Assembly (NCBI GenBank): GCA_006386115.1
Contig: VFIW01000100.1
Coordinates: 1-64,000, forward strand
Source of the DNA: Globisporangium splendens
Taxonomy: Eukaryota; Oomycota; Peronosporomycetes; Pythiales; Pythiaceae
Length of the DNA stretch: 64,000 nucleotides
Direction: 5' to 3'
The translations under genes and the position numbers were made by a program. Within the stretch, counting starts at the first letter, position 1. Each line of letters opens with the position of its first letter. Shown piece by piece: positions 1 through 64,000 of this stretch. The notes beneath the pieces were generated by a model. It was not told where the DNA came from and searched no databases. It was given only the letters and a program-made list of their open reading frames with translations.

Positions 1-300
1 AAGAATACTTCATCGCAAGAGAAGTTCTTTGTCATGAACTGGGTAGTTCCGTTCAGCGGGTCGGAGTTGTCGTGATTGATACGACACAACTCGCCCATGA
101 CCCTCATCATCGTGTTGCATCAAGGCGCAACCGATGGCATAATCACTCGCATCGCAAACCACATGAAAAGGCTTGTCGTGGTTTGCGATTGCCAGCACGG
201 GAGCTTCTCGCAGACTCCTCTTCACTTCGGCAAATGCCGTTTGATGGTCACTGGACCACTCCCACTCAATGTCCTTCTGTAATGGGCTATACCTAGCCAT
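1..300 (-). pseudogene. Ty3/gypsy-type pol relic (RNase H region)
   Basis: The minus strand from 300 down reads as the RNase H part of an LTR-retrotransposon polyprotein. Visible marks are a W-x-W-S...AF-x-x-V-K segment followed by F-x-V-x-x-D-A-S-D-x-A-I-G, in which the first RNase H acidic residue is seen, and then Y-P-V-H-D-K-E-L-L. Right after that the frame stops at position 10. The stop seems to come from a small duplication of two bases, because the expected continuation appears in another frame towards position 1. Upstream of 300 the same frame has stops, so the reverse-transcriptase part is gone or lies elsewhere. It is a decayed fragment cut by the window edge. The family is clear; the clade is not resolved. 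Confidence 0.8.
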
Positions 301-1888
301 TACATGAAGGTGGATCTGTTCTCAGATCCAGCGTGCCACACACCGCCTTCAGTGTGCATTGTGGAGAGACAAATAACAAAGGGATTACGGTACGACAGTC
401 CCCACATGCACATGTGACGTCATCCCATGACGTCACGAGCGCTCTCTGTGCTGATCAGTGCACAATGTTGTTCATATGTACTAATCAGTACAGAGTGATG
501 ACATCCGTGTACTAATCAAGTACTGGGCGATGGTTCCTACTTGGGAAACTGCACAGGTGATGAGACCAACGTGTCTCTGCCACCTGAAGTGAGTGGCGCG
601 AGCCATTCACTTTGCAGGGAATTTTCCACAGGACTTCAAGTTCAAGTTTCTCGAAGATCCCGTAGGTTCAACTCAGTGTACCAAAGTTGTTAATATCAAG
701 GATTCGTAGAGTTATTGTGATGTTTAGGTTTAGTTATAAAACGGTAGGATCCTTGGGGTTCATTTGTAAGTAGCGACAGGAACCATAACCTTTCCAATTC
801 AGTTGCAAATTTTCTCTCAAGCTCTCAAGTTGTCTTCTCTCCCTCCAAGTCGGGATTGCTTCCTCGTCGCACAAGCGTGTGTGCCGTGTTTTGGGGACTG
901 TTGTGAACAGCGCCCCCCATTACACCCGCTGTCTGCGGTCATTACACCGCGCTGCACGAGACCCCCGTAATAGAGCCCACCGGCTCTGTGACTCGAGACG
1001 TGATCGAAGCATCGAAGCGCGACGTTCACCAGTGCAAGTGAGGCTGACAAAGCACAGCCAAAACGTACAACAACGAACAAATCCATTAACAGAATAGTAC
1101 ACGAAGAAACTACAAATGCCTGAAAACTAGAAAATTACAAAAAAAAACGGACGCAAGTGTGAGAATGCTTGTGTTACGGCAGAATATGATAGCTGAGAAC
1201 CCACCAATTCTCTTCCCCAGGGAATCATAAACTCTAAGCTCAATAGATTCTTTATCACCATCATGTATGCAATTGTCCTCCATGAATATAAAAACTGACC
1301 TCGGACTCGAGGTCAGGCGCCCGTTACACATTACTTGACGCTCCGCACGCTAGGCACGCGCGTAGGATCGGCAGGTGTCTGACCTCGCACGCCAGGCAAA
1401 TGCGACGTCAGGGACACGTGACACGCCGCCATAATTTGCAGTCGCCAACAATAAAAACGGGTGCACCGGGACCAGTTCGATAGATATATTACCCATATGG
1501 CAAATAAATAGCCACAGAATGATATTCCGAGACCTTTTTACCGAGATAGTATACGTCAGATATGCTGACTCAGAGTATCTATCCACTATCTAATGCTGCG
1601 AGTGTATATTTTTAAATGTCCGTGTACCTTGACGTTGAGGGCTCGCACAACGGGAAAATACTCACGCTCCTTACTTTCCTCATATATGTGCGCATACCGC
1701 AAAAAGCACGCATATGTGAGTCTCCCCATTCATAGTAATTAGATCTCACACAGCACTCCGCTAACACACATACACATACTCATATTGGCTTCCCACATGT
1801 AATCATGCACTACTTATTATCCTGCTTACATACACACAAAAAAAGCTCTATATTGTATATAAAAACACGTCTATGAACGCAGCAATCG
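301..1888. other. Gene-free stretch, possibly LTR-derived
   Basis: I see no convincing gene here. The octamer CCATTACA occurs at 297-304 and again at 918-925. On the minus strand both read TGTAATGG, a sequence that could be an LTR end beginning with TG, so the interval 304-925 may be an LTR remnant fused to the pol relic. No matching second LTR is in the window, so this stays a guess. The rest (about 1,100-1,888) is AT-rich, with scattered short open frames that lack protein-like composition. Confidence 0.3.
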
Positions 1889-2377
1889 ATGGGAACTCAA
1901 AGCATGAGGCTGTGCGTACATGGGACCAGAAGTCACGAACAATTGACGCGAATACAGCGCGCTGAAAGACGGTCTGGCATACACTACCTACAGCACTATG
2001 AAATCAAGTTGGAAGTCTTCGGAGATAGCCAAATGATTATCGCATCCCAGAACGGGCTCGCCTCAATACGACAGACCAAGTTGCAGCTACCAGCAGTTCG
2101 AGTAAATCAAACCATCGCCAACTTTGCGTGGACCTCCTGGAATCACACAAAACGAGAACAAAACAAAATGGCCGATCTTCTCGCCAACATGGCAACGAAC
2201 TCCAAGAATGTGAAGAGACTCACCGACGAATCGCGGGGAAATGATCAAGCTCTTATGTCCCAAGTCGCAGCTCTACTCGAGAATGAAATCGGTGCTGCAC
2301 CATCAAAACTTAGAAACACCTCACTCTCGGCAGTGTCAGTGCGACTCCAGAATTCTTCAACTGTAAATAGATCATAA
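1889..2377 (+). pseudogene. RNase H-like ORF, probable retroelement remnant
   Basis: This open frame of 162 codons carries two RNase H signatures in the right order: L-E-V-F-G-D-S-Q at about residues 45-52, with the second catalytic acidic residue, and R-E-Q-N-K-M-A-D-L-L-A-N at about 96-107, with the last catalytic Asp. The first RNase H strand, normally with a D-G-x-x-x-x-N pattern, cannot be recognised in the N-terminal part, so the domain looks incomplete. No reverse transcriptase or second domain surrounds it. The spacing resembles the ribonuclease H domains of non-LTR or plant-type elements more than the gypsy relic at 1-300, so it is probably a separate insertion. A domesticated RNase H gene is less likely. 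Confidence 0.55.
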
Positions 2378-3190
2378 GTTCAATAGAATTACCTACTCTT
2401 TCAGTCCATCTGTGAAGTCATGTACCAAATCAAGTATTCACAGTAGTTTACATTGTTTTATGTGTGATAAACATCGTTTTACTTTGACCTCTCACTTTTT
2501 ACGCTACCTTTACACATGCTTTCGTCCCCATCACAATTTGAGAACACTTGCAGAAATGACCTGAAAGGCTTGTTCACATGGCAATCGGCAAATCCCAACT
2601 TTATGCTTGTGCTCATGCTGCACTGTTACAGGTGTGTATGGGATACAAATGTAGTTGTAACGTCAGAAGTTCAAAGCGGGATCGATTCAGCACCCACTTG
2701 CTTTCTCGGATTCTTGTCGCTGAGACAGTGTATTCTGCATTGAAGCAGCAAAAAAACTCGGCTCGCACTCGAATCGATCATCACTTGTGTGTAAATTGGA
2801 CCTCTGCATCCAGCACAGCCATGGGACTGATATGTATCATATTATAATGATAATTGATTGGCAGAGGTACTATTCTAAAATAAAGAATGAGAACATGAGG
2901 TAGTTAATGTAGTTATCAAATAATACAACTAATTCCTTTGCAAGATGGTACATGTTATATGATCACCTTGAAGAGGGTATTAACACAACTAACCAGTTGG
3001 CAACTGAAGATCCAACTGCAGTTTGCCCAGTGGGTACAATCTGAACCCATTAACCCAACAGTCCAGAGGTTTCACTGTTGGCTTGTGGCCAGTCCTTGCA
3101 AACGGGCGACGTCCTTCCAGCACCGCGCTGCTGCCGTGTCCCGTGGAAAAACTTGTACCCTCTCGTTGCGTTGGCTTAATTTTAACTTGC

Positions 3191-3206
3191 CTCTCTCTCT
3201 CTCTCT
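3191..3206. repeat. (CT)8 microsatellite
   Basis: A perfect CT dinucleotide run about 150 bp upstream of the 3,354 start codon. A similar run precedes the 26,041 gene at 25,994-26,009. Confidence 0.9.
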
Positions 3207-3289
3207 TGCATTCTGCTCGTTACTCCTATTTCACGTTTCCCCTCGTCTTGAGTTTAGAAGTCACATCAGCCATGGGCTTTCATCATTCT

Positions 3290-3305
3290 TCCTCATCTGC
3301 GTTCC
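3290..3305 (+). promoter_or_regulatory. Initiator-like element of the 3,354 gene
   Basis: The sequence TCCTCATCTGCGTTCC lies about 60 bp before the ATG. It matches the element upstream of 11,766 (TCCTCATTTGCGTTCAC) and of 26,041 (TCCTCATTCTGCGTTTCG). It resembles the oomycete core promoter, an initiator TCATTYY followed by a flanking region, so transcription probably starts here. Similarity is seen; the function is inferred. Confidence 0.45.
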
Positions 3306-3353
3306 TTCCTTCTTCTGCACAGAAACAAACACATCGAGATATCGTTTCCCGCC

Positions 3354-5426
3354 ATGCGTGCAATTCTCGCTTCGTTCGTGACCACGTGTGCCATCCTGAT
3401 TGCCACCAACGCTACTCCTGGTGCAGATGCGACGGATTTCAGTCCCGCGAACCGTCAACTTGCGACCAACAAGCCGTTGATCGGGAGTGATTTTAAGTTT
3501 GACGGCAACACATCAGATCTCGCTCGGCAGCTTTACGCCCGATACCAGGCTGGCGACACCGTGGCGAAGGTGACCATCACCGATGTCCCAGACACGGTCC
3601 AGGCTCGTCTCAATAAGTCGAATGCCATGAAGTTTGACGAGTTGCCAGGGTTGGTGCAGCGCGCGCTGCTTTGGGATACTGGGTATGTGCTGGATCCAGC
3701 GGAAAAGATTGTGAAGATGTGGACGCTCGCCGGTCGGTCGATGGCTGACATCTTTGTCTCGAAAGAGGAATACGAATCCGCCAAGTGTGGTGCCAAATTC
3801 TGTCCTAACACTGGTGCACTGGAATCGCAGTCTTACAAGTCGGATACGTGTACTGGCGTCCAGATGCTGTCAGTCGCGAAGTGCTTGGCTGACGATTCCA
3901 ATCCTGTCCAAGAGATCGTTAGCTCGTCCATGTGGTCAACAGGTTCGGACCCGGACTCTATACCTGATATCAAGGTCTGGGATCACTCGTGGACAGACGG
4001 TGGTGTAAGTTACACGGTGTACGCAATCCACACAGCCGAAGACGTGGTGAAGTACGGCAACTGCCCGAAGGCGAACCACTATGGCGCCGTCGTGATCCCA
4101 TGCTACCGGAAATCGGACACCACGCTGGACAAGGCGTCGCAAATGAAAGAGCCCGCGACAAGTGCCTGGCTCGATACGTGGCTTCTCGAGTTTCCCAAAA
4201 AGGAAGCTGTAGCCGAGGCTCCATCACCTGGTCCCTTATCCCCACCAAGTCCTGCTTCAATAGCACCTAGACCGTCGCCAACCACAGTAACAAAGTCTCT
4301 TTCTTTAGGTGTCATCGTTGGGATTGTCGGCGGAGCGTTCCTGGTTCTCCTTGTTCTTCTGATCTTTATCCTCCGGAAATGCCGTACCAAGAGTGACAAC
4401 AATGATGACCAAGTTGAGAACGAGGATTACCGGATTGGGATGGACAGGGTAGAGGGAACTGGTGGCAGCAGAATGGGATCGAATCAGGTGCGCCCTTCAA
4501 TGAAATTCGGAGGAAACAGTGGAGAACGAAACAGTCTTTGGGACGACGACGCGATCTTTGCTGCGCGGATTCCGCGAGAAAAGTTGGTCTTCAAGGCGTT
4601 GCTCTCTCGCGGAGGATACGGAGAAGTGTATCTCGGACGATACAACGGTGCCGCCGTCGCGATCAAACAACTGCTTCCCGAGACACGCAAGAACATGAGC
4701 CAGATCAACTCGTTGCTCGCGGAAGTCAAGCTCCTCGTGTCGCTTGAGCATCCACGAATCATCCAATTCATCGGTGTCGCGTGGGATTCACCATCGGATC
4801 TATGCCTTGTGTTGGAATACATGGAAGGTGGAGATCTGAGAGCACTGCTGACGATGTTCGAGGAGGTGCAGCATCGTGAGCATGGCTTTGATAGCGATAA
4901 ACTCAAGATTGCGCTGCACATCGCTCATGCGTTGACGTACCTGCACTCTCTCGAACCGATGGTGTTGCACCGCGACCTCAAGTCCAGAAATATCTTGCTC
5001 GACTCTAGCTTGAACGCCAAGTTGACGGACTTTGGCGTCTCGAGAGAGCGGAGCAACCACACGATGACTGCTGGCGTGGGGACGTCACTCTGGATCGCGC
5101 CAGAGGTGATGCTGGGTGAGCGCTACGACCAGAAAGCAGACGTGTTTTCGTTTGGCGTCGTGCTCTCGGAGCTCGACTCGCATGCGCTGCCGTACTCGCA
5201 GGTGAAGGAAACGAACTCGGGTCGCCGTATCCCCGACACGGCTGTGCTTCAAATGGTTGCGGTGGGCCGATTGAGCGTGCAGTTCTCACAGAATGCTTCG
5301 CATGCGATGATCGAGCTCGGGAAGCAGTGCGTCGCGAAAGACCCAAACGAACGCCCGCTTGCAGCTGAGATTCTCTACAGACTGCAGCGTGTTTCGAAGG
5401 GTTTGGGAGAGCAGCAGTCGTTTTGA
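3354..5426 (+). CDS. TKL receptor-like kinase, type-a ectodomain
   Basis: A 690-residue single-pass receptor kinase in one uninterrupted exon. Residues 1-26 form a signal peptide. The ectodomain (27 to about 312) has six cysteines (145, 150, 166, 177, 237, 250) and a Pro/Ser-rich stalk at 283-311. Residues 316-341 are the membrane span, followed by basic R-K-C-R. The juxtamembrane motif W-D-D-D-A-I-F-A-A-R-I-P-R-E-K is at 396-410. The kinase (about 412-680) has glycine loop S-R-G-G-Y-G at 418-423, V-A-I-K with Lys438, H-R-D-L-K-S-R-N at 539-546, D-F-G at 559-561 and A-P-E at 582-584, so it should be active. The fold class is TKL. The ectodomain matches 11,766 and more distantly 43,938; I know no ligand for it. 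The start is chosen for its signal peptide and for the initiator-like element about 60 bp upstream. It should sit in the plasma membrane, sensing outside signals. Confidence 0.95.
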   Translation: MRAILASFVTTCAILIATNATPGADATDFSPANRQLATNKPLIGSDFKFDGNTSDLARQLYARYQAGDTVAKVTITDVPDTVQARLNKSNAMKFDELPGLVQRALLWDTGYVLDPAEKIVKMWTLAGRSMADIFVSKEEYESAKCGAKFCPNTGALESQSYKSDTCTGVQMLSVAKCLADDSNPVQEIVSSSMWSTGSDPDSIPDIKVWDHSWTDGGVSYTVYAIHTAEDVVKYGNCPKANHYGAVVIPCYRKSDTTLDKASQMKEPATSAWLDTWLLEFPKKEAVAEAPSPGPLSPPSPASIAPRPSPTTVTKSLSLGVIVGIVGGAFLVLLVLLIFILRKCRTKSDNNDDQVENEDYRIGMDRVEGTGGSRMGSNQVRPSMKFGGNSGERNSLWDDDAIFAARIPREKLVFKALLSRGGYGEVYLGRYNGAAVAIKQLLPETRKNMSQINSLLAEVKLLVSLEHPRIIQFIGVAWDSPSDLCLVLEYMEGGDLRALLTMFEEVQHREHGFDSDKLKIALHIAHALTYLHSLEPMVLHRDLKSRNILLDSSLNAKLTDFGVSRERSNHTMTAGVGTSLWIAPEVMLGERYDQKADVFSFGVVLSELDSHALPYSQVKETNSGRRIPDTAVLQMVAVGRLSVQFSQNASHAMIELGKQCVAKDPNERPLAAEILYRLQRVSKGLGEQQSF

Positions 5427-5941
5427 AAGAACAAAATGGCGACGAGTTCATGATGCTGGCGTACTATCAGAAAAGTCCAACTTTTGTGCCACTTAGTGAC
5501 TGAAAATCATCGAGTAGGTTTGCTGAGTTTCAGTAAAAGCAACCTTGTTGTGAAGAAGTATCCTTTCGGATAACTTCTGCAACTCGTGGTGTCAGAAAAG
5601 CGTGGCTGATCCGTCGGTTGTTTGACTGAGCGGGCATTTCGACGAAGGCAAAGAGATGTGTTTCTCGTACTGACATCTGTGGCAGTAGATTTCTGAGAGG
5701 CTGCGTGATTTTTCGCCACAGAATTGCTTGATGGGTGTGTAAATTAGGTGACTCGAAGCAATATCGTTTCGCTTGGCTCCATTCTGAAACCCACGACCCA
5801 GTGGAGGGATTCCAGTTGGTTTTTGTGTGCCATTTGAATATGTAAAGTCACATAAACGGTGCATATTCTGTATTTTTGGCTTCTGAAGAACTGCTGGATC
5901 TCATCATGGTGCGTTTTTTTGGTATTTTCTTTGCTTTGCAG
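5427..5941. other. Spacer downstream of 3,354
   Basis: No gene is visible. The last 80 bases (about 5,862-5,941) look like the intron that led into the relic exon starting at 5,942, ending in a pyrimidine tract and TTTGCAG. Confidence 0.5.
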
Positions 5942-6240
5942 GCAGATCATCCAGATCAACTTCAAACTCAAACGCGGTAACCACCACAGAAAAGACCTCG
6001 ATCTCCACAGCAGAATGCCAGAAATTGCACGCGATAGTCGATTACCCTATATTAGGATGCTCTGGGTATGCGAACTTGAAAGCGACGGTCAAGGAGTTTT
6101 GCTCAAATGAAGGGTGCATTCAACTCCTGCAAGACTTGCATGCACTCGACGCTGGTTCGTGCATTTCAGATGGCGACGTCACGCTCGACTTTTATCTTGG
6201 CGCGACAATATCGGACTGTCAGCCGCATTTAGAAGGCACA
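5942..6240 (+). pseudogene. Orphan elicitin-like exon (relic)
   Basis: The stretch translates as a Ser/Thr-rich linker followed by an elicitin-like domain with C-S-N-E-G-C (x4 spacing), then 14 residues, then Cys, then a final Cys 18 residues on. It matches exon 2 of the gene at 20,892 along its length, including E-C-Q-K-L-H-A-I-V and the C-I-Q-L-L-Q-D-L block. A good 3' splice site precedes it at 5,940-5,941, and it is a phase 1-1 exon of 294 bases like its intact relative. The expected 5' splice site is GCACAT instead of GTACGT, and the frame then stops at 6,241. I find no signal-peptide exon before it and no membrane exon after it. It is a lone exon left from a duplicated twin-elicitin receptor gene. 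Confidence 0.75.
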
Positions 6241-6357
6241 TAACTCAAGAAATCGTTGTTGACACTGCATGTTTTTATGTGTTTCGTACGCTTTGTGGCC
6301 AAATAGATTCGATACTATGACATTCTCATTGTGTGAAATGATGTGCGTGCTTATACT

Positions 6358-7653
6358 TTAGGAACGCGATCTGTATACTCTTTCTAATTGGCGAACAAGC
6401 GCCCCAGCCGAGATGCGATCCGCTGGATCGTGGGACAGACACTGCGCAGCGAGTTCAGCGACGAGTGTGGGGAGCGATGGCGAGAACGTGGGCCGAAGTT
6501 GTCCCATTGCGACCAGATTCAAGATCTGGAATGGTTTCAGTTGCTGTGCGCCGTTGAGCTCGTCGTGGAACGGGAGCTGACCGTTCGATGCAATTTCTGC
6601 TAGCAGCACTCCAAAGCTGTAGACCTCGGCCGCGTGGGTCCATGGATGCCCGCTGAGGACTTCAGGCGCTTGCCAGAACGCATTCCCCACGCCAGCAGCC
6701 ATCTGCTCGGAGTTGTATGTGGATCGGTGCGAACCAAGGTCGACGAGTTTCGCCTCCAAGGTATGCGAGAGTCCAACATCCTTAGCACGCAGGACTCGAC
6801 GTAACGACACGAGCCCAGGGACGCGAGTCTGCTTAGTTTGCAAGTAATAGACCGCGCGAGCGATCCCGAGCGCGATTTGGAGTTTGCTGTGATGCCAGTC
6901 GCCGTCTCCCTGATCCTCACCGCAGTTGTGTCGTCGGAGATAATCCTGCAAATTCCCCATCGAGAGGTATTCGTTGATCAAGCAGAGCGACTCCATGGTC
7001 GTCGAATTCCACGCCACGCCGAGAAAGCGCACGATGTTTGGGTGCTCCAACGATGCTGTGACCTGGATCTCCATCAGCAACAGCTGCAACTCGTCGAATT
7101 TGCGCGCCGTGGCTTGTCGCGTCGCACGTAGCACTTTGACCGCGATCTCCTCGCCTTCGTACTGGGAAAACCACACTTCACAGAGCGAACGGCCAATCCG
7201 CGACGACAGCATGCGCTCAAACGCGATTTTCTCAAACGCCAGGCGATGTGCCGAGAGGTTCGGGTCGTTCTGCAGCACGTTGTAGAGCTGATTCGACTGC
7301 GCAAGCGTCAGTTCGTCGCCATCGCCGGAATCTGGGGACCGTAGCCTTGAAGACTCACAGAACTCGCTCGTTTCCTCGGTATCCAGCGCGTCTGCGGTTG
7401 GTCGGTCGTCGTCCCAGTGTCGTGACCCCGGCGACAGCAGCGCCGCGGGGTCCACGATCGGCAAGAGAGCTGAGTCGGTTCTCTTCGTGCTGAGTTTCCG
7501 ATGTCGGCTCCTCGTCCGGTCGCCACTGGTGTTGCTGCTGCTACTAAACGCACGCCGACGGCGGTGGCACAGAAAGAACCAACCGAGACCCACGAGCACG
7601 ACGGCTGCGGCAACGAGGATCGGGATCAGGTACAGCGGATCAAACGACCCCAT
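6358..7653 (-). CDS. TKL-family membrane pseudokinase
   Basis: A 431-residue protein with an N-terminal membrane span (about residues 7-29), then basic R-R-R-R, a long polar Ser-rich juxtamembrane part, and a TKL-type kinase fold. The family block S-L-E-H-P-N-I-V-R-F-L-G-V-A-W and the A-P-E-V motif are clear, and the lysine of I-A-V-K remains. The glycine loop is degenerate (S-R-I-G-R-S-L-C-E-V). The catalytic loop aligns as R-R-V-L-R-A-K-D, so the HRD Asp is Val and the metal-binding Asn is Asp; DFG is D-L-G. Phosphotransfer is therefore not expected and a scaffold or regulator role is more likely. The open frame extends 10 codons upstream to a GTG, but the first ATG is at 7,653. A possible 3' splice site near 7,712 leaves room for an unseen upstream exon. 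It has no signal peptide and no ectodomain. Confidence 0.8.
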   Translation of the reverse strand: MGSFDPLYLIPILVAAAVVLVGLGWFFLCHRRRRAFSSSSNTSGDRTRSRHRKLSTKRTDSALLPIVDPAALLSPGSRHWDDDRPTADALDTEETSEFCESSRLRSPDSGDGDELTLAQSNQLYNVLQNDPNLSAHRLAFEKIAFERMLSSRIGRSLCEVWFSQYEGEEIAVKVLRATRQATARKFDELQLLLMEIQVTASLEHPNIVRFLGVAWNSTTMESLCLINEYLSMGNLQDYLRRHNCGEDQGDGDWHHSKLQIALGIARAVYYLQTKQTRVPGLVSLRRVLRAKDVGLSHTLEAKLVDLGSHRSTYNSEQMAAGVGNAFWQAPEVLSGHPWTHAAEVYSFGVLLAEIASNGQLPFHDELNGAQQLKPFQILNLVAMGQLRPTFSPSLPTLVAELAAQCLSHDPADRISAGALVRQLERVYRSRS

Positions 7654-8655
7654 CAGTGACGGCGGTGCTTCCGGTGCGAGCACTTGCGAAGACGCAGTAA
7701 ATCGCTGAAAGAGGGAACGGCAGCATCTGCAGCAAGAGACTTGTGGCGGGAGTCACTGACCAAAACGGACTGGTTCTTTTTTTCTTCTTCATCAAAAGGT
7801 GTACCCACCGCTCGCTGACATATGCATCATATTAAAGAGTTGTACTTATTTATACAGATCTATGCGATACTTTCTTCGGAAAAAGTATCATTGTATATGA
7901 AAAGTGCATCGACTATAAGAGATTACGACAACATATGTTTCGATTCGCCACCGAGATCTGGAAGCGTGGCCACACGTTTGGAATCTGCTAGGGGTCCAAC
8001 TGCAAATGAGTTTTGTCAGTTGGAACGTCTGGAGCCATGAGAAATCGGCCGTGAGGTTGGCCACTTCGACGCGACCTCGTGAATGTTTTCCACGTGGATG
8101 TGCTAATCGAGAAGAGGGAGTAAGTGACGTCCAAGTGGTGGTCATTGCTCCAGCACACATCCACAAATCATTCGAGGACACGGTGGTGGTTTCTGCGTGT
8201 CTTCGAGCCACTGCAGAAAGTGGTGGGGTGAATTTGGGCCAGCGCTTGCTTTATTGAGCAAATCGATGGCATTGCCCATGACTCATGGCTCGCAGCATAT
8301 ATGCAATGCTGAAACAGCAAACAATTCGCGCACTAACACGACCACTTTTGAGTTAGAGCAGGACTCTCAATGTCAAAATCCCGGACACAAGATTTGTCCG
8401 GACTGTGGAAGGAACAAGGTCTGTTAAACGCAGCTGACCATTTTGTGTTGTGTTGCGTGTTTCGCTTCAAGAAGGAAGATTGTATTTTTGCCAGTTTTAA
8501 CGACATTCATCAGGACGGCACATGCAGAACGAGAGCAACTGTAGCACGCCAACCAGTCACGACAGCGTGACCCAGCGCCTCTTTCACATGTTGCTTCTTC
8601 AGCAGCCCACAACGAGATACTCTTGTCCGCTGCGGGATCTTTCTTGCCGTCCGAC
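7654..8655. other. Spacer, no gene seen
   Basis: Short frames on both strands have no recognisable domain. Nothing here can be supported as a gene. Confidence 0.4.
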
Positions 8656-8925
8656 TCACTTGCAGTTGTCGGTGTCGGGGTTTCTCGGGTATTCGTTCGT
8701 CTTCTTTGATGGTGGCGGCGTTCGGTGCTGCTGCTGGTACCGGTTCGTACCGACTTGCTGCGTTGTGCCAGTGTCCGGACGCAGATCATTGTCGTCGATC
8801 TTGCCGCTCGGGACCACACGCGACTCGCGTTTCGCGGCCATGTACCACAGCACGATGCCAGTGCCACCAGCAATCAAGGCTGCTTTCCTGTCAGGGTTTA
8901 GCATGCACGATTGTAAAATCAGCAT
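8656..8925 (-). CDS. Small single-span membrane protein, hypothetical
   Basis: An 89-codon frame with two possible starts (8,925 and 8,904, the latter giving 82 residues that begin M-L-N-P-D-R-K). A hydrophobic helix of about 18 residues (A-A-L-I-A-G-G-T-G-I-V-L-W-Y-M) sits near the N-terminus, followed by K-R-E and a polar tail containing G-K-I-D-D-N-D-L-R-P-D-T-G. The plan (short N-terminus, one helix ending in W-Y, charged tail) is like that of the spliced gene at 9,667-10,096, on the same strand 0.7 kb away. I do not recognise a family. The tail is low-complexity at its end (Q-Q-Q, P-P-P), so the true C-terminus may differ through splicing. Confidence 0.4.
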   Translation of the reverse strand: MLILQSCMLNPDRKAALIAGGTGIVLWYMAAKRESRVVPSGKIDDNDLRPDTGTTQQVGTNRYQQQHRTPPPSKKTNEYPRNPDTDNCK

Positions 8926-9666
8926 CAGTCCTTTTGGTTGTCGGCAATTCTACCGAGTAGCACGTACTTGTAGGTCAGCCCCGTTGCGTTCTGAAAATTG
9001 TTGGTGTGCTCAAACGGTCTCATGATAACAAAAGCGGTCGATAAAGACGACGACGCGGTTGGATTACTTGGGCTGCTTGTGCGGAGCTGCGCTATTGAGG
9101 AACTGCGCAATTCAGAAGCTGAGGTCTTATTGGATACGCGCACCGACTTGGGTTTTCGACCGAACGAGACCAGTCGGGATCTCACACTTGACATATCCAA
9201 CTGCATGCACTTGTTGAATCTGGGACTCGACGCACAAACGTGACATGATCGAGTCTCACATGGCGTACATGCGTCTGTTAGGTTGTGAGGAAGCCTACAT
9301 TGCCATCAGACATGCTAAACACGTGGAAGAAAAGCAGCACGCGCGTCAAATTTTCGGAAAGACTCGACTATTGTGGCACAAGCACCCACCAAAGTGTTTA
9401 GCGGCTTCCACGATTGATTTGTGCACGAGCTTTTTCTTCAACTGTGAACATATATTGAGATCAAAAGAAACGCATTGCTGGACTGCTCCGGCATTCGTTC
9501 ACGCACATGCTCACATACCCAGAACGCCTACAGGACCCCACGCGTTTACTCCGCATCGATATCCAGCGCGCTCGTGCATTCCGACCAAAAAGACAAACTC
9601 AGAATGCCTCCAGCCCATGTATTTTGTTGTTGTTGTTGTTTTTTCTTGTTTGTAGGCGCTCGTGTG
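8926..9666. other. Spacer with unsupported short frames
   Basis: Overlapping frames occur on both strands around 8,925-9,243 (up to 93 codons), but neither shows a domain, a signal peptide or consistent protein-like composition. I leave them uncalled. Confidence 0.35.
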
Positions 9667-10096
9667 CTAACGCGCTTGCTCCTTTCGACGCTCTTCGACC
9701 GATCTCGTGTTGGTTTTGCGGAGCACGTCCTGGTTCCACGCTTGGACCTCGTAGTCGGTGAACTCGCGCTCTTTCTTCTGGTCGTAGCGGTACCACGCGA
9801 CGAACGCCGCGCCTGCCAAGACCCACGACGCGATGCTGCAAAGATGGCAGTAATGATGAAGTGCACAATGTAGAGATTCATATCCAAATTCAGTATCAGC
9901 CATAACGTCGTCATGTGTGCAACAATGACACATTGGCGAAACGTGTGGCTGGGAACGCGCCAGCAGTCGCCACTTAGCGACTTAGCGACCAGTTGCACAC
10001 CACGCACACCCACACACGCATATGCACACAGAGCGGCGAGTGCGCTACGTACCGCACGTTGCGCGGATTCCGCTGGAAAATGTTGAGCGGCGCCAT
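9667..10096 (-). CDS. Small spliced single-span membrane protein
   Basis: Exon 1 is 10,096-10,053 and exon 2 is 9,835-9,667, joined across a 217-base intron with GTACGT donor and TTTGCAG acceptor. The product is 70 residues: a basic N-terminus (M-A-P-L-N-I-F-Q-R-N-P-R-N-V-R), one hydrophobic helix (I-A-S-W-V-L-A-G-A-A-F-V-A-W-Y), then a charged tail rich in Lys, Arg and Glu that ends at TAG (9,667). Size, basic N-terminus and single helix resemble small mitochondrial inner-membrane or assembly proteins, but I cannot name a family. The longer 193-codon frame over the same bases is a shadow that ignores the clear splice sites. It lies head-to-head with the bZIP gene at 10,536. Confidence 0.65.
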
Positions 10097-10535
10097 GTTC
10101 TTCTCGGATTGCGAGACTCGCCAGCAACGCTGCGCCTTAATTTTCTGTGGCACAAAGTGGTGCTGTCGACTTGGTGCGAAAAAAATGGCACATGTCGCAG
10201 CAGGAAAGATCGACACAGTACCCAAAACAGCGGTACAGTGTACCAGTGTTTGGTTTCTGCTGCTGACTTCATTAGGAGACACCGCGTTAATAGCATAATG
10301 TCATTCATTAAGTCGACATTTGGACGAAAAGTCGACAGTCCTCATGTTGGTGCGACAGCCACACAAAATGTCGGGGGCTGCGACGTGTGCCAGGATTTCC
10401 ACGCCCAAATGATGCGACCGCAAGACAGCATTCGTGTCCCGCATGCATAGCAAATGATGGAAACACGGCAAGATGGCAGTCAGTTCTCAAAAAGAAGGCG
10501 CGTGCGAGTTAAAGATAAGCTCTCGTGCGTGAAAA
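10097..10535. other. Divergent intergenic region
   Basis: This 440-base interval separates the small membrane protein gene (minus) from the bZIP gene (plus) and should hold both promoters. I see no further gene. Confidence 0.4.
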
Positions 10536-11066
10536 ATGGCGCCGGCGACTTCAACTTCGACGCCAGAGGGAGCCCAAGGGAATGCGGCTCTTCTACAAGA
10601 GAACGGACAGCCGATTCCGTTCGACGCAAGAGAGCAACCGCCGCGTCCATGCATTGACGCTCCTGGATCCAACATTGCTCGTGGTGCTGCTGGGCCTCCT
10701 GATGTTCGGGTACTTCGTCGCCGGCTGCGCAATCGGAACTCGTCGGCGCGCTTTCGCGAGCGCCAAAGGTCCCGCGTCGACGAGTTGGAAGCCCAGATCG
10801 CGCTGTTCCAGAGAGAGAACCACACGCTAGAGCAGCTCGTTCGTGAGCTTTCGGCACAAAGCCATGCAGCAAACTCTATGGAGCCAGGTCAGGACTGGAA
10901 TGGAGCGTCGTACACTCCAGCGGACAGGCGATGGGATTCACGAAGACCGCGTCCACCGCCAGTGCTGGTGCTGCTGCAGCACACGGTCGAGGTCATGTCG
11001 GACGAGGAGCTCCTCAGCGCCATCCATCGAGGCGGCTCGTCGACTAGCTCAGCGGAAGAGCATTAG
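10536..11066 (+). CDS. bZIP transcription factor
   Basis: A 176-residue protein with a basic-leucine-zipper in its middle. The basic region reads R-L-R-N-R-N-S-S-A-R-F-R-E-R, which has the invariant N-x7-R DNA-contact pattern. The first zipper leucine falls ten residues after that Arg (V-D-E-L), and the following heptad positions are Phe, Leu and Leu. An N-terminal 55 residues and a C-terminal Pro/Arg-rich part are low in predicted structure; the end is Ser/Thr-rich. Family knowledge: such proteins dimerise through the zipper and bind DNA in the nucleus. Many oomycete bZIPs have altered basic-region residues at the Asn position; this one keeps Asn. Single exon. It is the only transcription factor seen in the receptor island, and whether it regulates the neighbours is unknown. 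Confidence 0.8.
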   Translation: MAPATSTSTPEGAQGNAALLQENGQPIPFDAREQPPRPCIDAPGSNIARGAAGPPDVRVLRRRLRNRNSSARFRERQRSRVDELEAQIALFQRENHTLEQLVRELSAQSHAANSMEPGQDWNGASYTPADRRWDSRRPRPPPVLVLLQHTVEVMSDEELLSAIHRGGSSTSSAEEH

Positions 11067-11089
11067 GCTGAACGGAGTCCAGCACGTGG

Positions 11090-11617
11090 TCAATACATAG
11101 TGCTTGCGGGTTGCAGAAGAGCACTGCGTCGTACGGTAATAGCACACAACCCTCCCAATTTCTTACTCTTTTGTTCGAAGCGACGTTTCTCTCGAGCACC
11201 ATACTGGACTGGATGTGAATCTGTTGCGTTGAACAATATGATATCCATCCATGCAGCTGGCCCCATGGTAAAGTGGACGCTGGTATCTGAATGAATCGGC
11301 GAGACAGCGCATGGCAGCAGCTCCCCATTCCTGGATTTCTTTCCATCGAAAAGCTCTGGTGTCTCTTGAAATATACAAAACTGAATTTTTGAGTCCAATC
11401 GGATACACTCGTGCACCTCACGGTAGCCAATGCCTCGATTCACTATACAATCTGCCAGTGTGGCCGATGGGTACACTCCACAGATAACTTCTGAACCCAA
11501 GAGGAGTCCACTTTGGTTGAGAGTCACCTGCCTTGCTTTTTGTAGCCAGTCGTTGGCGAAACGTCCAGCAGGTTTTGGCAATAGGATCCCGTCCCACAGC
11601 AGCAGGTCCGTTGTCAC
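11090..11617 (-). CDS. Hypothetical ORF, 175 codons
   Basis: An open frame that fills most of the gap between the bZIP gene and the 11,766 receptor kinase, on the opposite strand to both. It has no signal peptide, membrane span or motif I recognise. Its composition (mixed hydrophobic and charged residues, few runs) is more protein-like than that of antisense shadows, and it overlaps no other gene. It may be a remnant of a decayed gene. Confidence 0.3.
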   Translation of the reverse strand: MTTDLLLWDGILLPKPAGRFANDWLQKARQVTLNQSGLLLGSEVICGVYPSATLADCIVNRGIGYREVHECIRLDSKIQFCIFQETPELFDGKKSRNGELLPCAVSPIHSDTSVHFTMGPAAWMDIILFNATDSHPVQYGAREKRRFEQKSKKLGGLCAITVRRSALLQPASTMY

Positions 11618-11719
11618 CTGCTGTCTGTTAGTTTATTTTTTACTCGCACTCTCTCTCACGTTCACCTACCTCCCTATTCTTCGACGCAGCAAAGTCGCAT
11701 GAGAGTGGTCTTTGGTGGG

Positions 11720-11736
11720 TCCTCATTTGCGTTCAC
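11720..11736 (+). promoter_or_regulatory. Initiator-like element of the 11,766 gene
   Basis: TCCTCATTTGCGTTCAC lies about 45 bp before the ATG and matches the elements of the 3,354 and 26,041 genes. It fits the oomycete pattern TCATTYY plus flanking region. Confidence 0.5.
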
Positions 11737-11765
11737 TCTGAATAAAGGAGACAGCAGCCGCCATC

Positions 11766-14165
11766 ATGCGCGGACTTGCTGCTGCCTCGTGTACGTTTCT
11801 CGTGGCCACCAACACGTTGTCTGGCGTGGATGCGATGCATTTCGATCGCCTGGATCGTCAACTCGCGGCCAACGCGTCGGCGCTCCCCACTGCGAGCACG
11901 TTCAAGTTTGACGGCAACACGTCGGATCTTGCGCGGCAGCTGTACATGCGACACCAGGCGGGCGACACTGTCGCGGCACTGCCCGATGCCGACGTCCCAG
12001 ACACAGTCCAGGCTCGTCTCGATAAGGCGAACGGCATGGCGTTCGACAAACTGCCGGGATTGGTGCAGCGCGCGCTGCTCTGGGATTCTGGGTTTGTGCT
12101 GGATTCGACGAACAAGATCGTGAAGATGTGGACACTCACTGGGCGGTCCATGGCCGAGATCTTTGTCACGAAACAAGAATTCGAAGCCGCAACGTGTGTG
12201 GTCAGGTCATGTGCTAGCACCGGCGCACCGAATTCGCTGTCGTACAAGTCGGAATTGTGTACCGGTACCCAGATGCTGACGGCCGCCAAGTGCATGGCTG
12301 ACGACTCCAGTCCTGTCGAGGTGATCGTGCACTCGTCCATGTGGGCGACGGGCTCGGACCCAAACTTCAGCCCCGACATCACAATTTGGGATCACGCATG
12401 GACCGACGGGGGCGTGGATTACACGGTGTACGCGATCCACACCGCAGAAGACTTGGTAAAGTACGGCAACTGTCCAAAAGTGAACAAGTACAGCGCTATC
12501 GTGATTCCGTGTTACCGAAAATCGAAAGCCTCAGCGACCACGTCGGCGAAAATGAAAGAGCCGGTGACGAGTGCGTGGTTGGATACGTGGCTACTCGAGT
12601 TCCCAAAAACCAAAAGCACAATCGTGCCTTCTTCTCCAGCCAAGACTCCTGCTACTTCTAATGCACCTGCTACTACTGCAGCCCCAGCAGCTGCAGCTTC
12701 GACGGGAGAGCCAAAACCGGTCTCCTTAGGTGTCATCCTTGGAATCAGTGGTGGCGCGTTTCTGCTTCTCCTTCTCATTGTACTCTGCCTGCTCCGAAGA
12801 CACCACGCCAAAGACGACAACAACGACAACAACGACAACAACATCCAAGTTGGCTGCAGCAACAACTTCAGCAACGAGGGCTACCGCATCGGAACAGAAG
12901 CGACGTCTCCATCTGATGGAAGTAGAATAGTATTAAACCAGCAAGCAGGCGTGATTGGTGGAAGTCGAATGATCTCAAATCGGTGGACGCATGTACCTAA
13001 CGAAAGCGGAAAAGCTGTGAACCAGCAGCGGGCAGGAAGAGCTGCCGGGAACAGAATGGTCTCAAGTCAGCAAACAGAGACGCCTGCTGGAGGCAGAATG
13101 ATCTCGAGTCAGCAAGCAGCTGCGTCTAACGATAACAGAATGATCTTGAATCAGCGAACGGACGCAATAGGCGAGAGCCCAACCATCGTGAGTCAGCACC
13201 CAGAGGCAACGCGTCATGGAGCTGGTGCTGGCAAAATTGACTCGAAACAGCAGCCCGCTTCGTTAAAAGCCGGTGGAAACAGTCTCTGGGAAGACCGCGC
13301 GATCTTTGGTGCGCGTATCGCGCGAGAGAAACTGCGTCACGAAACGTTGATCTCACGAGGAGGGTATGGTGAAGTGTATCGCGGACGGTACAAAGGCAGC
13401 ATCGTTGTGATCAAGCAGCTTCTCCCCGAAGCGCGCAGTAACCACCACCAGATCGACGCTCTGCTCGCAGAAGCCAAGCTTCTCGTGTCCCTGAAGCACC
13501 CTCAGGTGGTCCAGTTGATCGGCGTCGCGTGGAACTCACCATCGGATGTTTGCGTAGTGACAGAGTACATGGAGGGAGGGAACTTGCGATCGCTGCTGAC
13601 AATGTTCGAGGACGTGCAGCACCGCATGCACGGGTTCGATAACGGCAAACTGAAGATCGCACTGCACATCGCTCAAGCGTTGACGCACCTGCACTTACAG
13701 GACCCGATCGTGTTGCACCGCGACCTCACGTCCAAGAACATTTTGCTCGACTCCAGCTTGAACGCCAAGTTGACGGGCTTTGGTGCCTCGAAAGAGCGGA
13801 GCTACCAAACGATGGCAGCAGCAAACGCGGACTCGTCGCTGTGGATCGCGCCGGAGGTGATGATGGGCGAGCGCTACGATCAAAAGGCAGACGTGTATTC
13901 GTTCGGCGTCATCCTCTCGGAGCTCGATTCGCACGCGCTGCCGTATTCGGAAATCAGACAATCGCGCTCGGATCGCCATATCCCTGACACGGCCGTGCTC
14001 CAAATGATCGCGACAGGACGCTTGAGCGTGGAATTCTCGCAGAATGCGGCGCATACGATCGTCGCGCTCGGCAAGCAGTGCGTGGCCAGAAACCCGAACG
14101 ATCGGCCGCTGGTGTCGGAGATTCTGTTCCGACTGCAGTGCATCGTGAAGGACACGCGCGAGTAG
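11766..14165 (+). CDS. Receptor-like pseudokinase (GFG), repeat-expanded
   Basis: A 799-residue paralogue of the 3,354 protein: signal peptide 1-23, the same six-cysteine ectodomain (Cys144, 149, 165, 176, 236, 249), an Ala/Pro/Thr stalk, and a membrane span at about 320-343. The juxtamembrane part is about 100 residues longer because of a 14-residue repeat (see 12,924-13,220). The kinase starts near 527 with S-R-G-G-Y-G. Lys550 is kept but its context is V-V-I-K. The catalytic loop is H-R-D-L-T (Lys to Thr at 655), and the DFG motif is G-F-G at 671-673, so the Mg-binding Asp is gone. The activation segment M-A-A-A-N-A-D replaces the M-T-A-G-V-G of its relatives. Ectodomain and frame are intact, which argues for selection as a kinase-dead receptor rather than decay. 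Confidence 0.93.
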   Translation: MRGLAAASCTFLVATNTLSGVDAMHFDRLDRQLAANASALPTASTFKFDGNTSDLARQLYMRHQAGDTVAALPDADVPDTVQARLDKANGMAFDKLPGLVQRALLWDSGFVLDSTNKIVKMWTLTGRSMAEIFVTKQEFEAATCVVRSCASTGAPNSLSYKSELCTGTQMLTAAKCMADDSSPVEVIVHSSMWATGSDPNFSPDITIWDHAWTDGGVDYTVYAIHTAEDLVKYGNCPKVNKYSAIVIPCYRKSKASATTSAKMKEPVTSAWLDTWLLEFPKTKSTIVPSSPAKTPATSNAPATTAAPAAAASTGEPKPVSLGVILGISGGAFLLLLLIVLCLLRRHHAKDDNNDNNDNNIQVGCSNNFSNEGYRIGTEATSPSDGSRIVLNQQAGVIGGSRMISNRWTHVPNESGKAVNQQRAGRAAGNRMVSSQQTETPAGGRMISSQQAAASNDNRMILNQRTDAIGESPTIVSQHPEATRHGAGAGKIDSKQQPASLKAGGNSLWEDRAIFGARIAREKLRHETLISRGGYGEVYRGRYKGSIVVIKQLLPEARSNHHQIDALLAEAKLLVSLKHPQVVQLIGVAWNSPSDVCVVTEYMEGGNLRSLLTMFEDVQHRMHGFDNGKLKIALHIAQALTHLHLQDPIVLHRDLTSKNILLDSSLNAKLTGFGASKERSYQTMAAANADSSLWIAPEVMMGERYDQKADVYSFGVILSELDSHALPYSEIRQSRSDRHIPDTAVLQMIATGRLSVEFSQNAAHTIVALGKQCVARNPNDRPLVSEILFRLQCIVKDTRE
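12924..13220 (+). repeat. 42-bp coding minisatellite (14-aa repeat x7)
   Basis: Residues 387-485 of the pseudokinase consist of about seven imperfect copies of a 14-residue unit, consensus (S/N/G)-R-M-(I/V)-(S/L)-(S/N)-Q-(Q/R) followed by six variable residues. Copies vary from 13 to 16 residues. The 3,354 paralogue has one copy (S-R-M-G-S-N-Q at 372-378). The repeat lies on the cytoplasmic side next to the membrane. Confidence 0.8.
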
Positions 14166-14767
14166 CAGTAGCAGTTTGATGTCAATAAATGAGAACCGAG
14201 TCGTTGTCACACCTGCAGTAGGTGGCTGAGAACGATGTCCAGTCTTACAGAGAGTGACCAAAAGCAAACCATGTGACGTTAATTTGTAGCTGTATTGATT
14301 GAGTAGCATATTTCCATAAAACCACCCAACACGGTGAGCAAAGTGAATGGTCAGAGCGTGGCTTCACGAATGTCTGAGGTTTCACCAGCATTATTTTCGC
14401 GTCGAATGACGATTTCGCTTTACCAGGTACTTGCCCATTCAAGTATCCACCTCACTCCTTTTGCTACGATCATCAGAGAGAGAAAGAGTGTCGTCGGGTC
14501 CTAGCCTGGAGTGCCATTAGACAATGTTAGCCTTGGTCTGGTGCTAATATATATATATGAAGTTGCTTGCAACACGATTGACGCCACCACGGCAACTACA
14601 GTAGCGAACAAGCTTTACTTTTACGCTGCATTCGTAGTATCTCTAGGAGGTAGAGTATGCCTTGCTTTCATAGGATAGCAGTAGTAAATGACCACGGTAC
14701 GCTGGTGAGGACTCATGTTTTCACTCCTAATATATATCGTATCTTCAAAACTCGCGTTTATTTACAA
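14166..14767. other. Spacer between convergent kinases
   Basis: No gene is seen. A TA repeat at 14,546-14,558 follows TGTTAGCCTTGG, a start that could be an LTR end, but no partner was found. Confidence 0.35.
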
Positions 14768-15964
14768 TCAGACAAAACCGCCGCTCATTTCCTTCATTGC
14801 GCCATGGAGTCTGTACGAGACTTCTGCTGCTGTCGGACGATCCTTTGGATCGAGGGCGATACACTCATTAGCCAGCGCTACGATAGCACTGGACGCATTA
14901 GCTGAAAACTGGACTCGCAGACGTCCCATGGCGACCATTTGGAGCACAGCGGTGTCCGGGATACGCCGACCCGACTCGGTTTCTTTCTCTTGCGAGTACG
15001 GAAGCGCATGACAATCCAACTCGGAGAGCACGATACCGAATGAGAACACGTCTGCCTTTTGATCGTATCGCTCACCCATCATCACCTCAGGCGCCATCCA
15101 CAACGAGGATCCGACTCCCGCTGTCATCGTTCGATCGCTTCGTTCTCTGGAGACGCCAAAGTCTGTCAGTTTGGCGTCCAGCTGACCGTCGAGCAGGATA
15201 TTCTTGGATTTCAGATCGCGGTGCACAACCACTGGCTGTAGCGAGTGCAAGTACGTCAGCGCGTGCGCCACGTGCTGAGCAATTTTGATTTTCTCGTGGT
15301 CGAAGCCATGCGGACGGTGCTGCACTTCCTCAAACTGCGTCACCAAAGCTCTCAAATCGCCTCTTTCCATGTATTCCAACACGACGCACAGATCCGTGAG
15401 CGAGTCCCACGCGACGCCGATAAACGAAACAATTTGCGGGTGGTCCAGCGATGCCACGAGTTTCACTTCAGCGAGAAACGCATTGATCTGCTTCAGGTTC
15501 TTGCGCGTCTCCGGGAGCAGCATCTTGATCGCAACAGCAGATCCGTTGAACTGGCCGCGGTACACTTCGCCATACCCACCTCGCGAGAGCAATGCGCCAA
15601 ATGACACCTTTTCGCGTGGAATGCGTCCGGCAATGATGGCTTCGTCGTCCCAAAGCCCACCAACAGGAACACTCAACGGATCGTAAGGCACAGACTCGTA
15701 TTTATGGCTGCGAACGGTGACAGGGTCCGTCTCGAGGCGCTGGTGCTCCAAGTCGACGTTGTCGTTCTTGCTGCGGCTCTGGTGGTTGCGCTGCCCAAAG
15801 CTTCGTCCGATGATGATCCCTGCAACCAGAATCGCGAGGACGACGACGCCGATGCCCCCGTAAATGTAGTTGTCGTCCAGATCGGACTGCAGGAGCACCA
15901 GAAACCCCGCGCCGGCGATGCAGATGAGACCGACACCGCAAACCACGGCTGTGCAGCGCTTCAT
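14768..15964 (-). CDS. Ectodomain-less TKL membrane kinase, two spans
   Basis: A 398-residue kinase. Two hydrophobic segments (about residues 4-26 and 39-60) are separated by only about a dozen residues, so the protein forms a hairpin in the membrane and has practically no ectodomain. The kinase begins near 120 after the W-D-D-E-A-I-I-A-G-R-I-P-R-E-K motif. S-R-G-G-Y-G, V-A-I-K, H-R-D-L-K-S-K-N, D-F-G and A-P-E are all present, so activity is expected. The frame extends 7 codons upstream to an ATG at 15,985; I use 15,964 (M-K-R-C) because it aligns with the start of its paralogue at 18,350. The two genes are divergent and 2.4 kb apart, with a relic between them, so they look like an inverted duplication. 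The first hydrophobic segment could also act as an uncleaved signal anchor. Confidence 0.92.
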   Translation of the reverse strand: MKRCTAVVCGVGLICIAGAGFLVLLQSDLDDNYIYGGIGVVVLAILVAGIIIGRSFGQRNHQSRSKNDNVDLEHQRLETDPVTVRSHKYESVPYDPLSVPVGGLWDDEAIIAGRIPREKVSFGALLSRGGYGEVYRGQFNGSAVAIKMLLPETRKNLKQINAFLAEVKLVASLDHPQIVSFIGVAWDSLTDLCVVLEYMERGDLRALVTQFEEVQHRPHGFDHEKIKIAQHVAHALTYLHSLQPVVVHRDLKSKNILLDGQLDAKLTDFGVSRERSDRTMTAGVGSSLWMAPEVMMGERYDQKADVFSFGIVLSELDCHALPYSQEKETESGRRIPDTAVLQMVAMGRLRVQFSANASSAIVALANECIALDPKDRPTAAEVSYRLHGAMKEMSGGFV

Positions 15965-16759
15965 TTTCTCTCCGAATTGGCGCAATAGAGCTGCTCGTGA
16001 GCAGGTCTGAATGTGATGACGCAGTCAGAGTAGCGGATAGCAATCACAGAACAGCGCTATCCAGACAGCCGACTTCCCATACAAATCGCAAGAGTGCGGT
16101 GCTGAAACTCGTCAAGTCAAATCGCCAGCTGCTTTTCCGTCTGCGAAAAATGAGAAACATGGGAACTCAAGTCCAAAATGGACGAGGCTATTGCCACAGA
16201 TCAAAGTGATATAAACGGTACAAGGAGAGTAAACGTTTCGATTATCCGAAAGCGCGTATACCACTTTAGTATCAAAAGTATCAAGACTTGGTGGTGTCAT
16301 TATCCATTGTCTGGTCTGCAGTGGGTTTTGTTGGATGCCAAGTTGACACTGCAGCTGCGACACCTGCGCGGCGTCCAAAGAGAGCTGCGTGGTCTACAAT
16401 TTCAATGTGCCATTTGATGGCATCGCTGCCAAATGTGGCAAATGCAGCCTACGATGCATGCACTTTCGTTTATCGGCTCGGTTTCTGAGTCAGGTAGCTT
16501 TTTGCCATGAAACTATTGTTTATCGTAGCGGTGATGAAAGTTCGAGGATTTTTGGCAAACTTGATCCCAAGTGTCACCGAGTGGCACAATTGCAGTGATC
16601 GAAGGCGAGCTGCAAGGCAGATAGGTCAACGAGCAAAGAGAGTCCACCTTCTTCACGATGCATCCGGCAGCCATTGCATAGCACACCTGCAATCACGTTA
16701 TGACCAAGGATGTTGCTGTTATTATAGCGAGAACATTGTGAAAAAAGAAACGACATAAA
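15965..16759. other. Spacer, no gene seen
   Basis: Several short frames occur but none shows a domain. The last part may hold badly decayed 5' sequence of the relic that starts near 16,760. Confidence 0.35.
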
Positions 16760-17283
16760 TTCGTCGATGTGTGCCAACCCGGATTGCCCGAAAGTCGTGA
16801 CCGATTTGCGTGAAATTAGTGATTGCGAGGGGTTTGGTGTGCATCTCTTGCAATCTGAGATGTTGGATCTACTCAAGTTGCAGTACCAAACGAAGTTAGA
16901 GACACCGGAAAGTGCGTGAAATCGAAAATTGTATCACACATCTAATACTCCGTCCTCTGGGACGATTTGCACTACTCTGCGTTGCGTGTTGTTGCAGACA
17001 GATCCCATCAAGCCCCGGTAATACGTCATCGCTGGTTTCTCCAAGTCCCAGTGCTACATCACCTCTGGATCCCGCAAGCCCCCATGATGCATCCTCGTTG
17101 GGACTTGGTGCGATTCTCGCTCCAGTACTCGGTTGGGACGACGAAGCCACCATCGCTGCACGCATCCCCCGCGAGAAAGTGAGCGCCAATGCCGTGATCT
17201 CGCGTGGTGGGTATGGCGAAGATGATTGCATTCGAATGCAGATGATAATGCAGTACAATACGGCGCGCAAATATATGTTGTAG
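16760..17283 (+). pseudogene. Truncated elicitin-like receptor kinase relic
   Basis: From about 16,765 the frame reads M-C-A-N-P-D-C-P-K-V-V with C-x4-C spacing, and a third Cys 12 residues later, the C-terminal half of an elicitin-like domain. It stops at 16,918. A good 3' splice site (TTGTTGCAG at about 16,991-17,000) opens a second coding block with a Ser/Pro linker, then G-W-D-D-E-A-T-I-A-A-R-I-P-R-E-K and S-R-G-G-Y-G-E, the start of the family kinase. After that Glu, at about 17,220, homology ends abruptly and the frame stops at 17,283. No membrane-span exon lies between the two parts. So signal peptide, membrane span and nearly all the kinase are missing: a dead gene. Confidence 0.8.
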
Positions 17284-18349
17284 AAATAGCAAAGGAGTGC
17301 TGCTAGGGAGGGTGAACGAACAAACTGGAAGCTGAGTGAGTAAACCAAGTTGTTGGCCAATGCGGGTTCCTCTGGATTATTTGCTTTGATATTGAAGTGA
17401 GACTCCATTACTCTTATCTCCCAGTCTATACACTCGTGACAAAAGCAATCCTCGTCACCTCACGCAAATCTCCCTTCCACCTACAAAATCCGACTGCTTA
17501 GGCTAGGAGAAGGAACACAACGAGCACAACATACACACACACACACACACGAGAGAGCGTCCGTCAGAACTACAGAACCCACTTGCGTTGTTTACCTCCG
17601 ATTTTAGAGTGAGAGCCTAGCTTGCGTACGTCGCACTCGTGCCTACGAGGTCACCTACAGACCCCACTCGGGGCATCCCGGGCTCGAGATCCTTAGTCAA
17701 AACTAATCCTAATACACCTGCACGCGCGACTGTGCTTCTAAAATCAATTGGATCAGTGCATTTTCATTTGGTGCTACTTGGATATAAATCGTAGCTGCAA
17801 GTAGATGTTTTGCTTCTTTTTGAGCTCTGTATCGTAGCTGTGTGAGAACGCTTTGTCTCTGTAGCATTTTCGCTGCACAGCAGAGAAGGACAGTGCAGAG
17901 ATGACAGAGGTTTAAAGGTACTGTTTACTTTCGTGTCCCGCAGCGTCACTGACAAGCAGGGCGATGTGCAAAACGTGCGCCGATGCATTTCGAACGACTG
18001 ATCGAATTTCATATCAAAGAGGGTTTGCATTAATGAAGGCACGTTTAGGTCGACCAATGTGAAATATCTCATATATTATTCTATAAATTTGAACATATAT
18101 TCGTTTGTGAGGCATTATTTCCATTTTTTGTTCGAAGGCACCACCAGCTCAATAAAAAAATGATCGAGTGAATCCAATTGGGTGGAGTCGGTGGGTTCAG
18201 CACCACACGTTTTGCAAATGGAACCCAACTGGATTCACGTCACTGACCAGTAGAGACAGCAGCCGCACGATCGGAACGGATCCGTTGAACCTGGTAGTCT
18301 CACGCGCCTATTCTCTGTCACATTGGAACTTCCCTCGAACATCACAAGC
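17284..18349. other. Spacer, possibly inserted sequence
   Basis: The kinase homology of the relic breaks at about 17,220 and unrelated sequence follows up to the 18,350 gene. It includes a CA repeat at 17,533-17,550 and no coding frame of note. Insertion of an element (for example a solo LTR) at 17,220 would explain the break, but I could not define its ends. Confidence 0.35.
17533..17550. repeat. (CA)9 microsatellite
   Basis: A perfect AC/CA run between the relic kinase and the 18,350 gene. Confidence 0.9.
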
Positions 18350-19549
18350 ATGAGGCGTCGCACTGCAGTCGCTGTCGGTATCACTGCTATTGGCTTGTCC
18401 TTTCTCGGATTTGTGCTGCTCCTGCAGTCGGTGCCAGAGAACGAGAACATTCAATACGCAGGCATCGGTGTGGTCCTTCTCGCCATTCTGTTTGCTGGAT
18501 TCATCGTCGGACGAAGTTGTGGCTTGCATAGCCAGAACAGCAAGAACGAGAATGTCGACCTGGAGTACAATCGCTTGGAATCGGAACGTGACACCGCTCG
18601 CAGTAGCAGCAGGAACGATTCCGTGCCTCATGATGCTGCTAGTGTGCCTTCAGATGGACTCTGGGAAGACGAAGTCATCGTTGCCGGTCGCATTCCACGC
18701 GAAAAAGTGGAACTCGATGTGCTGCTGTCGCGAGGTGGGTATGGCGAAGTGTACCGTGGGCAATTTAACGGATCCACTGTTGCAATCAAGATGCTGCTCC
18801 CTGAGACGCACAAGAACCTCAAGCAAATCAACGCGTTTCTCGGTGAAATCAAGCTCATGGCGTCATTGGACCATGCTCGAATCGTCCAATTCATCGGTGT
18901 CGCGTGGGACTCACTCACGGATCTGTGTGTAGTGACAGAATATATGGAAGGTGGCGATTTGAGAGCTTTGGTGACAAAGTTTGAAGAGGTCGAGCATCGT
19001 CCACACGGCTTCGACCACGAGAAAATCAAAATTGCTCAGCACGTGGCGCATGCACTGACGTACTTGCACTCGCTACAGCCAGTGGTTGTGCACCGCGATC
19101 TGAAATCCAAGAACATCTTGCTCGACAGGGAGTTGAACGCCAAGCTGACAGACTTTGGTGTCTCCAGAGAACGAAGCGACCAAACAATGACGGCTGGTGT
19201 CGGGTCTTCGCTGTGGATGGCGCCTGAGGTGATGATGGGTGAGCGATACGACCAGAAAGCTGACGTGTTCTCATTCGGCATCGTGCTTTCCGAGCTCGAT
19301 TCCCATGCTCTCCCGTACTCGCAAAACAAAGAAACTGACTCCGGTCGACGTATCCCTGACACGGCCGTGCTTCAGATGGTCGCTATGGGCCGATTACGAG
19401 TCCAGTTTTCAGAGAACGCACCAGCGGCGATGCTCGTGCTGGGCAACGAGTGCATCTCAGTGGATCCAAAAGACCGCCCCACGATCGCCGAGGTGACCTA
19501 CATCCTGCAGAACGTGATGAAAGACATGAACCGAGGCTTTGTAGTCTAA
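18350..19549 (+). CDS. Ectodomain-less TKL membrane kinase, two spans
   Basis: A 399-residue paralogue of the 14,768 gene on the opposite strand. Two hydrophobic segments (about 5-26 and 38-60) flank a short loop with acidic residues (P-E-N-E-N). W-E-D-E-V-I-V-A-G-R-I-P-R-E-K precedes the kinase, which runs from about 121. S-R-G-G-Y-G, V-A-I-K, H-R-D-L-K-S-K-N (about 247), D-F-G (about 267) and A-P-E are intact. The open frame runs on upstream to a TTG, but 18,350 is the first ATG and the start matches the paralogue. Without an ectodomain it probably works downstream of, or in a complex with, other receptors. Confidence 0.93.
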   Translation: MRRRTAVAVGITAIGLSFLGFVLLLQSVPENENIQYAGIGVVLLAILFAGFIVGRSCGLHSQNSKNENVDLEYNRLESERDTARSSSRNDSVPHDAASVPSDGLWEDEVIVAGRIPREKVELDVLLSRGGYGEVYRGQFNGSTVAIKMLLPETHKNLKQINAFLGEIKLMASLDHARIVQFIGVAWDSLTDLCVVTEYMEGGDLRALVTKFEEVEHRPHGFDHEKIKIAQHVAHALTYLHSLQPVVVHRDLKSKNILLDRELNAKLTDFGVSRERSDQTMTAGVGSSLWMAPEVMMGERYDQKADVFSFGIVLSELDSHALPYSQNKETDSGRRIPDTAVLQMVAMGRLRVQFSENAPAAMLVLGNECISVDPKDRPTIAEVTYILQNVMKDMNRGFVV

Positions 19550-19869
19550 ATATGAATGTATATAAGGCTGTGAGTTACTGTAGTAAGTGAGGTTACAGCC
19601 TTCTGGGCTGCCATTCGATGCGAGTACACCATTTGCACTTGAAATGGGAGGTTGATCGGCCAAGAGAAGTGATCCTTTGATGCCTGCATGTCAAATAACT
19701 TCAACATAGAAACATCGAACTGAACGTGTTCAATATTCCAACGCACAGTTCGTGCTGTGTTTTTCTACCTACGACAACTAAATCCTTTCGAAAAGGTTTT
19801 GCGGGTTTAGTTGTGGTGTTTGGTCCTGTTCGGTGCATTGCGGACTTCTACGAGAGAAATTGTTGCATG

Positions 19870-20390
19870 CATTCTCCGCTCTCGATTTTCTCTCTTGATC
19901 ACGGACGCATTAGCTGTGCACTCGTCTGACCTCACCCCGCGTTGGGAAGGTACGTTCAGCTATGCAACGTGCAGATTGCTGACGCTGATATGACTGGTTT
20001 TGAGTGTGTTCACTCGACTCGACCGCATCCAGCTCAACGAAGGTGACTGGAACCCCAGCAACGGAGATGTCGGTCAAAACTAAGAGCACGACAAGGACGC
20101 TATCCGAAGAATCCTCGAGTCCTCGATTAGTGTTTAGCTCGATGCTGACTGATATGAATAGAGTCATCAAAGAAAACCGGGGCGATCGTCGGCAGCAGCT
20201 CCGGGGTCGTTCCTCTCGCTGCCATCATTAGCGGACTCACCTGGCGACGGCGAGCAAAGAAGAAGAGTGCCACTGCTGACGAGGCGGACGCCAAGGACGT
20301 TGCTGTTGTGGTGGAGACTGAGAGCAACCAGCAGTTCGATGATGCGCTGAGTCCGCTGGACGGAGCCACTGCAGCCAACTGTCAGTGAGG
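19870..20390 (+). pseudogene. Internally deleted copy of the twin-elicitin receptor
   Basis: Three blocks match the gene at 20,892-22,117 in order. Bases about 19,885-19,925 match its 5' leader (CTCGATTTTCTCTCTTGA and following). Bases about 19,935-19,955 match the end of its exon 1 including the GTACGT donor. Bases about 20,013-20,075 match exon 3, but the AG acceptor there is CG. Bases 20,161-20,389 match the last exon: E-S-S-K-K-T-G, membrane segment, T-W-R-R-R, and the tail ending Q-F-D-D-A-L-S-P-L, all in frame. Both elicitin-like domains and the signal peptide are missing. The membrane segment is also damaged, with G-S-S-S-G-V-V-P replacing a hydrophobic stretch. Confidence 0.75.
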
Positions 20391-20891
20391 AAATCTTCAT
20401 GCTCTTTTTTGTGTCAAGCAAGCACTCAAGTATGTCACTAGGTATTCATTTCATAGTTCGCGTCGTGTGAAAGGAGCACGACACTTTTGATTCTCTAGCC
20501 TTGCACTCTCTTCCTCTCCATTCAATAGCTCTGCGCAAAATGGCCCGCCAAAACGATACCAAGACCACAGCACTGCAATATTTCCGGACTTCAACAGCAA
20601 GGTGTCAAGTCAAATCAAAAAATGACAGTCGTGTGCGGATTTAAGAACGCTGCGAATGTATTGGACAAACAGTGTACTGAATTAGTGTATATCAAAAGTG
20701 GGACGTGAACCCAACGGGTTTTGTGGGTGCCGCAACATGTTGCTGTTGGCGCGAGGATACAACACATCTCCCCTCTCGATTTTCTCTCTTGAGCACAGAC
20801 GCATCAGCCTTGCACTCGTTCAGCCTCGCTGTCACTTTCGCTCGAACAGTCTCTCGACCACCCGCTTGACCAAGACGTTCCATTCGACACG

Positions 20892-22117
20892 ATGATCTCA
20901 ACCCACGTCTTCGTATCGTTCACGACGCTGCTTGCCGCCGTTTGCATCGATGCGAGCGCAGCGGCCGCTTGCCCTGAAGCCAAACTCGATGCGATCATTA
21001 ATGCGGCGGCGCTCACGTGTCCCGAGTTCTCGAGTTCCTTCGGCACGCTCGGTACTGTGGACTCTCAGGTTTGCGACAACAAGTACTGCGCGCAGCTCGT
21101 CCACGATCTCCAAGCCGTCGGCGTCGGTAGCTGCGTGATCAGCACGACGAGCATCACGCTCGACCAGCTTCTCAACCCGGTTGAAACCATGTGTCTCGTG
21201 TTGAACCCCACGTTGTGGGCAGGTACGTCCTTGTGGTGAGATATGTTGTTTCCAGAGAAGCGTATTCTAGAGCTGATCGTTCTGGGTGGCATGATTCTGA
21301 CTCGCTTGACAGGCAGCTCCAGTTCCAGCAGTACCCCTTCACCAACGCCCAAGACGGCGACCTCCACTACCACAAAGACTCCGAGCCCGACGACGACGAC
21401 AGCAACAAGCACGCCGTGCCAGAAGCTGAACGCGATCGTGAATTCGCCCATGCCATCGTGTCCCGAGCTTTCTGACGCCGGCGCGACAGCCGCCGATTTT
21501 TGTCCGAAGACCGGGTGCATCCAAGCTATCGAGAAAATCGATTCACTCGGTGCAGGATCGTGCATCTTCCCGAACACGACCGTCACGCTCGACACTTTGC
21601 TGGCCGGCGTCGCCATCGAATGCGCTCCATATTGGGGAGGTACGTGAATCGATTCCAACATGGTCTTGTCATGAATGGCGGTGACACTGATGTGGCTGGC
21701 TTTGGATATGATAATTAGACTCGACCACGTTGACACCTTCAACCTCATCCAGCCCCATAAAGGTGATTAGAACTCCGTCAACAACAATTTCGACGACCAA
21801 CAAAAAAAGTACGATGTTGTGGTGTCCTATGAACACTGGCTTACAGTATAGCGCAATGCTCACTGACATGTTATTGGCATTTGTTTGTATGTGCAGAGTC
21901 GTCCAAGAAAACCGGGCTGATCATCGGCATTATCGCTGGTGTCGTTGCCGTCGCTGGCATCGCCGGCGGGTTCATCTGGCGACGAAGGGCAAATGGCAAC
22001 AGCGGCGCTGACGATGCGAACGCCAAGGACGTCACCGTCGTGGAGATCGAGAGCAACCAGCAGTTTGATGAGGTGCTGAGTCCGCTGGGCGGAGCCACCA
22101 CAGCCAACCGTCAATAA
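20892..22117 (+). CDS. Twin elicitin-like domain receptor without kinase
   Basis: Four exons: 20,892-21,222, 21,313-21,639, 21,719-21,808 and 21,897-22,117. All three introns have GTACGT/GTACGA donors, and all interrupt codons in phase 1. The 322-residue product has a signal peptide (about 1-22), elicitin-like domain 1 with C-D-N-K-Y-C, 14 residues, Cys, then a Ser/Thr/Pro linker and elicitin-like domain 2 with C-P-K-T-G-C, 14 residues, Cys. A second Thr/Ser-rich stretch comes from exon 3. Exon 4 supplies one membrane span (G-L-I-I-G-I-I-A-G-V-V-A-V) and a 50-residue tail with N-Q-Q-F-D-E-V-L-S-P-L. The L-S-P-L patch recurs in the juxtamembrane part of the 26,041 kinase, but here no kinase follows. 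Elicitins are small secreted sterol/lipid-binding proteins; this one is membrane-tethered. A co-receptor or decoy role is inference. Confidence 0.85.
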
Positions 22118-23673
22118 GGAAATAGCTATTGAGCGCAGCAGGTCCACCGCGCCACTCAAAGATAGCTCTCGCTGAGCAAGCACCTAAGTATGCCATTTGT
22201 GCAAAAGGAACTCGACGCCTTTGACACTTTTAACCTTGCATTTCTTCCCGATCTGCACAGGCAAAATGACTCGGTCATCAAAATGATACAAGACAGTGGC
22301 AATAGCCGACGACATGTGGAGACTTGATGGTGGACAGAAAGGTTCAGCAGCGGCGCATTCAGTCCAGAGAGTGCTGAACCTTCTTCCTGTCACTTCAGCA
22401 TTTTTTCAAACTTCGAATTGAAAGAATGCGTAATTGTCGTACAGTTCGGAAATAAATGTTCTCTCAAACTCGATTTGAAAATCAGTCACTGTGATGTGTA
22501 GATAAAACGAGTGCGTATTTAATAATGCTGCTGCGGATTGCATCAAGAAAGAGGATGTGCATTTTTGAACCCAAAAATCGAGGAAAGCAAGAAAGTACAG
22601 TCTATGTACTGCAAGTTGCACAAGACGACAACTAAAGGGGCGCAGACCCCTTTTAGCACCAAATTGTGGCGAACACAGATATTTTGCGCTTGAGCAAACA
22701 CTTTCTCTATGGCGTCTTGAGTTTCCGCTTGAAACAATACTCGTCGTGGCCATCAACTCAACGACGACACTGTGTCCAGTGAACCGGAACGCGTGCCGTC
22801 AAATCGTTCTGGGATTGCTTCCGATCTTTCTCTGCCTGCAATGCTGCATGCATTCCCTTCTACAAAATGGTCACACTGTGTAAGCTGCACCATTGATAAC
22901 AATCGGTTTCCTGTGTGTGATGGCTTTCGTATGCGTTATTAACGATCAGGGTGTGCTCCAGGTGTTTGCGGAGATGCGTGGACTTTGGTGGCACAATGAA
23001 CTGCCCGAGAGTATAAGGGAGCCACTGAGCTGCGTCATGAGTTTGTAAGCATACGGCCATGAATGAGTCCACACCGCTCCAAGAGTCACAAACCCAGACG
23101 AGCACGGTTTTGCGTTGCAACAATTGGTGTGAACTCCTGATCTTTCGAGGCAGCTGCGAGGAATGGTAATGAGCGCCTTGACTGTATATTCACAGCCAGC
23201 AGCATACTGCAGCTTGATTCACAGCCAGAACGCGATTCAAGCCTAAAGTCCTGCAGCGGAATCGCTGGATCCTGTCTGCACTGTAGAATCCATCAATGCG
23301 ACGAAGTGTTAACAATCTTGCGACTTTGTCAGTCGCGCACTCGCACTTTAGTGAGGTCATTCAACTGAGTGTTGCAGCAATCACCAACATATCACACTAA
23401 AAACACCAAATTTGAAGAGATCTCGTGCACAGCATTTCGATATATCAACATTTTTAATATTTGGATATGCAGTTTTGCAGCTATTGTGATTTGAAATTTG
23501 GCAAATCGGCGATCAGAACCGTCCACCTAAATCAGTCATGGCAAGGCTGATAAGGGCAAAGATGCACTCTCTAGCATCGAACGCAACGATTCGCTGAAAG
23601 CACCTTCCAATTTGGCCAATCGAGTGATCCAAAACCAGAAAGTCTATCGTCAGACACTGATTGGATAAAATAC

Positions 23674-23744
23674 AACAAGGGACCACATGAGGTTTTCCAT
23701 GTCACACGACTCGTGAGACGGAAAACCTCATGTGGTCCCTTGTT
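23674..23744. repeat. 71-nt near-perfect hairpin
   Basis: The arm 23,674-23,698 is the exact reverse complement of 23,720-23,744 (25 bp). The 21 bases between them continue the stem after a two-base bulge: GTC-A-CACG pairs with CGTG-A-GAC across one A-A mismatch, leaving a 3-base ACT loop. The stem does not extend past the outer ends. It lies far from any called gene. It could be a small-RNA precursor, a recent palindromic rearrangement or a tiny foldback element. Confidence 0.9.
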
Positions 23745-25956
23745 TCGATGAGTCACAACAAAGCGAGCTGTGAGCGCCGACATCACCCATCAACCACTTC
23801 GTGTCCATCTTCAACGCGGATACACCGCTGAGCATCGCAACTACGCCTCGGCTTGAAAGCGTGCTAGGTGATGGCTGAGTGTCGACACTGCGTGGCGGTC
23901 TCCCGGCGTGTTTAAGGAGAGCGATGTGGGTGATCAATTCAACCTTCACGGAGAAAGTCAACGTCCTCGTGAGCTCCTGTTTTCAGCGACAACGCACAGC
24001 GACCGTGCTCGTCGACCTCACCCAGCGCTCGAACTTTGCCGAGTCCTGTCTGCACGTACGCAAAGATGCACTCTCCAGTCGTTGAATCTTTCAGCAGAAA
24101 TCACACACAAGCAAAAGGTCAAGCCAAGCGAAAAAAGATGAATCAAGAGTGTGAAGAAGAGTTTGATGTGCTGGTGAGGTACGAGCCGTTTGCTGCAATG
24201 TCTGTTTTGAGAATCCCGCATCGGCCGAATCAGGATTATTACTCAAACAGAAATCAAATGGCGTCAGTGCAAGATGACAAAAAATGAGAATGACGAAAGA
24301 ACCCGCGACGCCGAAACATTTCACTTTCGTTGGAAGGGTGTCCCCACACGTCGTTCACGATGGTGAATCAACTAAGACCTCAGCTGTAGTCTAACGCGCA
24401 TGCTCGCGTGTGGCTGCTTCTCTCTGTCAACACCAATTTTCATTTGTGCGACGGACGAAGCACTTGATATTGCGCTTGTCTTGGCTCAGCAGAATGTGAT
24501 CAAGCCATCCATGCAGGGGCCACGCGCGCGGCTAAACACGATACTCCGAAAATACTAAGGCGGGCTAAAAGACTTGCTCGAAGACACAAACGGGAACGCC
24601 GAGATCTTTGAGTGCGCATCGCGACGACCGCGGCTGAGACACATCTATTTTCTTTGGTTAGAAACAGCATCGCTTGGCACTCCTGCTTCTGCTGCGAAAA
24701 CTCGGCCAGTTTGTGCTGATTCCTCAGGATGGTCGGTTGCTGATCCTCCATCGCACTCTCTTTGTCAAAGCTCTCATTCTCGCGCGCAAAACGTGTTGGT
24801 GCTGGCTGCGCTTGAGTGATTACAGAGCGCAATAGACGATCGACCCAACGCATACGACGGTTGCTTGGCTGTCGTGACTCGTCATCATGAGACAGCGTGT
24901 AGAGTTTAGAGTTGTGCAGAAATCGCGCCAGCACTCTCTCACCCCCGTCGCCATTTCTCTGGGCGAATGTAATGCTGCGCGTTTTCGTGACCTGCTGCAA
25001 GAGGACGAGACACGAGCGCGAACCTCACGGCATCCACAAACGTCGTCTCCAGAGAAAGCGTCGTTGTCGACGTCGTGGCTTCGAGCTTCCTTCTATCTCC
25101 ACCAAACAGTTCTTACCTGTCAATGCAGCGGTGTCAGATGACGACGATCCGGCTTCAGGGCTTCAACTCGCCGACAAGCAACTCTTCTGGTTTTTGGAAA
25201 TTGACGAATAACCTATTTTGTGATCAATCGCAATAACCACGATAAAGCAAGCTCATTGTGATTGGTGGGTTTTGTGGAATAAAACATTTTTTGTTATTGG
25301 TAGAAATTCTGCAAGAAAAGCAGGACCTTTCATTGCAGAAAAAACATCTCCAAAAGGTAACCAAAGCAATCACAGCATCGATGCATGCATCCGGTTGGGA
25401 ACGCTCCATAGCGTGGGGGACAGAATGCTCCATTCTCAGTCTCGCTGATTCGCGTAGCTGTGCACACAGCGAGTCGTTTCGCAAACTACATTTTCTGTCC
25501 TGCACTGAACACATGATGCCAACAACCTAGATTTCTGTGGCTCTTTTGTGTTTGAAGTGTGTCCTCCGAGTTCGAGTCGAACACCCTTACTTACAGCACC
25601 TATGACATTTGGTGATTCCGCTAAAGCCATCGTTTGAAAACCAGTGTTGCTTATGACATTGACCGCTCAAAGCTGATTTGTCGGCTGTCATGCACACATC
25701 TGGAATGATGGATGTGACGCGGAATAAGATGAACCCACCAGCCAGAAACGTTGACTGCAGTCGCATAAAACGGACGAACCCATTGCGCTGAAGTCTTTTC
25801 CACGCCACATGATTTGTAGTTTATGGAGAGCGGCACTCATCTTGACGCAGTCCAGGGTGGTATTTCGTCTCTTTTTCGTACATTCGACCCCTCTTAGACA
25901 ACCTCGCTTGTGAAACAGGCTCGCATGCCAGTGACCTTTTGCGGCAGATGCGTAGC

Positions 25957-25974
25957 TCCTCATTCTGCGTTTCG
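25957..25974 (+). promoter_or_regulatory. Initiator-like element of the 26,041 gene
   Basis: TCCTCATTCTGCGTTTCG, with TCATTCT at 25,960-25,966, lies about 80 bp before the ATG. It matches the elements at 3,290 and 11,720. Confidence 0.5.
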
Positions 25975-25993
25975 CCGTCGCATTGCTCCACAG

Positions 25994-26009
25994 CTCTCTC
26001 TCTCTCTCT
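25994..26009. repeat. (CT)8 microsatellite in the 26,041 leader
   Basis: A CT run between the initiator-like element and the start codon, so it probably lies in the 5' untranslated leader. Confidence 0.85.
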
Positions 26010-26040
26010 GTTTCCACAGAAGCAGCCCAGGTGACCGATC

Positions 26041-27690
26041 ATGCGTTCGATTGTATGGAGAATCGGCGCATTCGCGGCCGCTGCCTTGTCCTGTGTGGCG
26101 TGGCCCGCGGCGGCCGCCAGCACGTGCGACCTCACGGAGCTCCAGTCGCTCTTCGCGTCGTCCACGTTGTGCCCCGAGCTCACGACGGACTCGAGCCACT
26201 TCGACATTTCCAACACGACGCTCTGCGACAACCTCAACTGCATCAAGCTCGTGAACGACATCGACGCCCTCGGCATGGGCGACTGCATTGTGCCTGGCAC
26301 GAGCATCCGGCTGAGCACCGATTATCTGGACGCGATCGTGACCGAGTGCATGGCTGTGAACCCCGACTACTGGTCGTCGGAGGAGACCATAGAAGGCTCG
26401 GGTTCGAGCTCGTCCAGTTCGTCAGACTCGGGTATGAAGGCACACCTGAGTCGTTGGTTATGACGCTCTAAGTCCTTAATCTCTGACGGTGTGGATGTAT
26501 GTGTATGAAAAGCAGGATCGTCGACTGGTGCCATCATTGGTGGCGTCGCAGGCGGCGTAGTCGTCCTCTTGGCGATTGGAGGTTACTGTCTGTGGCGAAA
26601 CAAGAAGAAGAAACGCATGGCTGCGAGTACCACGAATGACGCTGAGTCCGGCGGCAACACCAAGTACATCGAGACGCTGAGTCCACTGGCGACGGAGAAT
26701 AACTCGACGGCGCGGCTGACAAGCGCCAATCGCACGGGCACATTGGGCACAGGCCGCAGTACTATAGACTCGGCGCAGTTCCTTGCGACTGTTCCCGCGG
26801 GCGGTCTCTGGGACGACGAAGCCATCATCGCTGCGAGAATCCCACGTGAAAAGGTGAGCGAAGAGATTCTCGTCTCGCGAGGCGGCTACGGCGAAGTGTA
26901 CATCGGCAACTTTAACGGCAAGCGCGTCGCGATCAAGACGCTGCTGCCGGAAACGCGCAAGAACCTCAAACAGATCAACGCGTTCCTTGCCGAAGTGAAG
27001 CTGATGGCATCGCTGGACCACCCGCAGATCGTCCAATTCGTTGGTGTCGCATGGGACTCGCTCACGGATCTATGCGTCGTGTTGGAATACATGGAAGGTG
27101 GCGATTTGAGAGCTTTGCTGATGCAGTTTGAGGAAGTGGAGCACCGTCCACATGGGTTCGACCACGACAAGGTCAAGATGGCCAAGCACATCGCACACGC
27201 ACTCACGTACCTGCACTCGTTGGAGCCGATCGTGTTGCACCGCGACCTCAAGTCCAAGAACATCCTGCTCGACAACGACCTGAACGCCAAGTTGACCGAC
27301 TTTGGCGTCTCCAGAGAGCGAAGCGATCGGACAATGACGGCGGGCGTGGGCACGTCGCTGTGGATGGCACCCGAGGTGATGATGGGCGAGCGCTACGACC
27401 AGAAGGCCGACGTGTTCTCGTTCGGCGTCGTGCTCTCGGAATTGGACTCGCACTCGCTACCGTACTCCCAGGTCAAGGAGACCGACTCTGGACGCCGTGT
27501 GCCGGACACAGCTGTGCTCCAGATGGTTGCAATGGGCCGATTGAGCGTGCAGTTCTCGTCCGACGCGATGCCTGAGATGGTGGCGCTCGGCCAGGCGTGC
27601 ACAGCTTTGGATCCAAAAGACCGCCCGACGTCGCCCGAGGTGCTCTACAAGCTACACGCGCTGCTCAAGGAGATGCACAAGGAGGTGTAA
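26041..27690 (+). CDS. Elicitin-like receptor kinase (TKL)
   Basis: Exon 1 is 26,041-26,431 and exon 2 is 26,516-27,690, giving 521 residues. The intron is 84 bases and falls in phase 1 just before the membrane span, the same place and phase as the last intron of the 20,892 gene. Residues 1 to about 26 are a signal peptide. An elicitin-like domain follows with six cysteines; the middle three are spaced C-D-N-L-N-C, 14 residues, Cys. A Ser-rich stalk leads to the membrane span (G-A-I-I-G-G-V-A-G-G-V-V-V-L-L), then K-K-K-K-R. The juxtamembrane part contains E-T-L-S-P-L, shared with 20,892. W-D-D-E-A-I-I-A-A-R-I-P-R-E-K and a kinase from about 245 follow; S-R-G-G-Y-G, V-A-I-K, H-R-D-L-K, D-F-G and A-P-E are intact. 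It combines an outside lipid-binding-type fold with an active inside kinase. Confidence 0.94.
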
Positions 27691-29966
27691 GGGGAGAATG
27701 AAAGTACAACGAGAGGCATTGTTGCTGCGTGGAATGCTTGGTGAATATCGTGCTTATATATAATGAGGTAGTTCGATTTGTTTGCCCGATAGTTGTGCGC
27801 TGTCTCAAGAGGGCAATTGCTTTCTCGCTGAATGTTGTCTGTTGTTCAGCAACTTGAACCGAGACAATGCGGCTTGCTGCACATGTCCACACCAGAGACT
27901 TGACCAACAACGAACAAATACCTTGACGCGACGTTCATGACACAGTAGTGGTTGTTGGCTGGCATGTCCATGTCATGAACATGTCAGTCAACAACCAATA
28001 TCGCCAAGTTGACGCTTTTTTTCTCGAACAAAAATTCCCGCTGCAAGCGCATTGCGTCCTCACCTCCATCCCACGCGAAACTCGAATCAACATGGCAGGT
28101 CCATTACACACTTTGCAGCAAAAATTCGCTCGTGTAGTAAGTACAACTGCGTGCGCGTAGCAGTTTCCCTTGGATTTTTCGCGTGTGTTTTGGCGGAACG
28201 CCCACCAGGAAACCTGTTGCAGCATGATGGATGGGGTGTTGTGTCACCGCAAAAGAGTCAGCGTGCGGAAATTTGTTGCTGGGATGCGCATCGCCTGTTT
28301 GTTCCGCCCTGTCCCCTCCCGCGATGCAGTCACAAAGTGCAACTTGATTGTCAACAGATATCAGCAGCTCGGTTGGAATCGACAGACAGATGCTCGCGGT
28401 CTAGACTGCAATATTTGCAGAATAACTTGAGGGGCAGTGTGTGACCGCATGCTCTGCTATCGAGGTGCGACCAGGACCCGCTCCTCTAAAATGAGGCCAA
28501 CGCACAGCGGAAGCCCCACAAAGCTCAATGTCCATTCAGAGCTTGGAGTGGCTCCTTGTATGATGAGCTGCAGCGTGAGGCTCGTTTGTCTTGTGCTCCC
28601 ATGCTGCAGAAAACGGCCACGATGAAGTCAAGATATCATGTGTTCATGTGTAATGTGCTTGCTCTGCGCTGATTCCCATCCTTTGCATTTTAGGACCTGT
28701 GTTATGCGCCAGTGACCTGGAACTGACTTGTCTTGATCCAGTGCCTACTGCAAAGTGCTCCACCCTAAAATGTAAAGTACTATATGAGGATCTAAAAGTC
28801 CTAATGCAGTCAAGTCAGGTGTAGGGTATACATTTATAAAACACATTACTGTCCTAAAACGTACGAAATCAGGATACTTGAACTTGGGTAAGGACTTTTA
28901 CCCTACCAAACTCCTCGCTTGACGATGTCGCAATCGCCTACTGAGGTGCAAGCTGTCCTTCAAAGGAGGAAGGTTCTAGGCGCTCTCATTAATTCTTTGG
29001 GATTTGTCGGCACTGGGGCGTATCGAGGCTGGGATAATTGTGCTTGGACAATTGGCGTTTCTGACATTGGGACCAGAAACTGTACACTTGAGCTTGTCAC
29101 GTTTTGCCCTTTCCATGTCTGCTGACACCTTGGCAATTGATAACTCCCAACCAGGACATCGCGCCAAGAGCCTAGTTTAAGCGAAAAAAAGGTAGTTTCA
29201 AAATACAAGATTAGGTAGTGCTCGAAATCAAGCCGAAGCCTGCTTGTCCAATTATTGGCTCCCTCATGGAGCAGTCGGTGAGGTGACTATGGTGCTTACT
29301 TGTTATGCATTCCACAGCGCTAACATCACCTTCCACGGAATGCATCCCTAGTGGAACATTTGCCAACCCAACAATCAGCATCATCGTGCACCTCTCGTGT
29401 CGGCATTGTGGTCTGCGCCAGAGCGATCGATGACTGCTGGTGCCAAATGCTGTCGAATTGGAAGTGGAAACACCATTCAAACAACCAGTAAAAGACAGGA
29501 GGTTGTTGGGAGAGACTTGAAAGCCTGTGGAGAGAGTTTCTTCCTTGTCATCTACGCTTTGCCAAGCACTCAATTGGTAGCACAGTCTCCCATCGTCTTT
29601 TGTTGGTATTTCTGAAATCCGGGGATAGGCACTTCGGCCTTTTTCATAACAGAATGCCTATTTGGGAGCATCCCTTGCAGTTGCCAATCAAAGCCGAGCT
29701 GCTGTAGCGCAACTCGGGCGTGAGTCTCAGCACCTCCGCCGTGACTGCCAGCTGCCGTGCAGAGACCGTGACGCTGTCATGAGCGAAAAATCCGCAAATC
29801 GATTCAGCGTGCGCGCTCCCTGTCTGCTGCCTCATTGACAGTCTCGGGCTTTGCAACAAGCAGCATCCTAGTTGCAGTGTCAATCAGCTCGTCCCGCAGC
29901 CAGTACGCGGAATTTCTTCAAAGCAACCGACGACATATTATCTTAATTTGCCTCGAGCGTAGAACC
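27691..29966. other. Gene-free stretch
   Basis: No gene is supported. Around 28,780-28,910 short inverted matches (CTAAAAGTCC and its complement, and GTAGGGTA/TACCCTAC) hint at a small degraded repeat element, without clear ends. Confidence 0.35.
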
Positions 29967-31652
29967 ATGGGCGGTCTGTCGACGCCACTCGCGCTTTTTG
30001 GTGCCGTGCTCATTGCGATCTTTGCCGCTTCCGACGTGCACGCGATCGAGACAAACGGAAGCGAAGCGTGCGCCTTCAACGAGCTGACCACGCTTACGGG
30101 GAATAGAACGTGTCCCGAGGCGCCGTCTTTCACCTTGCTCAATCTATCGGCAACTTGCGCAAACCCGAATTGCACCGACATTGTCCGGGCTCTCGTTCAA
30201 ACTAACGTTTCCGACTGTGTGCTGTCCGACGAGAGGTTCCTGTACTCAGGCTTCATCGACCCGATCGTCACGCAATGCAATCTCACCTTCGATAATGCGA
30301 CGAGCTGGAACGCAAGCGGCTCGGGCAGTTTCGATGGCTCAGTGGGGTGGAACACAAGCGACTACGTTCCAGTGGATTACAACTCGAGCTCCGACGGGGG
30401 GTTGGGAGGATCGTCATCCTTCTTCCCCAACAGTCAGGGCACGTCCCTGAGTGTTCTCGCGATCATCGCACTCGTGCTCGGCAGTGTCAGCGGCGGCGGG
30501 CTTATTGCCATCTTTTTCGTCTGGCTTCGCAATTATCGGCGCAAACGGCGCGCGTTGCCCAATTTCGCCGAGCCGGACGAGGATGAAGGTGCAGACGGGA
30601 AGTTTGGACAAGGTCCGCTCACACCATCAACGGATGACCACTTCTCGATGGCCCACTACTCGAGCGGCGAGGATTCTAACGACGCCGCTCCTGCTCCTCT
30701 TGCTCGTGGCAATTTGGACAACAATCCAGCGGCAAGTGATCTGACGGAGCTAACGTTGCCGACCACATCGAGTGGCATCTGGGACGACGAAGCGGTCGTA
30801 GCGGCACGTGTCCCGAAGGAAAAAGTGAAGGTCGAGGCGTTAATCTCACGCGGCGGGTTTGGCGAAGTCTACCGGGGGATGTACAACGGCCAGGCAGTGG
30901 CGATCAAGTCCTTGTTGCCAGATCGCCGCAAGAGCATCAAGCAGATCACAGCGTTCCTCGCGGAGATTAGACTCTGTGCGTTCCTGGAGCATCCGCAGAT
31001 TGTGCAATTTGTTGGCGTCGCGTGGGATTCACTTGCCGACCTCTGCGTGCTTTCGGAGTTCATGGAAGGCGGGGATCTGCGTGCGCTGTTAGTCCAGTTT
31101 GAAGACGTGCAGCACCGTCCGCACGGATTTGACCGCGAAAAAGTCAAGATCGCGATGCACATCGCGCACGCGATGACGTACTTGCACTCGCTGCACCCGA
31201 TCGTGCTGCATCGGGACCTCAAGTCCAAGAACATCCTGCTCGACAAGAACCTGAACGCCAAGTTGACCGACTTTGGCGTGTCTCGCGAACGAAGCGATTA
31301 CACGATGACGGCTGGTGTCGGCACGTCGCTGTGGATGGCGCCCGAGGTGATGATGGGCGAGCGCTACGACCAGCGCGCCGACATGTTCTCCTTTGGCATC
31401 GTCCTCTCGGAACTCGACACGCATGCGCTGCCGTACTCTCAGGTGAAGGCGTCCGACTCGGGACGACGCCTGCCAGTGCTTCAGTTGGTGTCCCTGGGTC
31501 GGTTGAAAGTGGAGTTCTCGGCGGATTGCCCACCAGAACTGGCCGCTCTCGGCGACGCATGCGTGTCGCTCGATCCCTACGAACGACCGACGGCAGCCGA
31601 GGCCATGTTCAAGTTGCACCGCGCGCTCAAGACAATGGCGGCATCGTCATAA
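29967..31652 (+). CDS. Elicitin-like receptor kinase (TKL), intronless
   Basis: The 561-residue product starts at an ATG in good context (ACCATGG) that opens a signal peptide (M-G-G-L-S-T-P-L-A-L, to about 26). The open frame extends upstream to 29,835, but that part is hydrophilic and unlikely to be translated. The elicitin-like domain has C-A-N-P-N-C, 14 residues, Cys, and several N-x-S/T sites. An Asn/Gly/Ser stalk follows, then a membrane span at about 160-184 and R-R-K-R-R. The juxtamembrane part is acidic. The kinase starts near 289 with S-R-G-G-F-G; H-R-D-L-K (about 413), D-F-G (about 434) and A-P-E are intact. Unlike the 26,041 gene it has no intron between ectodomain and membrane span, so it is either older or passed through intron loss. 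Confidence 0.94.
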   Translation: MGGLSTPLALFGAVLIAIFAASDVHAIETNGSEACAFNELTTLTGNRTCPEAPSFTLLNLSATCANPNCTDIVRALVQTNVSDCVLSDERFLYSGFIDPIVTQCNLTFDNATSWNASGSGSFDGSVGWNTSDYVPVDYNSSSDGGLGGSSSFFPNSQGTSLSVLAIIALVLGSVSGGGLIAIFFVWLRNYRRKRRALPNFAEPDEDEGADGKFGQGPLTPSTDDHFSMAHYSSGEDSNDAAPAPLARGNLDNNPAASDLTELTLPTTSSGIWDDEAVVAARVPKEKVKVEALISRGGFGEVYRGMYNGQAVAIKSLLPDRRKSIKQITAFLAEIRLCAFLEHPQIVQFVGVAWDSLADLCVLSEFMEGGDLRALLVQFEDVQHRPHGFDREKVKIAMHIAHAMTYLHSLHPIVLHRDLKSKNILLDKNLNAKLTDFGVSRERSDYTMTAGVGTSLWMAPEVMMGERYDQRADMFSFGIVLSELDTHALPYSQVKASDSGRRLPVLQLVSLGRLKVEFSADCPPELAALGDACVSLDPYERPTAAEAMFKLHRALKTMAASS

Positions 31653-31773
31653 ACGGTCTTCTGACGCATCTATTTGGCTTTGACTGCAAAAAATCTATGA
31701 AACCTAGTGGTGTGCTTGATTGTGTATTTAATAGGCAACAGAGTTGTCTATACTGAGTAAAGCGTGAATGCGA

Positions 31774-33000
31774 CTAAATAATAACAAGGAGCTTCTTCAA
31801 CGCCAACTGGAGTTTGTACAAGATCTCGGCCGTCGTGGGGCGATCTTGCGGGTTGTACGCGACGCACGCGAGGCCGAGCTCGCGGACTTCGGGCATCGCT
31901 GACTCGGAGAACTGGACTTGGAGCTTCCCCATGGATACGAGCTGCAGGATCGCCGTGTCGCTGCCGCCCACTTTGCTCTCCGCGTACGGCAGCAAGTGCG
32001 AATCCAGTTCACTGAGCACGACGCCAAAGGAGAAGATGTCGGCTTTCTCGCTGTACTGCTCGCCCATCATGACTTCCGGCGCCATCCACAGCGAAGAGCC
32101 GACGCCAGCGGTCATCGTGGCATCAGATTGCTCTCGGGATACACCAAAGTCCGTCAACTTTGCGTCCCACTGCGCACTCAACAGAATGTTCTTGGACTTG
32201 AGATCGCGATGCAAGACCACGGGCGACAGCGAGTGCAAGTACGTGAGCGCGTGGATCACATGCAGCGCGATCTTGACTTTGTCGCAGTCGAAGCCGCGCT
32301 GTCGTCGCTCCTGCTCCTCGAAGCGCACGAGCAAGGCGCGCAAGTCGCCGCCATCCATGAACTCGGTGACCACGCAAGCTTCACTAAGAGAATCCCAGGC
32401 CACACCGATGAACTGCACGATTCTCGGGTGTTCGAACGCGATCATGAGCTTGGCTTCGGCAAAGAAACGCTCGATTTGCTGCAGATCCTTTCGTGTCGCG
32501 GGCAAAAGCTTCTTGATCGCGACCGACTGGCGATTGTAGACCCCGCGGTAGACCTCACCGTACCCACCGCGGCTGATGAGCTCCACGATCTCGATCTTCT
32601 CGAGAGGCACCTTGGCGGCGATGATCGCTGGGTCGTCCCAGGTGCCGCCCTGGTTTCTCGAGAGAAACTCGGTCTCGTAGCTCGTACGACCCGTGAACAG
32701 CGTCGAGTAGTGGTCCCCTTTGCTTCGAGGCGACAAATCATGGTTGGAAGACGACGAGGCTGCTGCTGCAGCGGCAGCGAGCTTTGCACGATGCGAGCGT
32801 CGGTACCAGATCGTGAATGCCGTGATCATGAGGATGATCGCAATACCCGCGACGGCCATGATCCCGATGGTCTCCAACGAGAACTCCTCGGTGCTGCCAT
32901 CGGAGCCCGAGCCGCTCATACGTCCGGCTTCATCGGCGGCACTGGACTCGGTCGAGTTCATAGCATCGTTCATGGAGGAATTGGAGCCGCTGCCACTCAT
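31774..33000 (-). CDS. TKL receptor-like kinase, short N-terminus
   Basis: A 408-residue protein. Residues 1-42 are Ser/Gly/Glu-rich with no signal peptide. A membrane span follows at about 45-67 (G-I-M-A-V-A-G-I-A-I-I-L-M). The next segment has an Ala run and a Ser run. The family motif is W-D-D-P-A-I-I-A-A-K-V-P-L-E-K, so Arg-Ile-Pro-Arg is changed to Lys-Val-Pro-Leu, as in its neighbour at 33,751. S-R-G-G-Y-G, V-A-I-K, H-R-D-L-K-S-K-N, D-F-G and A-P-E are intact. The N-terminus would have to insert without a cleaved signal; alternatively a signal exon upstream of 33,000 was missed. An initiator-like GCCATTTTGCGAAATCC lies about 65 bp upstream on the minus strand, which favours 33,000 as the real start. 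Confidence 0.88.
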   Translation of the reverse strand: MSGSGSNSSMNDAMNSTESSAADEAGRMSGSGSDGSTEEFSLETIGIMAVAGIAIILMITAFTIWYRRSHRAKLAAAAAAASSSSNHDLSPRSKGDHYSTLFTGRTSYETEFLSRNQGGTWDDPAIIAAKVPLEKIEIVELISRGGYGEVYRGVYNRQSVAIKKLLPATRKDLQQIERFFAEAKLMIAFEHPRIVQFIGVAWDSLSEACVVTEFMDGGDLRALLVRFEEQERRQRGFDCDKVKIALHVIHALTYLHSLSPVVLHRDLKSKNILLSAQWDAKLTDFGVSREQSDATMTAGVGSSLWMAPEVMMGEQYSEKADIFSFGVVLSELDSHLLPYAESKVGGSDTAILQLVSMGKLQVQFSESAMPEVRELGLACVAYNPQDRPTTAEILYKLQLALKKLLVII

Positions 33001-33750
33001 TTTAGCCTAACGGAACACAAGTTGGCCAACTTTGTGCTGTTGCTCAACCTCTCTCCGCGGATTTCGCAAAATGGCAGCGAGAAGAGAAAGCAGCCTGGAC
33101 TGAGTGTTCGTTGTGAACACTTAGTCCGACAGTTGGGCAGACAGACAAAGAGAGAGAAATCTGCAGGTGCAACGTGTTTACGCTCTGTTTGTTCAATGTT
33201 AGAATTTTGCAATGCCTCCCATTGAGGACACCCACTTTAAATTTGAATAAAGCTCATCATCACGTTTGCACATACAAAGAATATACTGATTTGGTCTCGC
33301 TGTTCTCAGCCATTAACAACAACAAGATTTTATGCAGGTAGGCTATGTGAAGGAATATGTCTCTTCGTGAGCAAGGATAGTCATCAACATGGGCGATAAT
33401 CACACCCCAAAGTTGAAGACCGAGTTTCCGCGCTGCCCATCACGGCGAGACATCCACAGAAAGCGAGTAATCCGAAGACGCGATTGGTTTCTCTGTCAGC
33501 CATTGCCATGTTTTGTATTGCAAGTCATCTACAGCGCATAATCCGTAAATGGTATCTTGCTAGTAGGCTGCATGAATCCATTTTCCCAGCCACATTTTCA
33601 AAATCGCAGCCATATTCTCATCGTCTCCACAAATATTTAAATGAGGTACTTCCGCCAGAACGCGTTGACAATACATAGAAGGCACGCATAGTTTGCCCGC
33701 AATCTCTCTGTTTTCCTGGTCTGGACCTCAGAAAACCAGAAAGACTCTAG
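33001..33750. other. Spacer between two minus-strand kinases
   Basis: I see no gene. The segment should hold the promoter of the 31,774 gene and the 3' end of the 33,751 gene. Confidence 0.4.
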
Positions 33751-35196
33751 TTAGCTTTGTTGCTGGGTGAGCGTCTTCAATGCCAACTGGAGCTTGTACA
33801 GAACCTCGGCCGCCGTCGGGCGCTCCTTGGGTTCAACAGCGACACACGCTTCACCAAGTTCGCGCAGCTCGGGCAACACGTCCTCGGAAAACTGGACGCA
33901 AAGTCTCCCCATGGACACGAGCTGTAGGATCGCCGTGTCCGTGAGCTTCTGGCCAGTGTCGGCGTTCTTGGCGTGCGCATACGGCAGCAAGTGCGAATCC
34001 AGTTCACTGAGCACGACGCCAAAGGAGAAGATGTCGGCTTTCTCGTTGTACTGCTCGCCCATCATGACTTCCGGCGCCATCCATAATGACGTGCCTACAC
34101 CTGCAGTCATGGTCGCATCGGACTGTTCTCGAGACACACCAAAGTCCGTGAGCTTCGCGTCCCACTGCGCACTCAACAGAATGTTCTTGGACTTGAGGTC
34201 GCGGTGCAGCACGATGGGCAGCAGCGAGTGCAAGTACGTGAGCGCGTGGATCACGTGCAGCGCGATCTTGACTTTGTCGTAGTCGAACCCGTGCGGTCGC
34301 TGTTCGCTGACTTCGAACCGCATCAGCAGCGTGCGCAGGTCGCCGCCGTCCATGAACTCGGACAGCACGCACACATCACTCAGAGAATCCCAGGCCACAC
34401 CGATAAACTGCACGATGCGCGTGTGCTCCAGCGCGATCATGAGCTTGACTTCGGCGAAAAAGGCCTCGATATGCTTGAGATCTTTTCTGGTAGCCGGCAG
34501 CAGCTTCTTGATCGCCACGACCTGGCCCTTGTACAGACCTCGATACACTTCGCCGTAGCCGCCGCGGCTGATCAGTGCGTGAGTTTCAACTTTCTCGAGC
34601 GGGATCTTGGCCGCGACGATCGACGGGTCGTCCCACGTGCCGCTCTGGTTCGTATGCCCGGACCCAGTGCTCACGAACATGTCTGCGCGGTTGTTCATCA
34701 TGCGGCCTGTGTTGATAGTGCTGAAATTTGCTGTCGTCGCGCTGGACGACGCGTTCGGCCGCGGCGACTTCTTGCTGAACGAACCTGAGCGCTTGAAGCG
34801 CCTGTACCAAATCGTGAACGCCGCGATCATGAGCACGATGGCGACGGTACCCACACAGATGCCGACGATCGCTCCAATTGAGAGGTGCGGCTTGTCTTGT
34901 GGAGGCAGCGGACCGCCGATGCTTCCTTTTGTGACAGTGTCCATGCTTGAATTCGACGACGATTGGCTATTGCCGCTGGTAAAGTTGGACGACGATGGAG
35001 CGATGGAAATCGGTTGCGGTGTCGGTGGCAGCGATACGCTCCCGGAAGACTTACTACTTGATTTACCGTCGCCCATTTCGCTTTGTTTCTTCGGTGTCGG
35101 CGTAGGAGTCGGAGGTGGCGTCAGCTTTGGAGTCGGAGGAGGCGTCGGACTCGGACTTGGTTGCTTCCCGTCATTGACCACGAACTCGATAACGTT
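33751..35196 (-). CDS. TKL receptor-like kinase, 5' end unresolved
   Basis: The frame gives about 480 residues and is open to a GTG, not an ATG, at 35,181. A good 3' splice site (TTTTGCGTAG) ends at 35,197, so the first exon lies upstream. One candidate is a short exon with ATG near 35,330 and a GTGCGT donor, adding about 12 residues but no signal peptide. The visible part has a Pro/Thr-rich stalk (P-T-P-P-P-T-P), Ser/Asn-rich sequence, a membrane span (G-A-I-V-G-I-C-V-G-T-V-A-I-V), then W-D-D-P-S-I-V-A-A-K-I-P-L-E-K and an intact kinase with S-R-G-G-Y-G, V-A-I-K, H-R-D-L-K-S-K-N, D-F-G and A-P-E. It is the closest paralogue of the 31,774 protein, in tandem with it. Confidence 0.85.
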   Translation of the reverse strand, partial: NVIEFVVNDGKQPSPSPTPPPTPKLTPPPTPTPTPKKQSEMGDGKSSSKSSGSVSLPPTPQPISIAPSSSNFTSGNSQSSSNSSMDTVTKGSIGGPLPPQDKPHLSIGAIVGICVGTVAIVLMIAAFTIWYRRFKRSGSFSKKSPRPNASSSATTANFSTINTGRMMNNRADMFVSTGSGHTNQSGTWDDPSIVAAKIPLEKVETHALISRGGYGEVYRGLYKGQVVAIKKLLPATRKDLKHIEAFFAEVKLMIALEHTRIVQFIGVAWDSLSDVCVLSEFMDGGDLRTLLMRFEVSEQRPHGFDYDKVKIALHVIHALTYLHSLLPIVLHRDLKSKNILLSAQWDAKLTDFGVSREQSDATMTAGVGTSLWMAPEVMMGEQYNEKADIFSFGVVLSELDSHLLPYAHAKNADTGQKLTDTAILQLVSMGRLCVQFSEDVLPELRELGEACVAVEPKERPTAAEVLYKLQLALKTLTQQQS

Positions 35197-36166
35197 CTAC
35201 GCAAAACAGCAGAAACCAACAGCAGTACAAACCAAGCAAAAGACGCATTTAGACCTTCAGCATGAAAGAGATACGCGAACTTGGGTGAAGAGACGACGCA
35301 CCGTGCCATCGTTGTCGGCTTCGACCACGCTCCTCATCGTCGTGGATGGCTCTCGCTGTGTCTACCGCAACGCGCTTCCCTTGACAGCCTGCGCTCAGCT
35401 CTCAGTCAGGACAGTAGCCGTTCAACTTGCCGCAGTTGTCGAATGCTCGTAATCCCTGCGTTTGTTCCGACACTTTGCACGGAAAATGGAGAAACATGTC
35501 AGACGTGGCGATGTGTGTGGACCACATGGACCACACCAGTAGCCAGTTATTGCAAATCGCTCAATGGATTCAGCGGTTCGAGTTCTTTTCGTTTTAAAAT
35601 GCGCTGCTCTGATCTGGAGCCATATTCGAACACATGACGTGAGACCCGTTTTGGCTGTGACAATGTGAACCAATGTGCATCGTGAAATGGAATGCGGCAC
35701 TCGCTTCATTTTTCGATGGTGGAAGAGAGTCAGCGTAAAGATACCGTCTGGCGCAACGGAATCAGACGAGACAGATGTGCGGCTGTAGATGTATAATAGA
35801 GGGCAATGGCGTGTCGGTCGTTCCCCCAGACATCTCTGCTCCACAATGGGATATGCACGCCTTCTTGCACTGAAATCTCTCTCTTTGTGTGCCTCAAGTG
35901 CATGCTGCAATTGGAGGATTGACAGGACTTTGGGAAAGTGGCTCGTTGATGAAAGAACAGACGCCATGAGAAGGATCCAAAAGCAGGCTGGGCTGTCTGT
36001 TGGTCTCCACTTTTTCCGCACTCACAGGTGCCGAATTACCAGTGGGAATCGATCTGCGTACAGCGCTGAAGAGGCTCGTCACAAGGAGCACGACCAGCGC
36101 ACTCTTTTATTTGTGTGTGTGTGTGTGTTTACAGGTAGATGCAAGCGAGAAACATGTTAACATTAA
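35197..36166. other. Region upstream of the 33,751 kinase
   Basis: It should contain the missing first exon(s) of the 33,751 gene, but no signal-peptide exon stands out. A GT repeat occurs at 36,112-36,128. A minus-strand frame of 199 codons at 35,422-36,021 has no recognisable features. Confidence 0.35.
36112..36128. repeat. (GT)8 microsatellite
   Basis: A GT run just past the 3' end of the first LPMO gene. Confidence 0.9.
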
Positions 36167-37045
36167 TTACGCGCGACGCGTCTTGGCCGTGCACTTCTTG
36201 GTTGGGCTCGGCGTCGAGACCGTCGTGGCCGCAGGCGCGTCAGTGGTGGCGTACTCGTCCGAACCGGAGGCCGAGGTGACAGGCGCTTCCGTCACGGTCT
36301 CATCGTCCGTAGCGGACGCTGCTGACGAGTCCGTCGTGGCAGTCGTGTCATCGGCTGAGCCCGTGGTAGACGTCGCGGCACTTGTCGAGTCGGTGTCCTC
36401 GGCAACTGGGGTCGCAGTGGTCGGCGTTGGTGTCGTCGTCGTCGTAGCGGTTGAAGTGGAGCTGCTGCCCGAGGCTGTGCCACCTGTGAGGTACACGCAG
36501 TTGGTGTATACTTGCCATGGCGCGCTGTGGAGTGCGAGCCAGAAGATGCGGAAGCGGTTGGCGCCGCTGCACTTGCTCGCGTCCACGGGAACCTTGCCCG
36601 ACGCGTACGTCGTCTGGCAATCGTAGTCGAACGCCAACTTGTTGTCGTCGCACCAGAGCTCACATGGACCTGGATGCGTGAAGCCCGAAAACGTGATCTC
36701 GGTCGCGGGCATGTCGGCGCGCTTGGACTCGTCCAGGATCGTGTACCCGCACTCCTTGTCGATCGTGTCCTCGTACATGTCCTGGTTCGCCAAGATCAGA
36801 TCCTTGAGCGTTGTGTATCCAGAGTCTGGGTAGTTGGCCTTGAAGTACTTGATCGTGCCCTCGCCGCCGTAGCCGTAGACCGAGCCATCCTGTGCACCCC
36901 AGATCGTGTTGTTCACCTCACTGATGTAGCCGTTCACGGCGTACCCAGTCGACCACACCGCGGCTGGGTCGACGATATTGCCGTGTGCGAAGACGACAGG
37001 CAACGAAGCCAGGAAGAGTGCGCTCGTAGAAGCAAACACGTTCAT
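36167..37045 (-). CDS. Secreted AA17-type LPMO
   Basis: A 292-residue secreted protein. The start at 37,045 is chosen because it opens a signal peptide (M-N-V-F-A-S-T-S-A-L) ending before H-G-N-I-V-D-P; the longer frame to 37,348 is leader sequence. After cleavage His becomes residue 1, as the copper 'histidine brace' of lytic polysaccharide monooxygenases requires. F-T-H-P-G-P-C-E-L-W-C probably carries the second copper His. The catalytic domain ends near Q-V-Y-T-N-C-V-Y-L. A long Thr/Ser/Ala linker and a basic end (S-P-T-K-K-C-T-A-K-T-R-R-A) follow. The family fits auxiliary activity 17, known from oomycetes and reported to cleave pectin oxidatively. It is the first of three tandem paralogues and has an initiator-like element 52 bp upstream. 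Confidence 0.9.
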   Translation of the reverse strand: MNVFASTSALFLASLPVVFAHGNIVDPAAVWSTGYAVNGYISEVNNTIWGAQDGSVYGYGGEGTIKYFKANYPDSGYTTLKDLILANQDMYEDTIDKECGYTILDESKRADMPATEITFSGFTHPGPCELWCDDNKLAFDYDCQTTYASGKVPVDASKCSGANRFRIFWLALHSAPWQVYTNCVYLTGGTASGSSSTSTATTTTTPTPTTATPVAEDTDSTSAATSTTGSADDTTATTDSSAASATDDETVTEAPVTSASGSDEYATTDAPAATTVSTPSPTKKCTAKTRRA

Positions 37046-37080
37046 GGTAATAGTCGTTTTCAGGAGTCGATCGCCAACGC

Positions 37081-37099
37081 AGAGAATTGGAGAATGAGC
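37081..37099 (-). promoter_or_regulatory. Initiator plus flanking element of first LPMO gene
   Basis: On the minus strand this reads GCTCATTCTCCAATTCTCT, very close to the oomycete core promoter GCTCATTYYNCAWTTT. It lies about 40-55 bp before the ATG at 37,045. Confidence 0.75.
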
Positions 37100-37499
37100 G
37101 ACTGCTGGAAGATCGCAGAGGGACTGAAAGCCATTGGCGTTGGTTACTTGCCAGCGAGCTCCATTCTGAGCAGCTCTCTCCCTACTTGGACGTCGGGAGA
37201 GACCATTAAGGTCTGCTAGCGCATGAAACTGATGAGCATCTGGGATACACGAAGGGATCCAAATAGCACAAAGAACGAAACACAAGAGATAGCAAATGAG
37301 CCGCAATGCCGCGCTACGGGGAGAGCTCAAGAACCGCTCATTTGACATCCTATCCGAGTGATTTCTGTCAACAGATTAATCATGGTGCACTAAATAATGC
37401 CGAGAAATGTACAAAACTTTAGATTGTTGTCGATCAACAAAAGAAACAAAAGGGCAAACTGCACAACAAATCGATTTACTTTATAGAGAAAGAGCTGGC
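37100..37499. other. LPMO intergenic region
   Basis: Only leader and promoter sequence of the first LPMO gene and the 3' flank of the second are seen. Confidence 0.5.
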
Positions 37500-38285
37500 T
37501 TAGACGCGACGAACCTTGCCCGTGCACTTCTTCTTGGTTGGGCTCGGGGTCGAGGCTGCTGGCGCGTCCGTGGCGTACTCGTCATCGTCAGCCGCTGGGG
37601 CAGGCGTGGCCGCTGGCGTCTCTGTCTCACCATCATCGGCGTCGTTGGCGACTGGAGCGGCCGAGGTGACAGTTGGAGTCGAGCCGGCCGCCTTCGGCGT
37701 AGTGGCTGGCGTGGTGGAGCCACCCTTGCTGCCCTTGAGGTAGACGCAGTCGGTGTACACCTGCCATGGAGAGCTGTGCACGCCGATCCAGTAGATCGTG
37801 AATCGGTCGGCGCCCGCGCACTTGGAGACGTCGACTGGCACAGCGCCAGTTGGGTACGTCGCAGCACAGTCGTTGGCGAATGCCAACTTGTTGTTGTCAC
37901 ACCAGAGCTCACATGGACCAGGGTGCGAGAAACCCGAGAACTTGACTTCCGACGGCATCGTCGCGCGCTTGGACTCGTCCTTGATCGTCAAACCGCACTG
38001 TGGGTCAGTCGTGGCGTCGTACATCTTCTGGTTCTTCAGGATCAGGTCCTTGAGCGTCGAACCGGCCGGGAAGTTCTTGGTGAAGTACTTGACCGCGCCT
38101 TCCGGGCCGTAGCCGTACGTCGCGCCATCCATGTCGCCCCACAGCGTGCTGCTCACCTCACTGATGAAGCCATTTTGTGGATACCCCGCCTTCCACACAG
38201 CCGGCGGGTCGACGATGTTGCCGTGCGCGAGCACCGCAGGCGTGGCCGCCAACAGGAGAGCACCGGTCGTCGCGAACACGTTCAT
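37500..38285 (-). CDS. Secreted AA17-type LPMO
   Basis: A 261-residue paralogue of the 36,167 product. The signal peptide (M-N-V-F-A-T-T-G-A-L) ends before H-G-N-I-V-D-P-P, giving an N-terminal His. The conserved F-S-H-P-G-P-C-E-L-W-C and the W-Q-V-Y-T-D-C-V-Y block are present. The linker is shorter and Ala/Thr/Pro-rich, and the end is S-P-T-K-K-K-C-T-G-K-V-R-R-V. Single exon. The start is set by the signal peptide; upstream codons to 38,516 are leader. A TCATTCA initiator-like sequence is about 80 bp upstream. Secretion to the cell surface or apoplast, and oxidative polysaccharide cleavage, are expected from the family. Confidence 0.9.
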   Translation of the reverse strand: MNVFATTGALLLAATPAVLAHGNIVDPPAVWKAGYPQNGFISEVSSTLWGDMDGATYGYGPEGAVKYFTKNFPAGSTLKDLILKNQKMYDATTDPQCGLTIKDESKRATMPSEVKFSGFSHPGPCELWCDNNKLAFANDCAATYPTGAVPVDVSKCAGADRFTIYWIGVHSSPWQVYTDCVYLKGSKGGSTTPATTPKAAGSTPTVTSAAPVANDADDGETETPAATPAPAADDDEYATDAPAASTPSPTKKKCTGKVRRV

Positions 38286-39134
38286 GATGATAGCAATTGA
38301 GTCGAGGAGATGGCGGGGGAAGAGGGAAGGAGATCTGTTGAGAACGCCGCGGATTGGATAGTGAATGAAGCGGCAATGGTGCGTGCGCGAAAAGCGACCG
38401 CGAACGAAGCTGCTCGCACAGAGACAACAGGTCGATTGCTCTGATCGCTCCCTCACTCTCCCCTTCCGCGGAACCATGCACAACACTCGCTCACTCACCA
38501 TCAAATGCTTGCCCATCGAAATTAGCGCGTAAAGTAACCAACGCCAGCTGGGATCACGGAAGACTCGCTGATGATCACTTGCCGCTCTTCAGTGGCTGAA
38601 AAAGCCAGTTTGATGGTGCGTTGACTTAGAATAATGTCGACCCGATTTGTCGACTTGAAGCTGAAAATGGTGGTTTTATGCGTTGACTTTGATGGGAGTT
38701 GACTGGCATCCTGGTGACGTTTGCGAATCGAGTCGGACATTGCAGCGCTCCTTCATTTCCCGATGAATGGTTCGGTGGATGACCTCACGTTCTCTACGGC
38801 CACGCCGCAGATGACTTTTAATTCGCTGGTTGAGCTCCAAGAAGCAACTGGCGGGTGTGTGCGCCTTTGCAGATTCGCCAGCTGGGATTCCGGAACGCAT
38901 GCAGCTCCTACACAATGCAACAACAGAACACACAACAAGAGCCACATCCCATCCCCGCGCAATACGAAATGTACCTCTGGATGACCCCAGCAAGCAGGAG
39001 AAGACTCGGAAAATGCAAACTGTGGGTGGTGGCATTACGGGCAAAGTTCACGGACTCTGAGCTGCACCATCCTCGTAGAAGACACATCCATATCTACAAA
39101 CAAACAAAGCGAATGGGATCATACGCTCTCAGCT
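38286..39134. other. LPMO intergenic region
   Basis: No gene is seen between the second and third LPMO genes. TCATTCA (minus strand, 38,362-38,368) is the probable initiator of the 37,500 gene. Confidence 0.45.
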
Positions 39135-40039
39135 TTACGCGCGGTGGGTCTTGGCCGTGCACTTCTTGGTCGGGCTCGGGGTCGACGCCGCGGCTGGTGC
39201 TGGCATAGCTGCTGGCGCGTTCGTGGCGTACTCGTCACCGGCGGTGGGGGCTGACGTTTCATCGTCGGCGTCCCCAGCGACGGGAGCGGCTGTCGTGGCC
39301 GCAGGAGCTGATGCAGGAGCCTTGCTCGCGGTAGCAGCTCCACCAGAGCCGCCCGTGAGGTACACGCAGTTGGCTATTTACGAGAAAACACAAATGAGCT
39401 GTGGGTATAATGCCATGCAATGAAATGGTTGTGATGCAGCATAGATGCGTCAACACTGCAGCAAGATCACTTACTGTAGACTTGCCACATGGAGGCGTGG
39501 ACAGCGAGCCAGTAGACCGTGAACTGGTTGGCGTTGGCGCACTTGCTCGAGTCGATGGGCACCAGTCCCGATGGGTACTTGGCCGCGCAGTCGTTGTCGT
39601 ACGACAACTTGGTGTCGTCGCACCAGAGCTCACAAGGACCCGGGTGCGTGAAGCCGCCGACGTCGCCATTGCCGAACTTCATCTCGGTCGGCAGTTTCGA
39701 CCGCTTGGCCTCGTCCAGCTTCGTGTACCCACACGCTTCATCGAGCCCGGATGTCCACATGACCTGGTTCTCGAGGATCAAGTCCTTGAGCGATGCGACG
39801 CCAGACTCCGGGAACTTTTCGGCGATGAACTTGACGGCGCCTTCCGGACCCCAACCGTACTTGAAGCCGTCGATTTCGCCCCAGATCGAGCCGTTCACCT
39901 CACTGATGTAACCATTATGCGGGTATCCTTCCGTCCACTGCGCAGCAGGCGAGATGACGTAGCCGTGGCCGAGGACGGCAGCCGGCGCCAACACCGCCAG
40001 CACGAGCACTCGGGTCGAGAGAACAAAGGAAGTCTTCAT
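39135..40039 (-). CDS. Secreted AA17-type LPMO, one intron
   Basis: Exon 1 is 40,039-39,475 and exon 2 is 39,373-39,135, giving 267 residues. The 101-base intron (GTAAGT donor, AAATAG acceptor, phase 1) splits Q-V-Y-T from N-C-V-Y-L, that is, near the end of the catalytic domain; the two sister genes have no intron there. The signal peptide (M-K-T-S-F-V-L-S-T-R) ends before H-G-Y-V-I-S-P. F-T-H-P-G-P-C-E-L-W-C is intact. The Ala/Pro linker ends in S-P-T-K-K-C-T-A-K-T-H-R-A. It is the most divergent of the three, with a different signal peptide and H-G-Y-V-I-S-P in place of H-G-N-I-V-D-P, so it may act on a different polymer. Confidence 0.9.
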
Positions 40040-40097
40040 GAGTATCGAGGTGTGGAAGATGGGGAAATGGTGGTGGTGGAGTGCTCGAGTTGCGGCA

Positions 40098-40112
40098 GAT
40101 TGGAGAATGGGA
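40098..40112 (-). promoter_or_regulatory. Initiator-like element of third LPMO gene
   Basis: On the minus strand CCCATTCTCCAATCT, about 60-70 bp before the ATG at 40,039. It shares CATTCTCCAAT with the first LPMO gene's element. Confidence 0.6.
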
Positions 40113-41019
40113 AGGCGAGAAGAGCTCTCTCGAAGAGATTATTGCGAGGAGCACCAACTACACGACATGGCGGCGTCAAGGAGATCGCAGCTCTTCCACC
40201 ATGGGAGCAGATACACAGAGACAGCAGCACGACGGAAGGAGCGCACGACAAAAAGCAAGAAGGTGTCTGTTTCGCGGGAGCAGACAATGAAGAGATGAGG
40301 TGGCTTCAGGACGTCAGCTGGCGAAGCTAAAGTCAACGCTGGAGTGTGCACTTAAGCGCGGTTTCTGTGGAGTTAGTGGGCGTTCGGTGACTTCGCAGTG
40401 GAGCACCGAGACAGCGGCAACCTTGTCATCTGGTTTGCAGACTTTTTCCATTTCACGCAACAACACGGTGCTCATTTTGTTTACCACAAATTAATCACTG
40501 AAAAAGGATCGAAACATGAAAGCTTTACAAACTTAATGGCCGAGAAAGGATGCGTACACGCTGTCTCGGCAAGTGATGTAGCAATTTCACATGCAAATTC
40601 CTGTATTTGCAAACAGAACATCCGTCAACAAGCCAAATACAACTTGACTCTGGGTCTCTTGAGTGCAGAATCAATCAAAAGCGGACCGCCTGGTTTCCAA
40701 GATCAGTTGTGTGTCGATTTCGAACAGTGGAAGAAAGACGACAGCTTCGAACATGTCGCCCACATTGTATCGAGCTTTCTCACAATACAAATTGCAGAGA
40801 CGTGTTCTGCGCAAGAATCCTTCGCTCTCACGGCATCGTAGCTCCTCACATTCTCGAGTTGCACTTGGCTCAGACGAAACACTCAACTCGGCAATTTCGC
40901 TCTTTCACACTGCCTGAAACAAACTCAAACCCAAAGACAAGAAGCAAGACCCTCACGATCTCGTTGAACTATGTCTCCGCTTTATTGGAATAAATACAAA
41001 TACAAACACAAGCGCTACC
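40113..41019. other. Spacer with an unsupported frame
   Basis: A plus-strand frame at 40,398-40,841 (147 codons) has mixed composition, but it begins at a GTG and shows no domain. No gene is called. Confidence 0.35.
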
Positions 41020-42522
41020 TCATAATGTCTCGAGCATCTGCTGGATCTTGGCTACGACCTCCAGGGAGCTTGGACGCGCCTCTGGGTCTAACGACAGGCA
41101 CGCGCGACCGAGACTCGCCATATCCGGGTGGCACTGCGCCGAGAACTCGGCCTGCACGGAGCCCATAGTGACCATGTGCAAGACCGCCGGCTCGGGGAGA
41201 TGGCGCCCATCAGGCGTCGTGACGTTCACGTACGGCAGCGAATGCGTGTCCAACTCGGTCAGCACGATGCCGAACGAGAAGAGGTCGGCTCTCTCGTCGT
41301 AGTTCTCGCCGAGCATGATCTCGGGTGCCATCCAGAGCGACGACCCGATGTTCGCGGTCAGCGTCCGCGTAAGCTGCTCCGAACGTTCGCGGGACACGCC
41401 AAAGTCACTCAGTTTCGCGTCCCAATTGTCGCTCAGCAGGATGTTGGCGGATTTCAGGTCTCGGTGGATGATCTTCTTGGGCGAGAGCGAGTGTAGATAC
41501 ACGAGCGCTTCGGCCACGTGGAGCGCGATCGTGAGCTTCTTGGCGTCAAAGCCCTGCGGCTCGCCTCGCTGTTTCCATTTACTGCGCACTCTGTGGAGAT
41601 CGCCGTGCGCCATGAACTCCGAGACGATGCACAGATCACGCATCGCGTCCCAGCCGACGCCGATAAACTCGACGACGCGCGGATGGTCGAACGTCGCCAT
41701 CATGCGCACTTCGAGCATGAAATACTCGAGCTTCTCGACGCTTTTCCGCGTCTCGGGCAACAGTCGCTTGATCGCGACTTTGCGGCCGCGGAAGCTGCCT
41801 TCAAACACTTCGCCAAACCCGCCACGACGGATCAGCGTGCGGATTCGGATCTCCTCGTACGGGATTCGCGCCGCCGCGATGATCGGATCTCTCCAGATGC
41901 CGCTCATGCTGTCGCTGTCCGAGTTGCTGGTCACACCCGCGGTGCTGACGTACGACGAGTACGGCGACAACGGGCGAGGCTGCGTTCTCGTGTTCGTGCT
42001 ACCGACTTTCCACGTGCTGCTCAGACTGCTGCTCCTCGACTCCAGTTGCGGTTCCTCGTCGGCGCTGCTCTTGTAGACATCGCGATGGGTCTGTTTGCCC
42101 GCGCGCTTCCTGGTTCTCAGGATCGTACACAGCAGCGCCGCGATGATCACAAGCGAGACACCGCCGACGCCGAACATGAGGTCGTACCGCTGCCCGCCTC
42201 CTCCGTCTTGAGAGAGACCCGTCGTCTTGTTCGACTCCGCTTCCGATGAGCTAGATGGTGCGATCGTCGTCACAGACCGTCTTGTCGATGGAGCGTCGAG
42301 ACTCGACGATCCGGAAGACGACAACGACACCGCAGCTGCTGCGCTGTTACTCGAATTCATGGTCGGTGTCGGTGCATCTGTCGTCGTCTGCAAGTCCCGC
42401 TCTGGCGTCACCATGACGTTCGGCTCACCACTGCCGCTGCAAAGCTGGACAAGTTGCACGCACACTGCAATCGCGACAAGACGGCGCCGCATGCCACGGG
42501 GGACTCGTCGCGACGACGGCAT
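41020..42522 (-). CDS. TKL receptor-like kinase, Ser/Thr-rich ectodomain
   Basis: A 500-residue single-exon protein. The frame extends to a TTG at 42,603; the first ATG is 42,522, and an internal ATG at 42,492 would start directly at the signal peptide (M-R-R-R-L-V-A-I-A-V-C-V). The ectodomain of about 85 residues is Ser/Thr/Ala-rich and probably glycosylated, without cysteines. Membrane span at about 112-135. The kinase motif is W-R-D-P-I-I-A-A-A-R-I-P-Y-E-E and the glycine loop R-R-G-G-F-G. V-A-I-K, H-R-D-L-K-S-A-N, D-F-G and A-P-E-I are intact. It is more divergent from the cluster than most, with insertions such as E-Q-L-T-R-T-L-T-A-N-I-G in the activation segment. Sensor for the cell wall or mechanical state is possible but unproven. 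Confidence 0.92.
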   Translation of the reverse strand: MPSSRRVPRGMRRRLVAIAVCVQLVQLCSGSGEPNVMVTPERDLQTTTDAPTPTMNSSNSAAAAVSLSSSGSSSLDAPSTRRSVTTIAPSSSSEAESNKTTGLSQDGGGGQRYDLMFGVGGVSLVIIAALLCTILRTRKRAGKQTHRDVYKSSADEEPQLESRSSSLSSTWKVGSTNTRTQPRPLSPYSSYVSTAGVTSNSDSDSMSGIWRDPIIAAARIPYEEIRIRTLIRRGGFGEVFEGSFRGRKVAIKRLLPETRKSVEKLEYFMLEVRMMATFDHPRVVEFIGVGWDAMRDLCIVSEFMAHGDLHRVRSKWKQRGEPQGFDAKKLTIALHVAEALVYLHSLSPKKIIHRDLKSANILLSDNWDAKLSDFGVSRERSEQLTRTLTANIGSSLWMAPEIMLGENYDERADLFSFGIVLTELDTHSLPYVNVTTPDGRHLPEPAVLHMVTMGSVQAEFSAQCHPDMASLGRACLSLDPEARPSSLEVVAKIQQMLETL

Positions 42523-43937
42523 CGTAGAGTACGGGAGGAACTGCACGCTCTCGCTTCTCTGGTTCACTGCAAAAGCCACACACGCAGCAACGGCGCTTTC
42601 CAAGTATGGGAGGCGCCAGAGAACGATCGCAGAGGGGGACTCGATGGAGAGAGAGCGCAGCCCCCTTTTGTGTCAGCGCCATACGGAAGCCGAATCATTT
42701 GGTCTGCTGATATGGAACCCAGCGGCAAGTGGCGCCGTTCATTCACCCAACGACCCGGCATTGCACATCATGATGGGCGAGGCCATATTTGCGAACACGA
42801 TGCATACTGAAGTCAAGTTAAAAAGGAATGTGGTGTCATCGTTGTGTGCTTGTATCGAGAGTCTGCTGTACAGCAGCGTGCACTGTGTGCAGTGAATGAA
42901 AAAAAGCCGAGCATTTCAGCTTGCTCAATTGAAAGGTTTGCACTCGTTCTGGTGCGTGAGTGTGAGGATACAAGAGCATCTTTCTTGTTCAATGGCCAAA
43001 GCAAACCTCCGCTTGTCTACAACACACGATCTGCTTCCGCTGCCCGTCGTTCAGGACGATCCGCTTGAAGCCCGGCATCTTCGAAAGTGCTGTGCTTGAC
43101 CACACAAGGTCTTGTTGAGTGCGACATGATCCAAAAAGCACCGTGCGGTTAGCATTTGGCCACCAGTGAGGGCCGCCCGTAAAGTGCCAAGTGGACACAG
43201 GGCAAGTGGATCGATCCTAAAGCACAGAGAGATTTCCCGTGAAACCAAAGTGTGGAGACAGCGCGCGGCTTGCTCCTTCACAGCGGATTGCTTGGCAGGG
43301 AAAGCCAACTGCAAGCAGGAGTGGTAATAGCTTAGCGGGAAACGAACGGTCATTGGAAGCGCAGAAATGGGCCATAATTCTACAATGCGATGCCGCAGAG
43401 TTGCCACATTTCCAAACCCGTGTTTTGTCGTTTTGCCTCTATAATATAATATTGCAATGTATATCAGATTATAGATCTCGCAGAGTGCAGTCGAGCAGAT
43501 TTCGCTCCTATTTGCTGCTTCTCCTTCTTTGAATGCGTGGCTGGTGTTGTGTCCTTGTTTTCTTGTCAGCAGTCCTGGAAAGAAAATAATCGATCTGTGT
43601 CGTCGCATTGACTCACTGGGGCGTTGACTGGAGTTGAAGTTACCTCAAATTCTCAGCTTTCGACTGAGTCACTGGACATTTGCTCACATGCTGCAGCAAA
43701 ATGCTGTCGTGTCGACAATTTTGTCCAAGCAACAACCTGAGAGATAGACCCGCAAAACCCAACGATCTCAGGCAGTCGATGCTGAGATACTCATGAAATG
43801 GAAAATGGCATGTGGCGGACGGCAACGTTGTGATCGAGGTATCCGATTGAGTATAGCTCTGCGTACTTGACAAAATCCAATATCTCGCAGCATCTTTGTT
43901 TTCTCTTATTTATTCATTTACCACGGGCTATTCCTGC
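42523..43937. other. Spacer, no gene seen
   Basis: It holds the promoter of the 41,020 gene. A 185-codon minus frame at 43,051-43,608 has no domain and is not called. Confidence 0.4.
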
Positions 43938-45923
43938 TCATAACGACATGGAGATTTTGGACTGGAGCATGTACACGATCTGCATGGCGTTCGGTCGTTT
44001 CTCGGGGGTCTGGTTCAGGCACGCGTCCGCGAGTGTGAGCACGGCTGGGGGACAATCGGGACGAAACCGCGGCGTGATGCGTCCACCTCGGATCAGCGGC
44101 AACAGCTCGACGCTCTTGGAGTGACGGACTTCGTCGTTCAGCGAGTACGGGGGTAGGCACGTGTCGAGTTCGGACAGAACGATGCCGTACGAGTAGATAT
44201 CAGCTTTCTCCGAGTATCGATCCCCGCGCAGCACTTCAGGTGCTGTCCACAGCAACGTGCCTACGCCCATGGTCATCGTTTCTTCGAATGACCGCTCGCG
44301 GCTGAGTCCAAAGTCACTCAGCTTTGCCTCAAACGTCGCTGTGAGTAGGATATTGAGCGATTTTAAGTCGCGATGGATGATCACAGGCACGAGCGAGTGC
44401 AGATACACGAGCGCCTTGGCGATATCGGACGCCAGCGAGAGCTTCTCGTTCTTCCAGGTCAGCGCGCGACTCTCTTTCGACACGAGGAACCGCGCGAGGT
44501 CGCCTATCGGGAGAAACTCGGAGATCATACTGAGCTCAGCCAGCGACCGCCAGGACAACCCGATGAAGCGCACAATGTTCGGGTGTTCGAGGGACGAACC
44601 GAGACGGATCTCGCGCGAAAAGATCTCGATCGCACGCACATCGCTCCGCATATCGGTGAGCAACCGCTTGATCGCGACGAATTGACCCGCGTACTCGCCG
44701 CGCCAGACTTCGCCATTCGCGCCTTTCGCGATCAGCTTCTCAAACTTGAGCGCGTCGTACTCGATCTTGCGCACGAGGAGCTCCTCGTTCTCGCAAAAGT
44801 CGACGAGTTCGTCAGACTGGTCCAGGTATTCTTCGTTGACACGATCGATGGCGATCGCCTGCGAGCTGCGAGTCGTGGGCTCCGAGGGGATCGTGTTGCG
44901 AGCAAGCTGCCCGGGTGTGGTCGCGAAATTGTTGTTGTTGTTGTTGTTCTGGAAAACGTTCCCGAAAATGGCGTAGTGGGTCGAGTCGTTGTGGTCCTTG
45001 AACTGTTTCTTCCGCCAGAGCACGTACACGAAGCCGCCGATGGCGACGCACGCGAGCGCGAAGAAGCTAATAAATATCGTCGACGTGCGCACCCATTTCC
45101 TGTGATCAGCGTCGTACAGCGGCGTATCCACTTCCTCGTGGAGCCACAGTTCGACGAACGAGCCGCTCAGAGGCACGCACCACGTGCCATCCTCGGCATT
45201 CGCGGGACTCAGCGCTTGACACGGCACGACGAAGTTCGCGGCCTTGTTCGGGCACGTGACATTGTCTCGCAGCTGGTACGTTGGGTTCTGGAAGATCGTG
45301 TACAGCACCGTGGTCGACGACGCGTTGGAGAGCGAGTTGTCGTACTTGAACACCTGGAACGACGAGTCGAGCGTGACGAGGCCCTCTTCGGACCAGAACG
45401 TGTTGGCGCTCGTGACCGTGATCGCGCCGTCGTCATCATCGTCCTCGATGATCGCACAGCGCGTGTCGGGGACAATAGCGTCGGCCGAACAGTTCGGGTA
45501 CGCGAACGTCAGGATCTGGCGATTGCACACGACGAGCGTGCAGTTCGCGTTGCCCTGCACCGTGTCCTTGCTCACGAAAATGTCGGCCATGGTCTTGCCG
45601 CACTTGGTGCGCACCTGCACGTACGAGCTGCCGTCGGAAGTCAAGATGTACCCGGCGTCGTACAACAGCGCACGCTGCAGCGCCGTCGAGAGCGACGTGA
45701 ACGACGCGCCTTTCGCGCTATCAAGCAGCTTGGTGACGCTCGACGGGAGCGGGTCGGGGATCAACGGCAGCGCCGGGAACACCGCGTCACCGTTCTTCGT
45801 GAGCTTATACATCTCCGCGGGTACATCGATCACTGCAGACGCAGGCTTGGCAACCAGGAAGAACACGAAGAGCAGCGACGCCGCATAGAACACGACGGCG
45901 CGGGTCGCCGTGATGACTATCAT
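43938..45923 (-). CDS. TKL receptor-like kinase, divergent type-a ectodomain
   Basis: A 661-residue receptor kinase. The start at 45,923 opens a signal peptide (M-I-V-I-T-A-T-R-A-V, to about 30). The ectodomain shares A-L-Q-R-A-L-L-Y-D-A-G-Y, G-K-T-M-A-D-I-F-V-S-K and F-V-V-P-C with the 3,354 and 11,766 proteins, so it is a distant member of the same uncharacterised ectodomain family, with more cysteines and several N-x-S/T sites. A membrane span (I-F-I-S-F-F-A-L-A-C-V-A-I) follows, then a poly-Asn run. The kinase has A-K-G-A-N-G-E-V, V-A-I-K, H-R-D-L-K-S-L-N, D-F-G-L-S and A-P-E-V, and should be active. The usual W-D-D...R-I-P-R-E-K motif is replaced by a weak version (E-L-L-V-R-K-I-E-Y-D). 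The large antisense frame across it is an artefact. Confidence 0.93.
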   Translation of the reverse strand: MIVITATRAVVFYAASLLFVFFLVAKPASAVIDVPAEMYKLTKNGDAVFPALPLIPDPLPSSVTKLLDSAKGASFTSLSTALQRALLYDAGYILTSDGSSYVQVRTKCGKTMADIFVSKDTVQGNANCTLVVCNRQILTFAYPNCSADAIVPDTRCAIIEDDDDDGAITVTSANTFWSEEGLVTLDSSFQVFKYDNSLSNASSTTVLYTIFQNPTYQLRDNVTCPNKAANFVVPCQALSPANAEDGTWCVPLSGSFVELWLHEEVDTPLYDADHRKWVRTSTIFISFFALACVAIGGFVYVLWRKKQFKDHNDSTHYAIFGNVFQNNNNNNNFATTPGQLARNTIPSEPTTRSSQAIAIDRVNEEYLDQSDELVDFCENEELLVRKIEYDALKFEKLIAKGANGEVWRGEYAGQFVAIKRLLTDMRSDVRAIEIFSREIRLGSSLEHPNIVRFIGLSWRSLAELSMISEFLPIGDLARFLVSKESRALTWKNEKLSLASDIAKALVYLHSLVPVIIHRDLKSLNILLTATFEAKLSDFGLSRERSFEETMTMGVGTLLWTAPEVLRGDRYSEKADIYSYGIVLSELDTCLPPYSLNDEVRHSKSVELLPLIRGGRITPRFRPDCPPAVLTLADACLNQTPEKRPNAMQIVYMLQSKISMSL

Positions 45924-45987
45924 TGTGTACTTGTGCCACGCGCGACAAGAACGGGGGATATACGAGACGAGCCTACGTAAGAACAGC

Positions 45988-45995
45988 GAGAATGA
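45988..45995 (-). promoter_or_regulatory. Initiator-like element of the 43,938 gene
   Basis: On the minus strand TCATTCTC followed by GCTGTTCTT, 65-75 bp before the ATG. It fits the TCATTYY initiator. Confidence 0.5.
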
Positions 45996-47546
45996 GAGAG
46001 CGCCACACACGCGATGGCTGCGGCTTTCTCGGTTAATCACAGAACGAGCGCGTTCTTTATATCGGACGACCGGCGGTCGACTGAACAGCGAGAGCGCGAC
46101 CAACACCGACGTGGAGAGCGCAGAAGGGCGAAGAGCGACTTAAAGCGAGGAGAGCGGCATGCGCGGCAGGTACCAGAAGAGGGGGATGGACGCGGTGCCT
46201 TCGAGGTTCTGTATTGCACATTCGCAGTCAACAGTATCGGAGCTGCTCCCTCAATGGTGGGTGCGACCTGCCGACACTGCTATCTGGAATATACAATATT
46301 TGATCAATCGCTGTAGTTGATAGGAGTTAGAAGCTTCTTATTGCCTTTATAAATGAATATACAGGTCAATATAGAAGGAACCATAGCAGTCATTAATGTC
46401 CTGTTGCGAGAGCTCTGCGACTTCGTGTGCGTTTATGGTCACAGCGCATCCGCAACTGCAGCTGTTTGCTTTATCTCAGTGCCCTGTCTGATGCCTGTTG
46501 CAGTTCCATATTCCATGGCGTTGTTTGTGGGGCGATCGCGAACCTTGAACGTGCAAACATCACACGCCAGCCACTCTTGGAGGAAAAACAGGTTAGAGGT
46601 GTGAGATGGACATTCGGTCGAGTTCTAAATTGGTTTGCTCACGACTCGAGCGCAGTGTATACACGTTCTGTGTTTGCAATAGTCGTTTGCTCGAACGGCC
46701 ACAGACCAAGTCACCTCGTGGTTTCCAAGGCGCCTGCCTCTGAGGTCTCTGAGCGCGTACTCAGATGAAATGGAAAGCTGTGGGCATGCTGACCGTTCTG
46801 GTGCAATGCGGTGGGGGTCACTTGGATGCCACAGCGCTCGACAGCGCCATCTCAGTCGAGGTCATAATCTGTTGAGATCCCTTGTGTCATTCTGATCCAC
46901 CGCAAAAGTACTGGATTTGGCTAATAGCAGCTCGAAGTGCAACTTGCAACTGACCTTGCTCATCTTTCTGTTTTGTGAGCAAAGACGGGTCATGTCCTGT
47001 ATAATCGAATACCCTGTATAAGAGTGCTGCTTCTATTTTTCATCACTTATATGCGTCGTTAAATCAGTACTGTGAGAATCGATAATCATGCTCTGGCGAT
47101 AACTAATGAAGTGTCTCCTCGATCTAGTCGTCAAATCAGCTTCTAGTGGTCTCAATACTCACTGTAAGAAGGCTTAGTCACATGCTAAAAGCAATAGTAG
47201 ATCCACTCTACTCCTTATATAGAGGTCATTCGTGTTTCCTTCTACCAAATGCGTCAACTTCAACCTGGATCGCCTCAGAACGATCGGTTTGGAAACCAAA
47301 GAAGCCTGCGCGCTTTCTTCTGCCATTCACTTGCCTTGTCCCTGCTGCCATTTGTACTAAACATGCTGATTGCGTGATTCGTCGATTTCGATGAGCGCGC
47401 GTGACAGCACCGTCGTGTGCATGGCTGCAAGGAGACGTGACCCACGTGGCGTGCAATGGAGACAAGGAAACCAAAGCTCGAGCCATCTACAACCAGCCAT
47501 TCTCTGCTGAAAACCCTTTTGATGTACAATGGATACGCTTTTCTCT
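45996..47546. other. Spacer, no gene seen
   Basis: Scattered short frames only. Nothing can be supported. Confidence 0.4.
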
Positions 47547-48450
47547 CTACATATGCGCATCATGGGACGCCACCGACGGCTGCAATCGCGTCAGCACGTG
47601 AGCGGCTATAGGACGATCCGACGGATCCAAAGCCTCGCACTCGCGTCCTAATTGGGCGATGCCAGGCGGTGCGTCGGCGGAGAATGTGACTTGTAGCTTC
47701 CCTTCGACAACTCTACACAGAAGCTCTGCATCGGGCACGCGAAAGTGGTCCTCGACATGTGCACATGGCAATGCATGCGAGTCGAGTTTCGAGAGCATGA
47801 CACCGAATGCAAAGATGTCGGCTTTCTCTGTGCACTGCTTCCCTAGAACCACCTCGCGTGCCATCCAGAGCGAACTGCCTGCACCTGAAGTCACGGAGCA
47901 ATCCGTTCGCGTCTGTGAGCACCCGATGTTTGTCAGCTTGGCGATCCATGTGTTTGTGAGCAGGATGTACTTCGATCTTAGGTCTCGATGCAACACGCGA
48001 GGCTGGCGTGTGTGCAGGTGCACCAGTGCCTCGGTAACATGGCAAGCGATCTTGCGCTTCTTTGAATGAAAGACTTTCGAGCGAGGCTTCTCGTTCGTAT
48101 CGAATGATGTCAACAGCGTGCGCAGATCGCCGGCGTGCATGACCTCGGTCACGACGCATACTTTGGCGATGGAATCCCATGTAACCAATAGAAGCTGCAC
48201 GATCTGCGGGTGCACGAGCGACACAGTGGGCTCCACGATGTCTTCCTGGAGCGCGCCGAGTCAAACAGGATGCAGTCGTCCACGCCAAACGCCACGAGGT
48301 TCGAGACGAGTCGCGTGCAGTTTGTATTCGCGCAGATCGCAGGCAACTCGGTCTCTTGGATCGAGGGCTGCATGGGCAGCAGCTGTGGACATGAGTGCGA
48401 GTCATTTGTGACGGACTCGAGCGCAACCTGGTCACGTGGCGCTCAGGGGA
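47547..48450 (-). pseudogene. Elicitin-like receptor kinase relic with internal deletion
   Basis: The 5' part (48,430 to about 48,260) encodes an elicitin-like segment with C-A-N-T-N-C, 14 residues, Cys. A frameshift follows, and then the end of that domain (E-D-I-V-E-P) runs straight into S-L-V-H-P-Q-I-V-Q, the middle of the kinase N-lobe. So the stalk, membrane span, glycine loop and ATP-binding Lys are deleted. The rest of the kinase is open to 47,547 but altered: H-R-D-L-R-S-K-Y (Asn to Tyr), D-F-G is N-I-G, and A-P-E is A-R-E. No signal peptide precedes it. It is a dead gene of the 26,041/29,967 type. Confidence 0.85.
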
Positions 48451-48938
48451 ACTAGTTCCGCCAGTCGCGGCTCCTGTCATCTCTCAAACTGTAAACTGCC
48501 GGCTAGAAGCTATTCGAGTGAGACTGAGTGAGCTGGTCCGATGACACAGCAAAAATGCAGTGAACAACGCGATTCTCTTAGTCCAAGAAGGGACACATGA
48601 GAAAGGCAATCGAAGATGAGGCTGCCTTTTCAAGGGCGTCGCGAACGAAAAGTGGTTGGATGCGTATCCTTTTTGCTCTTGTTAAGCCAACCAAAGAGAG
48701 AGAAATGGATCGTTCGAAGCGCGGCGACGGAAAATTCTGAGCCATTCAAGTTCGCAAAGCGCGCAAAGGAGCGCGAGAGCCACGAGTACGGACGGCAGCA
48801 CTCCTTGCTGCGGCAAAAGGAACACTGGCTCATCCATTTTATCCATTTGTGCCGAAAAAGGAGTGCTGAATTGATTTTTGTTGTGTCAACACACTGACTC
48901 GACCTCCGCAGAGAAAAAACGAAAATGAAAAACACCAA
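48451..48938. other. Spacer, no gene seen
   Basis: No coding frame of note is present. Confidence 0.4.
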
Positions 48939-49151
48939 AAATCAAGTTGATAAGTGGGCGAGCAAGATATCCTGAAACATGCAAACATGCAATTCAAGTG
49001 TTATCCTCAGGATACGAAATCACCACCCAAAAAAACTCCGTCGGCTGTTGCAGGTGTCCTTGCGCTTTGCACGTTTGGATGTTTAGGATATCTTGTTCGC
49101 TTCAGACGTGACATAACATACCCCCACTGAAAAAAAAGAAATCAAGTTGAT
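48939..49151 (+). mobile_element. Retroposon-like insert with 13-bp target repeats
   Basis: The 13-mer AAATCAAGTTGAT occurs at 48,939-48,951 and again at 49,139-49,151, flanking 187 bp. Just before the right copy is an A-rich tail (CTGAAAAAAAAG). An A-tail followed by a long direct repeat is typical of target-primed reverse transcription (LINE/SINE type). The insert also has inverted arms: 48,958-48,991 and 49,068-49,100 pair with a few mismatches (GCGAGCAAGATATCCT against the complement of AGGATATCTTGTTCGC). It has no coding capacity. A small LTR-derived or foldback element is the alternative. Confidence 0.6.
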
Positions 49152-49431
49152 GGCAACGCTCGCGAGTGCGTCTGGGGCGTCAGAAGTTCGCGTGGCGCAC
49201 TCAAACATAAAGTACAGCGTGCCATAGAAGCGAAGCGAATGAATAAATCACTGGTGTTCAGATTCGTTTACCGTTTGCCACACCAGGTGTGGGTCCAGAA
49301 CATTGTTAGACCCATGGAGAAACCAGCCCAGAACGGTTTAGCTAGCCTCGAAAAATCTGACGTTTGTTAGATAGAAATATAAGTGTATCCGTCTTGTGCA
49401 TGATGGGTATGCTGTGTCTTTAAAACTTCTT
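49152..49431. other. Spacer downstream of the SLC44-like gene
   Basis: Nothing is seen apart from probable 3' flank of the gene at 49,432. Confidence 0.4.
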
Positions 49432-50438
49432 CTACATGGGGCTCGAGCTGGGCTGGAAGATTGGCGCACCCTTGGGTGTCGCCCCTTCTCCATTGCCGCC
49501 GCCGCGCGCGCTCACATCCCGCGTCGGAGGCTGGAACACCCGCAACGCGTTCTTCTTGGCCGGACCTTCAATGTACGCGAAGAGCTCGTCGCTCATGTAG
49601 TACGTGTCCGAGCCTTTGTTCACGTTGCAGTCTTCGCAGAAGCAGAGTAGGATCGTGTCGATGCCCGTGCCGTAGACGTCGAGGAAGAGCGACGCTGTCG
49701 CGTAGCCCAAGAATCCCGTGATCTGCAACAAAAGAAAAAAAGACGGGGACCATAAAGTTAGTTAGGGTGCAAACGCTGCAGGCTCTCCTTCAAGGCAAAG
49801 AGACGTACGAGCATCGGGAAGATCGGGCTTGTGATGTGCTTGAGGTCGCCGATGAGGAAGCCCGGGAGGTGGCTCGACGGCGGGTTCCGGATGAACAGGA
49901 ACATGAAGAACATCGAGAAGCACGCGATGAACACCTTGCCGAGGACCATGAGCAGGCTCGAGATGATGCTCACGGTCGCCACGCGCGCGGTGTTCGCGAC
50001 GAGCAGCGAGAACGAGTCCTTCATCGCCGGGCAGAAGCTGCGGCCTTTCATCGCGATGATAATGAACGCGTTCCTACAAGTAAATAGCACAGAAAAACAA
50101 TGTCAGCAACTTGGTTTAGTGGCGTCGCCCTTCATTAGTGCGTGGCAAAGCGATTCTTGAACGTACTTGTTGAGAAACTTGAGGATCTTTTCAAAGCACC
50201 AGAGGCAGCACTTCATGCACACCATCACGACTTTGACGGCCGTGTTGCCCTGCTTGGTCGCGCGCATCTTCTGGTCCAGGTACTCGAGCGCGATGCGGAA
50301 AAACTGCACGATCGCGATGATGAGGCTGCCGAACGCCATGGACCCAAAGTGGTACCAGATCGTGCGCCACCACGACCGCAACACGGGCAGCGACCGCACT
50401 TGGCGCTTGTCCAGCGTCCAGTAGTACTTCTCGGCCAT
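49432..50438 (-). CDS. Choline transporter-like (SLC44/CTL), N-terminally truncated
   Basis: Exons 50,438-50,167, 50,073-49,809 and 49,722-49,432 give 275 residues. All splice sites fit (GTACGT donors; TTGTAG and TTGCAG acceptors). The product corresponds to the C-terminal half of the CTL family: W-Y-H-F-G-S-M-A-F-G-S-L-I, C-L-W-C-F-E-K-I-L-K-F-L-N-K, N-A-F-I-I-I-A-M-K-G, D-V-Y-G-T-G-I-D-T-I-L-L-C-F-C and Y-Y-M-S-D-E-L are hallmarks. About four to five membrane spans remain; full-length members have about ten and around 650-700 residues. Only 640 bases separate it from the divergent phosphatase gene, and I find no N-terminal exons there, so the first half is probably lost. A start within an AG-preceded exon (AATAG before the ATG) supports truncation of a longer gene. 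It may be a pseudogene. Confidence 0.8.
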
Positions 50439-51075
50439 TTCTATTCCAGCATGCTCGCAAGAGAAAGAAGCATCGTCGGCAACAGCTGTGAGTCTCGGCG
50501 ACAACGAAATGGAGAAAGCTCAAGTATTTATACAAAAGTGTTTTACGCCTAGGGACAGCAGCGGCAAGCAAGAGTCTCCAGCATCAGCGAATGCGAGAAG
50601 CAGAGAGACCGGAAGGTGCGAGCAGCGTCACTAGCACTGCAAAGTTTCGTGCTGCAGCTCAGTGCGGCTGAGCATGGCAGAATTCTGCTAGTTGTGTGTG
50701 CGACGGTATGACAAAAGAGGACAAGCAATCAACTTTTTGCTGACTTGCTTTGCCAAAATCACATTTAACTTCTCTCAGTTCTTTGAGCACTGCCGAAATG
50801 ACACCTGACACGCATGAACCCTGTCACTCACACTCGCCTCTGTTAGTGCGTACAATAACTTTAAAGAGGGTTTTCATTTTCCGAAGTACCACCGGGTAAT
50901 ACAGTCAATGCCGATAAAGAGGTTCAGGTTTTTCCGTAATCAAAGGGGATGCTTTCCATTCATGGAAGCAATGAATCCCTCTGACAAAATGACGGAGCCA
51001 GTCTGCGACTGGCTGACGGCTTCGATGAGCGCGCACCGTGAGTGAGTAGCGCCATTTCGCACCCTCGCGTCGACG
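50439..51075. other. Divergent intergenic region
   Basis: This gap separates the SLC44-like gene from the phosphatase gene. It shows no membrane-span coding exon that could complete the former. GCCATTTCGCACCC just before 51,065 resembles an initiator for the phosphatase gene. Confidence 0.4.
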
Positions 51076-53487
51076 ATGAAGGGGGCGACGTTCGCGCGTC
51101 GCGCTGCTGTCGCTGCGGTGCTCGCTCTCGGTCTGTCCTCGTGGCTGCGCGATGGCGACGTTGCAGCAGCAGCAACTGCGCCGTTCGAGCGTGTTGCGCA
51201 ACGCAGCAGTGGTGCTAATGCGTTTTCACCATGCCCGATGGGCAAAGGATACACGCGCGAGTGCGTGTTTGTTGGCGCTTGGGATAACATGGCGTCTGGT
51301 GACGAAGATGATGGCAATAGCTCCAGTGCATTGTCGTATGGACAGAATGCGACCAGGAGAGAGCTGCAAGCGCCATCGTTTGCTTCGCCGACGTCCGGAT
51401 CTAGAACCAAGAACAAGATCAGGACCAGTACGAAGGGCAAAAAGGAGCCAAATAACAAGGAATCAAGCAACGCGAAGAACAAAGCAGTGATCGACGTCTC
51501 GAGCCGCGTGATCAACCACCTGGACTCGGTCGCGATCTCGTTCGAGATTCCCGGACCGCTGGGCATTGACGACTGGATCGGCGTGTACTGCGCTGAGGAC
51601 GAGATGGATCCGCCGCCCGACCACGACTTCCTGGACTTTGTGAAAACGTCCTACCGGTCTAAGGGCGTGCTCGAGTTCCAGCGGCTCCCGAATATGCGCT
51701 GCTCGTGGCAATTCCGTCTGTTTCGCACCGTCCAAAATGGTGGACAGCAGCAGCACGTGCGGCTCGCACACTCGGCGTACGTGCGCATGGCGAATACCCG
51801 CTTCGAGCCGCTGCAGATCCATCTCGCGATGACGAACTCGCCAACCGAGATGCGCGTGATGTGGGTGAGCGCACCAGTCACCACACCCGAGGTGCACTAC
51901 GGCAGCGACCCGAACAACCTCACACGCGTGGTCCGCGCTTCCGTGTCAACGTACGCCGCGAACGACATGTGTGCGGAGCCTGCAAGCATTGAGGCAGCGC
52001 AGTACTTTCGCGATCCTGGTGCGCTCTACGATGGCCTCATGACCGACCTGGTACCCGGGTCCACGTACTACTACCGCGTCGGTGGTCACGCACAGAAAAG
52101 TCGGGTGTACAAGTTCTTCGTCCCCTTGCCTGCAGGACAGCACAACCCGAGCAAACCCATGAGCTTCTTTGTCTACGGCGACATGGGTGACTGGGATATC
52201 AAGGCGCTTGGTGGGCTCCCAGATGACCGCACAGGCACCACCGCCAAGCTCATGCGCGACGACATGGACTCGCCAGACCACCAGTACGTTGTCGCGATGC
52301 ATGATGGTGACATCTCATACGCCAAGGGCCACACGTTCCTCTGGGACCAGTTCATGGCGCTGATCCAGCCCGTGGCAGCCGAGTTGCCGTACATGGTCGA
52401 AGTGGGCAATCACGACTACTGCTACACGCACGACGGCGCGAACACACGGAACGATCCTTCACTTGGGAGCATTCGCGAGCAGAAGGACGGCGCGTTCCAC
52501 CCGCCCAACCAGCCGAACGACTGCGACTCCGGAGGCGAGTGCGGCGTGCCGTTCAACAAACGATTCCACATGCCCGAGAACGGGAACAAGATCTTCTGGT
52601 ACAGCTTCGAGGTCGGACTCATGCACCACGCCGTGATCAGCACCGAGCACGACTACACGCCCGGGTCGCGCATGTTCAACTGGCTCGTGAATGACCTGAA
52701 GCACGTCGATCGCGCGAAGACGCCGTGGCTGTTTCTGCATATCCATCGCCCCATGTACTGCTCCGAGATGTACGAGTCCGACTTTGAGCTCTCCAAGTAC
52801 ATCCGCAAGAACCTCGAAACGCTGTGCGCAGAGTATGGCGTCGACGTTGTCTTCTCTGGTCACTATCACGCGTACGAGCGCACTTGCCCCGTGTTTCAGG
52901 AGCAGTGCCGCACGGAGACGATCCCGTCAGGGGATACGAATATGACGAGTCTCAGCCGTCCCCTGGAAAAAGCAAAGGCTCCCGTGCACATCATGGTGGG
53001 CTCGGCCGGCGCGAGTCTCGATAGTGCGGGTTACTACGCAGTCCCATGGAGCCGCGCGGCCCAGATGGAGTACGGCTATGGCCGCATGCATGTGTACAAT
53101 GCGACGCACGCGCTGTACGAGTTCAAGCGGAACCGTGATCGCGTCATCGCGGACTCCGCGTGGATCATCTCCGACCATGACTGGCACGATGACATCCTGC
53201 TTGAGGCATCGCGCGCGAGATTTGACCAGATTGAGACGCAGAATGGAGTCTCTGCTGGTGTTGCAGTTATCGCAGACGCAAGGAACCAGTTTGTGCTCGC
53301 AGTCGACACGGACGAAGACCTGCTTGAGGACGGCATCCCGCTCCAAGACGGCGACGAACCGGACAATGTTAGCAAAGCCGACGACGATGATAATAAGAAT
53401 GCAACCGCCATCGCTGAGAATGGCACGGGTAGTGGAGCTGGTGTCGTCGCACTGGACGATGACCTGTTGACTGGGGAGGCAGACTAA
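51076..53487 (+). CDS. Purple acid phosphatase-like metallophosphoesterase
   Basis: An 803-residue protein in one exon. A basic N-terminus and hydrophobic stretch (A-V-A-A-V-L-A-L-G-L) form a signal peptide. A linker rich in Lys/Asn/Ser follows, then the N-terminal beta domain of plant-type purple acid phosphatases (D-D-W-I-G-V-Y-C). The catalytic metal motifs are in order: G-D-M-G-D (about 368), G-D-I-S-Y-A (about 412), G-N-H-D (about 443), the E-H-D-Y block, H-I-H-R-P and G-H-Y-H-A-Y-E-R (about 593). These are the ligands of a two-metal centre that hydrolyses phosphate esters. The C-terminus is long and acidic. It should be secreted or in the endomembrane system and may release phosphate or act on phytate or nucleotides. 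Unrelated to the kinase island. Confidence 0.93.
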   Translation: MKGATFARRAAVAAVLALGLSSWLRDGDVAAAATAPFERVAQRSSGANAFSPCPMGKGYTRECVFVGAWDNMASGDEDDGNSSSALSYGQNATRRELQAPSFASPTSGSRTKNKIRTSTKGKKEPNNKESSNAKNKAVIDVSSRVINHLDSVAISFEIPGPLGIDDWIGVYCAEDEMDPPPDHDFLDFVKTSYRSKGVLEFQRLPNMRCSWQFRLFRTVQNGGQQQHVRLAHSAYVRMANTRFEPLQIHLAMTNSPTEMRVMWVSAPVTTPEVHYGSDPNNLTRVVRASVSTYAANDMCAEPASIEAAQYFRDPGALYDGLMTDLVPGSTYYYRVGGHAQKSRVYKFFVPLPAGQHNPSKPMSFFVYGDMGDWDIKALGGLPDDRTGTTAKLMRDDMDSPDHQYVVAMHDGDISYAKGHTFLWDQFMALIQPVAAELPYMVEVGNHDYCYTHDGANTRNDPSLGSIREQKDGAFHPPNQPNDCDSGGECGVPFNKRFHMPENGNKIFWYSFEVGLMHHAVISTEHDYTPGSRMFNWLVNDLKHVDRAKTPWLFLHIHRPMYCSEMYESDFELSKYIRKNLETLCAEYGVDVVFSGHYHAYERTCPVFQEQCRTETIPSGDTNMTSLSRPLEKAKAPVHIMVGSAGASLDSAGYYAVPWSRAAQMEYGYGRMHVYNATHALYEFKRNRDRVIADSAWIISDHDWHDDILLEASRARFDQIETQNGVSAGVAVIADARNQFVLAVDTDEDLLEDGIPLQDGDEPDNVSKADDDDNKNATAIAENGTGSGAGVVALDDDLLTGEAD

Positions 53488-53658
53488 GAAGATGAAGCCA
53501 AATTGGGTTAAGGTGCAACATTCCATGGCATTTTTGCAGCCTTTCTTACCGGAGAAGGCTATTTATTCTAATTCGGCTTGTGTTGTCTCCGACTTTCTTG
53601 ATCGTTCGTCGTCCATTGCCTTTGTTTCTTCTGCTTCTTCCTGTTGCCGCTGTGCTAC

Positions 53659-56600
53659 TCATCTTTGTACCTGCTGTGTGACATCGATGCCTGCGATCGC
53701 ATCGGACAAGACGTACACGACATATTGGTCGTCCAAAGAAGGAGCACTGAGCAGGAACGTGACTTCGGCTCGCTGCTTTGAGCCCACGTGCTTCATTTGA
53801 AGAAACTCCATGCTCGAATCTGGTTCGTTGTCGGGTTCCTTTTCTGAGTTTGCAGTCTTGCTTGACTTCTGTGAAGCCAGAATGACGTAAAACCCGTAAG
53901 GCTTCGGCTTCTGGAAGCGCTTAGCGCACGCCAAAGTGCTCACATTCGCATTCAACCCGACAAGCTCGACGGAAACGACGCTCTTCTGCTGACGTTGCTT
54001 CACCTGCGCAGTCACCTGCAACCGCGGAATCGCTTCGGCTACGCGTAGAAACTCGTTCAGTTGGTTCTTACTCAGCCCAGTGCTGTTGTTGTTGTTCCTC
54101 TGTTTCGACATCGACTTCGTCAACGCATTCGTAAGCTCCGTCTTCTTCTGCTTCTGCAACAGGGCTTCTTGCAGCTCCGCAAACGATGACAGTTTCAAAT
54201 CGTCACGAAGCACCTTGAGCACGTGAGCGGATACGTGCGGCAGTTGCGAGAAAATGTCATCAGCTTCTGCGCCAGCTTCTTCAAGCACCGGCCATTTTGC
54301 TTGCACCATCGCTTGGGATAATCGAACGCCTGCAAACACCAACTCGGTTTGCTTCAAGAACGCACATATATCGATCACCGCACCCAAGAGTCGTGGCATT
54401 TGATCCAAGAGCGTGCGAAGATCATTCCCAAAGTCGCTCGACGGCATCCCCATACGCATGAAATGCATCTGCAGAAGGACAAAGGATTTGAGTTCACTGC
54501 CGTGGGTTTCGAGCAACGTCTTTTGCTTCTTGGGAGTGCTCTTGAAGAGATTGGTCATAGGCGAGTATTTCACCTTGTTGCACAGCTCCGTGATCAAAAG
54601 GCTCTGGATTTCATTGTGCCGAAGAGGGATCGTCTCGCGAATTTCAATACTGGACTCGCAGATCACAGCCATGATCTGACAAATCACATCCGCTGGGTTC
54701 TTCTTCTTCGATGCTTTTCCAGCAGATGAGATGATGGCTTTGATCGACTTCAGCATATTCGACACCGTCTTGACGTCAACGTACAGCGCTGCTGCAATCT
54801 TGCCCAGGAAAGTAGGCTGAATCGAGGAATCCGTTGCATTGATGACGATGCACTGGCTCGCTTCCAGCTGCTGCAAGTTCGTGAGCACGAGCTGTTGGAA
54901 AAACGATTCCACGTCCCTTGTGCCCTCGACACCGATTCCGTAGAAGCTTGGGTTCTTCATCACACGCTGGAAAAGCAAGCTCCAACTGATGTACTCGAGT
55001 ACGTCTTTCTTCGTTTTCAGCAACCCCGAAGCAATCTCAGCGTTCACATGGTTCGCCAAGTGGTTCGTCAAGCACGATTCGATCGCAAGCGGCTCGTACA
55101 AAAAGCGCTGAATCATGTTCTTCTTGCTTTCTTCGACGAGCACACACGCCACTCCCTTGTCATCCAGGAGCGGGCGTCCAGCGCGTCCAATCATCTGCAG
55201 CAAATCGCTGAGTGGGTACGATTGGTAGCGTCCATTCTGGAAATATTCCGTGCCCTTGATGATCACAAGATGCGCAGGCAAATTCACTCCCCATGCCAGC
55301 GTCGATGTCGAGATCACGACTTGAATCAGCCGGTCTCGGAACAGCTTTTCCACCAGCTCCCGATCCTTTCGTGGTAGACCAGCATGGTGCAGCCCAATGC
55401 CGAAATTCAAAGTGTGTCGGAGATTGTCGTCTTGCACGCTATGTCCGTCGCTCAAGATAGCGTCCATGACAGCTTCGTCCATTTTCAAAAATCGCTTCGC
55501 TCCACCATTTCCAGTACCAGGTTGCTCGTCGCCTCCGTGAGAAACACAGAACGAGATCAAGTCAAGCGCAGTCATTTTCGTTTGTGCTTTCGAAGACACG
55601 AAGATGAGCACAGGCTTCTCAGGAGAGTGTGCTTTGATGGCCATGAAGGTTGGTTTATTCATCGCCGCCATACGCGCTACATAGTGGCGCTCAGGAAAGC
55701 CTTGGATGTGAACTTCCATCGGCACGGGACGCACCGACGCACGGAAATTGTAAATCTGGTTCCTGTGCTCTCGAGTGATACCAAGCCACTGACCCACATC
55801 GCTTGCGTTCGCTAGAGCAGTCGATAACCCGAGCAAGCGAATTCCTTCCTTGTTGCTTTGAACAGATCGACTGAATCGACGCAGGCGACTGATGAGAACC
55901 TCCAGCACTGCTCCTCGAGGGGCATCGCCGACCAAATGGACTTCATCAATGATCACTAACGCAATCTTGTCCATCAGTTTTCGACCGAATGCGACGTTCC
56001 GTGTCAGTAAATCCCACTTCTCAGGCGTCGTGATCACAATGTTAGCAGTGTTGAGGATGTAATCAACGTTCACGACGGTGTCTCCAGTCACTTCGACGAC
56101 CTTCTTGCGGAGTTGAGGATTGTGCTCGAATCGAGCCTTCCATTCGGTCACCTTCTCACGCGCCAGTGCTTTCAACGGCGCGATGTACACAATCAGGGAG
56201 CGCGAGAACGCGCTTTGCTTGTGGTCGATCGCTCCGCTCTCGACGTTTGCAGTACGGTTTTTATTCCAGACGCGTAGAATAGCAAGCTCTGCACACATCG
56301 TTTTGCCGCTTCCAGTAGGCGCACAGATCAACACGTTATCATCTTGGTGGTACAACTGGTGGAACGTCTGCGTTTGAATCGGATTGAAGAAGCGGAACTT
56401 TGACGCGTAAATCGCTTCGTACACTGGATTCTGGAGTGAGGATAATGGCTGTGGATGCAGTCGAAGCAAGTTTGTGTACATCTCGTCCATCTCTTTCTTG
56501 GATTTCTGCATCTGGTTGTCGTCAGGAGTGTACGAGACTTCATAGTACGACTCAATCCCAACAAAGCGGTCCGACAGGATTCGGATCACATAGTTCGCCT

Positions 56601-59600
56601 CTTTTTGCGTTTGGGATACAAACACCGGCAGGTAGCACTCCATATCGAGCGTCTGCGTGCCTTCTTTCCAGCCCATAAAGCGACTTTGGTGGAGAACAAA
56701 GTACTCCGAGTGGTAAATGTATCCCGTCGTCGCGTCTTCAACCCACACCCAGGAGCTCATCGTCTTGCCGCCAAACGCCATGTCCTTCCATTCTGGGAAC
56801 AGCGGGAGTAGCGAAAACGTGAGTTTCAGCATGTTTCCCCCAAACGGCTGCATCTGAACCGCATCCACATCGATAAACGGCAGGCTTGTCACCCATTTCT
56901 TCACTTTCGCGCTCAGGTTGTACTTGTTCGGGTCGGCCAGAGCCTCATACAAATCGAGTTGTTGAGCTTCCACTTGGCCGACGACATCCATCGGTACGTT
57001 CGGCAACTGAAGCAGCAAACACTGATCCCACCAGACCTTTTGGTCAATGCAATTCGACAATTGCAAGAATTTCTCGGCTTTCCTCGCACTGTTTTTCTTC
57101 AAACAGATCTCAAACAATGCGCGGCACACACGCGACGCATTCTGGGCGACGTAATTGGTATCGGAAATCAGCGTAAAACTCGACACACGCGCGCGTCCGA
57201 TCAGACTCTGCAGCAGCACATTCGTTTTCCCCTGATAACTCTCGAGTCCACCACCGAGGACATCAAAGCGACAAAACTTCTTCGCCAACTTCTCGAGCTC
57301 AGACATCTCGTCTTCTCGCGACTTCATCTGCTCAAATTCATTACTGCTGCAAAGAATAAGCAGCACTTTTTCCCATGGTAAGTCGTCGCCATCATCGTGC
57401 GATCCATGGTTGCCAGCTTTTCCATCCAAGAGCTCATTGAACGTCTCAATGGACGTGTGCTGGATGTAGAAGTGACTTGCAACTCGGCCCATGGAGGTAA
57501 CCGCAAAAGCAATTTTTCCCTCTCCTGGCTGGTCGAGGCGAGTTTTCTCACGCAAGATCTTGATCATACGGCACGACGCGAGCTTCTCCGCAGCGTCCAT
57601 CAACAGTTGCTTTCGTCGCTCAATCAGAAGCGGATCTCCTTGAACATCTTCGATTTTCATACCGTACGCCAACGGGTTTTTCTTCATTCGCACATACAAA
57701 TACGTGTAGCTCAGCCACTCACAGGCTTCATCCAAATTGCTGACCGTGCCTGACACGATTTCAGCGTTCAGATGATCTGGCAGAGCCTTGATTAGTGCAG
57801 ACTCCATGGGGATACCAGTCGTCAGGAGACGCAAATAATGCGGTAGTTGATCATGCGTAGTCATCAGCACTGCGTCACCGCTAGTATCGTACTGCGGTCG
57901 ACCTGCACGTCCGAAAATCTGCATGACGTCCAACATACTCAGATTCGTCATGCCACCCTTGTCGGAGTTGTAAACTTGTGTTCCCTTGATGAGGACAGAG
58001 TGCGCTGGCAGGTTAACACCCCACGCCAACGTCGCCGTACAACACAGCACGCGAATGAAGCCACGCTCAAACAGTTCTTCGCTCAGGTTTCGATCACTTC
58101 GCAGCATACCTGCATGGTGAATACCAAGGCCATGGGTCAACAACTCTTTCAGCTCCTTGTTCCGACTTTTCTGGACACGTTCAACCAAGCTGAGAGGCAT
58201 CTGGAGCTCCGACGGAGGAAGGAATTTCTCAATTGTGCCAGGCTCTTCTTCGTCTCCTTGCGCGAGCTCCACGATCGCGTGCATCGTTGCCGCAGTCTCC
58301 TTACGCGAGTGAACAAACACCATCACTTGCTCCCCATGTTCGACTTGCTTCAGACAGTGAGCCAGCGCCAATTTGTTCATCATCAGCTTGACTTGGTTCT
58401 GACGGCTCATGTTCGAAGCAGCCCCCATTTTCTTTTCCAGCTTAGCTGCATCATCATCGGTGGCTGGAGTCGTCGAGAGTGCGACAGCTGACAGACCCAA
58501 CGCCTCTTTGAGATTTGTATTCGTACTGATTCCGATAAACGTCTGGTCGAGCGGTACTGGTCGATACGTCGAGTCGAAGAAAAACAGTCCACCGTTGCCA
58601 CCATTGGTCGCCGCATTCTGCATTCGAGCATCCCCGGCAGGGACGTACACACGCAGGAATGACGCCACGTCGACATAGTTGGGAAGCGTTGCAGACAAAC
58701 CGACAATACGAATCATGCTCTGTGTGCTCTCGACACGTCGCAGAGTACGCGCGACTATCGTTTCAATGACTGGTCCACGTTCATCCGCCAAGAGATGCAC
58801 CTCATCGATAATCAGCAGCTTCACTTGGCTGAGCAGAGCCTGCTGCGTACTCGACTTTCGCGTGATGACATCCCACTTTTCAGGAGTCGTGACGATCACG
58901 TGGGTTTGCTCGATTTCTTTCTTCGTCAGCTGCATATCACCGGTCAGTTCCGCGACTTTCAGCTTCAGACTCGACAGACGTTGACCAAACTTCGTCACCA
59001 CTTCTTGCGCAAGCGCTTTCATAGGCGCGACGTAGATGATTTTCATATTCGCCAACGTTTTGTGACGTTGCATCTGCGATTTCACCTCCTGAAGAATGGT
59101 GAGCATGGCAACATTAGTCTTACCAGCACCGGTTGGCGCACACACGAGCAGGTTCTGGTTCGTGTGGTAAGCCGTGCGAAAGAGCTTGGACTGCAGCCGA
59201 TTGAGGTGCGTCATGCCGCGGAATGCGGTTTGCGCAAAATCCTCGAGATCGCTGATTGGGACCAGTTTCTCATTCTGGTCAAGGGATTTCTTGGCGTGCG
59301 CCGGAATGAACACATGCTCGTAGCCCTTAAAGTATGTTCGCTTCGTGCTCGCGGGCAGCGTCAACATCCCAGCGGACGTGAGTTGACCAGCTGCTCCCGA
59401 CGTATCGTAGCCGCCTTGAAGCTGTCCAAACTCGCGCTGCAATAAAGACGTGGATTGGTTGCGCATCTCCTCTTGCGCAAACTCGCGCTGGAGTCGAAGC
59501 ACTTCTGGATCGTATCCTGCAGCTTCCAACCAGTTCTGCTCATCGTCAGAGTCATCGCGAGCTCCACCGCCTTGCGCTCTCGCCTTGCGATTCGCTTTGC

Positions 59601-60387
59601 GCTGCTGCTTGAGGAAAAGCTGCTCCGAAGCTGTTTGGATACTAAACGAGGACGCCACAGCAGGTCTCGCGCCGGCGCCACCAGCTGCTGCAAACTTCTC
59701 GGCGAGCTCTTGTTGCTTCCCCACGTCTTGCAGGGTCTGGCGCTTCACGTTCTTCGCGAACTCCGCCTGGTTCTGGATCGCAAATGCAATAAGATCCATG
59801 CCTTCAACACCGACGAGACCAAACAACTGCGTTTGCACCATGTCGGGGTCATTCGGGTTGTCCTGCACGGTCTGCAAGATCATCTCAGCGAGTTCCATGG
59901 TTGTGAAGAAGCCACCTGCCGACGAGCTCGTATGCTTGGCGCATTCTTGCAGCAGCTTTCCCGCAGCCTCCATCGTGGTATTCGTCTTGCTCTTACCAGA
60001 TGCCGACACCCCTTTCTGCGTTTTCTTGGTCACGACGGCACCGACGGCGCCAAGCGCAGCTTCGCGCTCATTCGCTTCCTGCAGATCCGCATGGTCGACG
60101 CACAACACCTTCAGCAGATCGCGCTCGTGGTGCGAGTTCGAGATCCCCCAGATGTCGCCTTCTTCACCCGCGATCCCGCCATGGAGCAGGAAAGGATCGT
60201 GGAACGGGTACATGCGCTCGAGCTCCGCAATCGCACTGTTTGGTCCACTTGGTGCAGACGCAAACGAAGGAGAAGACGCGGGTTTCGCGTCCGCATGCTG
60301 CTTGCTGCTCTTCACCGGTTTCATCGCGGCGCCACGCGTGGGGAACCCGCCGCGCAGCGCATCCAGGAGACTCGGTGGCGACGGCAT
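53659..60387 (-). CDS. ASCC3: ASCC3/Slh1-type double-cassette DExH helicase
   Basis: A 2,242-residue Ski2-like helicase in one exon. Two complete cassettes are seen: the first with A-P-T-G-A-G-K-T (about 414), D-E-V-H (about 527), S-A-T-L-P-N-Y and G-R-A-G-R; the second with A-P-T-G-S-G-K-T (about 1,357), D-E-V-H (about 1,480), G-L-S-T-A-L-A-N-A and G-R-A-G-R. Each is followed by a Sec63-like domain. R-V-E-S-T-Q-S-M-I-R-I-V-G-L-S-A-T-L matches ASCC3 better than the related spliceosomal helicase Brr2, and length also fits. Family knowledge: ASCC3 unwinds DNA in alkylation repair and splits collided ribosomes. The frame extends to a TTG at 60,420; the first ATG is 60,387. The second cassette is S-T-A-L rather than S-A-T, as in its relatives, so the first is the likely active motor. 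Nuclear or cytosolic. Confidence 0.92.
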   Translation of the reverse strand: MPSPPSLLDALRGGFPTRGAAMKPVKSSKQHADAKPASSPSFASAPSGPNSAIAELERMYPFHDPFLLHGGIAGEEGDIWGISNSHHERDLLKVLCVDHADLQEANEREAALGAVGAVVTKKTQKGVSASGKSKTNTTMEAAGKLLQECAKHTSSSAGGFFTTMELAEMILQTVQDNPNDPDMVQTQLFGLVGVEGMDLIAFAIQNQAEFAKNVKRQTLQDVGKQQELAEKFAAAGGAGARPAVASSFSIQTASEQLFLKQQRKANRKARAQGGGARDDSDDEQNWLEAAGYDPEVLRLQREFAQEEMRNQSTSLLQREFGQLQGGYDTSGAAGQLTSAGMLTLPASTKRTYFKGYEHVFIPAHAKKSLDQNEKLVPISDLEDFAQTAFRGMTHLNRLQSKLFRTAYHTNQNLLVCAPTGAGKTNVAMLTILQEVKSQMQRHKTLANMKIIYVAPMKALAQEVVTKFGQRLSSLKLKVAELTGDMQLTKKEIEQTHVIVTTPEKWDVITRKSSTQQALLSQVKLLIIDEVHLLADERGPVIETIVARTLRRVESTQSMIRIVGLSATLPNYVDVASFLRVYVPAGDARMQNAATNGGNGGLFFFDSTYRPVPLDQTFIGISTNTNLKEALGLSAVALSTTPATDDDAAKLEKKMGAASNMSRQNQVKLMMNKLALAHCLKQVEHGEQVMVFVHSRKETAATMHAIVELAQGDEEEPGTIEKFLPPSELQMPLSLVERVQKSRNKELKELLTHGLGIHHAGMLRSDRNLSEELFERGFIRVLCCTATLAWGVNLPAHSVLIKGTQVYNSDKGGMTNLSMLDVMQIFGRAGRPQYDTSGDAVLMTTHDQLPHYLRLLTTGIPMESALIKALPDHLNAEIVSGTVSNLDEACEWLSYTYLYVRMKKNPLAYGMKIEDVQGDPLLIERRKQLLMDAAEKLASCRMIKILREKTRLDQPGEGKIAFAVTSMGRVASHFYIQHTSIETFNELLDGKAGNHGSHDDGDDLPWEKVLLILCSSNEFEQMKSREDEMSELEKLAKKFCRFDVLGGGLESYQGKTNVLLQSLIGRARVSSFTLISDTNYVAQNASRVCRALFEICLKKNSARKAEKFLQLSNCIDQKVWWDQCLLLQLPNVPMDVVGQVEAQQLDLYEALADPNKYNLSAKVKKWVTSLPFIDVDAVQMQPFGGNMLKLTFSLLPLFPEWKDMAFGGKTMSSWVWVEDATTGYIYHSEYFVLHQSRFMGWKEGTQTLDMECYLPVFVSQTQKEANYVIRILSDRFVGIESYYEVSYTPDDNQMQKSKKEMDEMYTNLLRLHPQPLSSLQNPVYEAIYASKFRFFNPIQTQTFHQLYHQDDNVLICAPTGSGKTMCAELAILRVWNKNRTANVESGAIDHKQSAFSRSLIVYIAPLKALAREKVTEWKARFEHNPQLRKKVVEVTGDTVVNVDYILNTANIVITTPEKWDLLTRNVAFGRKLMDKIALVIIDEVHLVGDAPRGAVLEVLISRLRRFSRSVQSNKEGIRLLGLSTALANASDVGQWLGITREHRNQIYNFRASVRPVPMEVHIQGFPERHYVARMAAMNKPTFMAIKAHSPEKPVLIFVSSKAQTKMTALDLISFCVSHGGDEQPGTGNGGAKRFLKMDEAVMDAILSDGHSVQDDNLRHTLNFGIGLHHAGLPRKDRELVEKLFRDRLIQVVISTSTLAWGVNLPAHLVIIKGTEYFQNGRYQSYPLSDLLQMIGRAGRPLLDDKGVACVLVEESKKNMIQRFLYEPLAIESCLTNHLANHVNAEIASGLLKTKKDVLEYISWSLLFQRVMKNPSFYGIGVEGTRDVESFFQQLVLTNLQQLEASQCIVINATDSSIQPTFLGKIAAALYVDVKTVSNMLKSIKAIISSAGKASKKKNPADVICQIMAVICESSIEIRETIPLRHNEIQSLLITELCNKVKYSPMTNLFKSTPKKQKTLLETHGSELKSFVLLQMHFMRMGMPSSDFGNDLRTLLDQMPRLLGAVIDICAFLKQTELVFAGVRLSQAMVQAKWPVLEEAGAEADDIFSQLPHVSAHVLKVLRDDLKLSSFAELQEALLQKQKKTELTNALTKSMSKQRNNNNSTGLSKNQLNEFLRVAEAIPRLQVTAQVKQRQQKSVVSVELVGLNANVSTLACAKRFQKPKPYGFYVILASQKSSKTANSEKEPDNEPDSSMEFLQMKHVGSKQRAEVTFLLSAPSLDDQYVVYVLSDAIAGIDVTQQVQR

Positions 60388-60600
60388 CTTTCTCGCCAAT
60401 TCCGTTATGAAGATGGCCAATTCGGCATTTTGGGGTGTGTGGTGACAAGGGAACTACTATTGAAGGTGCACAGAGTACTCCCCACACAGAACGTGCGCAG
60501 ATAATGCAGACTGGAGAATCCCGAATGTTCCGTGTTTTATTGATTAAGTTAGGGACTGAATCATATTCAGGTGATTGTGAGTGTGGGTCTGTGAAGTAGC

Positions 60601-61595
60601 ATGTTTAAAATTCGGGACACACATTCTGATCTCGAACAAAATAATCGACAGCAAAAGGGCAAGATGAGCATGTATCATGAGAAGCAGGAGCTCTATCGCT
60701 GCGGGATCCATGCGCTCAACAACGTGCTTCAAGGTAAAGTATATAGATGCCTTACGCAGACTCTACAAGCGCATATGCGTGCATGTAAAGCAACATTTGC
60801 TCTGTTGTTGCGTCTTGAAATGAGCAGCGAAAGTGTTTGAGAAGGCTGCATTCGATGCTGCGAGCGAGCACTTGGCTTCAGTAGGAGAAGCAGAGGCATA
60901 CGGCGGCAATAGCAGCAATGCGCTGCTGAAGTACGTGTGGAATCCGCATCGCGCGCCGCTGGGATTAGGGAATTACGACGTGAATGTGCTCATGTACGTT
61001 CTGGAGCAGAAAGGTGAGCCTGCGTGGACTCGAGACCGCCATAAACGCGCACAAGCTAAAGAGTTGTGTGTTTACGGCTGTCTTGTATGACTACAAGGGT
61101 ACAAGCTGCAGTGGATTGACAAGCGCCGTCCGGTTACGAAGGAGCTGCTGGCGTTTGACACGCTTGAGGGCGTGCTGTGCAACGTCATCACATCGTCGAG
61201 TTTGTGGCGAAGGGTATGGGAGACGCGGCATTGGTTTGCGATCAAGAAGGTACATAAAAATATGACGGATCTCTTTTTGAGGAGCTACTGAAGTTGACAG
61301 CTGTGCTAACTGTAATGCTGCTTGGGCTTCAGATCGACGGCGTCTATTACAACTTGGACTCGAAGCTTGCAGCTCCAGTGGTGCGTCCCCTCATCTTACC
61401 TTCTCACTGATGCAAATGCCAACATTGATTTACTGCTCCTTACTTGCAAACATGTAACTACTGTAGGCTTTCAAGAGCGAAGAAGACTGCTACGCATTCC
61501 TGCAGGAGCTTGTGGATACCGGGGAGTGTGAGCTGTTCGCTGTTGCCTCGAATGACGAAGCTGCAGCGGAGCCAAAACAAGAAAGCGCCAAATGA
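60601..61595 (+). CDS. Josephin-type deubiquitinase (JOSD1/2-like)
   Basis: Five exons: 60,601-60,733, 60,828-61,013, 61,098-61,249, 61,333-61,380 and 61,467-61,595, giving 215 residues (194 if the ATG at 60,664 is used, which sits right before the domain). Catalytic residues are in place: Cys34 in Y-R-C-G-I-H-A-L-N-N, His in R-H-W-F-A-I, and Asn/Asp in Y-Y-N-L-D-S-K. N-Y-D-V-N-V-L-M and the W-I-D-K-R-R block are as in Josephin domain proteins. No ubiquitin-interacting motifs or poly-Gln follow, so it resembles JOSD1/2 rather than ataxin-3. The acceptor of exon 2 could also be six bases later, also in frame. It removes ubiquitin from substrates in the cytosol or at membranes. It is divergent from the ASCC3-like gene, 213 bases apart. 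Confidence 0.88.
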
Positions 61596-61735
61596 AGGAG
61601 TCCATTCCTGGATGATGGCATACTATGCCTTTGTGTGTTGTGATTGTGTAATTCAAAGAAAGGAATGAAGGGCTATATAGTGACTGGATTGGCTTGTTAA
61701 AGCGAGACTGCCTTCTCTGTGCGTCTTGTCCCTTC

Positions 61736-62356
61736 TTACTTGACAAATGACGGGAAGAGAAACGTCGCCGTCTTGATCGTCTCCATCTCCACTTTTTTCT
61801 CGCTCCGATGGCGCAGGAGGCCCGCGATGTCGTCCCAGTGGAAATTATCGGCATTGCGGCGCACGATGCCGTCCACATCGATCATCGCTTTATGCGGCAC
61901 GTGCGTGACCGCGTATGGCTCGGGCACGTCCGCGCATCCAAAGTGCAGCACCGTCGGCGCTTCTTCGTGGCGGAAATCGCGGCACACGCGCGGTTTCCCG
62001 GTTCCGGGGTTGATCTGGTCGAGAAACTCCAGCGTCGCGCCAATGTTCTGGTCCAAATTCACGAGAATAAAGTTGGCGATCTTGCTGTGGCCCTGCTTGG
62101 ACCAAGCCTCAAAGTCCTGGACCTCCTTGGCACACGCCCTGCTCCACGTCGCGTAGAAGAGTAGGATCGTCGGTAACTTGGTGCGCTTGATGATCTGCAC
62201 GAGGCTGTGCGAGTCGCCTGTCTCCAGGTCGATGAGCGTCAGGTCCGGCGCCGGGTGGTTCAGCACACAGGGCACGGTTGCTTTGCTTTTCTCACGCCGT
62301 TCTTTCTTGTCGTTTTGGTTGCTTAAGTGTGCTTGAAGAGGCACGTAAGTCCACAC
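61736..62356 (-). CDS. Thioredoxin-fold protein, 5' end unresolved
   Basis: About 206 residues with a thioredoxin-like fold: H-P-A-P-D-L-T-L-I-D-L, then L-P-T-I-L-L-F-Y-A-T-W-S-R-A-C-A-K-E-V, and later K-A-M-I-D-V-D-G-I-V-R-R. The usual W-C-x-x-C is W-S-R-A-C, so the first redox Cys is Ser and only the resolving-position Cys is left. Strong thiol-disulfide exchange is therefore unlikely; it may bind, or act like a monothiol protein. The frame opens with a GTG and has no ATG before the core. ATG at about 62,371 (M-N-N-R-R) is in another frame, so an upstream exon or a sequence error must be assumed. It converges on the Josephin gene, 140 bases away. Confidence 0.75.
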   Translation of the reverse strand: MWTYVPLQAHLSNQNDKKERREKSKATVPCVLNHPAPDLTLIDLETGDSHSLVQIIKRTKLPTILLFYATWSRACAKEVQDFEAWSKQGHSKIANFILVNLDQNIGATLEFLDQINPGTGKPRVCRDFRHEEAPTVLHFGCADVPEPYAVTHVPHKAMIDVDGIVRRNADNFHWDDIAGLLRHRSEKKVEMETIKTATFLFPSFVK

Positions 62357-62488
62357 TTCTGCGGTTGTTCATGCTGCTCTCGAATATCTATAGAAACTAG
62401 AAACCACCACCACACATTTTCTCAGATTCACATTCTTTACATGCAGATTTGGATTCTTACTTATTAATCAGCAGCTCCGTCACGACAC
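62357..62488. other. Spacer, probable missing 5' exon of 61,736 gene
   Basis: Short gap between two minus-strand genes. Any first exon of the thioredoxin-fold gene must lie here. Confidence 0.3.
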
Positions 62489-63937
62489 TTATGCAGAGCT
62501 CGTGGATGCAGAAGCATCTTTTTGATTGCTGCTGCGACTGTTCGAGCGACTGAGCTGACGGTGCGGCAGTCCCGCGCGCAAACTATCAGCGCGATAGCTT
62601 TTCCGACGAGTGAGCGTCGTCTTGCTGTTGAAGTTGAGGTTCTTCGCAGGCTGGTTCTTGTTCGCGGTCAGCTGCTGGATGCGCTGCTGCTGCTTCTCCT
62701 TCTCCTCGTAGACGCGTCGCTCGGCACGCTGACGCGCGCGTTGCAGCGCTTCTTTCTCGTTGAAATGCACGACGTACGCCTGGTTCCGACTCGCGTTGAT
62801 GCGCATGCTGGACTTGATGGTGCTCTTCATGCTCGAGTCAAAGCGGAAGCCAGAGAACAGTGTCTCGATTGGGGGCACATCGGCATTGGCAAACAGCTCA
62901 CAGCTTAGAATATCGTCGATCGTAATTCCATACGAGTTTTTCTTGCTGCTGCTGGCAGTAGCAGTATCGACAGATGCCACGGACTCACAGTCATCGTCAG
63001 CGTCCACATTACCACTACTCGCAAAGTCGCTATCCGTTGATGATGGCGCTCTGCTGATGTACGTGGGAAAGAAGATCAGCTCCAACACGTGGGCGATCTC
63101 TGGTGCGAGCAGCTCCAGCACGCCTTCTTCAGGCTGCACAGTCGTGAGCTCCATACCTGTCGCCATCTCGTACACCAGACGACCAAACAACAACAGATCC
63201 AGCTCCACTTTTCCTTCCAAAGGCACTGTCAGCTCACGAACATCCTTGTAGCGATCGATCGCCAACAGCGGCGTATAAATATCGGCGATGCGAGCATTCT
63301 CCTGGTCGATTATCACGTTACCCGAGCTCAAATGCTCGCAGACAATCCCCTTGGAACGAAGCGCCACGAGCGCTTCCAGAATCTGCCGCCCAAAACGCGC
63401 AATGTCGTTGAACGGAAGCGGTGACGCGCCGACAAGACGGTACTTCTCTTTATAAGACCGTGTCGGATTCGCGCGATGAATGCGATCTCTCAGACTACCC
63501 GCTGCGACAAACGGTTGCAGAACCAGCAATCCCTTTTTCTCCTTCGAGTAAAAGATATCCATCACGGGGAGGATATACGGATGCTGTAGCACACAATACA
63601 AACAGGAACGACAATTTCGGAATCATGTGAAAACAACTTGAGGCACCACCACCGCCGTCCTACAACAAAGGCATACCTTGAGCGTCACGAGCAGCGCCTT
63701 GAGCGTGTACAGCATGTTCTCCTTTTTGAAGTCGAGAAAGCTGTGCTGCACGGGGAAGAGCGTGATGAGCATCTCGCCGCATCGGTCCTGGAGCAGGTTG
63801 ACGAGGTCCACACGGAAGCAGAACTTCTCTTCGCGGCGGCCGATCTCCGGAAACGCCTCCTCGCGCCACGCGAACAGCGGGTTGTTCTTGCAGTACTTGG
63901 CCGCCAGCAGCACTGCGAGCGCGCCGTTGAACGCCAT
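62489..63937 (-). CDS. PXK/Slob-like pseudokinase
   Basis: Exon 1 is 63,937-63,677 and exon 2 is 63,583-62,489, joined across a 93-base intron (GTATGC donor, CTACAG acceptor, phase 0), giving 451 residues. The join restores V-T-L-K-H-P-Y-I-L-P, typical of this family. K-G-L-L-V-L-Q-P-F, G-S-L-R-D-R-I, F-G-R-Q-I-L-E-A-L and L-L-F-G-R-L-V-Y-E-M match the PX-domain serine/threonine kinase (PXK) type. The catalytic loop is C-E-H-L-S-S-G-N (no HRD Asp) and DFG is D-I-Y, so it is a pseudokinase, as in animal PXK. The C-terminus has a basic coiled segment (E-A-L-Q-R-A-R-Q-R-A-E-R-R). No PX domain is seen; it could lie in exons beyond 64,000, so the start is tentative. Confidence 0.8.
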
Positions 63938-64000
63938 GCGCCTTCCTTCCTTTGCTTCTGCTGACTCAAATGGGCTCCTCCCGCATTTTGGACTTTTCTT

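Follow-up and report, generated by a model that had tools for sequence, protein, structure and literature searches.

Tandem receptor-like TKL kinases with two ectodomain classes and an embedded trio of AA17-type LPMO genes in Globisporangium splendens

Receptor-like TKL kinases and TKL clusters are known in oomycetes. According to the accessible part of the Phytophthora infestans kinome survey, this species has 139 TKLs, all 99 of its ePKs with membrane segments are TKLs, and 23 ePK clusters of 2-13 genes are present, at least 17 of them being clustered in P. ramorum as well (PMC3019232). The TKL receptor-like subfamilies 2-4 of P. infestans combine a signal peptide and a membrane pass with a TKL kinase in the cytoplasm, an architecture that full receptors of the Globisporangium splendens locus described here appear by eye to share, and the clustering with some inactive members reported for that kinome is likewise found in the present array (PMC3019232). 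Many oomycete TKL receptor-like kinases carry no recognised ectodomain; the extracellular domain named for the P. infestans TKLs is the LRR, and the word "elicitin" occurs zero times in the main text of the survey as far as accessible (PMC3019232), whereas the ectodomains of the present locus are either elicitin-like or of a second class, termed type B.

Large TKL sets comparable with the expanded family of this locus have also been described in Pythium guiyangense (220, PMC6502433) and Saprolegnia parasitica (298, PMC3681718), the former with a similarly dense TKL clustering (PMC6502433). Some kinase genes of the two species respond to infection or germination, and in the accessible parts of both reports kinase and elicitin families are handled separately, unlike the fused receptors of G. 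splendens (PMC6502433, PMC3681718). The first-pass annotation of this DNA had regarded the coupling of lipid-type sensors to active kinases beside LPMO genes as a system that would be unusual among oomycetes. The available part of the P. infestans survey already reports receptor-like TKLs and clusters of TKLs (PMC3019232). No description of the elicitin-type ectodomain on TKLs was found in a literature search of mainly freely accessible papers; no paper on AA17-kinase clusters was found in the literature search either. The sequence bears out an array with a mixture of ectodomains, in which the fusion of elicitin-like modules to kinases and the type-B class are of most interest. As oomycete perception of the surroundings is poorly known, the two ectodomain classes of the locus offer concrete candidate proteins.

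The window, which refers to the whole 64-kb stretch analysed, is the first part of a 152,539-bp contig (C5) in the 53.3-Mb, 195-contig assembly of G. splendens, a draft with a BUSCO completeness of 93.5% (PMC7163027). Eleven TKL-type kinase ORFs were located between 3.3 and 46 kb of the window (Table 1), six of which were used in Pfam searches. Transmembrane segments and signal peptides were assigned by visual inspection of the translations.

Table 1. Positions of kinase, receptor, LPMO and bZIP features and of relics in the window
Feature	Position	Strand	Remarks
TKL receptor kinase, type-B (six-cysteine) ectodomain	3354..5426	+	complete kinase motif set
Elicitin-like module relic	6016..6228	+	masked tblastn
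TKL-like pseudokinase, N-terminal hydrophobic segment	6358..7653	-	HRD lost, DFG changed to DLG
bZIP domain ORF	10533..11066	+	PF00170, 34.7 bits vs cut-off 27.6
TKL receptor kinase, type-B ectodomain; probable pseudokinase	11766..14165	+	HRD present, DFG changed to GFG
TKL kinase, two N-terminal hydrophobic segments (by eye), without ectodomain	14768..15964	-	
Kinase relic	16900..17391	+	masked tblastn
TKL kinase, two N-terminal hydrophobic segments (by eye), without ectodomain	18350..19549	+	
Receptor relic, stalk/membrane part	20006..20385	+	masked tblastn
Kinase-less membrane receptor, two elicitin-like modules, introns	about 20892..22117 (limits approximate)	+	
Elicitin-like TKL receptor kinase, two exons	26041..27690	+	
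Elicitin-like TKL receptor kinase	29967..31652	+	
TKL kinase, N-terminal part short and Ser-rich	31774..33000	-	
TKL kinase, Pro-rich stalk, at least two exons	33751..35337	-	
AA17-type LPMO 1	36167..37045	-	
AA17-type LPMO 2	37500..38285	-	start picked by homology, in-frame ATG also upstream
AA17-type LPMO 3, two exons	39138..40039	-	exons 40039-39473 and 39350-39138
TKL kinase, Ser/Thr-rich stalk	41020..42522	-	C155 copy identical
TKL receptor kinase, type-B ectodomain	43938..45923	-	
Relic of elicitin-like receptor kinase	47550..48433	-	tblastn piece 48266-48433 abuts kinase relic 47550-48260

VAIK-, HRD- and DFG-type motifs are all present in nine of the eleven kinase ORFs. The earlier count of eleven intact kinases is true of the reading frames, which are open, and probably not of catalysis, since the GFG in 11766-14165 and the lost HRD in 6358-7653 leave two ORFs without the catalytic motifs. 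By eye, an ectodomain is absent in at least two of the kinase ORFs. The remaining inventory of the first reading was recovered: the kinase-less receptor, whose two elicitin-like modules are followed by a hydrophobic segment; at least four relics, found at four places outside gene models by masked tblastn with 176 proteins; three secreted LPMO genes with signal-like leaders on the minus strand at about 36.2-40.0 kb; and the bZIP factor, which exceeds the PF00170 cut-off. The deposited model P0022, which fuses the kinase-less receptor with a neighbouring kinase, is probably a wrong merge, and its elicitin match was for this reason left out of the fusion count given below. The deposited protein P0018 (FI667_g14804) maps to the window.

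The locus is probably a tandem array of TKL receptor-like kinases specific to oomycetes and subject to rapid turnover, with the AA17-type LPMO trio embedded as an old neighbour. In each full receptor, a secreted ectodomain of the elicitin-like or type-B class would be joined through a single membrane pass to a TKL kinase in the cytoplasm, and the ectodomains, placed at the cell surface, would bind extracellular small ligands or molecules of the wall or host surface. Such binding would alter receptor pairing, upon which the kinase would start a phosphorylation cascade. Kinases with a short ectodomain, the two pseudokinases and the kinase-less receptor with its two elicitin-like modules may serve as co-receptors, modulators or decoys. 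The repertoire would be renewed by duplication, loss and ectodomain exchange, and the LPMO linkage would be an old neighbourhood kept by descent.

Turnover is seen in the comparison of C5 with contigs C155 and C6. The 27.9-47.8 kb part of C5 pairs with C155 at 92-97%, and the part from 5.98 to 27.88 kb is represented by about 1.8 kb in C155. This segment of ~22 kb, bearing six receptor genes (6358, 11766, 14768, 18350, 20892 and 26041) and the bZIP ORF, had no close counterpart elsewhere in the assembly, where matches longer than 200 bases to C5 6-25.9 kb were at most 79% identical and the best protein identity of the 26041 kinase did not exceed 81%; its absence from C155 could be an assembly gap. 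At 1.9-5.4 kb, C6 (96-98%) is closer to C5 than C155 is (88-90%), and simple allelism therefore fails at that end. C6 harbours a larger array, with 20 kinase ORF matches of at least 150 residues, fragments included, in its first 130 kb. The four relics and the presence/absence difference between C5 and C155 bear out the birth-and-death array proposed at first reading.

The same losses would fit an array in which many copies are degenerate leftovers of duplication and have little function, given the two kinases without catalytic motifs, the four relics and the about 22 kb without close counterpart. This explanation is very unlikely, as dN/dS between copies is 0.08-0.27 in all eight gene comparisons with differences (the row of 3354 may compare paralogs) and a ninth gene, 41020, is identical in C155, none of them coming from the 22-kb segment. 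The value for LPMO 2 is 0.08 from the chosen start and 0.19 with ~55 upstream codons included, and that of the 33754 kinase is 0.11 when trimmed vs 0.13 untrimmed. The relic at 47550-48260 was left out of this calculation, its match being a paralog of 49.6% identity.

"Elicitin-like sensors", the earlier name for the block, suits the kinase-less receptor and two of the eleven kinases (26041 and 29967) and not the other kinases, three of the eleven being of type B; that all receptors of the array are elicitin-like was ruled out by the same count of two. Seven of eight ectodomain pieces (four from the window, one from C155 and three from C6) matched PF00964 at E up to 1, the best being the trimmed 26041 piece (E 1.3e-5, 25.5 bits vs a cut-off of 25), and the whole proteins stayed under this cut-off with 18.5, 20.1 and 24.7 bits. 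A profile built from the ectodomain pieces retrieved sylvaticin at E 3.7e-4, followed by cinnamomin at 0.016 and cryptogein at about 0.1; an unrelated chain came in at E 0.24. The AF2 model of the elicitin-like ectodomain was weak (pLDDT 70.6, pTM 0.54); Foldseek with this model returned elicitins as the top three matches, but at E 0.6-0.8. For these modules, elicitin-like is a fitting term, though the similarity is distant.

Six cysteines with a C-x4-C-x14-C core occur in all four window modules, with a gap of 2 in place of 4 in the C6 receptors examined. This core of six cysteines, its gaps of 4 and 14 residues and the helical model are common to the modules and elicitins (PF00964), in contrast to the fusion to a membrane kinase, the C2-C3 segment of 13-17 residues and the absent YS motif, the latter two being features of all four window modules. 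The one other elicitin of G. splendens examined, on contig C137, has a C2-C3 segment of 23 residues with SGYSF. In elicitins, a tyrosine of the C2-C3 loop belongs to the sterol site. A lipid ligand for the window copies appears doubtful because their C2-C3 segment is short and the YS motif is missing. Among six receptor kinases of Pythium insidiosum and P. oligandrum, three (P0034, P0040 and P0049) have a full C2-C3 loop of 23-24 residues and the YS motif, and the remaining three show another cysteine pattern with gaps 22, 1 and 14. Oomycetes with sterol auxotrophy are known, and these three full-loop receptors would make sterol perception testable.

When 126 kinase homologues (the best 120 of 2,251 matches and six more, some of them from G. 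splendens itself) were compared with the module profile, 17 matched at E below 0.01. Six of these are or contain training sequences, P0022 among them; the other eleven belong to G. splendens (2), G. polare (3), P. insidiosum (4) and P. oligandrum (2), and elicitin-kinase fusions accordingly occur in three further species. No match from Phytophthora was found among the listed best 120 of 2,251 homologues and the six additional ones.

The type-B ectodomain of the 3354, 11766 and 43938 kinases comprises ~240 residues with six cysteines. Searches of Pfam, PDB sequences, Foldseek and VIA returned no match to it, and no known fold was found for this class.

LPMO 1, the only one of the three compared with the PDB, is similar to the AA17 structure 6z5y (E 1.2e-18), and the histidine-brace motifs, HG after the signal-like leader and HPGPCE, are present in all three LPMOs. 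Within AA17 at large the window LPMOs form a tighter clade, defined here as 34 rows with E values down to 8.2e-60 plus the fragments P0156 and P0163, after which the matches drop to the distant ones starting at 1.9e-34. AA17 enzymes cleave pectin oxidatively. It is a doubtful conjecture that in Pythiaceae the elicitin lipid-carrier fold was recruited as the extracellular part of catalytically active receptor kinases, as a direct host-lipid sensor in sterol-needing water moulds, and that together with type-B receptors and pectin-type LPMOs it makes up a persistent wall-attack-and-sensing locus.

The LPMO trio is tightly mixed with the array in the order kinase-kinase-LPMO-LPMO-LPMO-kinase-kinase, all on the minus strand at 31.8-45.9 kb. 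Such an order would suit a module in which the LPMOs attack wall polysaccharide, the neighbouring receptors sense wall damage or the products, which the first-pass annotation had named as possible ligands, and co-regulation keeps the genes together. This is unlikely: among the matches listed, just the C5/C155 pair of at least 21 LPMO clusters in the own genome adjoins a kinase of the array family (at 1.6 kb), and elicitin folds are known to bind lipids while, to our knowledge, they are not known to bind oligosaccharides. Two further clusters lie 25.6 and 31.8 kb from a listed kinase, about what is expected with 8.5% of the genome within 50 kb of one. Among the matches listed, AA17s show no general association with array-type kinases within the G. 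splendens genome, and a rule that AA17s lie near these kinases was ruled out by the at least 21 clusters. In favour of the module stand the contigs shared in Globisporangium, Nothophytophthora and Phytophthora despite the limited collinearity between Pythium ultimum and Phytophthora described in the available part of the P. ultimum comparison (PMC2926784). The LPMO neighbourhood is old, and its functional coupling to the receptors is a possible, speculative role; its persistence opens a simple co-expression test.

Kinases on LPMO contigs of relatives were taken from the best 120 of 2,251 matches, and shared contigs were inferred from equal size and species. A listed kinase is also present on 10 of the 22 contigs that bear a locus-type LPMO and measure 5 kb or more, and on none of 10 other LPMO contigs in this size range (one-sided p 0.010, the contigs not being phylogenetically independent); for contigs of any size the counts are 10/27 vs 0/11 (p 0.018, not corrected for relatedness). 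Without G. splendens and P. oligandrum, 8 of 20 locus-type contigs hold a listed kinase, six of the eight being short (5.5, 10.6, 34, 49, 81 and 150 kb). A neighbourhood peculiar to G. splendens was ruled out by these shared contigs, and the synteny comparison proposed in the first-pass annotation found conserved linkage in several relatives, not in all; the lack of such linkage, which that annotation had given as part of what would refute it, was thus not observed.

A coincidental meeting of two tandem families that did not last in evolution would agree with the missing general association in the genome and with the 12 of 22 locus-type contigs of 5 kb or more on which none of the best 120 of 2,251 kinases was listed. 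It is nonetheless highly improbable and largely contradicted by the cross-species linkage, i.e., the eight shared contigs outside G. splendens and P. oligandrum, six of them short, with locus tags 4 to 6 apart where visible. The nearest LPMO-kinase tag distance is 4 in P. kernoviae, 5 in Nothophytophthora and 6 in P. capsici; the tags are about 165 apart in P. oligandrum, and P. citrophthora (2.2-Mb contig) and P. lilii were counted as shared contigs without tag distance. As far as the available text of the P. ultimum comparison goes, gene order is highly conserved in Phytophthora, so linkage among Phytophthora is expected, and collinear ortholog runs between P. ultimum and Phytophthora reach up to 10 only (PMC2926784); the Globisporangium-Phytophthora linkage appears somewhat more notable.

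The kinase tree is consistent with an array and LPMO trio that were neighbours for long. Kinases from P. kernoviae, P. capsici, P. lilii and Nothophytophthora all fall into one 13-member clade with support 1.0. The kinase of G. polare and one from a metagenome cluster with 43938, and the contigs of these two also carry an LPMO; another metagenome kinase clusters with 33751.

An elicitin gene is found beside a receptor kinase at L021, a locus on contig C137 of the same assembly, where a secreted elicitin and a TKL receptor kinase of the window-array family are arranged tail to tail, separated by about 160 bp, and the elicitin ends in a hydrophobic stretch that, by eye, is GPI-like. A matching elicitin/TKL receptor kinase pair, judged from positions, is located on contig C39. 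Within the larger kinase array of contig C6, four near-identical kinase copies form a tandem run, and their aligned DNA identity is 95.1-99.8%.

All three window LPMOs terminate in a Thr/Ser/Ala-rich tail whose final part combines the motif TPSPTKK(K)C with a basic terminus, and several LPMO relatives from Phytophthora end in KC plus basic residues. The deposited P. kernoviae protein P0123 bears two LPMO units in a single chain, which points to a fusion, or else to a gene model in which separate genes were merged.

Several distant copies of the window purple acid phosphatase are located on contigs C129, C112 and C113.

Coordinates of the features in the window and on other contigs
Feature	Location	Remark
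Repeat	window 265-926	neighbouring the RVT_3 fragment; copies on C155 and C6
RVT_3 (RNase H-like) fragment	window 1877-2377	left edge of array
LPMO genes	window 36167-40039	
Purple acid phosphatase	window 51076-53487	
Kinase run	C6 49-60 kb	
L021	C137:147284-149638
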